Source: Sipunculus nudus (Eukaryota > Annelida > Sipuncula > Golfingiida > Sipunculidae). From it: DNA of 64,000 nt. Every line of letters starts with the position of its first letter. Positions within the stretch are counted from its first letter, which is position 1. Positions 1 to 64,000 of the stretch are shown piece after piece. The notes below the pieces were generated by a model. It had not been told where the DNA came from. It saw only the letters and a program-made list of their open reading frames with translations, and did not search any database. Where the stretch lies: the NCBI GenBank assembly GCA_026874595.1, contig CM049316.1, forward strand, positions 28,751,339 through 28,815,338, read 5' to 3'. Position numbers and translations under genes: made by a program.

Positions 1-2374
1 TGTTGGTGGCCGTTATTTCCAGGTTTCGTTTTGATATCGTCATGCATATATTCATTACACAAACAGGTTGTTCTCATACTTTGGTGTTTAGTATTGATAG
101 CTGTCCTTAATCACATACATCATCTGCATAAACATAAATCAACGCTTATCATTAAGGTTCAGTTGACATGTTTTCTATCGTCGGTGGTGGGGGGGGGGGG
201 TATTTTTGCAGTCAAAACGTCAAAATTTCGATGATTTCAGTTGATTCCACTTTAGAACGTAGTGGGATATACTTTTATACTGGCAGAAATACAATGATTC
301 TTGTACTTTTTGCATTAGCTAAACAAGGCTCCCTCCCCGATATGACAAATTATATATGAACACGAAAATAACTGAAGTATGGCGAAAAACATCAAAGAGT
401 TATCTTTAAAAAATGCCCAATTCTATTAACTTTGCAAAATCTAGCGTCACTTGATTATTCATAAGACACCAATGCAAATATGGCCATTATTTGTAAAAAA
501 ATTTGTTAACTTTCATACCCGCTTGGTTATAATAAACATCAAGAAGATAAACACCGCCAAAGTAAGTGGAGATGATCAGAAGGTCAGGCGACCTATTGAA
601 TTTATTTGCATATATGGTATATATTTGTTTTAAACTGATCAGTCGGAAAACTGTTTGCAATCAGGAAACTATGGTTTGACGGCCATCTTTTATAAAAAAA
701 GGGGTCTCTGAAAGACGTTTATTGATACATTTTTTACACAAATCTGTTGAATTATATTCCCAATACTCATATTTCATGACGAATGAAAATGATTGACAAT
801 AAAGCCAAACCGACACCTCAGTTTAGCGACCAACTCAAAATAAGGACCACTTTTTCACAGTACCAATTTTTTTTATCTTTATGTCAGACCTAGCTTAGAA
901 ATTCACCTCGAAAATGCGAACACTTTATGGAGGTCCAAATGGTTGTCGTAATTTAGAGGCTTTACTGTACAGGTTTTTCGCCAAACTAACGACACCTTTT
1001 TGATACAAGCGACATTGAGTGTTCGAGTCTGGTACAGTAGCAGAAAGTAAAAGCCTCAAGTAAAAGCAGTGAGAAGCTACTTCTCGTTTACGGCGAATTC
1101 TAGTCAGATATTGTATATCATTTATCTAACGTCTTGACCAAAAAGCGCGTCGCTGGCGCATTCGACTACTAGTTAGACGGACGTATTTGCAGGCCCTGTA
1201 TATTATCATGTCTGTCAAATCACTGTCACATGTAGGAGGCACTAGGAGCGTATTTTCTACAGAGTATTTGGCATCATGTGATTCATCAATCTCAATCCTG
1301 CATATACAACTTTCAATCCCCTTCAACACAAACAGAAAAGGTCAACAATGGTGAAATTTTCTGCTGCCCTGCACTATTTACCTGTATAATTGACGTGACG
1401 GCTTGGGCGAGTTAGCTCCGCCCACCTTGGATACTGTTGCTAGGTTAGACATTAAACCAAGAAACCTTGTTTTTTATACACGCGGAACCGGCACTTCAGC
1501 CGTATATCCCTCCAGATTTCAAACAGTATTAATTTTACCAAGAACGTACTCTAAGAAAAAAAGTGTACATATGAAGGCTACAGAAATGTTTTAAATATAA
1601 AATTGACAAGTTTAGTGAATTTGCGCCCGTTTCTGCTCAATACGGCCAGTGTCAGAGAATAAATCAGCTGACCGCTCGCATCAGCTATGATACCTTGAGT
1701 GCAGCGGTTTAATTTGTTAAAATTGACTTGTTCATGTCTAACAAAAACAAAAAAAAAAATCTGACAACATCAATGCAACGTACAGTTATTAATATATTTG
1801 TTTATAACCTAGGGTGCTGTTTCAACAAAGAATTGACAACGTAAAACGTATTGCTTCCATAAAGGTTATAGCGGTACATGCTGTCATGGGAGCGGGGGGA
1901 TAATACTATTTTTATTTATAAACAGTAGAGGGAGTCTAAATATATATTGCTCAAGCAGAGTTTTTTTTTAATTATTGAAGGTCGCTTTTGTCAAATTATC
2001 TATAAACTGAAATGAAAAATAATAATTCAACTAGTGCCGGTACCAATAATATTCCAAGAATAAATGTTTGAAGGACAAGAAAAATCATAGCTAGATGACG
2101 TGTAAACATCACAAAGGGTTAATCACTCGTGGTGTATGTTAAATATAACATAAAATACTGAGAAAAATTATGAATAAAACAGATTTGAAACTGAAATTAA
2201 AATCATTATTAAATATTGCATGTATATTGATGATTTTTAATAGGAACCACCCTGTTTATACACAGGGAGAAGGATGTTTGCACGAGAAGAAATTTAAATG
2301 CTTGTATAATATGGATATTATTTATGAAAGTCCAAAATCTTTTGTATTGTCCTGTATATATTCTTACATAATAT
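1..2374. other. Stretch with no recognised gene
   Basis: No reading frame here looks like a conserved protein, and no splice-linked exon series was found. The sequence is AT-rich with short A and T runs. A run of 12 G lies at 189-200. The short open frames lack domain signatures and look like chance. Confidence 0.6.
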
Positions 2375-2590
2375 ATGTTTGAAAAGCCCAGACTTTACGA
2401 GATTATGCTTTCTGCGTATCGGGAGAGCAAATAAATGCCTGACACTGATTCATTGTGCTCGGGGGCATACTAGGACTAGTCTGGGTACATGTGGGATACT
2501 GGAATTTTACGGGGGAAAGAGGTTTGTTGTTGTTTTATTGTTTTATTATTTATTACAAAGATATTTTTGATCAGAATGCCCATTCAGCGT
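2375..2590 (-). repeat. Interspersed repeat R1, copy 1 (truncated)
   Basis: Read on the minus strand, this matches the plus-strand copies at 7783-8126 and 46915-47228. Shared blocks include GAATGCCCATTC near the outer end, an AATAATAAAACAACAAC block, the CAATAGGA/CACTGATCC region, and AGATTATGCTTT on the plus strand. The other two copies run on for about 100 bp into a (TA)n tract. This one stops short of it, so it is 5'- or 3'-truncated. Confidence 0.75.
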
Positions 2591-3107
2591 AGTATGATGA
2601 TTTGTGATAGGGTACTGGGTACAGTGAACATTTCAGTTGATTACACATATGATATAAAAATACCCATTTACTATAAAATACACAATATAAAAGGCAAATA
2701 TACAACATAAAAGGCAAATTTACTGCACTCATACCAAGTGGACTCGACTCGACAAACTCACCATGGGGTAGTGGCAACGCCATGTCCCTAAACACTGCAA
2801 ACAGTGAGAGAGCAACTACCTGGACAGATATCCTTGTGACGGTTGGATGAGCGGGCACGTTGAATATTTGTATGAATGCTAGGTTTTAAAACATTTCAAA
2901 GTAAATTGTACTGATTGCGGCACTTGGAGAGAATTTCAGCTCATGTGTTCCACAATGATCGGGGGGGGGGGAGGGGGGTGCTATTAGTAGCTTTTCAGAC
3001 AAACAGAAATCACACTTTCTAGTCCCACAGAAGTAAGGTGCTGTCCTGGCCAAGATTTCCCAGGAGAGCTTGTATTTGATAGTCTTGTCTTTTAGGGTCC
3101 ATATGTG
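2591..3107. other. Stretch with no recognised gene
   Basis: Noncoding by eye. An 11-G run at 2961-2971 is followed by a second G-rich block. The last part may belong to the 3' flank of the minus-strand retroelement fragment at 3108-3356. Confidence 0.5.
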
Positions 3108-3356
3108 TTAAGACAGCTCAGTGTTTTTAGCCTGGGGTCTGTTACGAAAGGATTGTTTGTGGTTATTGTATCTGGTCTTGAAATCACCTTCAGTACACCA
3201 TATGTAGCATTTCTCGTCATTGTCTGTTATAACTGTTGCCTTATAGACAATGAATCTCAGCTCACACTGACCATTCATAGGACATCCATCTTTTTTACCA
3301 CAGTTACATTGGCTTAGAGGTACATTCACAGCTTTGTTTGTATTTAGGAGCTTCAT
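3108..3356 (-). pseudogene. Penelope-like retroelement fragment: zinc-binding linker plus GIY-YIG-type endonuclease region
   Basis: The minus-strand frame reads CNCGKKDGCPMNGQC, then a VYKATV strand, a degenerate 'YIG' position (YIWCTEG) and FKTRYNNHKQSFRN. This Cys cluster followed by Tyr/Gly, Arg and His-x-x-Ser-Phe is the usual C-terminal arrangement in Penelope-like elements and close relatives whose reverse transcriptase carries a GIY-YIG nuclease. It is a fragment of about 80 residues without the rest of the protein. Its natural N-terminal partner, the reverse transcriptase, lies at 5430-7620 on the same strand. The family is inferred from motif order, not from a search. The Gly of YIG appears replaced, so the enzyme is probably dead. 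Confidence 0.7.
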
Positions 3357-3397
3357 ATTATGTGTGCTGAATCAGACATGGGGTCTATTACAGTTGT

Positions 3398-3576
3398 TCT
3401 ATTACTATTACTATTACCACATTTTATCTTCTATTACTATTACTTTTACTGGGGTATCTATTACTATTACTATTACTATTACCACATTTTATCTTCTATT
3501 ACTATTACTATTACTGGGGTATCTATTACTATTACTATTACTGGGGTATCTATTACTATTACTATTACTATTACTT
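3398..3576. repeat. (TTACTA)n microsatellite with 65-bp higher-order unit
   Basis: TTACTA/CTATTA hexamers are interrupted by two spacers: CCACATTTTATCTTC (at 3417 and 3482) and TGGGGTATC (three times). The spacing gives a higher-order unit of about 65 bp, present about two and a half times. Long frames across it on the plus strand are artefacts of the repeat. Confidence 0.9.
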
Positions 3577-5271
3577 AAACTGATGGGAGGATTATACACC
3601 TTGCGCAGCCAAGAGTGCTATAAACTAGCACTACAGTCACATGTTTAAATAATATTACAAGCATGTATATCATCCAGTTATCTACACAATTTTCGTATAC
3701 TGTGTCTGTCATTTACAGAGAGCCTAATGATACTGGAGATCTTAATTATTTCAGCTTCTTTAATTCTGTTCATTTATATTTTGAAACCTCAATGAAATTT
3801 TATTGGGACATTTCAAGTAGAAATTATGAAATAATTGTATGAACTCCTGAATACATGTAATCTGAAAGCAACCCATTGTAAAGGCCCTGGCATATGTAAA
3901 ATATTGATTTACAATTATATGCATACTTGTACATTTTTTCTTCATATATATTTCACATAAATTTATTTGATAGTACATACTTCCGATTAGATTTAATTTT
4001 CTTTCTCATAGTAAAAAAATAAAGATTTTGATTGTAATTTAAAATTGTCTCCAGAGGAATTATTCATGATTATTGCAAAATATTATTTATATAAAAGTTG
4101 ACAATTCAGTCCTTTATGTATGTATCAGGAGAGGAATTTATGTAGGGCTGTGTCCTGTTTCCCTATCCTTATTAATATATCTAATAAAATACTGTTTATG
4201 TCAAGATTTTTGACTGAACCAAACTGGAGACAAAAGTACCCCATCTTCTCGGATGTATATGTTCATTTGGATGTGATGCCATGATTTATTCCATCGCATA
4301 GGGCATCTTGAGAGTGAACAGAGAAGTGGTAAACTTTACAATATTGGTAGCATGCATGGCCTTTAGGATAATTTAGGAATATCTAGAGATATTATAACTT
4401 ACATAAATTTTACACAACAAATAAAATATTATCTAAATCACTTTCATAATAAATTTTGTATTTAACAATCTTGTACTATAATTTTTTTTTACATAACGGG
4501 ACCTTAATTATTTGATTTCAAAATTCCAGTTAGATAATAAAATTTAACAGTTGATTATATTCTGATATTATATAATCAAATTAATACTGTGGAAAAATGG
4601 TTCATTAAACTTTAAAATATAAATTAACATAAATTTAGATACCGAATGAAGGTCTGCACAATTGGTACTATGAAACGACAGACAAATATTAAAATAATAG
4701 TTTTAAAAGAATATGTATATAAATTAACTAGATAATACATGTGCCTGTAGTATGACTTTCTACAATTGACTGTAGTACTGGTATAAGTTTTTTGCATTGT
4801 AGGCTTCAATACTTTATGGTTAGTGAAAACACCATAAGGCTTATCATGAACACTTTGGATCTGCACTGTATTAAATTTTTCTTGAATGTGAGTTATTGCA
4901 ATCTGTATAATTTAAATGCAAACTGGCTTGTGAAAACAAGTCTAGGTACATTTCAGAATATGCATATGATGTACATGTCACAATAATAATACACTATTTA
5001 TCTGTCTCTTAACATCAAACCATGTTTATCAATGGTTTAGTAATCAAAGGTCAGATAGTGCCAGGTAACTTATTTGGCTGTGACCTGCTCTGTCCTGTAC
5101 TCTTATATAATTAGCACCAGTGTTCACCAGCAATGTGGCAGCTAGCCCATGCTTGCATCAACAATTGGCACATCCTGGGCAATCACTGGACAAGAACTGA
5201 GTCTGTTCAGCATTATTTGCTAATATGCTTCATGATGAGGGGCTCACAGGAAGTAATAGAAAGTAATATGT
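3577..5271. other. AT-rich stretch with no recognised gene
   Basis: About 1.7 kb of very AT-rich sequence lies between two arrays of the same hexamer. No conserved protein, RNA gene or transposon end was recognised. It separates the two parts of a minus-strand retroelement. Confidence 0.55.
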
Positions 5272-5410
5272 ATTACTCTATTACTTTGCCTCTGTTTCTA
5301 TTACTATTACTACTACAGCTCAAATTTTTCAGTCTATTACTATTACTATTACTGTTACATGGAAAAAGCTGTAATAGTTTATTACTATTACTATTACTTA
5401 TTACTACTAC
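5272..5410. repeat. (TTACTA)n microsatellite, second array
   Basis: This is the same hexamer family as 3398-3576, broken by short unique pieces. On the minus strand it follows directly after the last reverse-transcriptase-like residues (KISYSCLPKM) of the element at 5430-7620. Confidence 0.85.
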
Positions 5411-5429
5411 CCCATGTCTGGTGCTGATC

Positions 5430-7620
5430 AGGTTAATCATCTTCGGTAAACAGCTATAGCTAATTTTCAAATTGTTCCTATTGAATATATTGTGGAACCT
5501 GTGATGTTTTAGGAAGTGTTTTTTAACTAGTTTCATGAATTGTCTGCCAATGTTGGTTTTTATATGACGGCTAAAGAGGGGATTGAACCGTATGATTTTC
5601 CTTTTCCTGTTTCTTATGCTTTTCACAGCGAGTTTAACATATTTTAAGCTTTCTGAGAACCCGCTTTTCGCTAAAGCTTTGTCACAAATGGGTTTAGCTT
5701 TCATGAAAAGCTCTTCATCGCAAGAGATACACGCTTGCTGATTATCATAGGGATCTGCCTGATAATAGCTTTAAGGTGATTGGGTTGTGTGTAGATATAG
5801 AGCGGATCATTGTTTGGTTTTCTGTAAGGGTAGAAAATGTCATTTTGGAGGTCAAGTGCTCCGTCTTAGAAATCTGTTCAGGTCAGGTTAGTTTCAGTGG
5901 TTATTTTTAACCCAATATAGGAAAAGAGTTTAATCATTTTCTTATGGATGCTTTCCGATTTGGGTCCAGACATGTTGGGGAAACAACCTATGCCGTATTC
6001 TTGATACAGGCCTAGTGCATTTTCATCAAATTCCTTTTTCAACATATCTAGGAGGTTTAAACCAACCAGATTGCATAATTCAGCGCCATCAAAACTGCGC
6101 ATGGTGAAGTCATAGCTAGTTTTATCCTTTTTAACCTAGGTGTTATCATTGCTAAACATTAAGCTTATCCTGCTATGCAGGATGATTTTGATAACATCAT
6201 CTGGTTTTGGCATATTGAAGGCTTTCATAAGTAGATCGTCTGTGATCAAGGGGTAAAAATCAACGATATCAAACTTTATGAACTTTGCATTTTTTTCAGC
6301 CTCAATTAATTGAACCAAGAAATTACCTGTCCGGGATCTTGCCACTGGTTGAGTTTGGTTTTCAGATTCAGTTAGTGTTACAGATGTCTTTTTTTTTGTG
6401 TGACACGGGCGTAACTCGTGTTGTAGCGGCCTCGCCTGGCCGGGTATTGCATTCTCACTTTAATCGGTACTGGTTGAACTCTGGTTGTCATGCTAGTCTG
6501 GGGCTTTCTCGCCTGGCCGGGCCGGGCCGACTCACGTGTGAACCCTGACATGTATAGACACAGCGTTCTTTTTCTAGATGTTTCCTGTAATGCGTGTTTC
6601 ATGTTAGATTATTTGGATTGTTCGAGAAATGGAAGGTTCTCGGCTGAATGAGCAGTTATAAATAGGAAGCTGTGTTTTAGAGCCGAGAGAGAGGTGAGAG
6701 AATATTCCACCGGACCCAGAAGAGTGGGACTTTCTTCGAAACATGATTTCGAAAAAAATTGATTTAGTGTATTGTAATGTAAGGGTTGTTTTAAGAATAA
6801 ATGATAGTTAATTGTTACCAAAAAAACAAAACAAAAAAACACTGACTTCTTTATGCATTCCTCTAGACATTTCACGTTGCCTAGTGTTACAGTCTCTGAT
6901 TATTTTTTTTTCTCCAACACAAAATGTATGTTCATCACGCATATGTGATCTGTTGATATTAGGTTCCGTAACAGTTAGCCATTTATTTTTTCCAAGTGCT
7001 TTTTGCTTATGATACCAATTTTGGATTTTGCTAGGCTTATCAGTCTGCACTTGGGGTTTTGTTCAAAATTATTCCTGTGATCTTTTTAACGCAATGTAAG
7101 CATTGCGATCGCCATGACTTCGATGGGGTCTGCTAGGTTAAGAGAATTGGCTATTTCTTCGGCTTCTGTATTGATATTTTTACAGATATTTTGGTCTACT
7201 GTTTGGTATGTCTTAGTGATGTTTTACGTTAGGAGTATTGTAGTATTCTTTCGGCATACTGTACAGGTTAGTAGTCTTATCTGCCTGGACTAGGAGATTA
7301 TCAGACTGTCTGATTGTCTTTATGTCATTGGCCATTTGTCTCTGGAAAGCATTGTGCGAGTGCTGGAATTCTATGTTCCGGACCATTTCTTAGTTATCAC
7401 TTTCAAATGCTCTGAGGTGTTCGCTATGAGGGGGTGAATATGCGGTTTTGAAGCCATAGTTTTGTTTAGCTGAAATCCGACCAGGGTTTTCGTGATGGAA
7501 TGCCTTCCATCGCATTCTCCGGAGTAGGCTTTCAACTTTACTGATCAGGGATTTGGTGTAGGACTGATTAATAGGGATGGGAATGTTTTTCAGAGAATAG
7601 TAGAAGTGAGCCTTGTTCAC
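5430..7620 (-). pseudogene. Broken Penelope-like reverse transcriptase
   Basis: On the minus strand the order from N to C is as follows. At 7620-7390 there is an N-terminal part with IPIPINQSYTKSLISKVESL and RRMRWKAFHHENPGR. Around 7300-7000 there are decayed pieces, including a KSKIGIISKKHLEKI stretch. At 6370-6310 there is KLNQW...VISWF in another frame. At 6345-6136 motif A reads FIKFDIVDFYPLIT. At 6102-5878 there is SFDGAELCNLVGLNLLD, then motif C. At 5704-5430 the thumb-like end contains RNRKRKIIRFNPLFS and NIFNRNNLKISYSC. The frames are separated by stops and shifts. Motif C, where a pair of aspartates is expected, reads YQEYGIG, so the enzyme cannot be active. A solo LTR-like insertion lies at about 6399-6820. 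Family placement is by recognised motif order only. Confidence 0.75.
6399..6820 (+). mobile_element. Probable solo LTR inside the Penelope-like element
   Basis: This segment interrupts the minus-strand reverse transcriptase and is more GC-rich than its surroundings. It starts TGTGACACGGGC, carries a TATA-like AGTTATAAATAGG near 6655, a polyadenylation-like AATAAA near 6798, and ends TTGTTACCA. TG...CA ends with an internal promoter and poly(A) signal are typical of an LTR. No target-site duplication could be fixed because the flanks are T and A runs. It could instead be another retrosequence, since an A-rich tract follows. Confidence 0.45.
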
Positions 7621-7782
7621 TCTGTAGATGTTATAAGTTGATTTTCTGCACAGGGTGGGTTAACAAAAGTGCTCGGGTACGTGCCTGTCGCTGGTGCTGG
7701 TGTAGAAGGTTGAGTTACCGTCCGGTGTAAAGTGCTCTATGGTCTTCGGACAAGGCCAGAGCGATATAACTCTGAAGGAAAT

Positions 7783-8122
7783 GATGCCCATTCAGCCTAG
7801 TATTCAGCATACTATACGCTGAATGGGCATCCTGGTAAAAAAGTATCTTTGTAATAAATAATAAAATAATAAAACAACAACAAACCTCTTTCCCCTGTTA
7901 TGTCCAAGTATCGCACATGTACTCCGATTAATCCTATTGTGCCCCAGAGGACAATAGGATCAGTGTCAGTCATTTACCTGCTCTCCCCGATACTCACAAA
8001 GCATAATCTCTTGTCTCGGCTTTCCAAACCATGCCGTTAGCTTCATTCTAACAACATTCACCCAATTGTCGCATCCGTGAAACAGTCTGTAGTGAATTTA
8101 CAGAGTTTTTTTTTCTTCAGTG

Positions 8123-8126
<4 letters not shown>
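7783..8126 (+). repeat. Interspersed repeat R1, copy 2, with terminal palindrome
   Basis: The left end is a palindrome. GATGCCCATTCAGC (7783-7796) pairs with GCTGAATGGGCATC (7818-7831), and TAGTAT/ATACTA extends the stem. The body matches copies at 2375-2590 (minus) and 46915-47228 (plus). The right end runs straight into a (TA)n tract, as in the 46.9-kb copy. The family therefore appears to carry its microsatellite as part of the element, as some molluscan microsatellite-bearing elements do. Confidence 0.75.

Positions 8127-8174
<48 letters not shown>
8124..8174. repeat. (TA)n microsatellite
   Basis: About 25 TA units lie directly at the right end of repeat R1. Confidence 0.95.
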
Positions 8175-8178
<4 letters not shown>

Positions 8179-8775
8179 GTATATATTCTGTTGTGACATA
8201 ATGTATCATTCTAGTCTCTATAATTATGAATTTAAGTTTAAACAGTTTCTCACATCATTTCACTGAAATTAACATAACACGTGTTAACATGTATTGTCAG
8301 TGAATATTATTTATCCGGTTGACTGTTGAATATCTTGAAACATCTTAATTATTGATTTCTAATTATTAATTATGGCTTTCATAATATATGTCACACTATA
8401 GTATATATTAGTACCAGCTATAGGTACTATTTCATACACATGTGGGTGATTCCAAGTGCAATTTTAATGACAAATATGATTTTTTTTTTCAACGCTTTTT
8501 TACTAGTTTCCTTAGAATAGATTTTTCCTTCACCTTTTCTCCACATCCCCATAGGTGCGGCCATACAATACAGTACTTAAGTATTTTTTTCTTATAATCA
8601 TAGATCAACAAACGAAGGCAACATGGTTAGATTAGTTTTTTAATACTTAAATTGATGTCACTTTTGCCCAAATAAAATTTAATTTTAAGATATACTTATC
8701 AGTTTGTTAGTATTGCCAACATTCAGATCGACAGCAGGGAGAGAAACGAACAGATATAATTTTTGTGAAAAATAT
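8175..8775. other. Noncoding AT-rich stretch
   Basis: No gene, RNA or clear mobile element was recognised. Confidence 0.5.
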
Positions 8776-9922
8776 ATTGGCCATTCTACGAAAAACGACC
8801 AATTTCAGCAGGTACAACATCTGCAAAATAATTTATCCTAATATTTATTTGATAGTCTCACATGGAAATAAAAAATTTAAACTATATGAAAATAATTTCA
8901 GCAGAGCACTTTATTTCATGAAAACTTATAGTTTTGGTTAATTTAATGCCCTGTGTTTCATCAATTTCAACACCGTTACAGACTAAAATCACTGCTTGGA
9001 AATTATTATGAAAGACTGAGTCGGATATTTCCATGCCAATTTCAGGGTCCCACATAATTAATTTAGAAAAAATAAGAGAGGCTCACCTGTACGATGTATT
9101 TTATTTTAAAAATATATTTTAACCCTGTAAAATGTATTTTTTTATTTTTTGAACAACGATTAATCCTGAAAGAAAATACAACCGCAATCCAAAGAATGTA
9201 TAATGCAATAAATAAAAGGAAAAAAGTATATGTATGTGTTGACAGTGTGAGCTATATTCCAAAACTAAGAAAAGCATAAATATTTACATCATTTTGCTGA
9301 AATACAGGTAACGGTGTTGAAAAGCAATAAATATACGGACATTTTTACACAATTATGGAAATGTCCTGTTGAAAAATGACAAAATACATACAGAAAATGA
9401 TACATGTGGAGTCATTCTGTGACGTTACTTCAACTTAGGTGGGTTTTAAACAAGGAATAATCAATCAACATCGTGTCAAGGCGATCAGATCGTCTTTATA
9501 ACGGTGTTGAAATAAAATCTGGGGACACAAATTTAATCGCAATAAAAGTGGAAATAAAAAAGAGGGATGTTAAGAAACTTGTAGACGTTTTTAAGCGAAC
9601 GATTTTATTATACATGAAGAGTGCTAACAATCTTTCGCCTATACCATTTTAAATAAAAATAAGAGGATAATCAGTTCTTTAATATGGTCTGAAGACAGTC
9701 AATTCTTAATGACCTTTGAACCATTAAGTATAGATTTGAAGCATTTTAAGTATTATTTTGCTAAACAAATGAACCTAAGCCAAAATTAAGCAGAAAATAT
9801 AAGATACTAAAATTAAATCCCGAAAGCTTAATGACTGATGATTATATATGTACTATGGCACTGTGAATGTTAGGGACATGAATTTTCATATATTGGGTCG
9901 TTTTCTGTAGAATGACCCATAT
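8776..9922. mobile_element. Possible nonautonomous element bounded by hairpin-forming inverted repeats
   Basis: The left end (8776-8807) contains GGCCATTCTACGAAAAACG. The right end (9890-9922) contains CGTTTTCTGTAGAATGACCC, which is the inverted form. Each end is itself nearly palindromic (TTGG...CCAA, and GGGTC...GACCC). Inside, GTAACGGTGTTGAAA at about 9304 has an exact inverted partner at about 8968, and a third direct copy of ACGGTGTTGAAA lies at about 9500. There is no transposase-like frame. Target duplication was not resolved, so it may be a MITE or a chance pairing of related repeats. Confidence 0.4.
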
Positions 9923-12017
9923 GCATTATTATGGCCATTACACTATTTAAAGCCGACATTTACGCGTATTAATTTTATTAAAGAACAACTCAATTATTTT
10001 AGAATGCACTTATTTGCCTTTCAGTAGTTTTTTTGGTGAATATCAGTATTTGTTGTCATTTTAATAATAACATCTAGCTCGATCACCAAATCTCTTTTTA
10101 CATAAGTGTAACTATAACAGTATTATTAATATTATTATTAATATTAACATCGGAACAGCGGTGTCGCATCTTTGAATGCCGATGACTGCATGCCTACTGT
10201 TTTTCAACATGGTTACAATAAAAAAATACCTATACAGGTTAACTTGTATCCTTGACATTGTAAACGGTTACTGACCTTTTACCAGAGATAAATCACTATA
10301 TTTGGTGTGACTGAAGACAGTCTGTCTTCGCATGCACATGAACACTTTGACCGGGAGACGCGCCTACTCGACGGGGCCAAGATTGTTACATTTTGTTTAA
10401 AGCCATCAACTTTGAAGAGTGACCCGCTGATCTGGGGTAACACTTTTAGCACTGGTTACGGGCCAATGTTTATCAATAGATGGTGTATGGGATCATATTG
10501 GCTGCGTCTTATAACTTACTGAAACTCTCATATTTGTCAATAACAGCTCAATAAATGGCATGGCCGATTTGGGCTAGCTTTGCCTTGTAGCTGATAAACC
10601 CGGTATACCGGGCTTTTAACCGGGTTGGGATATGTATTAATGTATTAATTGACAGGATTTTTGGATCCTTTTTTATTCAAAAATTAAATGAAAATATAGA
10701 TTTTCAGTGGTTTTCAGTCTCAATAAGATATGTACAAATATTTTGTTAACATTTATTTTGTGGCGCTGTGCTCGTGGCAAGGAATTCATACACTGATATG
10801 AAGACCTTGAAGACCTGGTCAGTGGTGATTTTTACATTAATTTGCGAACCGGAATAGGACCCGGGGACCCTCCGGTTTCTGATGAACTTTGACTGGACTG
10901 GTTACTATTTTTGGACGTTTAAAGTACAGGTTTATGTGAGGAAGACATTAATTCAACATAGCTTAACTTGAACTCTAATTTAATCGGAGTAGGAAGGCAT
11001 GAAAGATAATTAAATGTACGTTTTAAGGAAAGGAAACTGTTCCTCAAGAGAGAAACGGAAATATGCATACCTCGTTAGTAGCAGAAGCGGACCCAAGGGG
11101 AGCACAAGGGGTCGGTCCCCTTCTTCAGCTGCACCCTTTTTTAATCGTATCAGACCAATTTTCAGGCTTGGAACGTTCGCCCAAACACCACCCCAACCCT
11201 TTCCGGAAATGGGAACCTTGTATTGGGTTTTATCATTCATCCGTCTGGGTTGAACCCCTCCTTTTTATTAAGCGAGCCAGAGTCACGTGTTTTCGCATTG
11301 ACTGACCACACACGTGGGCCAGAGTCTTTGTCAAATTGTAACCCAAACATGCACAAATCCGTCACTGAAAGCAAGGTTATTCATATGCATTGGTGGTCCT
11401 TAAATCGGCTTAATTCTGGGCTTGAAGTGACCACAAAGAAAATCCGGTCTTTGCCGAAAGCAGTTCTGCCGTTTTCGGTAATAGCCTCCGCTCATATCAG
11501 AAACACGCAAAACTCACTCAAATTAATGTGCACATTAAAAATTATTTATTCTAATATCGGCCATGTCACTGGGGGATCAATAACCTTTAAATTGAGATAT
11601 GGCACAGTATCATACGCAACGTGATTTCAGAGAACATTGCGAACAGAGGTGGACCGAATTCGTTTTATAGGCCTAAGTATTAGATAGATGTCTCGACCGT
11701 ATTAAAACACATAATGATAACAGGTCCATCGAGCATATGGGTGAAAGTTGACACGCGTGTCAGGAATGTCCGACCTGATGTCCGACCTTCAGGTGTGTTT
11801 ACATGGCCTTGTTTTCAGTCCGGCAATCATGTTCGCTGATTGGCTAACAGACCTGTCGATCACGCATTCTCTGTCAGGTCAATTGTGACGCCACAAAAAG
11901 GACTGACCTGACCCCGGAAGAGGTCACTCTCACCTTCAGCAGACGATCACTACTCGCAATGCGAATGCTCGTTTGAAATCTATATTCCAAGTAAAAGTTT
12001 ATTCGTGTCGTATTCAG
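9923..12017. other. Stretch upstream of the first visible CUB exon, no exon recognised
   Basis: I looked for a first-half CUB exon (Cys-Gly ... Asn-Tyr-Pro ... Cys-x-Trp ... Gln, then a GT donor) and for a signal-peptide exon, and found neither. A GC-richer patch at about 11080-11300 resembles repeat debris seen again at about 15230-15410 and 28500-28560. The region may be part of a long intron of the CUB gene. Confidence 0.5.
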
Positions 12018-12237
12018 GTGGTCATCATTGATTTTCAATCGTTCTGCGTACACGAGGACGACCAAGTAGCGGTTTACGACGGAGAAACCACCGGAAGTAC
12101 CATGATACTCTCACACACCGGATGTGCGCTTCCCAGGGCAGTAGTGACGTCAGACTTCCTCATGTTAATAACCTTCCGCTCTTCCGGTCTAACAACCAGC
12201 AGCGGCTTCCGGTTGGGCTGGCAGTTCATGGAACCTG
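12018..12237 (+). CDS. CUB A, second half (220-nt exon)
   Basis: The acceptor is TATTCAG before GTG and the donor is CCTG/gtatta. It is phase 0 in and phase 1 out. It reads VVIIDFQSFCVHEDDQVAVY, then a DG turn, TGC, LITF and GFRLGWQF, the normal order of a CUB C-terminal half. It is the most diverged of the seven second halves and one residue shorter in the Cys-Asp spacing. No matching first half was found to the left, so its partner exon is outside the window, missed or lost. Confidence 0.85.
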
Positions 12238-15200
12238 GTATTACATTTCTTTCTTTTTAGTATTTTAGACACTCAATATCCCTAAACATTTAGATGGTTC
12301 CTTTCGCTGAAGGCCTACATGTTAAGAACCGATTCATTATTATGCTGATTAATAAATATCGCTGACAGGTTCATGATTAAAAAAAAGAAATGTTTTGTTT
12401 TTTTTTTAAATATGTAACATTAAGCGAAAACTCATTTACGAAACGAGTTGTTTAAAAATCTTTCTGGAATGCGAGGATAAAAAGTAACCCATCTGTTGCC
12501 TCCACCTATGAGATATGTTTTCAGACGTGTTTGTTCGTTTGTTGGCTGACTGGGCGTTTGTCTGTTATCCAGTTTCCACGAAAATTTGTAGAAAGGTTAG
12601 GGATAGGTCAGAAAATCCTTACCTGAATTTTGCGCAGATTTATTTTTTTTTCTAAGCTGAGTTTTGTGCCGTGTGAATTGTGATTTCAATTGCGCAAAAT
12701 GTGTGTAAGGAAGAGCTGGATATAGGTCCGTCTTTTCGAAATTTAAGCGTAAAACAACGCAAGAGGTGAAAACCTCAACTCAACCACAGTTATTACCCAT
12801 AAAAACGACCTCTTGAACAAAACTTAAATCGTATGCATTCTTCCATCCCTACTCAATGATTAGTGTATGATATCTACCATGATGCTAACCTATCAAATAA
12901 AATTGAATGCATAATTTTTTTCATCAGTAACGCTATTGATTTTTTTGTGTGTAAAACAAGCATAATGGCTCCATTTCTACCGATACCTTAACTAAACTCT
13001 TCCCATAACTTGCTTTAGATGTGATAAAATTTGCATCCTACAGTTTGTGGACATCCTCTGGTACCGGAAATGATAGAGGGTGATGGGATTTCTGGGAACT
13101 TGACCTCCTTAAATTGGCCAAACCCCTATCCCACCAACATGAACTGTGTCTGGCAGATGAAGGCAGCGGCAGGACAGGTAAGCAAACCGCAGGCACCAGA
13201 CACAACCATTTAGTAGGAAGGGACGATTTTACAAGAATCAGTGGGATCCCCAACAGACAGAATTTGGTCCAAGTACAATGAACGTACTCGAGTACTTATA
13301 GAGTACTTATAGAGTACTCGAGTACAAGTATGAGTATTTTAGCTATTTTGATGACAGTCTGTTTGATGTCATTATAGTTTTTTAATTAATATATGAATCT
13401 TATGAAATGTCTACTCAAGTTGTTTATTTTACATGTAACTAATACAAAATTTAAAGCCATAAGAGCTACTTCACTTTTAAATAAGAAATATTATTTTGGA
13501 CAATCTGATATTTGTTCTGAGATTTTATTATAAATCTAAAATGTAAGGAATTGCTGATTAAAAATGATAAATACTACTGTGGCTAGTTACTGTTTTAATT
13601 AAAAATGATATCAGCCCTGTGACATTCTAAATACGCATACAATGCTGATAAGTTGTACGTTGTCAGTGTTCACTTCTGCAATTATATATAATCAAAGCAA
13701 ATTCTTAATATCGTCTAATAAAATTTATAATCAGTTTAAATATTATCTCATTATTAATAGGTGAAATTTAAAATACCTCAGTAAAAATTAATTTTCTATA
13801 ACGCAAGCCCACATGTACGAAATTGATTTACTCAATGCGAATGGCGGTAATGATCCCTTATGAGTCCCTCTTAATGCATCCCTTCAAGTTTAGAAGTTTA
13901 GTTATGCTAGTTTTAATTAGGAGTTTATGTGTGTTAATATAGAGTTATATATACATACATCTTCTTAGCATTCCTGGGTATATATATACACCCATTGACT
14001 ATGAGTGGATTATTATTAAAAAAGCAGGGTACATACTAGAGCTGGATCCCTTATAGTCCGGTTATACCAATTTTAATTGGAAGTTTCTATATATATATAT
14101 ATATTTATTCGTACAAGGAAGTACAGTACATTATATGCAATGAAAAGAAATATGAAATAAATGAGAGATATACAGAAAGAAGGAAGGAAAAATGAAAGTT
14201 CAGTCCGTACCTATTACAAAATCGGATGATAATAAATCAATTAGCGTTTTAACCTCATCGGAGGTCAAATGCGAGGTACATATCCCATCTTTGCATTCTA
14301 TCAATTCTGACAGTAAATCTAAGTTAATGGATGTTGTTACCATAATCAACTGTATCTTAAGTATCTTTATATTTCTAATGTCTATGTGTTATAAGCATGG
14401 GTCGAATAAGTTAACAACGGAGGCTAGCAATCGGTAAAATGCAGATTTCTTGTTTTTATTTTGTTATTTTTATATTTTTCACAGATGGTTAGCCTACAGT
14501 TTAACAGCTTCTGTACAGAAAACACCCGTGATTACCTGAGAGTTTATGAAGGTACAAGTCAGACGGACCCTGAAATATATTCCCTCAGCGGTTGCTTCGA
14601 TGTCCCAAACGTCATGACGGCGCGTAATGAAATGCTCCTGACCTTCACCAGCGACAGCAGCGCCCCCTATCCAGGCTTCAATATCTACTATGCATTTGTT
14701 CCAGGTAGGTTCTGTGTATAATTTCACATTAGATCATGTAATGTATATGTGTGCATTTTCTCTTATCACAATTAATATTTAACTGAATTTTGATTAATTA
14801 CCAAATACCAAATATCATTTCTTTCGTCCGTTTAATATGTATCTTTAATATGGAAAATATATTTTTTTGTTATTAATGTAAAACAAATACGATTTTGCAC
14901 CACCATTACTGTGAGGGATTGCAACCATTAGCTATGTTCTGGTACACATTTGTAAACACAATGATAATATACAACATTTTAAATACAACACATAGAGAGT
15001 TCGAGATATAACTGACCATAGAGCAGTAGCTGACCAGATCTGAGATATAACAACATAATATATCCGGGCAAGTTTCCAAACTGACATGAAGTGAGTCTCA
15101 CTAGATGGCCACTCAATCAACACGACCACCCTCCTACGACGACCAGTTATTGTGGTCGCTGCAAGCATACTACCCAACTGTCAAAACGACTGCAGTCCGT

Positions 15201-18200
15201 CCCACCAAGGGGCGCCCATTGTTTTATGGCGATCAGGGGCGTATCCGAGATTTTTTAAAGGGGAAGGTCCAACCTAGGAAGACTATAAGAAAACCTAAAA
15301 ATGGGTCTCTGGTCCGGAAAGGAAGGGTCCACCAGGTCGCAAAATTTGGTTTAAAACCTCAAAAAGGTTGTTTAAAAAAAGGAGTGTCCGGACCCGCCTC
15401 GGGATCCGCCACTGGCAAAATTTCTGACAGAAAGTTTTTTTTTTAATTAAAAAAAAATTAAATTATTTTTTGTTGTTGGAGGTAACCGCCTCCATTTTGT
15501 TAATGCTAGCTTAACTAAGTATATGTACATCTGCAGATTTCCATTCCGGTTTCGGACTACTTGACAGAGCAGTATCACATTCCTCTCATTTTATATCCTG
15601 GCGTTAACCAGGCCTGGTGATTACTGCACCTGCGGGCCCTGGGTTGGTAATCATACCACCGAGGACCCCCGAAAGGCGCACTCGTTTGTAAGTGAAACAC
15701 GGCCGTTGGGTACAACCTTCCCATTAAGCCTGCAGAGCGCTCACCCTGGGTTTGGGCCGACCGTGAAAAACCGGCAGAAAGTTACGTGAATTCCGACAAT
15801 GGATAATGAACTGTTTTGGAAACCCTAATGAGTGTACACTTTGCAACTTTCTATACGTTTCCTCGTGTAGTCATAGCGCAGGATTTCATGTTTTCTTAGC
15901 CGATAAAATATGTTACTATATCTATGGTACCTAATACTCGAATTATCCAATCAACGTCCGGCAAAATGTGTCCATAACCTTGTCTCTTCAGTCAATATGT
16001 TGTGACTGTTTTCTAACATATTAACGCTATTGTTTCACTTAAATTCTTTGCAAGGTATGGTGGGTGGGGGGGGGGGGGGGTCCTTATGAATAATTGCCAG
16101 AAAAAAGTACAAAATATTTTTATAATTTAGAAAAAAGAAATGGAAATAAGAGACATGTTAAGCTTTTGGTTAAGGATAATGGAAATGCTGCAACAGGTAT
16201 AAATAATATTTATGCTGAATCCTCTCAAGTTAATGATACAGTAAATCTCGAAACCAATTGTTTTTAAATTAATAAAACTACTCCTAGATAAACAAATGAA
16301 CATCAGGAGAACTGTGAAGGCTATTTAACAGTTTAGGAATGTTTTAAAGTATCAAAAACATTTAAAAATGACAAATCAACAGGGAATGATGGATCAACAA
16401 CAGAGTTCTATATAACCTTTTAGAATAAAACAGGATCTATAATTGTGCATAGTTTTAATTTTTCACTTGATCAGGGTAACCTGACTCCATCACAGAAGCA
16501 GTCTGTAATTACATTAATTGAGAAGAAAGATAAAGATCGAACAAAAATAAAGAATTGGCGTCCAATCTCGTTATTAAACACCGATTATAAAATAATGACT
16601 AAAGCTTTATCTTTTTGAGTTAAACATGTTTTGTCAAATATCATACATAGAAACCAATTTTGATATGTATAAAAACATCTATGAAAGAGGCAATAAGAAC
16701 CATCTTAGATTCTTTTTTGATATAGATTAATGTAAAATAAAAGGTTTATTGGCGACAATCGAATTTGAAAACGCGTTCGATACAGTGGAATTGTAATTTT
16801 GCAGCTTTAAAAAGATTTAATTTTGGTGAATCATTTGTTAAATGGGTTAAAGTATTGTATTAAGATGTGGAAGCTTGTATCATGAATAATTGCCATTCAT
16901 CAGGATATTTTACAATAGGAAGAGGAGATAGATAAGGAGACCCCTTATCAACGAACTTATGTATTATCTGTTTAGAAATAACTGCAGTTAATATTAGTAA
17001 TTATCAAGATATTCATGGTATAAAGATTTAAAATAAGGAGGTAAAATTGGTTTTATATGCTGATGACATCACTGTTATTTTAAAAGATTTGGACTTCCTT
17101 AAAACTGTTCTAGATTTGTTCAGAGAGTTTACTAAATGTGCAGGTTTACACATTAATAATGCTAAAACTGAAGCAAAGGGGTTAGGAAAAAACAAAGATA
17201 GCAATAGTAAACCTTTAGGGTTAGTGTGGTCAAAATGTGTAAAGGTGCTGGGAACATATATATCATATAATACGGAATTGAGTAATACATTAAATTTTGA
17301 AAATAAAATTCATAGCATATGTTATATAACAAACATGTAGAAGCAAAGAAATTTTACATTCCAAGGGAAAATTTTAATAGCTAAAAAACTATGTATTTCT
17401 AAACTCACTGATCTCTTGGCTTATTTCAATATGCCAGAAACTTATAAAGGGAGATTAAATAATATATTATGGTGTTTTATATGAATGGGACAGAAAAAGA
17501 AAAGGGTTAAAAGAGATCTGCTGATAAAGCCATTTGAAAATATGGGGGGGGGGGGGGGCTGAATATGTTAAACATTGATTGCTATATAAAAGCGCAACAG
17601 GTAATGTGGATCAAAAGATATTTAGCCAAACCAAAAAAAGATTGGAAATTGTGTATAGACTCATTGTGTGATATATATGAGAATACGAAATTACTGTTAG
17701 AGTGTTATTATACCAAAAACCGTCTAAAAGGTTCAATGCCAGATGTAAACATAGATATGTTTATGGCATGGAAACAATTTTGTATTCCAGAGTTATCTTA
17801 TTGCATATGTAATAATAAGGATATCAAAATAAATGGAAAACCGTTCTTCTGTAAGTCACTACATCAGTCAGGTTTAACATACGTAAAACACTTATTTGGT
17901 ATGAATGGGAATCCAGTAAGTTTTAAAGAGTGGGAAGAGGAAGGAGCAAAACAATGTAATTATTTGTTTTATAGGTCCATAATTAAACAAAGTAACATTT
18001 TGAATCACTGCAGATATAATGGACAGTTTATGATACAAAATGTATTTAATTGCCAAACAAGACAAGGACCAGTTGCAGTTGAAAATGTTATTGCAAAGCA
18101 GGTATATGATTATTTTATTAGTCTAGTAAAAACACAGGGTTCCAGTACAAGGCAAAAGTTTAATAATAAATATAATGTAACAGATGAAGAGTGGGGTCTT

Positions 18201-19762
18201 TTATATACCAATAGCCTAACATTATGTAAGATAAAAGAAAGTGAGAGTTTTCAGTTTAAAAAAGCTCCATAATTTTTTATATCTTAAAAATAGATTGTAT
18301 AAGTTTGGTTTAACTGAAGACCCATATTGAAGGTTTTGCCATACAGAGTTAGAAATATATGAGCCTTTCTTTTGTAATTGTTCTACTGTTAAACGGTTTT
18401 GGCAAGATATAAGCATTTTTTATGGTTTACCAATTAATTTATTTACAAATTAGAATATTATTTAAGGAATATCTGAAAAGAATATAAGAACAGAAAATAA
18501 AATTCTTATACATGCAAAAGCTTTAATATATAGAACTAAAGATTCTGTTCAGATAAACCTTGAACACTTTAAAAAGAACATGGGTTATCAAAGGAAGATT
18601 GAATGTACAGATAAGCCTGCAGAAAAAAAACAAATAAATGGAAACTTTTGTAGCAAAATATGAGAAGGACAATGGAAACTTGATCCATACCTACACAATA
18701 GATTATTTGTATGACACAATATATTTTACATATAAAGGAAAACAATAATATTGAGCTTGTTTTACTTAACATTACAAGTATTTCTAAAATTATATATAGA
18801 TGGAAAAGGTGAAAAGTTGTTAGTCATACTATACTTTGAACAAAAAGGTTAATATTTATGTGTATGTGTATTTTGTATTGAGTACTCTTTTTGTATGTTT
18901 TTTTTTTTTTTTTTTTTTGTCACTGTTTGGTGTACTGTCTTAAATCATGTGTGTTATTACTGTCTGTAATTTCTTTGGTCAATAAAAAAAAATAATTGCT
19001 GGATTACTTTGTTGATTAACTGACAGTTAATATTTCAAAATAATTTGACTTTGTTAATAAATATCCCTTAAACCCGATGGACAACCCTAGATGGAAAAGT
19101 TTAATGTGCCGTAGTTAAAAAAATCGACATTGCCAATATGGGTGATCAAAAGTTTGTCGTCCTATTTTCTGGACTCTTACATATATTTTGTCCTGAATAT
19201 ATGTTAAATCTGTCGTCACTGTGGTCATTCCCATGTTTGTAAGCATTTTTATCACGACCATATATATATAAAAAAATCTTCGACGGTTCTGACAGTTTTG
19301 TGCCGTATATTATAACCGGCTCGTGCATGGGAACACCCGGCTGGTGTTATGAAGGTATGAACCATGCTGGTGTCATGACATTTGCTTACTCATTCTTAAT
19401 GAGGTCACTAAGTGCGGGGATTTCTTGCGTTCTGTTAGTTACCTTTAAGCCCACACCTCCTTTATGGATTCATATAAGGAGTTCTTGTGTGGTATCTTTA
19501 TGCCTTAGGGTATTTTTATTCAATAATAATATTATAATTTAATGATTATCATGATTATAATATAATATAGTATTATGTAGTGACAGAATAAAGTATAAAT
19601 ACCACAATTTAATTGTATATGGGTCGATTTAATAGTTATTTGTTTGCCTAGAGATTGTTTTACACGGTGTATAATATGATACATGTATTATACAAAAAAT
19701 ATAATATAATATAAAATATAATGTAATATAATATGATGCAATATAAATTATATGATTTAATG

Positions 19763-19837
<75 letters not shown>

Positions 19838-22800
19838 CAGAGAGATTTCCATGTAAAAAATGCTCTTTGTTTTCATTTCAAAAATCCAAAAATCCACACA
19901 ATGTGTAATATAGGTCATCAATGTCACAAGTCTTTAAAAACATATTTTATTGAACATCATATAAGGTTGTGGCTCACCATCCAGTCCTGTGGTGATAAGT
20001 GGCCCGAACTCAGGAACCCTGACATCACCGAATTATCCAAACTTGTATCCGGCAACCCTAGACTGTGCTTGGCGTTTCGTAGGATCGCAAGACCAGGCAA
20101 GTAACAACCTCTACCGGAGGTCATTATTGCTACCTAACATAGTGTTAACGAGACTCGAGGTTGTAGTTTACTTAGGATTATTTTTACATTTATGTTTGTT
20201 TCAGGTGTGTAACTAGGGGGATAATGTGGGGACATGTCCCCCCCCCCCCCCAAAAAAAAAAAATGTCCGCTTTCATCTGAAGATAATATCATAGACACTA
20301 GATATCTGCTAGAAATAGGCCTATTATAAAATGTAAGTGCTTTTTAAAACATGAAAATATCTGTCATGATTCTTTACAATTATATCCATCAAATTTTACA
20401 TGAATATTAGTGGCATGCCGTTTAATTGATAAAAATCGATGTTTGGTCGTTATCTTTCCAAATTAATTTTATTCGATTGCATAATTGCATAATCGATTTA
20501 AACGACTATGTAAGCAAATACAAAGAATATAAACCTGTGAGATATATACAAACACAAAGCAACGAACAGCATCAAAACGGAACCACGCGCAGCCAACAAA
20601 CCTCAGATGACAGGTCGACCTTGGATGCGGTTGGATTGATGGTATCATTCAGCCCCTTTCACAAATGTGGTGCGATCGCTTGCACCATAGGTTGCAACAA
20701 GGGTCTATCGCCATAGATCGCATAAAGTATCGCCAAAGGATTCACAAATGCAACAGTTATCTTACAAGTAGAAGCGACCGTTGTACGACGAAGTAGCATA
20801 CGCTTGTACGAGTGGTCTTGCGTTCACATGAGAGTGTTGCACGATTGGGAGCGATTGGTCTGACGTCACAAGTAACTGTCGAGCGACTGGTCGTATGGTG
20901 GTTCGAGGTGACGTACAACCATGCGATTACTCGTGCGATTGGATGAGACCGGTTGCACGATCATGCTATTGGTCTTACGAGTGGTCGTGAGAGGGGCCAT
21001 TTGTGCAGCAGCCATCCTTCCTCCTTGAATGCTGAGGGCGTTTTGATGGTCATCTAGCTAGATCTTGTTTACGCCCTTCAGACTCGCACCATACGGAAGG
21101 CCAAGGACCTTCGCGCCGGCGGCCTCCTAAGCAAAGAAATTAAAAAAAAAAAAAAATTAAGGTCCATGTCTTAAGGCCGGAACTTGATGAAAAAGTGTTC
21201 CATAGCAGATGTTTTATTCAGAAGATGCCATTGTTGTTTGCACTGTAGCGTTTTGTAATTTTTCTTGGATAAAAGTCTATTTTAATTCTATTTTTAAAGT
21301 TCTTTTTCCAGTTTTCCAGAATTTTCTTTTGTATCATTCTCTATTCGGTGGAGCACCTCGAGAAGTTTGTATCTACAGTTGAGGCTTTCTTCTTTTGTTT
21401 TAGATCTCACCAGGTTTTTTCATTTCTCCTCTAAAACGTCTTAGGCATAGTACCAAGCGTCATATTTCTGGTGTAGTTTAAAAAAAATATATAATTTGAA
21501 CAAAGGTCGAGGTTAAGTGCTCCTTGACTGTGTCATCCAGGTCACTTGTCAGATTAACTGCCGCACACAAGTAAGTAATCTGGGTAGTGGTAAAAGTGTC
21601 CATGAAAGTTTCACTTGAGAACTTGGCTGGTGGTTCTGTTTTATCCGTTTGTGTTTTCTTGGCTTTACTTGTTGTTTTCACTACAGGTTCAGTCTAGGTA
21701 ATCTTTGTTCTGAACATTTTTGGTTCCGTCTGCATCAATTTTTGTCTTGAGTCTGGTGGGTAGGTCTGTCTGTAAACATTCGGTTTCTGTGAGTTTGTTG
21801 GTAAATCCACTTCCATAACTTCAATTGGAGTATTTGGAGTTGTTTTGAGTTGAGTACCAGTCGGAGTAGTTGTGTGTGAAAGATCTTGGGTGTTGGTACG
21901 GTCCACAGTGCGAGTTGGTGCTGGAAGCTTGACATATAAAACTTGCCGGTAGATGGCGCAACCTTCATAGGCAGTGCGGGTTCTCCTCGGCAGTTAAAGC
22001 ATCATGATGGTCACTGCTTCGAAACTTGTAACATCTGTGTTTGTTTTGACAGTAGCGTGAAGGATGGTCCCATTTACGACATCTGCCGCAGAAAGGGATC
22101 TCGATGTTTTGGTACGGCTCTGTATTGAATCGGTTGAAAGCCAGTCATAATCCCTCCTGTAACGCATGGCTGGACACGGCAGGATCAGTCCACAGCAGTA
22201 GGTGGAATTCACCTCACTACGATGGGGAATTCTTTCGAAACTCGAGTCTTGGGACGTTTCTTGGGTCTGTGAGCTGTAGACCGAATAGTAGAAATCTGCC
22301 GAAATTCCAAGATGGTTTTCGTTTCTGTGATTATTTTAGTCTGGGAAGATGCTGTTTCTGAGTGGGGTGTATATATAAAGAATTCCTAGTTCTGGTAGCC
22401 GCATCGAAACTTACATCAGGGAAAGTCTCGCGTAGTAGTATGTTAAGTACAAACTTGTTTTCTAGCACTGTACGTTATATCCCGTCATCAATAAGGCCCG
22501 ATGGGTTTACCATGCTTCATATGAGAAGCGACGCACATACTAGCGAGCGAAAATAAGCAGCTGAGCTGAAGCGCTGTCGAAAAACACGTCTACTCGCGAT
22601 AAACGCTAACACGACTTAAAGGATGGTCATCTCCATAGTCCCCCTCTATATACCAAGAGGAGTAGCCGCATAAAGTCTCACACAGTCTTATAATGGAAGT
22701 ACAACGTTGCAAGATGAGATGCGAACTGTCGGACAACCTTTGCATGGTCATCACAAAAGCAACCAAACGCACGGCTTATCTCTAGACAATGCTTGCACAA

Positions 22801-23242
22801 GTGCGATTTTTGCACGACTTCCAGCCGATCAAATGCGATTTTTAGACGTGCGAACTTACGCATCCAGACCACACATCTCGGACTATTTACTTATTCATTA
22901 TTTTAGATAGTAGTATATACAGCAGGTTTCAAGGTAATATACAGACATTGTATAAAATAATAAATTATTAATTGATCATCGGTCGTTCTTATTTTCCAAT
23001 CATCGATTATGATTTTGAAACCAATTCTAACTACTAATAGAGATACATGTATATATATCAAGGGACCATATTTCTGAATTTTTCAACTGTCCCTTTTTGT
23101 TCTTTTATATTTCATATATATATATAAACCATTTGCCCATGCAATGTATATATATATATAATATATATATATACATTATATATATATATATATAAACCAT
23201 TTGCCCATGCAATGTATATATATATATATAATATATATATAC

Positions 23243-23281
<39 letters not shown>

Positions 23282-26200
23282 ATTTGCCTATGCAATGTGT
23301 TTGCCTGCGGACATCCCGTACCCAATCCATGGTACCCACCCAAACTTAAGTCCTGTATTTTATATTAAGTCAATTACATTAATAATGTAAAGAAAATGTT
23401 GACTTTGCAATCCGTTCAACCAATGGCTGCCCAATGGTCCTAAATGATAATTATGAAATGTAAATATTTTTTGTTCAATATTAAACAGAGGAAAAGGCTA
23501 TGATGGTGTATGGCCTCCAGTACCATTAACATACAATGCAGCTGTATTTAAACGTGTCCTTGACTCTGTCAATACAGTCAACATGTCTAAAAAAACTGCT
23601 TTTCAATTACATGATTATATCTTTACTTCTAATTCACCCCAGCGAATGGGGTTTGTTTCCTTCTAAATAATTGCCGGAATACCATGTTCATGTAAAAAAA
23701 AGTTTAAACAAACTTATCCCAAAACTTAGGGGCGTCAAAAGTGGACGGATAATTATTTAAATTATTATTTAATTTAGTAAGGACCATTACAGTACTTGTC
23801 ACTGGAGTAAACAATTTTCGACCACACGAACCATTCCCGCTGTAAAGTTTAGGGTGTGTACCCTGGCCAAACCTGTATCCGGACTGTAATGTGTTTTCTT
23901 AGTCAGTTTCCATGGCAAGCAATACATATTTAGAATCACCCAGAATCGAATTTAAACAGCTATGATGTCAATACACACATCGATACCTATAATTGAATAC
24001 CTACAATTAGACGTATCAAAAGTCTTTAAAGGTTTATATTTACAGCCGTTTAAACAATCCTGCGAGTTCTCTAAATATACATAGATTTTCATATGAACTT
24101 GTTAAAAACACTTCCGATCAGCTACAGATTTAGCCAGACCCCATTCCTAATACTATATACAGATCATAAGCTTTTCAGTTAAAGTTAGAATTCAACAAAG
24201 CTGAACGTTTCGTTACCTTCGTTAAGAGCGCAGCATATATAGCGAAGCTTAACTTTACTGTAGTCATGTGACTGGAAAATTTTAGAGGTCAGAGGCAACG
24301 CTCGCACCGGAAGTTTTCAGCGAGCGTGGTATCTTAGTTACCTGCAAGGTTTTTATTTGTAATTTTAATATGTAATTTCATAGGTATATATGTTGGTGCA
24401 GACTAGGTAAATGATAAGCTTTGTAGGTTGTGTGTATCTAAGAGGCTAAGACTTGACAATAAAAAGTTCAAAGTCAATGTGACGTAAGTTTGTTAAAACC
24501 TACAATTTAATTCGAGTAAGTGGTCGTTACTAGTCGCAAACTGGTTGCAATTTGAAGCTTAATAAACGTTTTTCTGTCTTTGGCCACCAGACTGATTATT
24601 TTTAATGTTCCCACACAGGTTGTACAGCTAAGCTTTACCGACTTCTGTACGGAGAGTTGTTGTGATGTCATAACTATACAGGACGGGGACCAGGGTCAGA
24701 CCAACGTCAGTCACAGCGGCTGTTCTGTGCCAGGCAACTTTATCTCAACTCAGTCCAGCGTTCTGCTACTTTTCACCAGCGATGGTTCTGTGCAGGAGAG
24801 AGGGTTCTCTGTGAATTATGAATTCCAAGGATCCACTAGTAAGTCATACACACACACAAACACACTGCAGACACTGCGGTTGTTTGATTCCAAGGATTTC
24901 AAATTCGCGATGTTAGCAAAAAGGGAATTTATCGCGAAAATAAAACCTCCGTGAAAAAGAGGCCCCATAATCAAAGGCAATTCAAGATGGATATTATGAA
25001 TAATAATTGATCCTAGATAGCACCGTTAATCTAAGAAAGCTATCATTATAGGGACATAATCAGGAGCTAAATTATGGCTATTCTTTCACACTATCAGTTA
25101 AGTTTTGCTTTATACAAATGTTTTCCAGTAAAATCGTCCAAGCACACGGTCTCATTTCCTCGCATACGGCTGTTTAACACCATGTTATGGCTCTGCGTGT
25201 TGGTAAACACAGTCTGCTCACCATAACAAGACCGCGTGACCGGTGGTCCGATTAACAGGGGCAACATGCTGAGTTTCAGCCAGCAGAACCATGTATTACA
25301 TTTTTGGGCTAAGTCAGATCGCGCATTTTCTAATTGGCACGTGTTTTGGCTCAGCGATGCACACGGCCCCACGCGGTGTTTATGTTGACACCTGTCATCG
25401 CGCCCGTTCCATTGTTTTTAACATTTGTTTAGAGGAGAAAGCAAACGGTTTTAGGGCAATATTTTGGCAGGAATAGTTTTATGTTAAAGGGAAGAAGCTA
25501 TTTTTCATGTTAACTCGCCATGCTTAGTAGGTGAGTGGGCCCTTTTAATAATAGGCCTTTCACATTGTCTTCCAAAAATGTACAGCGATAATCTGCTCAT
25601 TCGCTATTCACTTGGGTACCCGTTCAAATCCTTCGATTTTTTTACAATATTACTTTTTTTTATAATTAAGTCATAAAATGATGGATATAATCTGTGTAGG
25701 TTGTGTACGGTGAGGTCGCGAAAACTGGACCCTCGCAAATATCACGAAATGTTTACCCCACGTATATAAAACCTACCAAATTTTACAGTCTGCTGATCCC
25801 CGGCATGGTTATGATAGTGGCCCATCAAAGGTCCGTGGTATTCTTCGGTTTCCTCCACCCAACGCCCGCATCTGGAGAGAGCCTATCGTTGACTGTCACA
25901 ACTTTTCACTGGAATAACGTTTAGTACGGTGGCTGATATAGGAAATAGAAAAAAATATAATCTTCGAAAACGCGTGATATTATCTCGAGATCTCGACATA
26001 AAATTTCAAGAAAAAAAAATATTTTGCTGCAGAATGAAAAATTATCTCGAGATCTCGAGAAAGTAAGATGTGTATATTGATTATGTCTTACATACCGTGA
26101 CTGATTTAATTGACGTAAAGCTAAACAAATTTAGAGGAACCCAATCTGATATATGACGTCTGTCAAATTAACAAAATCTCTTGAACTTTTCCCTAAAAAT

Positions 26201-27053
26201 TAGCCAATCCCACGGGGTAAAGGTTGAGCCTATCGTTTATATCCACGTGTTTATAACATGGGTCGGGGGGGGCGCAAAAATGGCTACCGGTCGTAATCAA
26301 TATACTTCCGGCAAAGGCAGCTGCTTCAATTCACAATAAAGAGTTTGTTAAATTACTAAAATTGCATTGCTTCTTATGTCCGCATGAAATTCAACAAGGG
26401 ATCTTTCAATACCTCGGTTGAATGTTTTTTTTCTGAATGTTAACATTACCACAAGTACCTTGTGTACAAGCAGCCTGTAGATAAAATGCTTATACATCAG
26501 TCAAAGCTGCGTTATAAGAACCTTTCCAAGCAGGTTTTACCTTCAGTTCCTTAATCTGTATATGCAGAGTAAGCCGTTATCACATAAATACTACAAATAA
26601 AGCAGGTGAATAGTGGCTTTAAGACCAAAGCAGAGCATTTTTAAATCATTTCTGAGATTAAGATAGATTGACTAAAGATAATCTGAGCTGTAGTATTACG
26701 TTTTCATGATTGCATATTGTAAATGTATATTGTCCCTTCAACTTTGTTTTGCTTTTGTCAATTAAGCATCAAAAGGTTCTTACAAATTTAAAATTTTATC
26801 TCGAGAAGTTTTTTTTGTGCGTGCTTATTTTTTTTGCGAAATGTTATCTCAAGATTTGAGATATTATCTGGAGACACTCGAGATCTAAAACAAAATTCTG
26901 TGTACTAAATCAGCCACCGTAGTTTGGATATCTCCATATGATTTCCTGTTGTAATTGACCCTACACCACCAGTTCCAGTAGCGTCAATTTATCTTCCAGG
27001 TTGGAGAAATACTCGCAGACTGACACACACTCACACTCACACACTATAACGCT

Positions 27054-27130
<77 letters not shown>

Positions 27131-30100
27131 ATATTCCATTTAAGCGTCTGCATGATACATTTCACATATATTAGCGTCTGTATGACACATTTCAAATATA
27201 TTAACGTCTCGATGACAATTACAAATATATTAGCTTCTGTATGACACATTTCAAATATATAAGCGTCTGTATGATACATTTCAAATAAATATACTTATCA
27301 CATTTCAAGTATATTACATTTAACCGTAAGGTTTAGAAAATAAGGTAATATATTTCCCGTGTAAAATATTTCATAGTATTCCCAAACTAATTAATGGAAC
27401 CACACCTGTAATTTTAAATATTAATAAATTTCATTTGCAATATGTAAATATTATTCTCTTAATAGGGGGTGGGTGGGTTGGGGTGGTTACATTGACCATC
27501 CCCTTGCCAAAAAGTGGGAGGGGAATATATACCCCCATCCACCAATTTATTGACGCCCCCGATCAGTTCAATTTTATCGAGTGTACTTGTTAGTACACTC
27601 CGTAGGCAACAGTTATATACACTACCTTCTAAATCTCCACATTTTTACCTCTCATTTTCATAGCAAGATTCTCTGGGTTTCACCACCAGGGCTGGCAATG
27701 AATTGTAATCAGAACAAAGACAGCGGTTTAAACGAAGGAGATTTATTACGAGTGCAGTGTATAACTCCAGCGTAAGAAGTGACTCCAGGATGTAGAAAAG
27801 CATACACTGGATAAACCTTGAAGAAAATTATCGCTAAAATGATATGAGAAGTTGCAAAATTTTTATTTATTCACAGGCTGCGGGAGTCCTACAGCACCTA
27901 TTGATATTTGGTATGAACAGTCCGGCTGGCTCGCGTCACCAAACTACCCTAGTAACTACCCTAACAACCTGAACTGTGGCTGGCGGTTGAACGCTTATCC
28001 GGACCAGGTGGGCCGAAAATTTAATGAGCCTCTGATATTTAAGGCTCAATTGTATAGTTTGATGTGTGCGTGTGTATCGGTCTGCGTATTAAAACTGTGT
28101 ACTCGAAATTTACAGTGCCAGCGATTTAGGAAAAGCAGGATTAATTCCTTGTGGCCATAACCTCTATTACGTGATCAAAGAAATAAAATGGACGGTTACC
28201 TTAGGCCACGTGACCAGCTGATGCATACGTATTGGCCAATAAAATATAGGATTTAAAAATACAAGGCCAGAGAGAAACCAACAAAATATTTCGAGATAAA
28301 ATCATTTTGTCAGGGTTGCTCTTTGATCAAGGGTCAAATAAAGTCATATTAATGGTTGCTCTGATGGAACAAAACATGCTGAAGAATATAGTTTTTCCTA
28401 GAGCAAGAGGTTCAGGATTTGCAAGTACCTAACCAAAACAAATCTTCACTCGCCATTGCGAACGGCTTAAAAACTGCATGGGTTGTGTGATCCTAGACAT
28501 GGCGGGCATAGAGGGAAGGGGCGCAAGGGGTTTTGGATGGTGGAGGCCCTCCCCCTCCCCCCCCCCCCATTCGACCAAACGATACAAAATTAAAAAAATG
28601 AGCTCTTAATACCGTAAACGGAGCTTGATTTCCCATCATGATGCCAAAACAGCCGAAAATTTCAAGAAAAAAAGTTAATACAGTATCTGAAGGGAAATCC
28701 ACTCCCATATAGTCACCCCATTTACGTCATCGTTTTCTAAAATACTGTATTCCTCCTATGACGTCATCAAGATGGACCTGTATGCAATGCGGAAATTTTT
28801 CTTTGTAGTAAGGCCCTACATCCATGTATTTTTTCACGACTTCTGCACAGATAATTGCTGTGACCACGTGCGCCTCTATGATGGCCGCACGACATCCGAC
28901 AGCTTGATCACGACAATCAACGGATGTTCCTAACTTCACCACTGGATCTCGTCCACCTTTTATGACATACTGTATCCCTCCTATCACATCATCAAGATGC
29001 ACCTGTATGAAATACGGATTTTTTTCTTTGTAGTACATCCATGTAAACTTTCACGACTTCTGCACGGAGAGCTGCTGTGACCACGTGCGTCTCTATGACG
29101 GCCGCACGACATCCGACAGTCAGATCGCGACAATCAGCGGATGTTACTACCCTGGTTCCTGGTTCTCGTCAGGATCGTATATGTTAATTACCTTCACATC
29201 AGATCAAGTGGTCAATTACAGAGGGTTCAACATGACGTGGGAATTCCTATATAACGGTATGAAAATATGCCAGTCTTGTTTTCTGTCTTTTCCCCTTCCT
29301 CGCCATTTGCTCCCCAAGGATACATAATTACTGAAACGTTGCAGGACACCGAAACCTATATAAATCATATATAAACCTATATTAAAAAGATATGGATAAC
29401 CCGTAAAATATATATCCCTTAAACTAAAATGCTTCTGTTATATAGTGTTATCTAACCTAAATGAGGAGGAAATTATGCTGTAATGACCAATAAACTGTTA
29501 TATCCTCTGCGTTATCAGAAGTTCTTTCGAGAGTAGTTTGTAAGTGTCAAGTATACATGCGGAATAGCCCTCATAATAGAGATATCCGAAACGCTGATTG
29601 TACGTTAGAGTCGAAAGGTGATTTTGTGTATACACTAAGTATATCTAATTTGCTATCCTTTCTCACATGTGATCTTTTTTTGTCGTTTACCTGTCATGAT
29701 ACCTAAATAAGCATCCTTTTCGTTGGGGGAAATATAACTGAAATGACGATATTTCCTCATGCACTCTAAGTGGATGCTGATTTTTTTAGGGTAGTTTCAT
29801 GTGTTTTTCTATTTCGTTGCAGTAAGCACAGACACAGCCGTCACTGATTGGTACACCTCTGTCCCATCTGGTTAGTTTTATGTATTTTCATTACATTTTG
29901 CCCGGCATTTGAATATGAAAAAAAAAAATCTGAAATTATTTATAACAAGTATCATGATAAAATAGTCTATCACAGTTCATCATAAGATTTGATACCGTAC
30001 ACATTAGGACTTCTTAGCCTCGTACGGTTCTTTCCGACCCGGGGGTCATCCCTTGAAGGTGTGCAGTTACTCTGGAACATCGCTGGCTCTGAATGATGAG

Positions 30101-33100
30101 GCTGCTATGGGACTAACATGCTACTAATGTTACATTTGAAGCAGATCCCTTACTTGATTGCAATTCTGCTCTTTCAACGAGCCCGGCTGTAAATGCCTAA
30201 AGCATCGTCTGCCCTCTGTCTGCTTTGTTTAATATTACCTTACAACAAGTATTTTTCCAAACACTGAACAATATGAATTTCTAAGTATTTTTATTATATA
30301 TACTTATATTTATTATCATTATTTAACATGATTATTTATGCACTTCAGGCTATGATTTTGATTTTTAAATTTCTCATATCTTTCCTTATTATGGCCGATG
30401 TATATAGAAATTTATACACTAACACGAACTATTAAAAAATTATTGCTAACATGAAAAAAAGGTGTAATAGTTTTTATTTATTTACAGCCTGCGGGAGTCC
30501 TACAGCACCTATTGATTACTGGTATGAACAGTCCGGCTGGATCGCGTCACCGAACTACCCTAGTAACTACCCTAATAACCTGAACTGTGGCTGGCGGCTA
30601 ATCGCTTATCCGTGGCAGGTAGAGCCAAAAATTCAATTAGCCTGTGGTATTTATGGCACCATTATATTTTATTTCTGTCTGATAAAAACTGTGATATGCG
30701 TGTGCTTGTTGTTAACTTTGTGTAGCCGATTTTTACGGTGCCTACGGGTTTTGGGACAATCTGATTTCATTGCTTGTGACCACTACGGAAGTAGGTAACC
30801 GATGACATTTTGGGATGGTTAAATTAACCTGGTGGAAAATTAAGAATCTGAACAATAAATTATTTTGGGTGAAAATTACTTGCACTTTTGAGTTCGGTTC
30901 ACATAAAGATACATTAAACGTTTCCTCGTTGGTTGTTGTAAAAACCTACATAGAAATAAAATTTATCCTAACGCAAAAGGCAAGTCGCATTCGCACGTTA
31001 CAATTTATAACGTGCGCATAAAGGTATGCATATGTCCTCTATATTTATCTTCCCATCCCCGAACATTACAAACTCTCCACCTATCTTTTGTATATGCGGA
31101 TGGATTAATATTGTAAAGGCATTAACGCTGGATATCAAACAGAGCGAAAGTTATAAAAGAAAATATATCAGTTTAACAATATCTAAATAATAGACGGGGT
31201 AGCACAGCATTTTAACCGTGAACGTTACATATGGCAATTGTTATGGCAGTTACTCTGTGATATGATCATGGACCCCACCCCCTAACAAAATACAGAAAAC
31301 ATAAAATTGGAAAATAGAAATATAAGCGTTTAAACTGAAAAACAGAGTCGGATTTGCATAATGATGCTTTTCAACAACTATAGTAGTGCCTCATTTTTCA
31401 GAAAAGTTCATACAGTATCTGAAGGGGTGCCCACTCCCATAATCATCCCCTTTGCGCCCCCGTTTTCTTAAATCCTGCATTCGTCCCTTGATATAAAGCA
31501 TTATCTCTATGAAGTAAGAAATGAAGCGTGAACTGTATGAAATATGCATTTTTTTCTTTGTAGTATATCTATGTGAACTTTCACGACTTTTGCACGGAGA
31601 ATTGTTGTGACCACGTGCGTCTCTATGACGGCCGCTCGACATCCGACAATCTGATCACGACGATCAATGGATGTTGGTATCCTCACTCCTGGTTCTCGTC
31701 AGGATCGTATATGTTAATTACCTTTACCACCGACAGCAGTGTCACTTACAGAGGATTCAACATGACGTGGGAATTTCATGATCAAGGTAGTGTAAAGTCG
31801 GCCTTTTGAAACCAGATCGGCTAAGTCTAAACTTAGCCGAACCGATTTCATAAGGAAGGAGCGCAGTGAATGGTTTAAAGCCAGTCTGGTTTTCTGTCTT
31901 ATTCCTTTGCTTGCCATTTGCTCCCGAAACATACATACTTACGGAGTCGTTGCAGGACACCGAAACCAACCTGTTTACACAAAAAGCTGTGGGTAAACTA
32001 TAAAATGTGATTTTGTAAGCAGCGGAGAAATAATGTATCCCAAAAGCTAAAATGCTTCTCGAATATATCGTTTTATAAACTGATCGAGGAGGAAATTATG
32101 GTATAATAAACAACATACTACCACATCCCATGTGTTAACAGAAGTTCTTTCAAGAGTAGTTTTCAATTATACATGCGAAATGGCCTTCATAATAAAGATA
32201 TCTGATATGTCAGAAATGGGTAGATCAATTTAGTTAGACGCTAATTGCACATTAAAATCGAAAAGTAATTTTGTGTTTAGACCAACTTTCTCATGTATGG
32301 ACTTTGATTATCCTTTTCCTGTGATGATACCTTATCTTAATGTAACTTAAATGATAATATTTCAATTTGTTATGTAATCTAAATGGATGTTAATGTTTGG
32401 AGGCAGTTTTATGTGTTTTTTCCTTCGTTGCAGTAACCACAGACACAGCCGTCACTGATATGTATACCTCTGTCCCATCTGGTTAGTTTTGATCTACTTT
32501 TATTTATTTTGCCTCGAATTTCAATAAAGTATCATGATAAAACAGTTCGCCATAAGATTGATTACCGTAAAAATTACGACTACTAGGTCTCTTACGATTG
32601 TTTTCGACTTGGAGATCATCCTAGGATGGATTGCAGTCACCCTGGAGCCGAGTTGGATCTGACTGTTGAGGTGCTACGAGAATGACATGTTACTTATGTT
32701 ACCTTTACAGTTGGTCCCTTGCTTGCTTGCAATTCCGTCAAAGAGATCGCGTGTCACCCTAAAGCCGCGTTTTCTCTGAGTGATCTGGTTCCTACGAGAA
32801 TGACTTACTACTGATGTTACCTGTGGGGTTTGTCCCTTTCTTGCTCACAGTCCTGTTCTTTCAATGAGCCCCCGTCTCATCATTGTGAAGTGATCGAAGA
32901 GAATGATTTTTCACTTCTCTTGTCTACCATCTCCTCTTGATTAGAAATGTTTAAATATGGCACCAAACCCTTATATTTTGAAATGATACAGCAAGGGAAT
33001 AAGCTTTGTGATTTAAGTTGATCGTGTATGTTCACAGGGTTACTCTGTCGTATTGAAATGTACGCATGAGGTCTGGTATAATGCCATTCTCCCAAGTGTG

Positions 33101-36100
33101 AAGAGGCGGTTATAGGAAGTTATCAGGGTCCAAACTGGGATAATGTTCACTCATGGGCAACTCTCTTTCATCATCTGTTGTATGATTCATTATTGTTGCA
33201 TGTAAAGGTCTTGGACCGTCACACAAGTCTTCTTTAGAACTATTGCCTGCTTCATGCCTTCGCAGGAGCAAAAATGAGTAATTTAACCTTGTGTGTTGAC
33301 AAACCAAATAAGAGCTTTATATCGATCCTGGTGCGGATGTGGATCCGTAGTCATTGCATGATGGAAATAAAGAGCTAATGAAGAGTTCATTGCTCTACTC
33401 TGCAGATCTCTACAATTGGCTGAACTGAGATGACCATGGCCTGAGATCCACAATGTAACTGTCTCTGAAGCTAGAATATGACGGTGCGCCGCAAGAGTAA
33501 ACTAAATACGTTTGGAGAAATGTATATTTGCATCTAAACAATACAGTAAGCTTTGTCACAGACTAACTCTTGATGCCGGGATTCTAGAGGGCCCTCTTTG
33601 CAACTTTAACGGGGACATCAAGACATCCATCCCTCCGAGAGATATTTGATTTTATGAAAACACGTAGAATTTGCTGAGCTAACCCTGATTGGGTCAAAAA
33701 CAAACTTCTATACATGACCGATAGGAATTCGAGTGCACCAAGGCTGGTTCATCTGCTTATACGGCACTTCAGCAGATTCTTTGGCGTAACTTTTCTAAGA
33801 AAAAAGTCTTCTAAGAAGTTAATCCGCAAATCCGTCGTTCTTTATGGATCATCTCTCATTAACCTAGCTTTGGAATCTACAATTTTTCGTACCTTGACAC
33901 CTTTAGTACCCTGGGTAGTAACATCTACCCTGCCCGGTGAGGAAAAGGTATTGAAAGTGAGGTTTTGCTTCCTTTGTATTTTTCCTATAATAAGTTAAGA
34001 AGCAGGGTCTATGTAACACTTACAGATTACACGTGATAGAAGGGCCAGCTAGAGACCAATCAGGCAAGGGGTACTACTCCGGATGTTTATACATATTCAT
34101 TAGAGGAATGAATTAATGAATGATTCCGAGGTTCACTTGTGGGCCTCGAGTAAAGGTTATTCTAGCTCTGGACACGGCGGGAGTGCAAGTCGCTCGAGAC
34201 CCCTGAGGTCCGCTTCGGCCTGGGTTCAGCTGCTGCTGAGGACCAAACCTGTAATGCTTTAAAGGATACTTCAGCCAAAGCCTGGAGGGAGGGATTTTCG
34301 GTGGTCCACAGCTGGTCCAAAGAATTAGACATATGTACTAATTTGGAAAGTACGTCCTACCTGTTGTGATTGAGCGTAGGCAATTTCAATGTGACACGCT
34401 ACCATCTTTTCATGGTAAAACCATGCTCTCCTTTGTACTTTGGAACGTTCCTTTGCCTGAGTGAGTTGCAGTCGCTCTCTTCCTGCCGAAGTTTCTATGT
34501 ATCGTTCTCCAGATTGCAACAAATTCTATTTTCAATTTCAGCAGTTTTTCTCTGATCACATCTGTCATTTGGATTTGGAAATCCCCCTCACAGTATATGC
34601 AGCAACTTGTTTCTGGTATCTCCTGATGCTGGGACTTCAATAACATTCCCTGTGCATAGTCACTCAAGAGAGCTTTAATGACTTAGTATGTGTAATACCC
34701 TCTAATTTTCCTGGTGGTAAAAATGAAATTTGAAAACTGATGATTTAAAAAGACGGACCTTCTTACTCTCCGTTTGTGAAGATGGTTTTCTCTTAACAAT
34801 GGTAAATGTGCTTCATATTATGACTCATGGCTATGATTCTGTTTACAGTGTGTGGGTCTCCATCCCAACCCATCGAGATAACGTATCAGACCAACGGCTC
34901 GATAGCATCTCCAAATTATCCCGGAAATTACTCAAGCTACCTGAACTGTGCCTGGCGAATTACGGTCACTTATGGACAGGTATGTCGAAATAGAGTTCCC
35001 GTTTAAGAAGGGAATCGGACAAAGATAACTGAACAGAAACATTCATAATAATACATATGAACATTAACATGAATGGAGTTACTTTAACACAAACGTATAT
35101 AAATATATATTATTTTAATAATTAAGAACATTTTTATTTTGAGATATTCTTCGAAATTCCTAAAAAAAAGTACGGAACTCACTTTTATCGCATTGAATTT
35201 GAATTAAATGTACAGGAAGCCCCTGAATCTTTTTCTTTACATCAGTATGTTGGGGTTCTCTTCCGGGACTTCTGCACACAGAGTGGATACGATTACGTTC
35301 ATATTTATGACGGCACTACCACGTCACACAACCTGATAGCTAACCTTTCCGGCTGTTACAATCCGGGACCCTTCAACTCGTCAGGAGAGGCCATTTTAAT
35401 TACCTTCAGTAGCGGCGGCGTGGGGAACGACCGGGGTTTCTACCTGGAGTGGGAGGCACTCAACGACACATTCAGTCCAGCACCAATCTGTAGGTATATA
35501 AAATCAGTGGCAAGGCCAAATCTAGTTTCACTCTAGTTTCAGTCTGCGATATCCTGGTTTATTATACACGATAGACGGGAGAGGGTTGTATGATGTAGTT
35601 AATGGGATGTAAATTTCGCGCGATTTTGACACTGATGTTGTATTCTTTTTCAAAGATAGAACCACATTTTCGCGGTAGGTGCACAGCAGCACATGGCAAT
35701 TTGGCGATAATTGTCTTAACATATTATTTAACATAATCACGAGATTTAACACAAAGGCTGATGATTGACTAAGGCCTAATATTAGACTAAAGCCTAGGTC
35801 GCACACGCCACTGAGAACCATGTTTTCCAACAGAGGCCCAATCATCATACACTTAACACGTTATTTTGGAGACTTAATTACACCTCATGATTTAGAGATA
35901 CATGGTAAGGAATGAAAGCATATTTGTTTTCATACACAAGATGATAGATAGGAGATGGTGTTTGTATACACATAAGCTTTGAAGAAAAACCAGATTATAA
36001 AGCGATTAAGAAGGATCTTTTTTTTCATATTCAATCCTTCATTCTTTCGTTACTTAAGGTTTCAGCGTATACCTCCAGTTACTAAATATGTTGATTGATA

Positions 36101-37900
36101 CAGGTTTACGTTTAATTTGTATACTTGATGAAGATTTATTCTGTTTATTTTATTAATTTTAGTTATTTCATTTCCAGCATGCGGGTCTCCATCGTTTCCC
36201 ATTGAATTCTGGTACGGAGCTGGTGGTTCAATAGCGTCACCAAACTACCCAGGCAATTATTTTAACTACCTTAACTGTGGATGGCGAATCATAGTTAATG
36301 TATGGCAGGTAGGTTGATCATCTAGATAAAAATGTCATTTGTGTAAAGGTATTATAATGCTTCGTTCTTTACCTCTGGTTCGTTCCCAGTTAACAGAATA
36401 AAAGGCCCTGGGACCAGATGTCGTTTTGTCCTTGTAACCAAACAAAAACCGATTTATACTTTGTTTCGTGTCACTTTTGTTCAATTTTATTTAACAATAA
36501 AATCTATTATTTTCACTCGTAAAATCTTAGTTTTTAATTATTTCCTCCCTGGATTCCGTCATTGGTATATATGAAAGTGAAGGTCGCCACGTGGACAATG
36601 GGTTTATTCAAAGAGCGCCGGTTCGCCGGTGGTAAATACCACTGGGACAACTTGTCGAACGCTACTTTCCATTTGTCATCTCTTATTTACCATATTACCC
36701 AGAGGTAACGAATACAGCATGAGATGTTACAAAGTTAACTGAACTTCAGGATAATGTCAACTATATATGGTTTACACCAAAACGAGGTTACATAACATGT
36801 TTAGTGTCCTTGCAGACCTTGATCACCTTTTACCGCAAGTTTTTTTATTCTTTTTTTTACCATCTAGAATTTCAACATTGGTTTATCATGGTAAATATTC
36901 AAAACATATATAAAGTTGCAAAAATATCAAATGTGATTCAGGTTGGATGACTATAGCGTCAATTATTGCAAAAAACTGTAACACAATAATTATTTGTTTA
37001 AATGCATGATTAATAAACATAATCTTTATAAGGGAGATTCAGAAATAATATAGTTCCGGGAATCGATCTCAAATTATAATTTTTGGCAAATGAAAAAAAA
37101 AAAATTCCAGTAATGAAACGATGAAAATATGAAACCTTGTGTTGAAAATTTCTTTCACACAAACATTTTACCTGCAGATATATAGTATCTTGAATTATAA
37201 AAAATAAAACTTCCACGTAGCACATTGAAAAGTCATTACGTATCTGCTTCATTCGTAAATCACTTTCTAAAATTTCGCGATTTTCACCTTTTCATTGTTT
37301 CGCAAGGGTTCCATTTTCATACAAAAGACACAGAGTATGATTATATAAAACAAAGCATGTACAAAGTCTAAATATTGCACGGGAACGGAGGAGAAATTAT
37401 TGTTCATCAATGGCAGGTAATTTGAAAGATCTGATATCATTTAAAAAAAAGTAATCCTTGAATATACACGACCTAACATTTTTTGAGTTATCACTTTTTA
37501 CCGTTCTACTTGCTCTCGAGGATGAGACCTCTTATTCACGAAGGATTTATTTTAACGATATTTTCGTAAATATTGCGAACAATTGCGAACAAAAAGACAA
37601 CCACAGAATTAATATCCGTTTCGTATTCCGTTATGTATGTACGTCTGTAGAAACTTAAAAATTTTACGCTTCTTTTAGAACGTTGGTATCGAGTTCCTCG
37701 ACTTCTGCACGGAGAGTTTTTATGATTACGTTCGTATTTACGACGGACCAACTACGTCCTATAACCAACTCGCACACCTCACCGGCTGTTCCGGCCCGGC
37801 AGGCGTGTACAATTCGAGTGGACAGTACCTGCTGATCACGTTCACATCTGATTACACGGTGAACAACAGGGGCTTTTACCTGGACTGGGTGGCCCATTAA
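12018..37900 (+). CDS. Multi-CUB secreted protein gene (3' part, 15 exons)
   Basis: The joined exons give 2457 nt with no stop until TAA at 37898-37900. They encode a chain of CUB domains: half A, then B, C, D, linker, E, linker, F and G. All introns inside CUBs are phase 0 and all introns between CUBs are phase 1. These symmetric 1-1 modules are the known pattern for shuffled extracellular domains. Each complete CUB has the four expected cysteines (CGSP, NC-W, DFC, GC). Most have acidic residues at the positions that bind calcium in the cbCUB subclass. Several N-x-S/T sequons occur (NMTW in D and E, NSSG in F and G). There is no membrane segment after CUB G, so the end is secreted. The 5' end is missing. 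Orthology to a named gene is not claimed; CUB proteins act in extracellular matrix, fertilisation, development and defence. Confidence 0.88.
12238..13043. other. Intron A-B
   Basis: Phase 1 intron of 806 bp. AT-rich with T and A runs. No repeat or regulatory element was recognised. Confidence 0.75.
13044..13177 (+). CDS. CUB B, first half (134-nt exon)
   Basis: The acceptor is CCTACAG and the donor is GGACAG/gtaagc. The G left by exon A completes GTT, giving VCGHPLVPEM, then SGNLTSLNWPNPYPTNMNCV and a final AAGQ. It carries the first two CUB cysteines. It is one codon longer than the other first halves, and Trp replaces the usual Tyr of the N-Y-P motif. Confidence 0.88.
13178..14484. other. 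Intron inside CUB B
   Basis: Phase 0 intron of about 1.3 kb. At 13284-13332 there is a nested palindromic block: GTACTCGAGTAC occurs twice around GTACTTATAGA repeats. It resembles the GAGTCC/GAGTAC-rich ends of the element at 40177-40690. The rest is AT-rich with a short (TA)n at about 14086-14104. Confidence 0.7.
14485..14704 (+). CDS. CUB B, second half (220-nt exon)
   Basis: The acceptor is TTTTTCACAG and the donor is CCAG/gtaggt. It reads MVSLQFNSFCTENTRDYLRV, then YEG, LSGC, LLTFTSDSS and the strand ending YYAFVPG. It is exactly as long as exons A and C (220 nt). The cbCUB-type acidic residue eight positions before the Asp of RDY is Ser here, so calcium binding is doubtful in this domain. 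Confidence 0.9.
14705..15539. other. Intron B-C, left part: repeat debris
   Basis: Phase 1 intron of 5.3 kb in total. This part has a degenerate GC-richer segment at about 15230-15410 (GGGGCGTATCCGAGATT and onward). The style recurs near 11080-11300 and 28500-28560 and suggests old transposon ends. A short GGAGG...CCTCC palindrome is near 15479. Confidence 0.5.
15540..15785 (+). repeat. Interspersed repeat R2, copy 1
   Basis: This GC-rich block starts CCGGTTTCGGACTAC and ends GACCGTGAAAAACC. An inverted copy is at 44147-44375. Shared words include GAAAGGCGCACTC/GAGTGTGCCTTTC, CTGCAGAGCG, and TTCACGGTC. It is unlike the surrounding AT-rich intron. The class was not recognised. Confidence 0.75.
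16130..18995 (+). pseudogene. Decayed L1/Tx1-like LINE, same strand as the host gene
   Basis: Reverse-transcriptase blocks appear in order with many stops and frame changes: KNDKSTGNDGSTTEFY, SQKQSVITLIEKKDKD, IKNWRPISLLNTDYKIMTKA, then the YADD catalytic motif at 17056-17067 followed by LHINNAKTEA. A 235-residue open frame at 17565-18272 holds the C-terminal region after the polymerase (KAQQVMWIKRYLAKPKKDWK). The 3' end shows a long T run at about 18900-18918 and a final AATAAAAAAAAA near 18983. L1/Tx1-type placement is from motif wording. The element is dead and lies in a phase 1 intron. Confidence 0.82.
18996..19765. other. Intron B-C, right part
   Basis: AT-rich sequence with many TATAATATAA words near 19540-19740. 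No element was recognised. Confidence 0.5.
19766..19848. repeat. Compound (TA)n(GA)n microsatellite
   Basis: About 17 TA units are followed by about 20 GA units with a few interruptions. It lies about 120 bp before the CUB C first-half exon. Confidence 0.95.
19966..20096 (+). CDS. CUB C, first half (131-nt exon) with GC donor
   Basis: The acceptor is CATATAAG. With the preceding G the exon reads GCGSPSSPVVISGP, then LTSPNYPNLYPATLDCAWRF and ends GSQDQ. Length and ending match the other first halves exactly if the donor is CAG/gcaagt, the known GC-AG intron consensus. Reading on to the next GT would add GCA A and break the frame with the next exon. Confidence 0.87.
20097..20647. other. Intron inside CUB C, left part
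   Basis: A 14-C run at 20238-20251 is followed by A11. The rest is AT-rich and unrecognised. Confidence 0.5.
20648..21010. repeat. CG-word-rich repeat with inverted ends
   Basis: The left end has CCCCTTTCACAAATG and the right end has GGGGCCATTTGTGC, a loose inverted pair. Between them TTGCACGA, GCGATTGG, GAGTGGTCGT and relatives recur in both orientations. Similar words recur at about 22690-22860. The pattern is that of a MITE with sub-terminal transposase-site repeats, but no family is named. Confidence 0.45.
21478..22150 (-). pseudogene. Gag-like (zinc-knuckle) retrotransposon ORF1 remnant
   Basis: On the minus strand the frame reads IPFCGRCRKWDHPSRYCQNK. This contains an exact C-x2-C-x4-H-x4-C zinc knuckle (22049-22090). 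A second, imperfect Cys/His cluster follows. Downstream on that strand is a Thr/Pro/Gln-rich low-complexity part (TTTPTGTQLKTTPNTPIEV) and then a helical tail, interrupted by a stop. This layout fits ORF1/gag of a non-LTR or LTR retroelement. It lies antisense inside an intron of the CUB gene. Confidence 0.5.
22151..23104. other. Intron inside CUB C, middle part
   Basis: This stretch may include the upstream part of the gag-like remnant (minus strand, up to about 22560) and the second patch of GTTGCA/CGATTTTTGCACGA words at 22690-22860. No intact feature was found. Confidence 0.4.
23105..23290. repeat. Minisatellite mixing a unique 20-mer and (TA)n
   Basis: AACCATTTGCCCATGCAATG occurs three times (about 23127, 23197 and 23278, the last with one change). 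Each pair is separated by (TA)n-ATAATA-(TA)n-CATTATA. The unit length of 70-81 bp varies through the TA parts. Confidence 0.92.
23291..24618. other. Intron inside CUB C, right part
   Basis: No gene was recognised. A short stem CGCTCGC...GCGAGCG is at about 24298-24326 in a GC-richer patch. Confidence 0.5.
24619..24838 (+). CDS. CUB C, second half (220-nt exon)
   Basis: The acceptor is CCCACACAG and the donor is ACTA/gtaagt. It reads VVQLSFTDFCTESCCDVITI, then QDG, HSGC, LLLFTSDGS and the end strand VNYEFQGSTS. It keeps the Asp-x7-Asp and later Asp positions of calcium-binding CUBs and has an extra Cys-Cys pair after DFCTES, also seen in CUBs D and E. Confidence 0.9.
24839..25924. other. Intron C-D, left part
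   Basis: A short CA-rich patch follows the donor. CGGTTTCCTCCACCC near 25848 is of a type common in animal SINEs. No gene was found. Confidence 0.5.
25925..26921. mobile_element. MITE-like element with TA target duplication
   Basis: The ends are TA-CGGTGGCTGAT (25925-25937) and ATCAGCCACCG-TA (26909-26921), an exact 11-bp inverted pair with TA on both sides, as for Tc1/mariner-type targets. Near both ends there are palindromes of the type ATCTCGAGATCTCGAG (about 25973-25998 and 26042-26060, and about 26796-26885). The element is about 1 kb with no transposase frame. Confidence 0.75.
27055..27126. repeat. (TA)n microsatellite
   Basis: About 36 TA units, directly followed by a 30-bp minisatellite. 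Confidence 0.95.
27143..27310. repeat. 30-bp minisatellite
   Basis: About five to six units of the type AGCGTCTGTATGACACATTT plus CAAATATATT start near 27143, 27173, 27203, 27232 and 27263, so the period is about 30 bp. Units differ by a few substitutions. Confidence 0.9.
27465..27565. repeat. G/C-rich repeat R3, copy 1
   Basis: The block TTGACCATCCCC, GGGAGGGG, TATACCCCC is shared with about 44745-44850 and partly with about 48525-48575. It looks like the end of an interspersed element. Confidence 0.55.
27566..27876. other. Intron C-D, right end
   Basis: Unique sequence. The last roughly 80 bp resemble the region before the CUB E first-half exon and mark the left part of the tandem-duplicated module. 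Confidence 0.55.
27877..28007 (+). CDS. CUB D, first half (131-nt exon)
   Basis: The acceptor is TTATTCACAG and the donor is GACCAG/gtgggc. After the codon completed by exon C it reads CGSPTAPIDIWYEQSGWLAS, then PNYPSNYPNNLNCGWRL and ends AYPDQ. It differs from the CUB E first half at only about four residues, so the duplication is recent or homogenised. Confidence 0.93.
28008..29033. other. Intron inside CUB D, with dead exon copy
   Basis: Phase 0 intron of 1026 bp. The first part is homologous to the intron after the CUB E first half. A C-rich run lies at 28551-28568. A tandem duplication near the right end created the pseudo-exon described separately. Confidence 0.7.
28736..28966 (+). pseudogene. 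Dead tandem copy of the CUB D second-half exon
   Basis: A direct repeat of about 225 bp covers the intron end and the start of the following exon. Compare TACTGTATTCCTCC at 28743 with TACTGTATCCCTCC at 28968. The copy keeps TTTCTTTGTAG but then has 8 extra bases before TACATCCATGTA. It reads HDFCTDNCCDHVRLYDGRTT and on to GCS, then a TAA stop. It lacks the distal half of the exon and has no donor. Including it would break the frame. Confidence 0.88.
29034..29256 (+). CDS. CUB D, second half (223-nt exon)
   Basis: The acceptor is TTTCTTTGTAG and the donor is AACG/gtatga. It reads YIHVNFHDFCTESCCDHVRL, then YDGRTTSD, ISGCYYPGSWFSSGSYMLI, FTSDQVVNYRGF and NMTWEFLYNG. All three acidic cbCUB positions are kept, with Asp in place of the usual Glu. 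NMT is a potential glycosylation site. Confidence 0.93.
29257..29822. other. Intron D to linker 1
   Basis: Phase 1 intron. Much of it aligns by eye with the intron at 31787-32433 (for example GAGGAGGAAATTATG and AGAAGTTCTTTC blocks), as expected for the module duplication. Confidence 0.75.
29823..29870 (+). CDS. Linker exon 1 (48 nt, symmetric 1-1)
   Basis: The acceptor is TTTCGTTGCAG and the donor is ATCTG/gttagt. With the preceding G it reads VSTDTAVTDWYTSVPSG. It is a Thr/Ser-rich spacer between CUB D and CUB E. At 48 nt with equal phases it can be skipped without changing the frame. The same exon recurs at 32434 with two residue changes, and conservation of both frame and splice sites supports it as real. 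Confidence 0.8.
29871..30487. other. Intron linker 1 to CUB E
   Basis: Phase 1 intron. The block at about 30010-30200 resembles about 32590-32870, the same intron of the next module. A junction of the 2.6-kb duplication units should lie in or near this intron. Confidence 0.65.
30488..30618 (+). CDS. CUB E, first half (131-nt exon)
   Basis: The acceptor is TTATTTACAG and the donor is TGGCAG/gtagag. It reads ACGSPTAPIDYWYEQSGWIA, then SPNYPSNYPNNLNCGWRL and ends AYPWQ. It starts exactly 2,611 bp after the CUB D first half and is nearly identical to it. Confidence 0.93.
30619..31563. other. Intron inside CUB E
   Basis: Phase 0 intron of 945 bp, homologous at both ends to the intron inside CUB D. 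It lacks the extra exon fragment, which explains most of the length difference between modules. Confidence 0.75.
31564..31786 (+). CDS. CUB E, second half (223-nt exon)
   Basis: The acceptor is TTTCTTTGTAG and the donor is CAAG/gtagtg. It reads YIYVNFHDFCTENCCDHVRL, then YDGRSTSD, INGCWYPHSWFSSGSYMLI, FTTDSSVTYRGF and NMTWEFHDQG. It keeps the acidic triad and the extra Cys-Cys pair. Confidence 0.93.
31787..32433. other. Intron E to linker 2
   Basis: Phase 1 intron, homologous to the intron D to linker 1. A stem of the type AAACCAGATCGGCTAAG/CTTAGCCGAACCGATTT lies at about 31809-31850. Confidence 0.7.
32434..32481 (+). CDS. Linker exon 2 (48 nt, symmetric 1-1)
   Basis: The acceptor is CTTCGTTGCAG and the donor is ATCTG/gttagt. 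With the preceding G it reads VTTDTAVTDMYTSVPSG. It lies 2,611 bp after linker exon 1 and separates CUB E from CUB F. Confidence 0.8.
32482..34848. other. Intron linker 2 to CUB F
   Basis: Phase 1 intron of 2.4 kb. The left part is module-duplication sequence, with a further internal repeat of the TGACTTACTACTGATGTTACC type at about 32680-32830. The right part (33.1-34.7 kb) holds the possible coding remnant listed next. Confidence 0.6.
33110..34667 (-). pseudogene. Possible decayed coding remnant, antisense
   Basis: Polar, protein-like frames occur on the minus strand. One at about 34667-34410 includes CCIYCEGDFQIQMTDVIREK. Another at about 34522-34325 includes ETSAGRERLQLTQAKERSKV. A third at 33307-33110 includes LLRRHEAGNSSKEDLCDGPR. 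They change frame and contain no motif I can name. The likeliest source is a retroelement inserted in the intron; chance frames cannot be excluded. Confidence 0.22.
34849..34979 (+). CDS. CUB F, first half (131-nt exon)
   Basis: The acceptor is TGTTTACAG and the donor is GGACAG/gtatgt. It reads VCGSPSQPIEITYQTNGSIA, then SPNYPGNYSSYLNCAWRI and ends TYGQ. NYS is a possible glycosylation site. Confidence 0.92.
34980..35245. other. Intron inside CUB F
   Basis: Phase 0 intron of 266 bp, the shortest in the gene. AT-rich with no element. Confidence 0.85.
35246..35489 (+). CDS. CUB F, second half with linker (244-nt exon)
   Basis: The acceptor is TTTACATCAG and the donor is ATCT/gtaggt. It reads YVGVLFRDFCTQSGYDYVHI, then YDGTTTSHN, LSGCYNPGPFNSSGEA, FSSGGVGNDRGF and YLEWEALNDTFSPAPI. 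It is 21 nt longer than the D and E versions because a spacer sits at its end instead of in a separate linker exon. The third acidic cbCUB position is Gly here, so calcium binding is doubtful. Confidence 0.9.
35490..36177. other. Intron F-G
   Basis: Phase 1 intron of 688 bp. No element was recognised. The open frame on its minus strand has no domain signature. Confidence 0.7.
36178..36308 (+). CDS. CUB G, first half (131-nt exon)
   Basis: The acceptor is ATTTCCAG and the donor is TGGCAG/gtaggt. It reads SCGSPSFPIEFWYGAGGSIA, then SPNYPGNYFNYLNCGWRI and ends NVWQ. Confidence 0.92.
36309..37678. other. Intron inside CUB G
   Basis: Phase 0 intron of 1370 bp. AT-rich. No mobile element was recognised. 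Confidence 0.75.
37679..37900 (+). CDS. CUB G, second half and C-terminus (terminal exon)
   Basis: The acceptor is CTTCTTTTAG. It reads NVGIEFLDFCTESFYDYVRI, then YDGPTTSYNQ, LTGCSGPAG, VYNSSGQYLLI, FTSDYTVNNRGF and YLDWVAH followed by TAA at 37898-37900. The protein ends directly after the last CUB strand, with no tail, anchor or membrane segment. Confidence 0.93.
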   Translation, partial: NVGIEFLDFCTESFYDYVRIYDGPTTSYNQLAHLTGCSGPAGVYNSSGQYLLITFTSDYTVNNRGFYLDWVAH

Positions 37901-38651
37901 GGTGTCAAAGATGTCCCATGAGTGCGGGTAAACATCGTTTCATTTTTTTTGTAACTTCATATGCAAAGGCGTCAATACAGAAGGGGGGGGGGGCACACAG
38001 ACAATTTTAGCAAGATTGGGTTGGTATATATAATCATCCACTGATATTCGGAGAGAAATATTTATATATTGAAAACGAAATATATTAATAATAAGAATTA
38101 TAGACTTTAGTTTCATTTCTGTATTAACTCTGAAATATTATATATAGGAACCTGGTACTGGAAACACAATACCGTATTTTTTTAAAACCTTTTACCTAAT
38201 TGTAATATATTTGAAATATGTCAGGCAGAAAAAAAGTAGTTATATAATAAGTCTTATAAGACCACCTGTGAATTATGACCATTGTTACCAGCCCAATAGA
38301 TGGCATATTAAACAGGTTTAACTGTTTATGCAAGCACATAAGAAGCGTCCGTTTATGTTTGCCTGCATTTAATGGTATGCTTTTTATTGATGATTTTAAA
38401 AGACCTTTATTCATATACATTTCAAACTTAAATATCCTTTATATCATAATTGTGAACGCCACAATCAAGGGAAGATCGGGTGTATCTATATTTGGCATGA
38501 TATGGCTCTATTTAATAAAGCTTGTTCGCATCATCTTGTCGTGTTTGCATTCTGAAAATTCATGAAACTCCGTTTTTTGATTGCATATATATATAGTATA
38601 TTTGTAATTGATGGAACACAAATGCTTTTTCTATTATAAATATGAAATAAA
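37901..38651 (+). terminator. 3' UTR and candidate poly(A) signals of the CUB gene
   Basis: ATTAAA is at 38307-38312. AATAAA is at 38514-38519, followed by a T/GT-rich stretch (CTTGTCGTGTTTGC) that fits a downstream element. AATAAA is again at 38646-38651. The 38514 site is the best candidate. An 11-G run is at 37983-37993. True ends need transcript data. Confidence 0.5.
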
Positions 38652-39015
38652 AATTACACTGTGTGATAAGTATTTATTGCCCTCTTAATTTTTTTAGCCC
38701 GTGTATTTGTACGAGCCTTCCTAAATATGAGATTACTACTTATTATATTCAGGAAAACAGATATTTACGTCTCACAGATATTTATTGACCAGTATCAAGT
38801 TAATGATTTGATGTAGGACTTCCGGTTATGTACAAACGTTTGATATTCAGTATATTCACAGGCTGAAAGCTAGATGTCTTGTAGATCAATCAAATCAATA
38901 CTAGTCTCGTGGCTTTAAGAAAAACAAACAACCTTGTTGTATAATATAACCACTTTGAGCGAAACGTTCAGCTGATGGACATAACTCAAAACTAGTTTTC
39001 AAATATGCCAGTGAA

Positions 39016-39062
<47 letters not shown>

Positions 39063-40176
39063 TATGTATGTCCAATACGTGTATATTTGAAACAATTGTT
39101 CGTAAGTTTATAAAAGAACCCGGGCTCCTTATTTATTAGGAAATCGTCACTGTGATGAGAAAATGATTTCAATGTGATTACGTGTATATACGAAAGTATC
39201 GGCAGTAAAATGATGATGCAGATTATAAATACTCTCCCAATGAAAATTGACTGTGAATACCCTTCAAATTTAAATTGAATGTCCTACCAATAATAAAATA
39301 TATATCATAGTCTAGCTAGCACATCTTCCTCTAAATAGATTAAAGTTTACCAAGACTGGTGAGAACTAATGAAAGGCTGTCTGTGTAACTGAAGTACAGA
39401 TGGTTCATGCATAACGCAAGCACCACGAATACGCATAATCAGTATATAAACGCAAACACTTTAGCGGCGAATACAATAATGCACTGAGGCACGAGAAGTG
39501 TATTCTGCGATCTCAGTGGGTGCAAGCGCCCGAAGAAACCCTTACTGCAGCGAGTACACACACAACTAAACCAAAGACGTATCTGAGGTTAGTATTTTTA
39601 CTGTCGACACTTTTTCTAATTTAAAATCTTATGCTAAGGGGCATGTCCAAAATTGGGGTTGCATCAGGTTTGCACTAATAATTTTAACAAACAGGTAAAT
39701 AATGCAAAAATAATAACTTGCAGTATATCATATAATAGAAAATATTTAAATATTTAATAAGTATCTGGTATAATAAACTTATAATAAGTATTTAGAATAT
39801 CAAACAAAAATTATAATTAAACTATTAAAAAGTATTTAGAATATCAAACAAAAGTGCTATTATCCGTATTGGTGACAGACGATTCTGAACCCCCCCCCCC
39901 CCCCCCTCGACCCTATAAAAATTGGCCATTGTGGTTTTTACCTTTCCTTCAATGCAAACGCTCTGACTTTACTAATAATATCCCTGGTTATAACTTATAA
40001 TATAACTGTTTCTAGCGACTTGGGTAGTACACCATCAAGGGTTTCTTTTGAACTGCATGTATAAGATATATTAAAAAACAAATTCACACAAAACAAGTGA
40101 CACTTTATACTTTTAATCAGAATCCTTTAACCAAAGGATTCCATTCCCATGAAGCCACTCAACTGTGATGTCAGTG
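38652..40176. other. Intergenic stretch with (TA)n and C17
   Basis: It contains (TA)n at 39019-39060 and a 17-C run at 39890-39906. A short GTATTTAGAATATCAAACAAAA repeat occurs twice at about 39788-39853. No gene was recognised. Confidence 0.55.
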
Positions 40177-40690
40177 GGACATGCAGTGATGCAGCCGAGT
40201 CCGAATTCGAGTACAAGTCCGGGCAACTGAGTCCAAGTCCGAGTCTAGTAAAAGTCCTTCTTCGATAGGGTCCACGACTCTTGGAAGCCGACTCCAAGTC
40301 CAATACACATTTCCTTTAAAAATGCAATATGAATATTTTAGATTATCATTTATTTGATTATGCATGCTTATTACTTGCATTTTGAATAACCATTAGCTCA
40401 CGATGCCGGGTTCGGTAAATATAGTCTTTTTGGTATGCATTATTTTCTGCTGATTGTTCGCGAATGTAGTAGGTAGTTCACAAGTGTTTATAGTTTGTGA
40501 CAGAGCTTTTTATGCGGGACTCGAGAGGGACTCTTTCTCATTTCACGAGTTCGGAACCTTCTAATACCGAGTCCCTAAAAAAAGTGGATCCCTAAAAAAT
40601 GGACTCATGTCCAAATGCGAAGTCCCTAAAAAAGTGGATCCCTAAAAAGTGGACTCAATTCCAAGTGCGGACTCGAGTCCTACATCACTG
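40177..40690. mobile_element. hAT-like MITE with GAGTCC-rich ends
   Basis: The left end starts CAGTGATGCAGCCGAGTCCG. The right end is CGGACTCGAGTCCTACATCACTG, whose inverse starts CAGTGATGTAGGACTCGAGT. The inverted pair is about 23 bp with few mismatches, and CAGTG starts are typical of hAT superfamily ends. GAGTCC, AAGTCC and GTGGATCCCTAAAAA words recur inside. There is no transposase frame. An 8-bp target duplication was not clear. Confidence 0.6.
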
Positions 40691-42067
40691 ATGTGGGATC
40701 TTCTAACCATTTTTTTATAATGCCATGTTTGCGGGAAGTTTAATCTGAATAATTAATACGCAGTTGGTTTTTTTAGACAACCGTTTACCAAATTCCATTT
40801 TGTTTTAGCCTTCGAAAATCGGCACACGAATCATCGGTGGGTTCTTCTAGGACATGTTTGTTTTCTGTTGCAGGATTATTTCCTATTACGCTGCATAATT
40901 AATTTTTTATTATTTACCCCATAGGTGCTCTTATGTCTTTTGTGCTCTAAGGTCCTCCACGCCTGTCATGTTCTTTTCAGGAGGCGCCTTGGTGATTTTC
41001 CTGCAGGTTGACCTCACCGACCCCTTTGATCATAGCCAGAGCCGGGCGCTTCCGTGCAACAAGCCATCAAGCGGGTCCACTGTAATCCCCATTGATCTCC
41101 CATATCAATTATAACTCGTCTAAAGAATATTCACTCTATTAAAAGTATGTTCTAAACAGTGATCATGTGACTGCACAAACGAATATAGGTTTACAAGCTT
41201 ATAATCAGAAAAAAACATGTACAGTATATCACTTGTGAAGAATATATTTTACTAGTACTGTAAGTTAATGTCTCTACTTTGACCACAGTGGTATAAATAT
41301 ATTTCTAAATAATGTTGTCAAAATATCAACTAATTTCTTTTCTTTACAGCTACACTACAATTCTAGGAACAATAAATGAAATTCAATCAAAATATGGTCA
41401 TATTCATAATGTGCAATTGTACAATGGGATATTCTGTGTTTTGTCAAGAGCCAATGCACAAATGTATAGTCTTGGTAGTTAAAAAACTTGTACATCACAT
41501 TCACCAGACTCATAAACTTCAATATTGAGCTGCTGGGCCAGGGTTTAACATGAAATGTAGTCATAATTATTTCTCATTCTTATAACATATGCCGGCAAGA
41601 TTATTCAGTATGGTTAGTTCAATGAACAAAGCGGCAGATTGATTACACAAAGTCCAGTTCCTGTAGCAGTAGGTAAGCTTAGATAAACAAAAGTTCCAAG
41701 AAGAAATAGGTTCACTGTTGCAGGAAATCAGTTTTATATATGTCTTTGATGTCACCAGTTGATGCAGAAAGTGTCTTAACTCAGCTGCTTCCACAAGCAG
41801 GAATCAAATTGCAAATCATAGTTCAAATCACAGAAGATGCTCGTAACATGTGAACAAGTGCACATGGTATTACATGAAAAACAGTCCAACATATAAAGCA
41901 ACTTCGCTGACACAAATACTTCGTTTGATGAACATAAGTTATTTTTCTTATTATTATAATTAACTTGATCAGTACGAGTTGACTGATAAGAGGGTATCAC
42001 TGGTCTTAAATATTAAAGTTCATGTTTATCAATAGATGCACTTAGATCATAACTTAGGCTCAAGTGA
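40691..42067. other. Stretch downstream of the minus-strand gene
   Basis: It probably includes the 3' UTR of the gene at 42068-43010 (minus). No clear AATAAA on the minus strand was found within the first few hundred bases; only weak variants were seen. The frames on the minus strand here have no domain signature. Confidence 0.45.
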
Positions 42068-43010
42068 CTATTCTTTACTGGCAAATGGGGTCTGTTGGAC
42101 TCTCACTTGAATGCATATGTAGTTTGGCTGACCTCCAATTTGGTATCGAGTTTTACTGTAGCTCCCGGCAACATCCACAAAAATAACGTAAGAGCTTCGT
42201 ATACGGTTAATGGTCTTTATTCCACAAACAGCTTGAATGTGACCTTGTGTCACGTTGTAATTAGTGGAAACACCTTTTTGAGCCTTGTGTTTGTGATCAA
42301 ACAAACCGTGCAACTTGTTATACATAAACTTGCGCTGTGACTTTGAAAAAAAACCCTTCAGATCCTCATATCCGTTAAACTGAAAAGACACACACATTTA
42401 AAGTTGCACAGTAAACATCCCTGAAGGTTACAAAATCTAACAATAATAAACTTTGCTTCAAATAATAATATTCCTGCATAAATTATATGCAATTAAATCT
42501 TCTGCAATATACAACTTTAAGTTGACAAATAAAGGGTTATACTCACTGATAAATAATACTAGAATCTGTTAAATAACAAATATAAATGGATCTTAATGCA
42601 CTTACAATTACAGAGGTAAAATATTCCTGAAAGTAAACAGTGCTGACAAGACAAACCGTATGGTAGCGACATCTATGGACAGGATCGTAAACTAATACGT
42701 AGTAGCATTTAATATAGACGAACTCTTAATTGCGACCTTTACGACTTCAGAAACAACTATAAACACTTGAAATATCAATTGCTAATAGAAACATAAAATT
42801 ACTACTATACTTATTCCTGATAGAACTGTATTTAGTCTCTCGGATATCATTAACATGTACTAGAAAAGCGGGGGGGGGGGGGGGCAACATGCAAACTGTT
42901 GAAATTGGAATATTAAAGAGTTTAGATCATATATTAACCTATCAAATAAGCATAAGTAGCAAGAAACCATTTACCTCGATCGTTACCCCGGATATACACA
43001 CAGGAGGCAT
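42068..43010 (-). CDS. Small two-exon gene, unknown function
   Basis: Exon 1 codes 12 residues (MPPVCISGVTIE, 43010-42975) and ends GAG/gtaaat. Exon 2 (42379-42068) follows a strong acceptor (TGTGTGTGTCTTTTCAG) and codes 103 residues to TAG. Both junctions are phase 0, giving 115 residues. The product is basic and starts FNGYEDLKGFFSKSQRKFMY, has KLHGLFDHKHKAQKG in the middle, and ends QVRVQQTPFASKE. I recognise no family. There is no signal peptide or membrane segment, so it is probably intracellular. Exon support comes from splice sites, open frame and a convincing promoter just upstream. The ATG context is weak, and an ATG-TGA lies 18 nt upstream, so translation could start at the internal Met in exon 2 instead. 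Confidence 0.55.
42380..42974 (-). other. Intron of the small gene
   Basis: 595-bp intron with a 15-G run at 42870-42884. A block of about 107 bp (from 42673) is repeated without change at 43358, upstream of the promoter. Confidence 0.55.
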
Positions 43011-43059
43011 TAACTTATAAAACGATCACATCTTGGCAAGTCCCTGCTGCGACTGCCGG

Positions 43060-43125
43060 ATTACAAATGGCGAAATGGCGGACTGTCTAGAAAAAAATAG
43101 ACCACGTGACCAATCACGTGTACCG
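43060..43125 (-). promoter_or_regulatory. Compact promoter: YY1-like pair, CACGTG-CCAAT-CACGTG
   Basis: Two CACGTG boxes (43103-43108 and 43115-43120) flank CCAAT (43110-43114), all within 18 bp. Just downstream on the minus strand are two AAATGGCG motifs (43065-43083), which match the YY1-type element often found at transcript starts of housekeeping genes. The first ATG of the small gene lies about 60 bp further on. The motifs are exact; their use is inferred. Confidence 0.6.
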
Positions 43126-43283
43126 CTCATGAAGAAAAATGAATATTTTTATTTAAAAAGTTCCCGCTAGGCTCAGTAGCAGCTACACTATCATTTTTTC
43201 ATTCAATTTTTAATACTTTTTGGAGCAGGTGAAGTTTTTTCTTGGCGACCTACACTGCTCCGGCACATATCCTTGTTCTTTTA

Positions 43284-43477
43284 CCATACAGAACCAGAGA
43301 CAGATAAACGGACATTAAGAAAAACAATGTATTATCCGTCCAATCTGGTAGCTACAACTATGGACAGGATCGTAAACTAATACGTAGTAGCATTTAATAT
43401 AGACGAACTCTTAATTGCGACCTTTACGACTTCAGAAACAACTATAAACACTTGAAATATCAATATTGCTAATAGAA
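43284..43477. repeat. SINE tail fragment plus 107-bp duplicated block
   Basis: AGAGACAGATAAACGGACATT through TTATCCGTCCAATCTG matches the tail of the SINE that follows at 43478. Between the two lies a copy (43358 onward) of the intronic block from 42673. The two copies of the block are the same over about 107 bp, so the duplication is recent. Confidence 0.85.
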
Positions 43478-43605
43478 CCAGAGACAGACAGACGGACATT
43501 AAGAAAAATGTATTATCCGTCCAATCTGAGATTCGAACTCACGATCTCCCAGCTTTAAGTCCTGCGCACTACGCCTGAGTAGCCGGTAGGAAGCTCTGCT
43601 TATGA
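43478..43605 (-). repeat. tRNA-derived SINE
   Basis: On the minus strand a tRNA-like head includes GGCGTAGTGCGCAGGACTT, AAAG and a T-arm GTGAGTTCGAATCTC (43528-43542), similar in layout to tRNA-Leu. It is followed by an unrelated tail (AGATTGGACGGATAATACAT). The acceptor stem does not pair and there is no cloverleaf, so it is a SINE rather than a tRNA gene. Confidence 0.7.
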
Positions 43606-44146
43606 TGTAGGGAAACACCCTACCGAACCAACATCTGCTCGAGTTGCAAAGTTTTAACTAAGAGTGTCAACTTCTACAGGTTATGTTCTTCAACTGCCAC
43701 AAACCCAAAACTCAGTGTCAACTTCTACGGATAATGTTCTTCGACTTCCATTAACACAAAATGTGCCTCACGATGCTTAGGCCTGATGATATATGCAATG
43801 ACTATGGAAGACTGAACTTTGTCAATGCCACATGGCCTTTAGGTGGTATCGCATCTACCTTAAGATGGAGTAGTCATTTCGTGAGCTCAAAATCTAACTA
43901 CTCTTCTATGCAGTTGTCCAAATTGTCCGTTTTGATGTTAGCATATATAGGTTTAACTACACCGTCTTACCTATGGTTTCAGCATAGTGTCTGAATAGGA
44001 TAAATGCATCAACAACCTCTTCAACAACAAAGATTGGCTTTTTAGTAGCAGAAATAAAAGGTTACATACACTGTTCACAATTCACACTTAATCTACTATT
44101 TCTTAGAAATCCTGAAAGTTGGTGTGCTTATTGATAAGTCATAGTA
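43606..44146. other. Stretch with no recognised gene
   Basis: A short direct repeat of GTGTCAACTTCTACGG/AGG...ATGTTCTTC occurs at about 43665-43745. The open plus-strand frame at 43761-43994 has no domain signature. Confidence 0.5.
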
Positions 44147-44375
44147 TTTTTCACGGTCGACTCCTAACCAGGGTGAACGCTCTGCAGGCTTAATGGGGAG
44201 ACTGTGCTCAACTAGTCACGTTTCACTCACAAATGAGTGTGCCTTTCGGGGGTTCCTCGGTGTTATGACCAGCAATGGGGACACACACCCAGGCCACGCA
44301 GGAGTGGTACCCCGACCGTAGTTGACATCAGGCTAACAGGATTTAAGCTCCTATCACGTAGTCCGAAACCGAAAC
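44147..44375 (-). repeat. Interspersed repeat R2, copy 2
   Basis: Inverted copy of 15540-15785. TTCACGGTCGAC, CTCTGCAGGCTTAATGG, GAGTGTGCCTTTCGGGG and GTCCGAAACCGAAACGG match in order on the opposite strand. Confidence 0.75.
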
Positions 44376-45394
44376 GGAACTAGGCCAAATGGATGTACAA
44401 AGTAATAGTTAAGCAAGCATTTAAAAAATGGAGGCAGTTTTCTCTACCTAAAAAAATAATTAGAAATATGAGTATTTGCTTGTCCATGCCTGATATACAT
44501 AAAGTAAGAAGACATATTTTTTTCTTATATTTGAAAAATATATTTGCAGACAAACTTGCAAAATACTCGCAAAGTAGGCAAATAGACTTAAAGAATAACA
44601 GATGCATGAAGGAAGGAGTTACTATATATTGCCAATAATGCTAGAATGTGATATGATTCAACATATACTAAAATATCAGAGAGGTCATGCCATTTTTATG
44701 AGTGTGTTTTATTTCATTTTTGTATTGCATTTTATCCCACATTCAAAACATTGGGGTGGAAATAATGCAATTGACCATCCCCCATTGTCAAATATTGATA
44801 GGGGAGGGGGGTATATCCCTCTTCCCCCGGGATCTACGCCTATAGAGGTGTGCGGTTTGAGATCATCTTCCATTGCTCCTTTGCCTATCAGGGTCAGACA
44901 ACCAGCAGCACCCGAACATGTCAAATTAATGAAGTGCAACTGTAGGGGGAACCTGATCTCATAAGCGTTCACCGGATGAAGTGATGTGTAAAACAGTATG
45001 TTAACAATGCTAACAATTTGCTTGCATGAATATAACACAAACTGAGGCTAGGGGTACGCTTGATGATGATAATACTGAAGGTTCGCAACTTCATGGACTG
45101 TACATAAACTATGCATATATATGGAACGACAGATTCATATTCTGTTATTCAAACGTATTTTAACATGCACATGTGTAATTTGTTTTCGTTTTCGATGGTT
45201 GGGCATAATCAAAATAGTCTCATTGACAGGTGAACAGGCCTACCTACATCTCATTGGTGTCACATTTTTCCAAAATGTATTATATCAAAGCGAGTTTGGC
45301 TTATTTGCCCTACCAAATTTGAAATTAACCTGGAACATATTGTATGTTCCAATTATGATCTGAGATATATCACAAAATAAGTAGGAATTCTATT
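44376..45394. other. Stretch with repeat R3 copy, no gene recognised
   Basis: A G/C-rich block at about 44745-44850 (TTGACCATCCCCCATTG, GGGGAGGGGGGTATATCCC) matches the repeat at 27465-27565. The frames around it arise from the repeat. Confidence 0.5.
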
Positions 45395-46215
45395 GGTAGC
45401 TGGAAGCGTTGCCCTTAATGCTTTTCTATGTCAATTTCTCGCAAGGAATGCCACAACATTTTGACTGTTTTCCTTAGAATTTCACCTTAACCTTAGTACC
45501 TTAAATGAACCTATCCTGGCAGCAAAACTATCACCACATTTAAGTCAATTCTTAATTTAGATGGAAATGACTCTGAGAATGTTTCCTATGTCACTTTCTT
45601 GCAAAATATGCCGTATCATGGACAGTTTTCAGTTTTCCTCAGAATTTGACCTTTCGTTTATACATGATACGAACCTTTCCTGTTTTCACAACTATCACCA
45701 ACTGAATATGTGCATTTTATATTTATATAAAAATGACCCCTTTTATGTGTTTCTATGTTACGTTCCTGCAAAAACATGCTATAAAATTGCGATTGTTGCT
45801 ATTTCTCATCCAAGTTTTGCTTTAACCTTGCCCTTATTGCTCTATAGGAACCTTTTATGAGCTCATAATATCAACTAATGGATGGGCATCCACAGCATTC
45901 TAAAGTCAAGCAAATCACACTTAAAATAAATTCCACAAAAGTACAATACCATTACAAGTGTTGCCTTATTCTTCCAAATTTAATTTTGACCATGACCTTG
46001 ATGCATGATTTATGCATCTCCAGAGCTCAGAATTGCAACCAAATGCATGGGCATTCTTAAGATAGTTAGAAATGACAACTTTATGCATTTCGATGGCGCT
46101 TTCTTGCATTAACATGTTGTATCATGGCGATTGTTGCTTTTTTTCTTGAAAGTATGACATTGACCTTGACCTTAATGCATGATATGTACCATTTATAAGC
46201 CATATCTGATTACAA
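45395..46215. repeat. Diverged 170-bp tandem array (about five units)
   Basis: Unit starts of the type ATGACCCCTTTTATGTGTTT fall at about 45565, 45733 and 46073 (two units on), and a first unit begins near 45395. Within units the order is TTTCTTGCAAAATATG, CTATATCATGGCGATTGTTG, then TTGACCTTGACCTTAATGCA. Units are well diverged. The TGACCTTGACCTT word reads AAGGTCAAGGTCA on the other strand. Confidence 0.8.
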
Positions 46216-46914
46216 TCCGTGAAGAAACACAGAAAAAATTAGTAAAATGCGCGCTCTGCCCATCGCCTACGGCGCTTCACCGATGTGGTCAAAGCATTTT
46301 GGAGCGTCCACATGGAAATTTCACAAAATTATTCGACTTATCTCACTTTTTCCTCCTATATATCATTTAAAGCTGGTGAAGTGTTCTTTTTGATGGTATA
46401 TGTATTTATCAAATTCATATTAATTATCGATGGAATTTTAACAAATGAGAAATTATAAATGTTTTAATAGAACACGATTCTCAGCAGCCAGTAAAAGCAA
46501 ACCACTTTTTGGAGAAATCTCATAAAGATTTGTTTCTCTTTCAACTACCAAGTCCCTTTTATGTTTAAAAAAAGATTTTATTTTATCATTGGATCAAAAA
46601 TAAAAAAAATCAATTTAACATTTTGTTTGTAATGGTTTCCGATTTATACAGGCCACCGTGCAACCGAACAAGAAACCTCGACTTGAGTTAAAGGTTCTTT
46701 TCAAAAAGTTACCATTTTAGACTGTGACTTGCGGACATATGGGAGGTGCTTTACACATTGAAATCTGATGTTGGTTATAATTTTAGATGACCCTTTTTTG
46801 AATGCCCAAAATATTCAGAACCCTGGTTGAGGTTACTCTAACTTCTTTCCGAAATCAACTCCGCGTTGGGCATAGTGTTCACTGCTTCCAAGACTCTATT
46901 ACAAATCAGTTCAA
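46216..46914. other. Stretch with no recognised gene
   Basis: Noncoding by eye. No repeat or RNA gene was recognised. Confidence 0.5.
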
Positions 46915-47228
46915 TATGCTAATTGAGCATCCTGGTATATATCTTTGTATTATATATAAAAATTAAAACAACAAATAACCTCCTTGCCCTGTTATGTTCC
47001 AGTATCGCACGTGTACCCCGACCAATCCTATTGTGCCCCCGAGGACAATAGGATCAGTGTCAGTCTTTCACACCCCCCCCCCCAATCGCACAAAGCATAA
47101 TCTCGTAATCTCGTAAAGTCTAGGCTTTTCAAACCACGCCGTTAGCTTCATTCTAACCACATTCACCTGATGATCGGGTCGCATCCCGTGAAACAGACTT
47201 GTGAATTAACAGTGTTGTTTTCTTCAGA
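46915..47228 (+). repeat. Interspersed repeat R1, copy 3
   Basis: It matches 7783-8126 along its length: GAGCATCCTGGTA, CAATCCTATTGTGCCCC, GAGGACAATAGGATCAGTGT, GCCGTTAGCTTCATTCTAAC, then GTTTTCTTCAGAGTTATATA into (TA)n. It has an 11-C run (47073-47083) where copy 2 has other sequence. Confidence 0.8.
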
Positions 47229-47229
47229 G

Positions 47230-47290
<61 letters not shown>
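47229..47290. repeat. (TA)n microsatellite, left of pogo-like element
   Basis: About 30 TA units between repeat R1 and the element at 47291. Confidence 0.95.
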
Positions 47291-47293
<3 letters not shown>

Positions 47294-48213
47294 ACCTCGT
47301 TGTGTCGAACTCGGTTAAGTCGAATTCCCGCATGTGTCGAAGTCGAAGGTGGAGTCCCTGCAAAAACAGTTAAAACCTTACTAACTTAACTCCGTTTGTG
47401 TCGAACTCGGATTTGTAGAAAAACCTGATGTGGCGAAGTGTTTTGTTGGTCCCCAGCAAGTATATATATATCGTTTAACTCGAATTTCTGTCGCCTGAAT
47501 GTTTGGATAACGGTTGTGTTCGGTCCAATAATCATACCTACGGCTGTGATGACCATTTACATAATTAATAACGGCAATAATCTTACTCATCAATGGTCCG
47601 TTGTGTTCCTGTTTGGCCAATTACATACTCATGATCAGGCCTTCCTCCTCTCGCCAACAATTCGAAATGAGAAGTTATTAATAAACCGAACAAATTGGAA
47701 TCCTTTCCTTTGATGTGTCTGGGGTACACATATACAGATCGCTATATAGAGGGAGAAAGATGAGATCTTTCAGACAGACTCTTATTTGTACAATAGAGTA
47801 CGTTATACTGCTTTTCTGCTTCACTTTTATATTGTTCGTGTCCTGTTTGCCATGGCGTCGCGGCCTGCTCAAGTTTGATGTGAAGACCTTTGAGCAAAAG
47901 TACTAAGCGCTGGTCCAGGTAGAACGTGGTGGCACGATCAAGACAGATTGCATTTGATGATTTGTGTGCTTTCATGCTTGTATGTGCTCCCATTTCACCT
48001 TCTTGATTTTCCTGATCCTATTTTTTGTGGTACTTGTGCGCTTTTTTTTATTAAAAAAATAAATTTATGATAAAATCTGTGTTGTTCTTTCCCGCAAATA
48101 TTTGTTTGAACTATATAATATGGGCCCTGTATACACGTGCAGTATTAGTTGATAACTCCGGATATGTCAAAGTAAATTGACCGGTCCCTCGTCTTCAACA
48201 CAACGAAGTTTTA

Positions 48214-48218
<5 letters not shown>
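47291..48218. mobile_element. Pogo/Tigger-like element inserted in (TA)n
   Basis: The left end is GTAACCTCGTTGTGTCGAAC. The right end is CAACACAACGAAGTTTTACTG, whose inverse starts CAGTAAAACTTCGTTGTGTT. These imperfect 20-bp inverted ends resemble pogo/Tigger ends, which target TA. (TA)n lies on both sides, so the insertion split a microsatellite. GTCGAACTCGG recurs inside near the left end. The element is about 0.93 kb with no transposase recognised, so it is nonautonomous or internally deleted. Confidence 0.72.
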
Positions 48219-48283
<65 letters not shown>

Positions 48284-48285
48284 AG
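48219..48285. repeat. (TA)n microsatellite, right of pogo-like element
   Basis: About 30 TA units, the right half of the tract split by the element at 47291-48218. Confidence 0.95.
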
Positions 48286-48960
48286 TACGTTTCAAATATA
48301 TAACAGCTAAGTATAATTTTAAAAAAAATAAGGTATTGTGTTTTCAGAAAAAAATTACTTCTAAACCAGGCAGGGCCAGATATCTACTTCAGAAATGGAG
48401 AAATTGAACCAAAGTGTATCATTCTAACTATTAATTCATATTATAGCCAATATTTAAATCCTATTCTCTTCATAGCATGGAGATGATTTTATTACTCCTC
48501 CAATGTAACTTAAAAGTGTGTGAGTGTGTATATACCCCTCACCCCCCCCCCACCCCCCATTGACGTATCTGATAGTCAACTATATTTGTGGTCATTGTCT
48601 CAATGGTGCCGGGGAAACTAAATTAATTATGGGACCACGCAGTGAATGCATTTTTGTACTTTGTAAGAATTCGCGAAAAAGCCATAGCTGTTAGAGGAAA
48701 TTACACACGTTTTTCAAAGTTTTCTCCACTTAGTGTTCTGGACTGTTGCAGGTAAGCCAACCGGGGACTTTTGTCCCTTTGCTCAACCACAAAACAGTTA
48801 CCTGCAGCACTTGCTTTGCATGAATACATGCGATAAATTGCATATGATAAGAAATCATATAATAATGAAAGACGCAAGGTAAAAAGCTTAATCTATGATA
48901 CACCGGGGGAAGGAGAAGGTGCTTACTACACATGGAATAATTAACGTAAAAAAATAAAAT
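48286..48960. other. Stretch with no recognised gene
   Basis: A C-rich patch (10 C at 48542-48551, then CACCCCCC) with TATACCCCTC resembles repeat R3. No gene was found. Confidence 0.5.
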
Positions 48961-49140
48961 AAGGGCCATTGCAGCAATTGGTAAAACGCTCGGCTCTCTC
49001 CGCTGGCGACCCGGTTTCGATCCCTAGCGTACCTATACGGCTATGAGTGGTAGTAGACCGTCCAAGGCTTGCGGTTTTCTCTGTGGTGTCCGTCACAGAC
49101 TAAAAAAAGCCACCATTCGAGCTAGGAAGAGTGTCTTGTA
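48961..49140 (+). repeat. tRNA-derived SINE
   Basis: The head has GCAGCAATTGGTAAAACGCT (A-box-like) and GGTTTCGATCCC (B-box-like, near 49011). The tail includes GCGGTTTTCTCTGTGG and CCGTCACAGACTAAAAAAAG. The tRNA stems do not close, so it is not a functional tRNA gene. Confidence 0.65.
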
Positions 49141-49439
49141 TAAATTATTATATTAGCTATCATGACCAATTGAACAAGCCAAGCAAAAAATGAATAAATA
49201 CGTGATATCTCGTTAAGCAGGGAAAATACAAGATACAAGACATACGATACCAATACAGGAAATTGCTTTATGATATGATATCATATGTGAAAAGTAAAGA
49301 CATAATAGTATAGTATTTAAAAAGAAGTGGTAATATTATATTTTGATTTATCTATGCATTAAAAAATTGAATCGCCTTCGGTACAAATGAATTGGAATAC
49401 CAGTTTGTTCTCCATTTCAGAGACTGCAGCCTTCGGCCT

Positions 49440-50080
49440 GATTTTAGCCAGACAATATAATCACTAATCAAGCTTAAGCATCAAATGATTATTCTTGCAT
49501 CAAGTTACTACTTATCCAATTTTCTTTCGATATTGATTTTCATCACAACTTGAAATTAATCCAACAACTACGGTATCATCTGCATATTTCAAAATTAGAC
49601 ATCCTTGTTGTTTAGCATGGAAATCAGTTGTATAAATTATGAACAGAAATTGGGAAAGCACGCATCCTTGCGGGGCCCCTGTATTCAACACTTAAAACTG
49701 ATTAATTGCTATTATCAGTCTTTTCACACTGCTTTCTCTTAGTGAGAAAGTCCAGTACCCAACAAACATAGATCATGGGGAACAATTAACAGCTTATCGA
49801 AGTATGCGACTGATCTAAATGTTTATATATACTGTCCAAGAGCACAAGAATAGCTTCTTCAGTCCAACATTCTTTCATGTAAGCAAATTGGTAATAAGCC
49901 AGATGGTTATCAGTATAAATCAAACTATATTTTAATTAACACTTCTCTAAGCATTTCAAACCTACCGGTGTTAGAGCCACAGGCCGATAATCATTAAGCA
50001 CAGTAGGTTTTATCCTATTAGGAATAGGTACTATTTCTGATGTTTTCTATGAGACTGGCACTTTTTCTCAATTAATGATC
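49440..50080 (-). pseudogene. Rex1/CR1-like non-LTR reverse transcriptase remnant
   Basis: On the minus strand, in order: PTVLNDYRPVALTPVGLKCL near 50000, an EEAILVLLDSIYKHLDQS block, a WVLDFLT block, then an unbroken piece with NTGAPQGCVLSQFLF and the catalytic YADD (49575-49586) followed by TVVVGLIS and DENQYRKKIG. Frame changes and stops separate the pieces, so it is dead, but the catalytic core itself reads cleanly. Clade placement is from motif wording. Confidence 0.8.
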
Positions 50081-50229
50081 TGTTGAATATATTATAGTGA
50101 ATCTGTTATACTTAGCAGAAATATTGCTACTGGGAAATATAGGCTAAATTCAAAATGTAATATATTAATACAAGGACGAACATAAAAAGAAATATTACTA
50201 TACATACAAGAAAAAGTTATCTCGGGTAT

Positions 50230-50580
50230 AGATCAGGTACGTCCGAAGCCTGTTGTAGAACTAGCCCTTTATCAGGTGCATTGAAAAATGCATCAAAGTC
50301 ATGCATATTCAAACTGTACCTAGCCCTTCATAAGTTGTACCAATGCTGCAAGTTTGGCGACTCTGATTCAAATTCTTCCTAGTTATTGCGTTAATGTCTT
50401 TATAGTATTATATCCTTTGTGACGTTTGGTCATTTATATTGACCTGGCCCTTCATGAGGTGTATCAATGCTGCGGGTTTGATGGCTGTGTTTAAATTCTT
50501 TTCAATTTATTGCGTGAACATCATTTTTGCATTATCGCCTTTGTGACCTTGAAAAATGCATCAAGGACATCAAGTAAGAA
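50230..50580. repeat. 124-bp tandem repeat and tail
   Basis: TAGCCCTTCATAAGTTGTAC at 50321 and TGGCCCTTCATGAGGTGTAT at 50445 begin two matching units that run through CAATGCTGC, GGGTTTG, AAATTCTT, TTATTGCGT and CCTTTGTGACC. A partial unit precedes them at about 50260. GAAAAATGCATCAA occurs before and after. A GACGGAC-rich stretch follows at about 50670-50710. Confidence 0.8.
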
Positions 50581-52600
50581 CTTTAACTGGCATTTCAGGT
50601 TGCTTCCGTGGTGGAAGTATAGTGACTGAAAGTTTTTTTTCACGCAATTGCTTCAACATCAGATCTGTGAAGGACGGACATATGGACGGCCCGAGGAACG
50701 GAAAGACGGATTCACACTAACCATTTCTATGTCCCCCTGCCGACGATGGCGAGAACAATAATAACTGATGTTCAGGGGATGTGTGGTGATTCCAACCGTC
50801 AACAGGAATTCCTTATGGGGTCTTTTAACCGGAGACCTGCCGCCATCTACCGATTATTTCTAAAACTTAATGAATATACAGCGTCATATTATGAGAAAAC
50901 AACGCACGTGTTAAAATATGTACGCCTTGGCCTCGTCAACCAATAAGCTACTAAAAGTCTAAGACGTCGGTGCTTCAGAAAATACAAGATTATCATATGA
51001 GTGAAATACAAAATTATATGAACAAAGCAATGGCTGCATTATTTTTTTTGTCTTGCATTCCTCCGTCACTTTTGATGCCTGTTATAAAAAAACAGAACCT
51101 TAAGTGTTTGGCCACAGGCGCACTATCACCTTCCGATCACAAAGTGTATCCGTTACACTCTCACCACCCCTTTGATCCACCATGCGCGGTCGGTGCAACA
51201 GATCATGAGACGGTATCCATACAAGTGTTAATGGAACTCAACAAAAAACTGATTAAATAATTGTTTGATCTGAAGTGAGCAAGAAGTAAGCAAAGTGTTG
51301 CCGTAAATTAATGTCAGCCTGCCTGAGATGATTGCACTATTTACGTACGCGATTTTAATGGTCACTCTTTTATTAGATCGCTTTTGTCGTTAAATGGTTT
51401 GTTGATGTAGTAAAATGGTTTCTCGTTTAGTAGGTAAATGATGTCGTAAAAGCTAAAGGCTTTAAAGGGTTCTAAAAGCCTGTCTTCTTGAGTTGCTTAC
51501 GTTGCTCGACAACGATGTAAAATACATAATCTATGCATGGTAAACCCTTTATCTATCCTGCATATTAAACATATTTGATAATCGAAAATTGATTCAGGCA
51601 ATCAGAGGAACTCTATATATTAAATAGCTGGAAATGGTGTGAAAAATGTTCTTGTATAGCAGGGGTCCAGTCAGGCTCCTGCAGAAACATAGGAATTTTA
51701 TAGGAGCAGTCGAGACAAAGTGATAGGAGTGTACAGGAGCTTTCTTCCAAAATATAAGAAAAATAAAGGAGCTTTAACTGCACAACCAGATTTTACTATC
51801 AGGTCTCCATATAAAAGTCTGTTTTTTTTTGTTTCGAAGGCTGAATTTGAATGACTGCAACATTACCGGTACAAATCTACGAAAGTGCTGACTTTTTCAA
51901 TAATAACGTGTCTCAGAAACATTGATTATTAAATAAAAACATGCAGTGTTACCATTAACAAAACTGTAGAAAGAATAAAATATAGGCAAACATAGGAAGT
52001 TTTGGTCTGAATACTGGAAAATATAGGAAATTTTTGGAGGCATGTTTTCGTATGGAAAAGATAGGAAATATAGGAAATATAGGAGTGGGAGTAATATATT
52101 GCTATTATTGTGATATAAGAGTCTGTAGAATTGAGTTAATTATAGTCTCCCGTTTCCGATGTAGCACAGACTTGGCATAAATAGAATTATCACATTTTCA
52201 TTAAAAAAATGAAAAAAGGCTTTACGTTTCTACCTCACATAAAATTGGCTTAAAAAATACCACGAGGAAAACCATGAAATTTTTTGTTGCTTTGTTTCCG
52301 AGCAATACATATTGCAAAGTCGATATTTGCATTTTCACAGCGATCACTTGAAGACCCCTCCTACCCACCATCCCCCGGACGCCAGCAAAGGCTATATAGT
52401 TTATTCCTGTGACTATAACCTTTTGACCAAAATATCAATATAGATAAAAAGAACGATGACAAATGATGGCATATAGATTTGTTTTAAAGCCATGAGAAGA
52501 CACCTTATATAATGAGAATAACTAAGCAGACATAAACAATTTTAAATTGTCTTTTCCAATATTGGCCGAAGAAGAGTAATAAGAAGTTGTAATATTTTTT
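50581..52600. other. Stretch with no recognised gene
   Basis: A 96-residue plus-strand frame at 50970-51260 has no domain signature and no splice context. From about 51660 to 52095 ATAGGAA/TAGGAG words recur many times, apparently a degenerate simple repeat. Confidence 0.5.
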
Positions 52601-55350
52601 AACCGAATAAAATTTCAGGTATGTCTGTTTATTTTCATGATTTTTTTTTATTTTTGTTTACATTCCAAATTTAAACAATATAAAACACGGCTTATTAAAA
52701 TGGAAATTTACAAATTCTCTTGACATCAAATACTTCAACAATTATTCATTTGCCAACATATTGAGAGAGAGAGTGAGAGAATGAGAGGGAGAGAGAGAGA
52801 AAGAAAGGACGAGGGAAGACAATTTATCTGCTTTGCTGTTAGCCTCGATATAATTTTAGTAAAGAAATGTTAATGGCAGACTACAGGGGAGGGAGGCGTC
52901 TTCGCCAGGTATTAGCATTCTTGAGACTGATTTGCAAAACATTGCAGTATCGTCGGCTGTAAGCATGCGCAATGGTCGTAAAAAAAGCATGTTATTAAAT
53001 ACAGGATATTTATAAAGCCACTCTCCTGCTGTTTATTCCATCATTAATTTTAAATTCTATTCAAATTGACAAGAGATTAATTTATTTGCCAAATTAAATA
53101 TTTCTTTAGCTCTTAAAAGCAGGAAATTGCATTTTTTTTATTTTGTTGTGTCATTAGTTTCTACAGCCATCTCATCTGGTATCTCAAGGTTCTAAGCTTT
53201 GATCAAGTTACCGGCAGGAACGAGGGGCTATTATTGATTCATCAAAAAGTTCATTGAGCTAAAAGTGACTCATCTTCTCATCCAGAGAGAAAAAATTAAT
53301 TATTACTTTTATGAATTTTATCAGATTTAATTAATTTTTCTTTTAAAATAATAAAAGCAAAGATGGACAAAAAATATAATATGATTGAAACCATGGGAGG
53401 CATAATCGTGACAAAAATCTAAATTACCGCAATTAAGATAATTATTTTGAGTTTGTTTCTTTCCAAACAACAGGGCAAGTAATGAGAGACAATACAGCAT
53501 CACATAATATAGACCAATAAAACTTTTGGAATGAATGTTATGGCAGATAATTCATTTATTTTTATGTAAAAAATGATCGTCTTTGTAATTAAGGGTTTGA
53601 TGAGGCTGGTGAATTTGCAGAGAGTTTACCATCTTTTACCTGGGCCAGTCAAATGCGGAATCAAATTGGTTTGGAGTGCAATCTTTGCGATTATTTATAA
53701 TGCACCTTAGTACTTATTTGTTATTTATAAAAAAAAAACAGTATTCACTGATTAGTACTATCATGGCTTGAGCCCAAAGTAAGGAACAGCGAAACAAGAT
53801 AGCTTCAAATAAATTCCCATCCTCATTCACTTTAATAAATATTGACCTCTATGGTCGCGTAAAAGTGGAAACATTATATTCACCTTTATCTTCATGCATG
53901 TCTCTTGACTACTGCACTTTGTCAAAATAATTATGCCTGTGTGGAACAAAGTTTATGATTGAAATAAAACATTTTATTTTATTATTATTATTTTTTTTAT
54001 AATAATAATAATAATAATAATAATAATTATTATTATTATTTTTATTATTATTATCACTAAATATTATCACTATTACTTATCACTAAATCAGTGTATTAAA
54101 AATTTTAGCTATCATTCATGTTCAAAACTGGTCAAATGTTAACTAAACGTGATAGATTGTCTGATTTATTTTGAGTAAGATTTTTTTCAAGACATTTTCT
54201 TGTGAGCAAATCTCAAAACTCAGAGTGTAAATAATCACAATTTTTATTCTTCAGAGGAAAGTCCTAATCTGTGTCCACCTTTCAAGGGGTTATAATTTTT
54301 TCATGGTTAACTTTCAGGGTTAAGTTAATAGTAATGGGTCTTTAATTGTTAGGTGTATACATTCCAAATCCAGTCCAAAACAGATATAGTTAAACAAAAA
54401 TAAGGCCAGATGGACAGGCGCGGGTATATGAGTGATATATAACTTTTTGACTAAACTTGCTGTCAGATGTCCGCTGATGTAAAGGGCTGCCAGTATAAAA
54501 AAACAGATCAGGAAACGTATTCTAGCAAACCTTTCTTTACACGGCGGCAGTAAATTAGACAAAAAGACTGCCAACAGACCACATTTCGCCAGTCACACAG
54601 GTTTTATAGTTGACTGGTGAATCTTTTCCTTATATTGGAAAAGCAATCAGGAACCCGTTTTTTTTTATTTATTAAGCTTGCTGTAATCACTGTTTATCCA
54701 CATGTGTGTACGTGAATGCGCATAATAATAAATAAAGCATGCAAACAAACTATTCTAGGAATATCTGCCATCCCATTCACATTAAATAGCGTAGTAATTT
54801 ACAATTGCTGAAATAAGACTGCCCCATTCTGACCTATGGAGTTTTTAAAAAGGTTTGTTAACAGATTTAACAGGGTCTGACCGGAGTAAAGCCCTACAAA
54901 CTTTTCAAAAACAAACATGCTGAGCTCTCGTAATAGCCATCAAGGAAGACATAAAATTTTATCTTATGCGGGCAGGTGATTGGAGCAAAGAACCCCTTGA
55001 AATAAGAAAAAAAATGTTTATTTGACAAGGAACAGCTTAGCCTGGATCAAAGTAGCTTTAGTGCCTAATGATAGGATACTTTTCAAGCTTATTAGATGGT
55101 CCGTTCATTCTAGACGCACGTGGCAATTTTGAAACTGTCTCGCTGAAGCGCATCCCAAAAACCTCACAAGGCATGCGTGCATAACTCAGCACCCCCGCGG
55201 GCATTTGTATACCCAAGCTATTCGTTCATTGTGTTTAAATATTCATATAATCTCTTGGCTATGTGAAATTAATCTTTTACAGACACATGTAAAAATCCAA
55301 ACCTTGAGATTTAGGTTGATTTAAGATGCGTAAATGTCAAAATTAGATTG
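52601..55350. other. Repeat-poor noncoding stretch
   Basis: Apart from a short GA-rich patch (about 52764-52805) and the TTA/TAA tract at 53981-54050, this is complex, nonrepetitive AT-rich sequence with no coding signal. TAATTA-type words and a CTTTGATC word (near 53196) occur. It is a candidate for long-range regulatory DNA, without proof. Confidence 0.4.
53981..54050. repeat. Inverted (TTA)n/(TAA)n tract
   Basis: ATTATTATTA, then ATAATAATAATAATAAT, then TTATTATTATT lie in tandem. The middle is complementary to both sides and can form an extended hairpin. Confidence 0.9.
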
Positions 55351-55458
55351 AATTTAAACTCGATATTCGAAAAATGAAATGGTAAATAACGAATTGATCC
55401 AATATTTAAATTGGAACTTATTAAAATGTTTTGCATCAAATGATAATATGCAAGCGAG

Positions 55459-55462
<4 letters not shown>

Positions 55463-55523
<61 letters not shown>

Positions 55524-55548
55524 CGTGTGTGTGTATGCGTGTGTGTAA
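55463..55548. repeat. (TA)n followed by (GT)n-rich tract
   Basis: About 28 TA units and then GAGCGTGTGTGTGTATGCGTGTGTGT. Confidence 0.95.
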
Positions 55549-56689
55549 AAACGTTATATATGATTTCATGTTTAAAGTTATATCTAAAAAGATATAAATT
55601 TCAAATCTCATATCATTGCCAAAGTGACACGTAAGCACTCCGTTAGCATACATTTATCTCAAAAGCAATATTTTCTATATATTTATAACCATTTTTACTG
55701 ACAGCTTTATCGAATTGTCGGATAAGTCATTTACGCCGCCATGAGAGACTTCCATTGATATCACTCTAATACTGGTTGGCACTCTTTTAAGCCGTCCAGT
55801 ACAGTTACTGTCAACTTTACTCAATTGTCTTTTTTATTTTACTCCGTTAACACATATTCAAGGAATTCTCATGGCAACGTAAATGATAGGCTTTTATTTA
55901 TTACTGCGCTTGGGCCACCAAGTAAATGATATGGCAGCATCGTTTCTGATGATTGTGTTCCTGGAAAATTTGATCTACAGAGCCTATACCGCTAATATAT
56001 TTAATATCCTGCTATATATTGTTTTTAAGGTATAGTGTCATACATTGAGAGTTATCCTACACATCAAGAGAAGATCTGATCAAATATGAGCCCACGAACA
56101 ATTTCATGTAAACCTAATAAGTCCTGCATGTTACGTGTAACATATTCCATTTTTAGTGGACTCCGTGGGCCCAAATAAGGTAGAAAGGTTAAGTATGTCA
56201 AATATATTACTGTCGTAAACCCTTGAGCTGACTCTGTCTGGGAAGGAATAGATGATACAGGTAAGGAAATAGTAAAGATGACAGATAATTCCACCCACCT
56301 TCTGACCGAAAGGATAAATGCGTGGGAGAGGTTACAACCGGAGCCTGAATCGCATTTAGATCGGATATATAGGCATTTCACAGAATTCCTACCCGCTGGG
56401 TGAGGATAAATCTCCCCTTTGTGATATGACCAGTGTTAAATTAGTGAGACAAGGCAATGATCCGGCTTAATATCTGTGAAAAAAATGTTGAAATCAATGT
56501 GATCATTCCTAGTACGGGAAAGAACATGTTTTGAAGTATATTGAACTGACTAGTGTGTGAAGAATGCTGTGACTGCATTAAGCATAATATTACCTCTGCA
56601 TAATATTTTACTGCAACGGACACACTCTGTTTTAGCGAACTACAGACCACTAGCAGGAAAGTTGTTTGGGGACGGTGCATAAAGTTAAG
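55549..56689. other. Stretch with no recognised gene
   Basis: No coding signal, RNA gene or repeat end was recognised. Confidence 0.5.
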
Positions 56690-58990
56690 TCAGAAGAAAA
56701 TCCAATATACGCAAATTATAGAGTTGTCGCCATGGAAATGAAGATCGGAAAGAGCATTTCATCACCTGTTTTTATCACAACTGTTCGACTTAACTGGCGG
56801 CGTGACATCCTAAACCCCCGCTCATATGCTGTGAAGCACACCAGTATTGGACATACATCTTCATTATAGTTATTTGCCGAGAATAATCAGGATCACTGCG
56901 TGAGCTATAATGAATCTAATTTCATATGTACCTAATGTTGTTTTAGGTTCAATTAGGAAATGTCACTTTGATTAATCCATTCATCGTTATCTGTAACAGT
57001 GTCGCCACAGGAATGTAAAATCCATAGTCATGTGGGGTAATACATTTTTGCTACATTACATGTGTATGCTTGACCAATATCGGGACCGAATCTAGGAGTT
57101 AGTTAATTGTGTTGTTTTTTTATTTCGTTTCATATATACACAGCCCCTCTGTTCTCTCTAATATAAAGCGTTTTGTATTGATGTCAGGTCACGTGACTAG
57201 CTCCTAGACGAGCTCATTATCGTACAATAAATCTTATTTTTTTCTGCTAAGGAAATGTGTTATCATTACCGACATGTTTACTCAGAGGATCTTTCAATTT
57301 ATTTAGGACCCATTTAAGATCGACATGTTCAAGCTGAATTCATATGGTGCTTAATTTGATAACAATACTTGATTTCTTTGACGGGATATTATTTCCTCGT
57401 AGACTGTGATTTAATGGAGACGGAGAAAGTTGAGTTAAGGGATGATCGCGCGGAGCGATTCCAAAGATAGTGTTATTATTAAGCTGCTTTCGAATGTGAT
57501 GTATATTGCGAAAAGATTTTCTTAACCAACCATTATTTGTTATTTGAAAAATGGGTTTCCAGTGGAATGTTCTGTATTAACATGGCGCCCGGTATGCTGT
57601 ATCTATGCGGAAATAAGATTTTTTTCAAGAAAATTAAAATTAATCTTAAGTTGATACAAATTGATTTTAAAGCTATATTTAGTTGGCACGCGGTGTGCGG
57701 TATACGGATTGTGGTAGAGCTATATGGTAAAAATTCGCAGAGGTATTTATTAGAATGATGGTAAAACTGCGATTTCAATGTCAAACCTCATTCGATCTCT
57801 AACTGGTGTCAGTTAATCTCCCACATCTTTATACCTCTAAAATAGTTTGCTGGATAATTTAATTAGAGCCCCAATGTACTTTTACCGTTATGCTGAATTC
57901 TCTGTCTGCAAGCAAAGTTTATAATTCTAGCATCGGTAAGGTATATTTTGAATAGAAATGGTTAATATCCTACTTACACGAAAAACTGCAGTTATATTGA
58001 TTATCTCTTTTGTAAATTTGCTGATACTCCTGTCGTGTTGACGTGTGTAAGGTATTGCCTCTAAAATATATATAAGACATTAATAAACAACATAACATGA
58101 TAAGTGATAATATCTTCAAAGAGTAACAAAGGACAAAGTCTAATAAAAAAAAATAAAAAAAGTGTTAGCGAACATAAACCGTAGACAACAAGTCCTATTT
58201 AGAATAAATATGTAGGTTAAACACCCAGGATATATGTTATTATGTTGAAAGTAAATGACTCACGGTTATTGGTTCATTCATTGAGTAATTTGGAAAAAAA
58301 GGGAGGAGAGAATTTATGTCACTGTGTGTATATTAAGTCTTATTTGTATGCCATAGGCTTCGGATTATCCATTAGATAGTGAATGATTTTTGATGGGTTT
58401 GTTTGTGAAGCCTTTAATGCCCACTTAGATGTTCACGCGGCATTTACCTAGAACCAGAATGAACTGACCTATTTCTTTAACAGAAAGTTTCATGTCGTTC
58501 CAAAACTATGTTTGGGTATGGCAAAGTTGTTTTAGTCCTGGTGAAACCAAAAAAATATCGGTGGGGGTCTTTTTGTATAAATGAACCAAAGCAAACCCGA
58601 CATGGTTTATACGAGACCACTTACGCATTTAATGCGGCTGTTACTGGAGGACAGCGTGCTTCACTTATCACCGATAAATTCTTATTTGACCTCATTTTCT
58701 TCAATGGAAACATCTGAAGAAGAATAACTTATTTATTCTTCACAACTGAAGCAATATAGATTAGATATCGCACGGTTATAAATGTGATTATATAGGAGCA
58801 GCGTCCAACAAAAGTATTTTCCTAGGATTGTATACGTATCAGTACAATATTCAAGGTGGGAGCCATGCCCTCTATTTTGCGCTGTCTTCTGCACGTTAAT
58901 GATCCTTTTATTAAGCGACATCATATTTCGTCCCTTTCTTGATATGAAGTTTCCTGTGCATGCTGATTTAAATATTAAAGTGAATCATGT
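56690..58990. repeat. Segmental duplication, copy A
   Basis: Matches copy B (61770 to the window end) in order over its length, with an offset of about 5.14-5.18 kb. Examples: ATGGAAATGAAGATCGGAAA with ATGGAAATAAAGATGGGGAA, GGCGGCGTGACATCCTAAAC with GGCGGCGTGACATTCTAAAC, and TTTGATGGGTTTGTTTGTGA in both. Open frames are not conserved between copies, so the conserved parts are not coding. No transposon ends were seen. Confidence 0.8.
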
Positions 58991-59830
58991 GGTGACATAT
59001 AGTGTCAGAGTGAAATTTTTAAGGTCATGGTGACCTGTATTCTGCGACCTACTTGCCGAAAACATGATTTAAGCACCCAGACCGTCAGACGGAGCCGAAT
59101 TGTATCCATCAAGCCTACAATCTTGTAATGTAGCATTCTGTGCTTGGCAAATGTTATAGGAAACATGGAGATGCGCACAAATCATATCTGTTAGACCAAG
59201 GTTCTTCTAATGCAACATCTAGAGAGATAATATTAGGTCACTGTGACATATATTCTGTGAGCCGTAGGAAAAATAAGATTTTAATACGGTGAATGTCAGA
59301 TGGGCACAAATCATAACGGTGGGACCTAGAAGCTTCCAACTTAAAAATCAAGGAGGTCTCGAGCATATCACCTTCAACGTCTTAGATTAGCTCATGATTC
59401 CCTTAATTCTGTTAGGTACCAGCAGAAAACCTTATTTTGACGCCAGAAAGTCACATGTGGTCATAAGTTTATGTTGGTACCAGAAACGTGATTTTAGTGT
59501 CTCCTTGGTCAATCAAACAAGGTCACTATGGTAATATTCTGTTATGATACAGAACATGTTTTTAAAACCCTGTTAGTCAGACGGGCAAATATGGTAGAAG
59601 ATGGACCTAGACAGTTATAATTTAATGAAGATCAAGGGAGAGCCCTGTAAATTTTCTTAGAAACCGTTAATAAGGTCAAAGTGACATTTTCTGTGAGCAT
59701 TTAGCGCCAGATAAATTAGATGGACCTATATTATAGCAGTTTGACATAGAACATGAGATTTAACATATCATAACAATTTTGGTAAAATCTTTTCGGAAAC
59801 CCTAAATAAGGTTGTTGTATCCTTTTTTCT
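58991..59830. repeat. Diverged tandem array with AGGTCA palindromes
   Basis: Units of roughly 200-270 bp repeat the order AAGGTCAnnnTGACnT, ATTCTGTGAGC, AGATTTTAA, GTCAGACGG, GGACCTA. AGGTCA TGG TGACCT at 59022-59036 is a perfect inverted repeat with 3-bp spacing. Related sites with a changed last arm are at 59235-59249 and 59673-59687, and a weaker one near 59517. Confidence 0.75.
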
Positions 59831-61769
59831 AAAGCGCTTTTAAAAATGCCTGATTTTGAGCACTCTGGAAGTCATTATATCCAGCGTTCAAGGTTCCTTA
59901 ACAAATATTTATCACCAGATCATTACATAAATCACCTGTATGCATCACTTGTATGTCAAATTCAGCTAAGCGTCCCAAGGGCCACTTATATTGTCAATTC
60001 ATTCCTAACACCACATTTAAACAAGGAGGGTCAGTTACGGTTGAACATGCACAAGTGTTTAAAATGTTACGATAAATGGCTTAAAGCAAATGTTCAGTGT
60101 AGAATTGTTTTCTTAATTATATAAATGTAAAAGTGATAAATTCTTAAAGTGTGGTTTTCAAATTTGACACTATACTTCACCAAATAAAAAAAACAAGATT
60201 TGAACAGAGCAGTTCGGTCAGTTCGAAGATATATATATGCTATATGATATGATATATATGCCTCTTTTGAAAAGGAAGCACTTCAGGGCTTTACGAGTTA
60301 TTTTTATGTAAAGTGAGTTATTTGTTGTGTACGTACAAAATTGAGTTCCTGAACTATTTACGGTATATTCCTTTTGGGACTCCATTTATTGGTCTCAATG
60401 GAACACTTAAAACGACAAGAAGATTAGATCTGCAAGTTAAATCGTCAGTGGGTGTTGGTTGTAGAAACAAGTGAATGATTTTATCAGACCATCACAGACT
60501 TGTACAGCGCGTTATTGTTTTTCCTTTGATATGACCAGCTAACACTCAGCAGTTGTTATACCAGAAATAGTGATGGAAGGATTAAACGTTATTATGTTGA
60601 GTCAAACGAAACGTCTTGAATCCATCTCAGTATTTTATGTCAACCCAATAAATCCTACCTATTATGAATAATTTGTTGAGCAATTTTGCTTTTTCAAAAT
60701 TTAAGGCGAAAGGGTGATTATTGGCAATACCCTCAGAAATGTCTGGAGTTCGCTGGTTCACATAAATATGGACTTGCTCATGGGGGTACGCTCTGAACCC
60801 AGGGCGTGACCACCTGGTGAACTTCCACTCACACGCTGTAAGAAATAGCAGGATTTTTCAGATTTGGTAACACCCAGTCAGTTTACGCTGGATAAAGTAA
60901 AATCTGATTGACTCTGCGTTTAAAAAAATCTGCAGAATTGGAAGAAGAAGTCTGATTTGCTTAGTTAACAAACACGGCTGTGCCCGTGGCAAACTCGTGT
61001 AGAACTGAATGAAAGGAAATAGGCAGACAATGAGAGATAACTGTCCTCAGCCACACAACAGCAATTCATTAAAGAGACTGTGTTGAAAATTGACGGTTGC
61101 ATCGTTTGTATTACGAAGGGGGGGGGGGGGAGATCTGTGCTACCAAGCGCTTTCCCCCGCAGTGCAAAGTGACCAATACCTCGAAGAACGTCCGATTGTG
61201 CTTGTGATATCTGCTACGTGTAAGTTTAAATATAACGCAGGGGGAATTCCACAGAGACAGCACCGCCTGGTGGCCTAACCTTTTCGGTAACCGCGGTTTA
61301 TTGCAGCGGGTGGTGAAGCGAATAGTTGAGCATAACGTAACCGCTGCTTATGGAGCGTATCATGGGGGTAACGCCGTCTGTGGTAAATGAAATTTTGTTG
61401 GGAACTCGCCTTCTGACTAGTAGGAAAATGTGATATAGGCATTGAATGTGGAGCATTTTTTCCATCCACCATATAACCGATATAAAGGTGAATTAAATAT
61501 CCAAATTGCGAATAGATTTCCTAAGGACTTTAACACGCTTGGCTAGGATAACTCAATATTCGAGCAAATGACCGAAGGCGGGAAACAGCTGGCTAAGAAC
61601 ATTGTTACAAAAGTACATATATTAACATATATTAACATAATTATCATAAATTTTGTATGGAGAATGTTTTGAATGCATACCGTATAATAACACAAAAGCA
61701 TTCATTTTCACAAAACTTATTTTTTGGACACATTTTCTCATTTTGTACAAGAGTTTGTATAGTGAGTCA
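59831..61769. other. Spacer between duplication copies, no gene recognised
   Basis: A 92-residue plus-strand frame at 59846-60124 has no domain signature. A 13-G run is at 61118-61130. No RNA gene was recognised. Confidence 0.5.
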
Positions 61770-64000
61770 GTCCAAGATCCAATATACAGCACTGTTTTAT
61801 TCTCAATGACTTGCAGAATAAATTGAGGTAAGGCGAGTTCTCTGCGGGAGAAAATCCACATGGAAATAAAGATGGGGAAAAGCATCTCATCACATCTATT
61901 TTAACACTATTATACTACTCACCTGGCGGCGTGACATTCTAAACATTTTAATGATAAAAGCACAACATATTTGCACTCATCTTCACCTTAAGGGTTTGCG
62001 AGACTAAACAAAATCACTGTGCAAGCTACAATGAACAGGTTTACCAGGACCACGACTAAAGTTCCATATATACCTTATTTTGTTATAGGTTCAAAGCGAA
62101 AATATCAGATAGACCAATATACTTTCATCGTAATCTCTTTCACAGTAATGTTATATCCTTCTCTATATGGGTTATACGTTAATGTTACATAGAAGGTGCT
62201 TGCTTGTCCATTATAGCGACCAACAGTTCCACTGGCATAGGGATTATTATTGTATGAATCATATTTTTAATCTTTATTATAACACAGAGTCCCTCTGTTT
62301 TGTTCAATTAAGGCGGTGAATTACTGGGATGTCAAGTCACGCGATCAGCTCCAAACAATCACGTTATCATGCTATAAATTTTATTTTCTCTGTCCGAAAA
62401 ACATGTAACATGACTGCCCTGTTTACTCACGAGATCATCCTGTTTATTTAGCGCCTATTAAGTCGGGTCTGTTCATGCTGAAATAACACAGTGCTTAACG
62501 TCATAACAGTGCCATCGCTGTGACTGTGATTGAATTCATTTCAGACTAACAGGTTTTAGTGAGGGATTGCGCCGAAAGCTACGACTGATAATGGTATAAC
62601 CAAGCTCCATACCGAGGTGATGTATAACATTAAAGGATCTTATAAACAATGTGCATATAGTTTGTTCGATAATCGAGTTGGATTTCCTCATCTGTCATAT
62701 TCCTTCCAGAACTGCAGTAAGTAATTGTGCACGGGTGCATCAGCGCAGTATATAGCGCAGTATCCGGATCCAATTCTAAACTCTAAATTATAATTTCCCT
62801 CATGTCTTATTCTTCATACAAAATAACGCAGGGCAAATAACTGGTGATAAAATAAAAGATATAAAAACTTTCCGTTTACCCCTTACGCACCGGCGGGTGA
62901 CAATAAACGCAGCTTTAGGAACACGAAGTATGAGGGGATTTTGACGGATGAAGGATATTTCGGTTTGAGGATAGTGTGATTTTATATGATTGTGTCTACG
63001 TATAGTTTATCACATTAAATTGGTGTGTAGAACTCCGACAAATATTATTTCTTTTGAAAAAAATTGTTGGACACCAATGCACCTGTACCAATATGCTGAT
63101 CGTTAAGCCAATATTCAGAATAAAACATATTTATCTTGCATCGAGAAGGTGTGCTTTGTAGGAAAATGTTAAAATCCTACTGACACGCCAGACTGTAATT
63201 ATAGAAAAGTACCTCTATTACAATGTTATTTACACGTGATTGAAGACATTTTCCAGTATCAATGATATAAAAGCTTCATAAATATACAAAATAGCATGAA
63301 GTAATATGTACCCATGAGATACAAAGGGAAAAGGCTTTTTAAATAAAAAAAGTGCTACAAAACATAAACTGTAGAAAATGAGACCTATTTAGAATATATA
63401 TGAAGGTTTAACACGCGGGGAATTTGTAATTATTCTGAAAGCTTACGGTGCACGGTTATGGGCTCATTCATTGAGTAACCTGGAAAAACATTCTTGGATA
63501 GAACTGATTCATTAGCACTCACCATGTATTATGTTTCATTTATATGCTATCGGCCTTTCGTAATCCATTATGGGCGTCACTAACGTCTAAGTTAATGACC
63601 TTTGATGGGTTTGTTTGTGAGGACTTTAATGCCTACAAATTCACAGTATATTTTCCTAGGACCCGAACAAACTGATGTAATCTTTTAATAGAAAGTTTCA
63701 ACCTGTTCTAATAGTACTGTGTTTGGGTATCGCCAAGTTGATGAAACAAGAGAGGTCGATGAGGGTCTTTCTGTGGAAATGAACCAAAGCAAACGGGACA
63801 TGGTGTCCTGCAAGACCCCATTTTCCCGATAAATACTTAGAATCTTAATTTTCCTTAATGAAATATTCACAGGAGAATACCGACATAGATCAGAGATCAT
63901 ACGGTTTTACAAGTGTTATGTAGTAGAATGTTTATCAAAATTATTATCCTTGGTTATATCATGACGTGTTTCCGTATCTCCCAAGAAATGTCACCAAATA
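61770..64000. repeat. Segmental duplication, copy B (runs off the window)
   Basis: Second copy of 56690-58990, same orientation, similar block order and spacing, clearly diverged. It continues past the right edge. Blocks near 63600-63800 (TTTGATGGGTTTGTTTGTGA, AATGAACCAAAGCAAAC) are the best preserved. Confidence 0.8.

Follow-up and report, generated by a model that had tools for sequence, protein, structure and literature searches.

The window that we analysed, a stretch of 64,000 nucleotides from the genome of Sipunculus nudus, contains a run of short open segments on its forward strand that resemble halves of CUB domains. This raises the question of whether these segments belong to one gene and, if so, what kind of protein that gene encodes.

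Results

One reading frame across 15 exons

Exons were sought in a six-frame translation of the window, using profiles built from three 5′ halves and five 3′ halves of CUBs against open reading frames (ORFs) of at least 20 amino acids. All the halves recovered by the profiles lay on the + strand: six 5′ halves, seven full 3′ halves and a broken one. Of these, three 5′ halves and two full 3′ halves had not been among the profile seeds. The 13 CUB exons join in frame to 2361 nt without linkers, and two 48-nt exons add 96 nt, giving a model of 15 exons at 12018-37900 (+) with 2457 nt in a single frame (818 codons and TAA). The model comprises both half-exons of each CUB from CUB2 to CUB7, the 3′ half-exon alone for CUB1, and a matching pair of 48-nt linker exons. 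These exons and two related features are as follows.

12018-12237, +, CUB1 3′ half-exon (Pfam CUB on the ORF, E 1.8e-5; splice sites, frame)
13044-13177, +, CUB2 5′ half-exon (likeness to other 5′ halves, profile seed; splice sites, frame)
14485-14704, +, CUB2 3′ half-exon (Pfam CUB, E 1.9e-9; splice sites, frame)
19966-20096, +, CUB3 5′ half-exon with GC donor (profile of three other 5′ halves, E 1.2e-13; splice sites, frame)
24619-24838, +, CUB3 3′ half-exon (Pfam CUB, E 1.2e-9; splice sites, frame)
27877-28007, +, CUB4 5′ half-exon (Pfam CUB, E 1.5e-5; splice sites, frame)
28817-28972, +, dead partial copy of a CUB 3′ half-exon, non-coding, in the internal intron of CUB4 (tblastn; 217-bp tandem repeat)
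29034-29256, +, CUB4 3′ half-exon (Pfam CUB, E 8.7e-9; splice sites, frame)
29823-29870, +, linker exon of 48 nt, phase 1-1, about 16 residues, Ser/Thr-rich (44 of 48 bases kept between copies, ungapped)
30488-30618, +, CUB5 5′ half-exon (Pfam CUB, E 6.8e-5; splice sites, frame)
31564-31786, +, CUB5 3′ half-exon (profile of five other 3′ halves, E 2e-35; splice sites, frame)
32434-32481, +, linker exon of 48 nt, phase 1-1, copy of 29823-29870 (repeat search; splice sites, frame)
34849-34979, +, CUB6 5′ half-exon (profile of three other 5′ halves, E 7.3e-16; splice sites, frame)
35246-35489, +, CUB6 3′ half-exon (Pfam CUB, E 2.1e-8; splice sites, frame)
36178-36308, +, CUB7 5′ half-exon (profile of three other 5′ halves, E 2.2e-18; splice sites, frame)
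37679-37900, +, CUB7 3′ half-exon ending in TAA, the C-terminus of the protein (profile of five other 3′ halves, E 4e-27; splice sites, frame)
27860-32790, +, 2.6-kb tandem duplication (CUB4 unit 27860-30230, CUB5 unit 30471-32790; introns homologous too)

No in-frame stop precedes the final codon, and all 14 junctions hold the frame with matching phases. The introns range from 266 to 5261 bases. Thirteen have GT-AG ends and one is a GC-AG intron, which follows the 5′ half-exon of CUB3 (exon end CAG, donor gcaagt at 20097-20102). The intron phases are, in order, 1,0,1,0,1,0,1,1,0,1,1,0,1,0, with phase 0 for introns within CUBs, phase 1 for introns between units, and phase 1-1 for the linker exons. 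A preliminary description of this DNA had proposed 15 exons in one frame over 2457 nt, and our independent reconstruction arrived at identical numbers with one terminal stop. It had also proposed a strict alternation of phases. The pattern of 0 within and 1 between CUBs stands, but the alternation is strict only if the 48-nt linker exons are counted with the inter-CUB gap. We regard the structure of the CUB exons, as modelled, as practically certain, and we infer that the 15-exon gene is transcribed and spliced.

CUB identity and selection

When the joined protein was compared with a CUB profile, as the preliminary description had suggested, the 786-aa protein without linker exons matched PF00431 in seven stretches (418.5 bits, E 1.5e-127; curated cut-off 21.4 bits), and each of the seven CUB pieces also matched singly at E 0.01 or better. 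Both Pfam and the joined frame thus lend good support to the earlier picture of a chain of CUBs that are separated by short linkers and are each encoded by two exons. With 40000-63000 of the window as background and exons treated as independent, the probability of finding every one of the 13 CUB exons open in its required phase is about 10^-20. Exon G+C is 49.8%, compared with 36.0% for the window. Between CUB4 and CUB5, dN is 0.113 and dS is 0.391; because dN lies below dS (ratio about 0.29), the pair appears to be under purifying selection. Taken on its sequence, the gene looks real and under selection.

Pfam also offers narrower CUB models. PF23062, an M02D8.5-like CUB subfamily, is matched by four of the seven CUB pieces and PF23061 by three, at E 0.01 or better, but the general CUB model scores much higher than the M02D8.5-like subfamilies (72.3 versus 35.8 bits) in the one piece for which scores are shown. 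An open-licence literature search returned no paper on M02D8.5 together with "CUB".

Linker exons and duplication of CUB4 and CUB5

The linker exons emerged from a repeat search, in which a 75-bp block, 91% conserved between the introns after CUB4 and CUB5, includes 48 nt that look like an exon and are bordered by an acceptor and a donor. The two copies are identical at 44 of 48 bases, as against 74 of 103 aligned flank bases (one-sided Fisher p 0.004), and their splice sites and frame are conserved. Their own dN of 0.096 and dS of 0.091, which derive from four changes, show no protein-level selection, and about 40% of all 48-nt stretches would be open by chance. Within the gene model, the two linker exons are the least secure element.

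The CUB4 and CUB5 units align at 67-78% identity in three blocks. Given that this alignment includes the introns, the duplicated unit was the whole two-exon CUB and its linker exon, and CUB4 and CUB5 arose by a 2.6-kb tandem duplication. This is the clearest and probably the youngest duplication of a module in the gene. A smaller event, a 217-bp tandem duplication at 28742-29149, took in the beginning of a CUB 3′ half-exon. The resulting dead copy (28817-28972) carries an in-frame stop, and its DNA is 76.5% identical to the CUB4 half and 73.8% to the CUB5 half, whereas its protein identity by tblastn is 67% and 71%, respectively, so that DNA and protein point to different parents. This copy is a fossil of unequal exchange. 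The gene probably grew by exon shuffling, through duplication of two-exon CUB modules that have phase-1 introns on either side.

Alternatively, the exons could belong to two or more separate genes, or to a decaying gene cluster, and not to one transcript. The dead half-exon would fit that reading, as would two long introns in the left half (5.3 and 4.5 kb), one of which contains a reverse-transcriptase fragment. The frame argues otherwise, with no early stop and 14 of 14 junctions joined in matching phase, as does the excess of dS over dN in the CUB4/CUB5 pair. We give separate genes or a decaying cluster very little credence, and treat the locus below as one gene.

Protein composition

The protein ends at a stop directly after CUB7. 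The joined protein has 32 cysteines, 11 N-glycosylation sequons and a computed pI of 4.27. Its highest 19-residue hydropathy mean is 1.35, and the hydropathy profile contains no membrane-like or strongly hydrophobic segment in the C-terminal 818 residues. Lysine occurs once in 818 residues, at position 113 in CUB2, and is absent from CUB3 to CUB7, whereas the four cubilin CUBs in the alignment have 12 in 425 residues (Fisher p 2e-5) and lysine accounts for 6.4% of sense codons in one frame of 40001-63000. This near-absence is found although the DNA is AT-rich.

A shifted second cysteine pair and a short loop

The first cysteine pair (C1-C2) is present in all six CUBs whose first half is in view. 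The second pair is shifted in seven of seven CUBs, to F-C-x-[E/Q/H] and G-C, and these two cysteines form the invariant alignment columns C53 and C80. The usual places of the second pair are before the Asp of the Y-D-Y strand and before the G of F-C-G. In addition, the loop is shortened to E-x3-D, and CUB3, CUB4 and CUB5 add a vicinal Cys-Cys within it.

For comparison with solved CUBs, we used 5 of the 47 matching chains, aligned by profile, which represent eight different CUBs (four from cubilin, two from neuropilin-2 in three chains, and two from PCPE-1). In these 5 of 47 chains, none of the eight CUBs has a cysteine in the F-C or G-C column, and their loops exceed the present ones by 3 to 10 residues, in most cases by four. 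The second cubilin CUB shown also lacks the usual second pair, yet is an accepted CUB. Because accepted CUBs without the usual pair exist, the shifted pair does not exclude membership of the family. A search of genome contigs with CUB7 as query returned four bacterial CUB loci that have the short loop and, as far as they align, no cysteine at the F-C and G-C positions. These loci served solely for this comparison of loop and cysteines; having been picked by likeness to CUB7, they do not form a neutral sample.

The F-C and G-C cysteines presumably pair with each other. A doubtful but possible reading is that the domains are a CUB variant with a moved second disulfide, in which the F-C-x-E/G-C pair would link other places in the fold and the loop, which normally carries the third cysteine, would be about four residues shorter and resemble the cysteine-free loop of the bacterial CUBs found. 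Together with the near-total loss of lysine, this could mark a lineage of repeat proteins that is adapted to particular extracellular surroundings, such as those rich in lysine-cleaving proteases or lysine cross-linking enzymes. The titles and abstract beginnings returned by searches of open-licence papers contain no mention of the shifted pair, which is not evidence that it is undescribed. If the shifted pair does form a disulfide, it would be a second way to lock the CUB fold, and the short loop would link animal CUBs to the bacterial ones found.

The calcium motif

The calcium-binding CUB motif is Tyr-Glu-Asp-Asp according to PMC10850435, and in Gpr126 it comprises Y61, E89, D97 and D134 (PMC6954182). 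In our alignment, all four residues are present in CUB2, CUB3, CUB4, CUB5 and CUB7, that is, in five of the six whole CUBs. CUB6 has Gln for Glu and Gly for the last Asp, and the visible half of CUB1 has His in the Glu column, with Glu in the next, and Ser in place of the final Asp. CUB1 and CUB6 are likely calcium-free spacers or different binders. The spacing from Glu to Asp is four here and eight in Gpr126 (E89 to D97, PMC6954182), so that calcium binding is not assured.

The N-terminus

A profile of the six known 5′ halves, run against six frames of the whole window in search of the 5′ half of CUB1, gave no further + strand match above 4 bits. For N-terminal exons, a Pfam scan of 93 + strand ORFs of 30-63 aa starting before 12000 returned one chance-level plant match (E 0.019). 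Elsewhere, a C-G-H-P stretch near 23306 was considered as a CUB start, is without a CUB continuation, and was taken as chance. Since no N-terminal exon, start codon, signal peptide or CUB1 5′ half was recognised in 1-12017, the gene probably continues beyond the left edge of the window or includes upstream exons that escaped recognition. It follows that we infer, for the complete protein, both its secretion and its lack of an enzyme. The preliminary description of a secreted protein with no enzyme, EGF or membrane part therefore holds for the C-terminal 818 residues, where the stop follows CUB7 and no segment is strongly hydrophobic, but does not extend to the N-terminus, where an enzyme, a membrane anchor or other domains may lie.

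With the N-terminus out of view, the CUBs could be the C-terminal end of a multi-domain enzyme, either astacin/tolloid-like or a serine protease such as ovochymase, with a catalytic domain left of the window and the CUBs as a substrate-binding tail. CUB tails on proteases are described in PMC9848320 and PMC10850435. Pfam found no protease domain in the upstream ORFs scanned, although short exons could be missed in this way. Tolloids have EGF domains, and seven CUBs in a row without EGF are unlike them, which also counts against an enzyme. We consider the enzyme origin unlikely, and return to a gene that encodes binding domains.

Remainder of the window

The Pfam scan at E 0.01 covered 197 of the 198 window ORFs of at least 64 aa, one being omitted as low-complexity. 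CUB matches came from 10 ORFs in one subset of 45 among the 197 scanned. RVT_1 was matched by two ORFs, at 16424-16615 (E 6.9e-4, below the family cut-off) and 17032-17337 (E 1.9e-8, above it). In 16424-18269, these RVT_1 fragments are followed by a 244-aa ORF without a Pfam match, and the segment is a LINE-like remnant in the long CUB2-CUB3 intron. UspB was matched by one window ORF, below cut-off, and SRTM1 by one (E 0.0063). Two ORFs at 5276-6459 on the - strand, which we take to resemble Penelope-like or related retroelement proteins, gave no Pfam match. The scanned ORFs in 37901-64000 hold no Pfam domain of note. Long TA dinucleotide arrays lie to the right of the gene (for example at 47231-47290, 48217-48284 and 55463-55520). 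Rfam (at the gathering threshold) and tRNA scans of the window were empty. CUB5 as a query of viral contigs gave two pattern matches, none confirmed, and no relative was found in phages, both with a pattern-based scan that finds close relatives only.

Discussion

Our analysis of the predicted protein makes it likely that the 818 codons are the 3′ part of an animal gene, in which seven tandem CUBs form the C-terminal part of an extracellular protein, and that this protein is a secreted, acidic, N-glycosylated and calcium-assisted multi-site binder. In such a protein, the CUBs with Tyr-Glu-Asp-Asp sites (CUB2, CUB3, CUB4, CUB5 and CUB7) would bind ligands with the help of calcium, and several CUBs that each bind weakly would together bind tightly. 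Secretion, calcium binding and ligand binding would all be properties of the protein as predicted.

The best solved relative is cubilin in PDB 3kq4, which we take to cover CUB5-8 (E 2.5e-46 with a single sequence and 7.2e-71 with a profile), followed by PCPE-1 and the neuropilins. Cubilin (CUBN) is an endocytic receptor with N-terminal EGF domains and 27 CUBs, and it resembles the present protein in its tandem CUBs with very short linkers and in ending in a CUB without a membrane segment. The locus might accordingly be the 3′ end of a cubilin orthologue and not encode a separate secreted protein, given that cubilin is the best match among solved structures. The CUBs here, however, have neither the cubilin-type loop nor the cubilin-type cysteines. 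The second pair is shifted in seven of seven, and none of the four aligned cubilin CUBs has the shifted cysteines; in those four, the loop leading up to the Asp has four or five additional residues, the usual third cysteine is found in three, and the usual second pair is likewise present in three and absent in one. The recent local duplication of CUB4/CUB5 also speaks against orthology, which we judge to be very unlikely, and a separate multi-CUB protein is the reading that we retain.

PCPE-1 (PDB 6fzv, E 3.7e-23) offers a second comparison. It is a non-enzyme with a netrin-like domain and two tandem CUBs that do the binding. The protein described here shares the tandem CUBs, but it has seven of them, whereas the PCPE-1 loop is four residues longer and its cysteines are in the usual positions.

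The preliminary description had singled out this exact architecture, with its paired half-exons, as worth placing, and on this point the architecture proves ordinary. Modules of phase 1-1 are the rule in animal exon shuffling according to PMC8001218, a paper that contains the term CUB solely within reference codes, and the vertebrate SCUBE genes have one CUB encoded by two exons (PMC10214685). Since phase-1 flanks are usual in exon shuffling, two-exon CUBs are known from SCUBE, and multi-CUB relatives such as cubilin and PCPE-1 are already described, the protein belongs to a well-known kind of extracellular multi-CUB protein. The locus provides a worked example of how a multi-CUB gene grows by duplication of two-exon modules of phase 1-1, in which one recent duplication can still be seen alongside a dead half-exon and the paired linker exons. 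The two-exon CUB is common to this gene and to SCUBE1-3; in the latter, a single CUB stands after EGF and Cys-rich repeats, whereas here CUB follows CUB up to the C-terminus.
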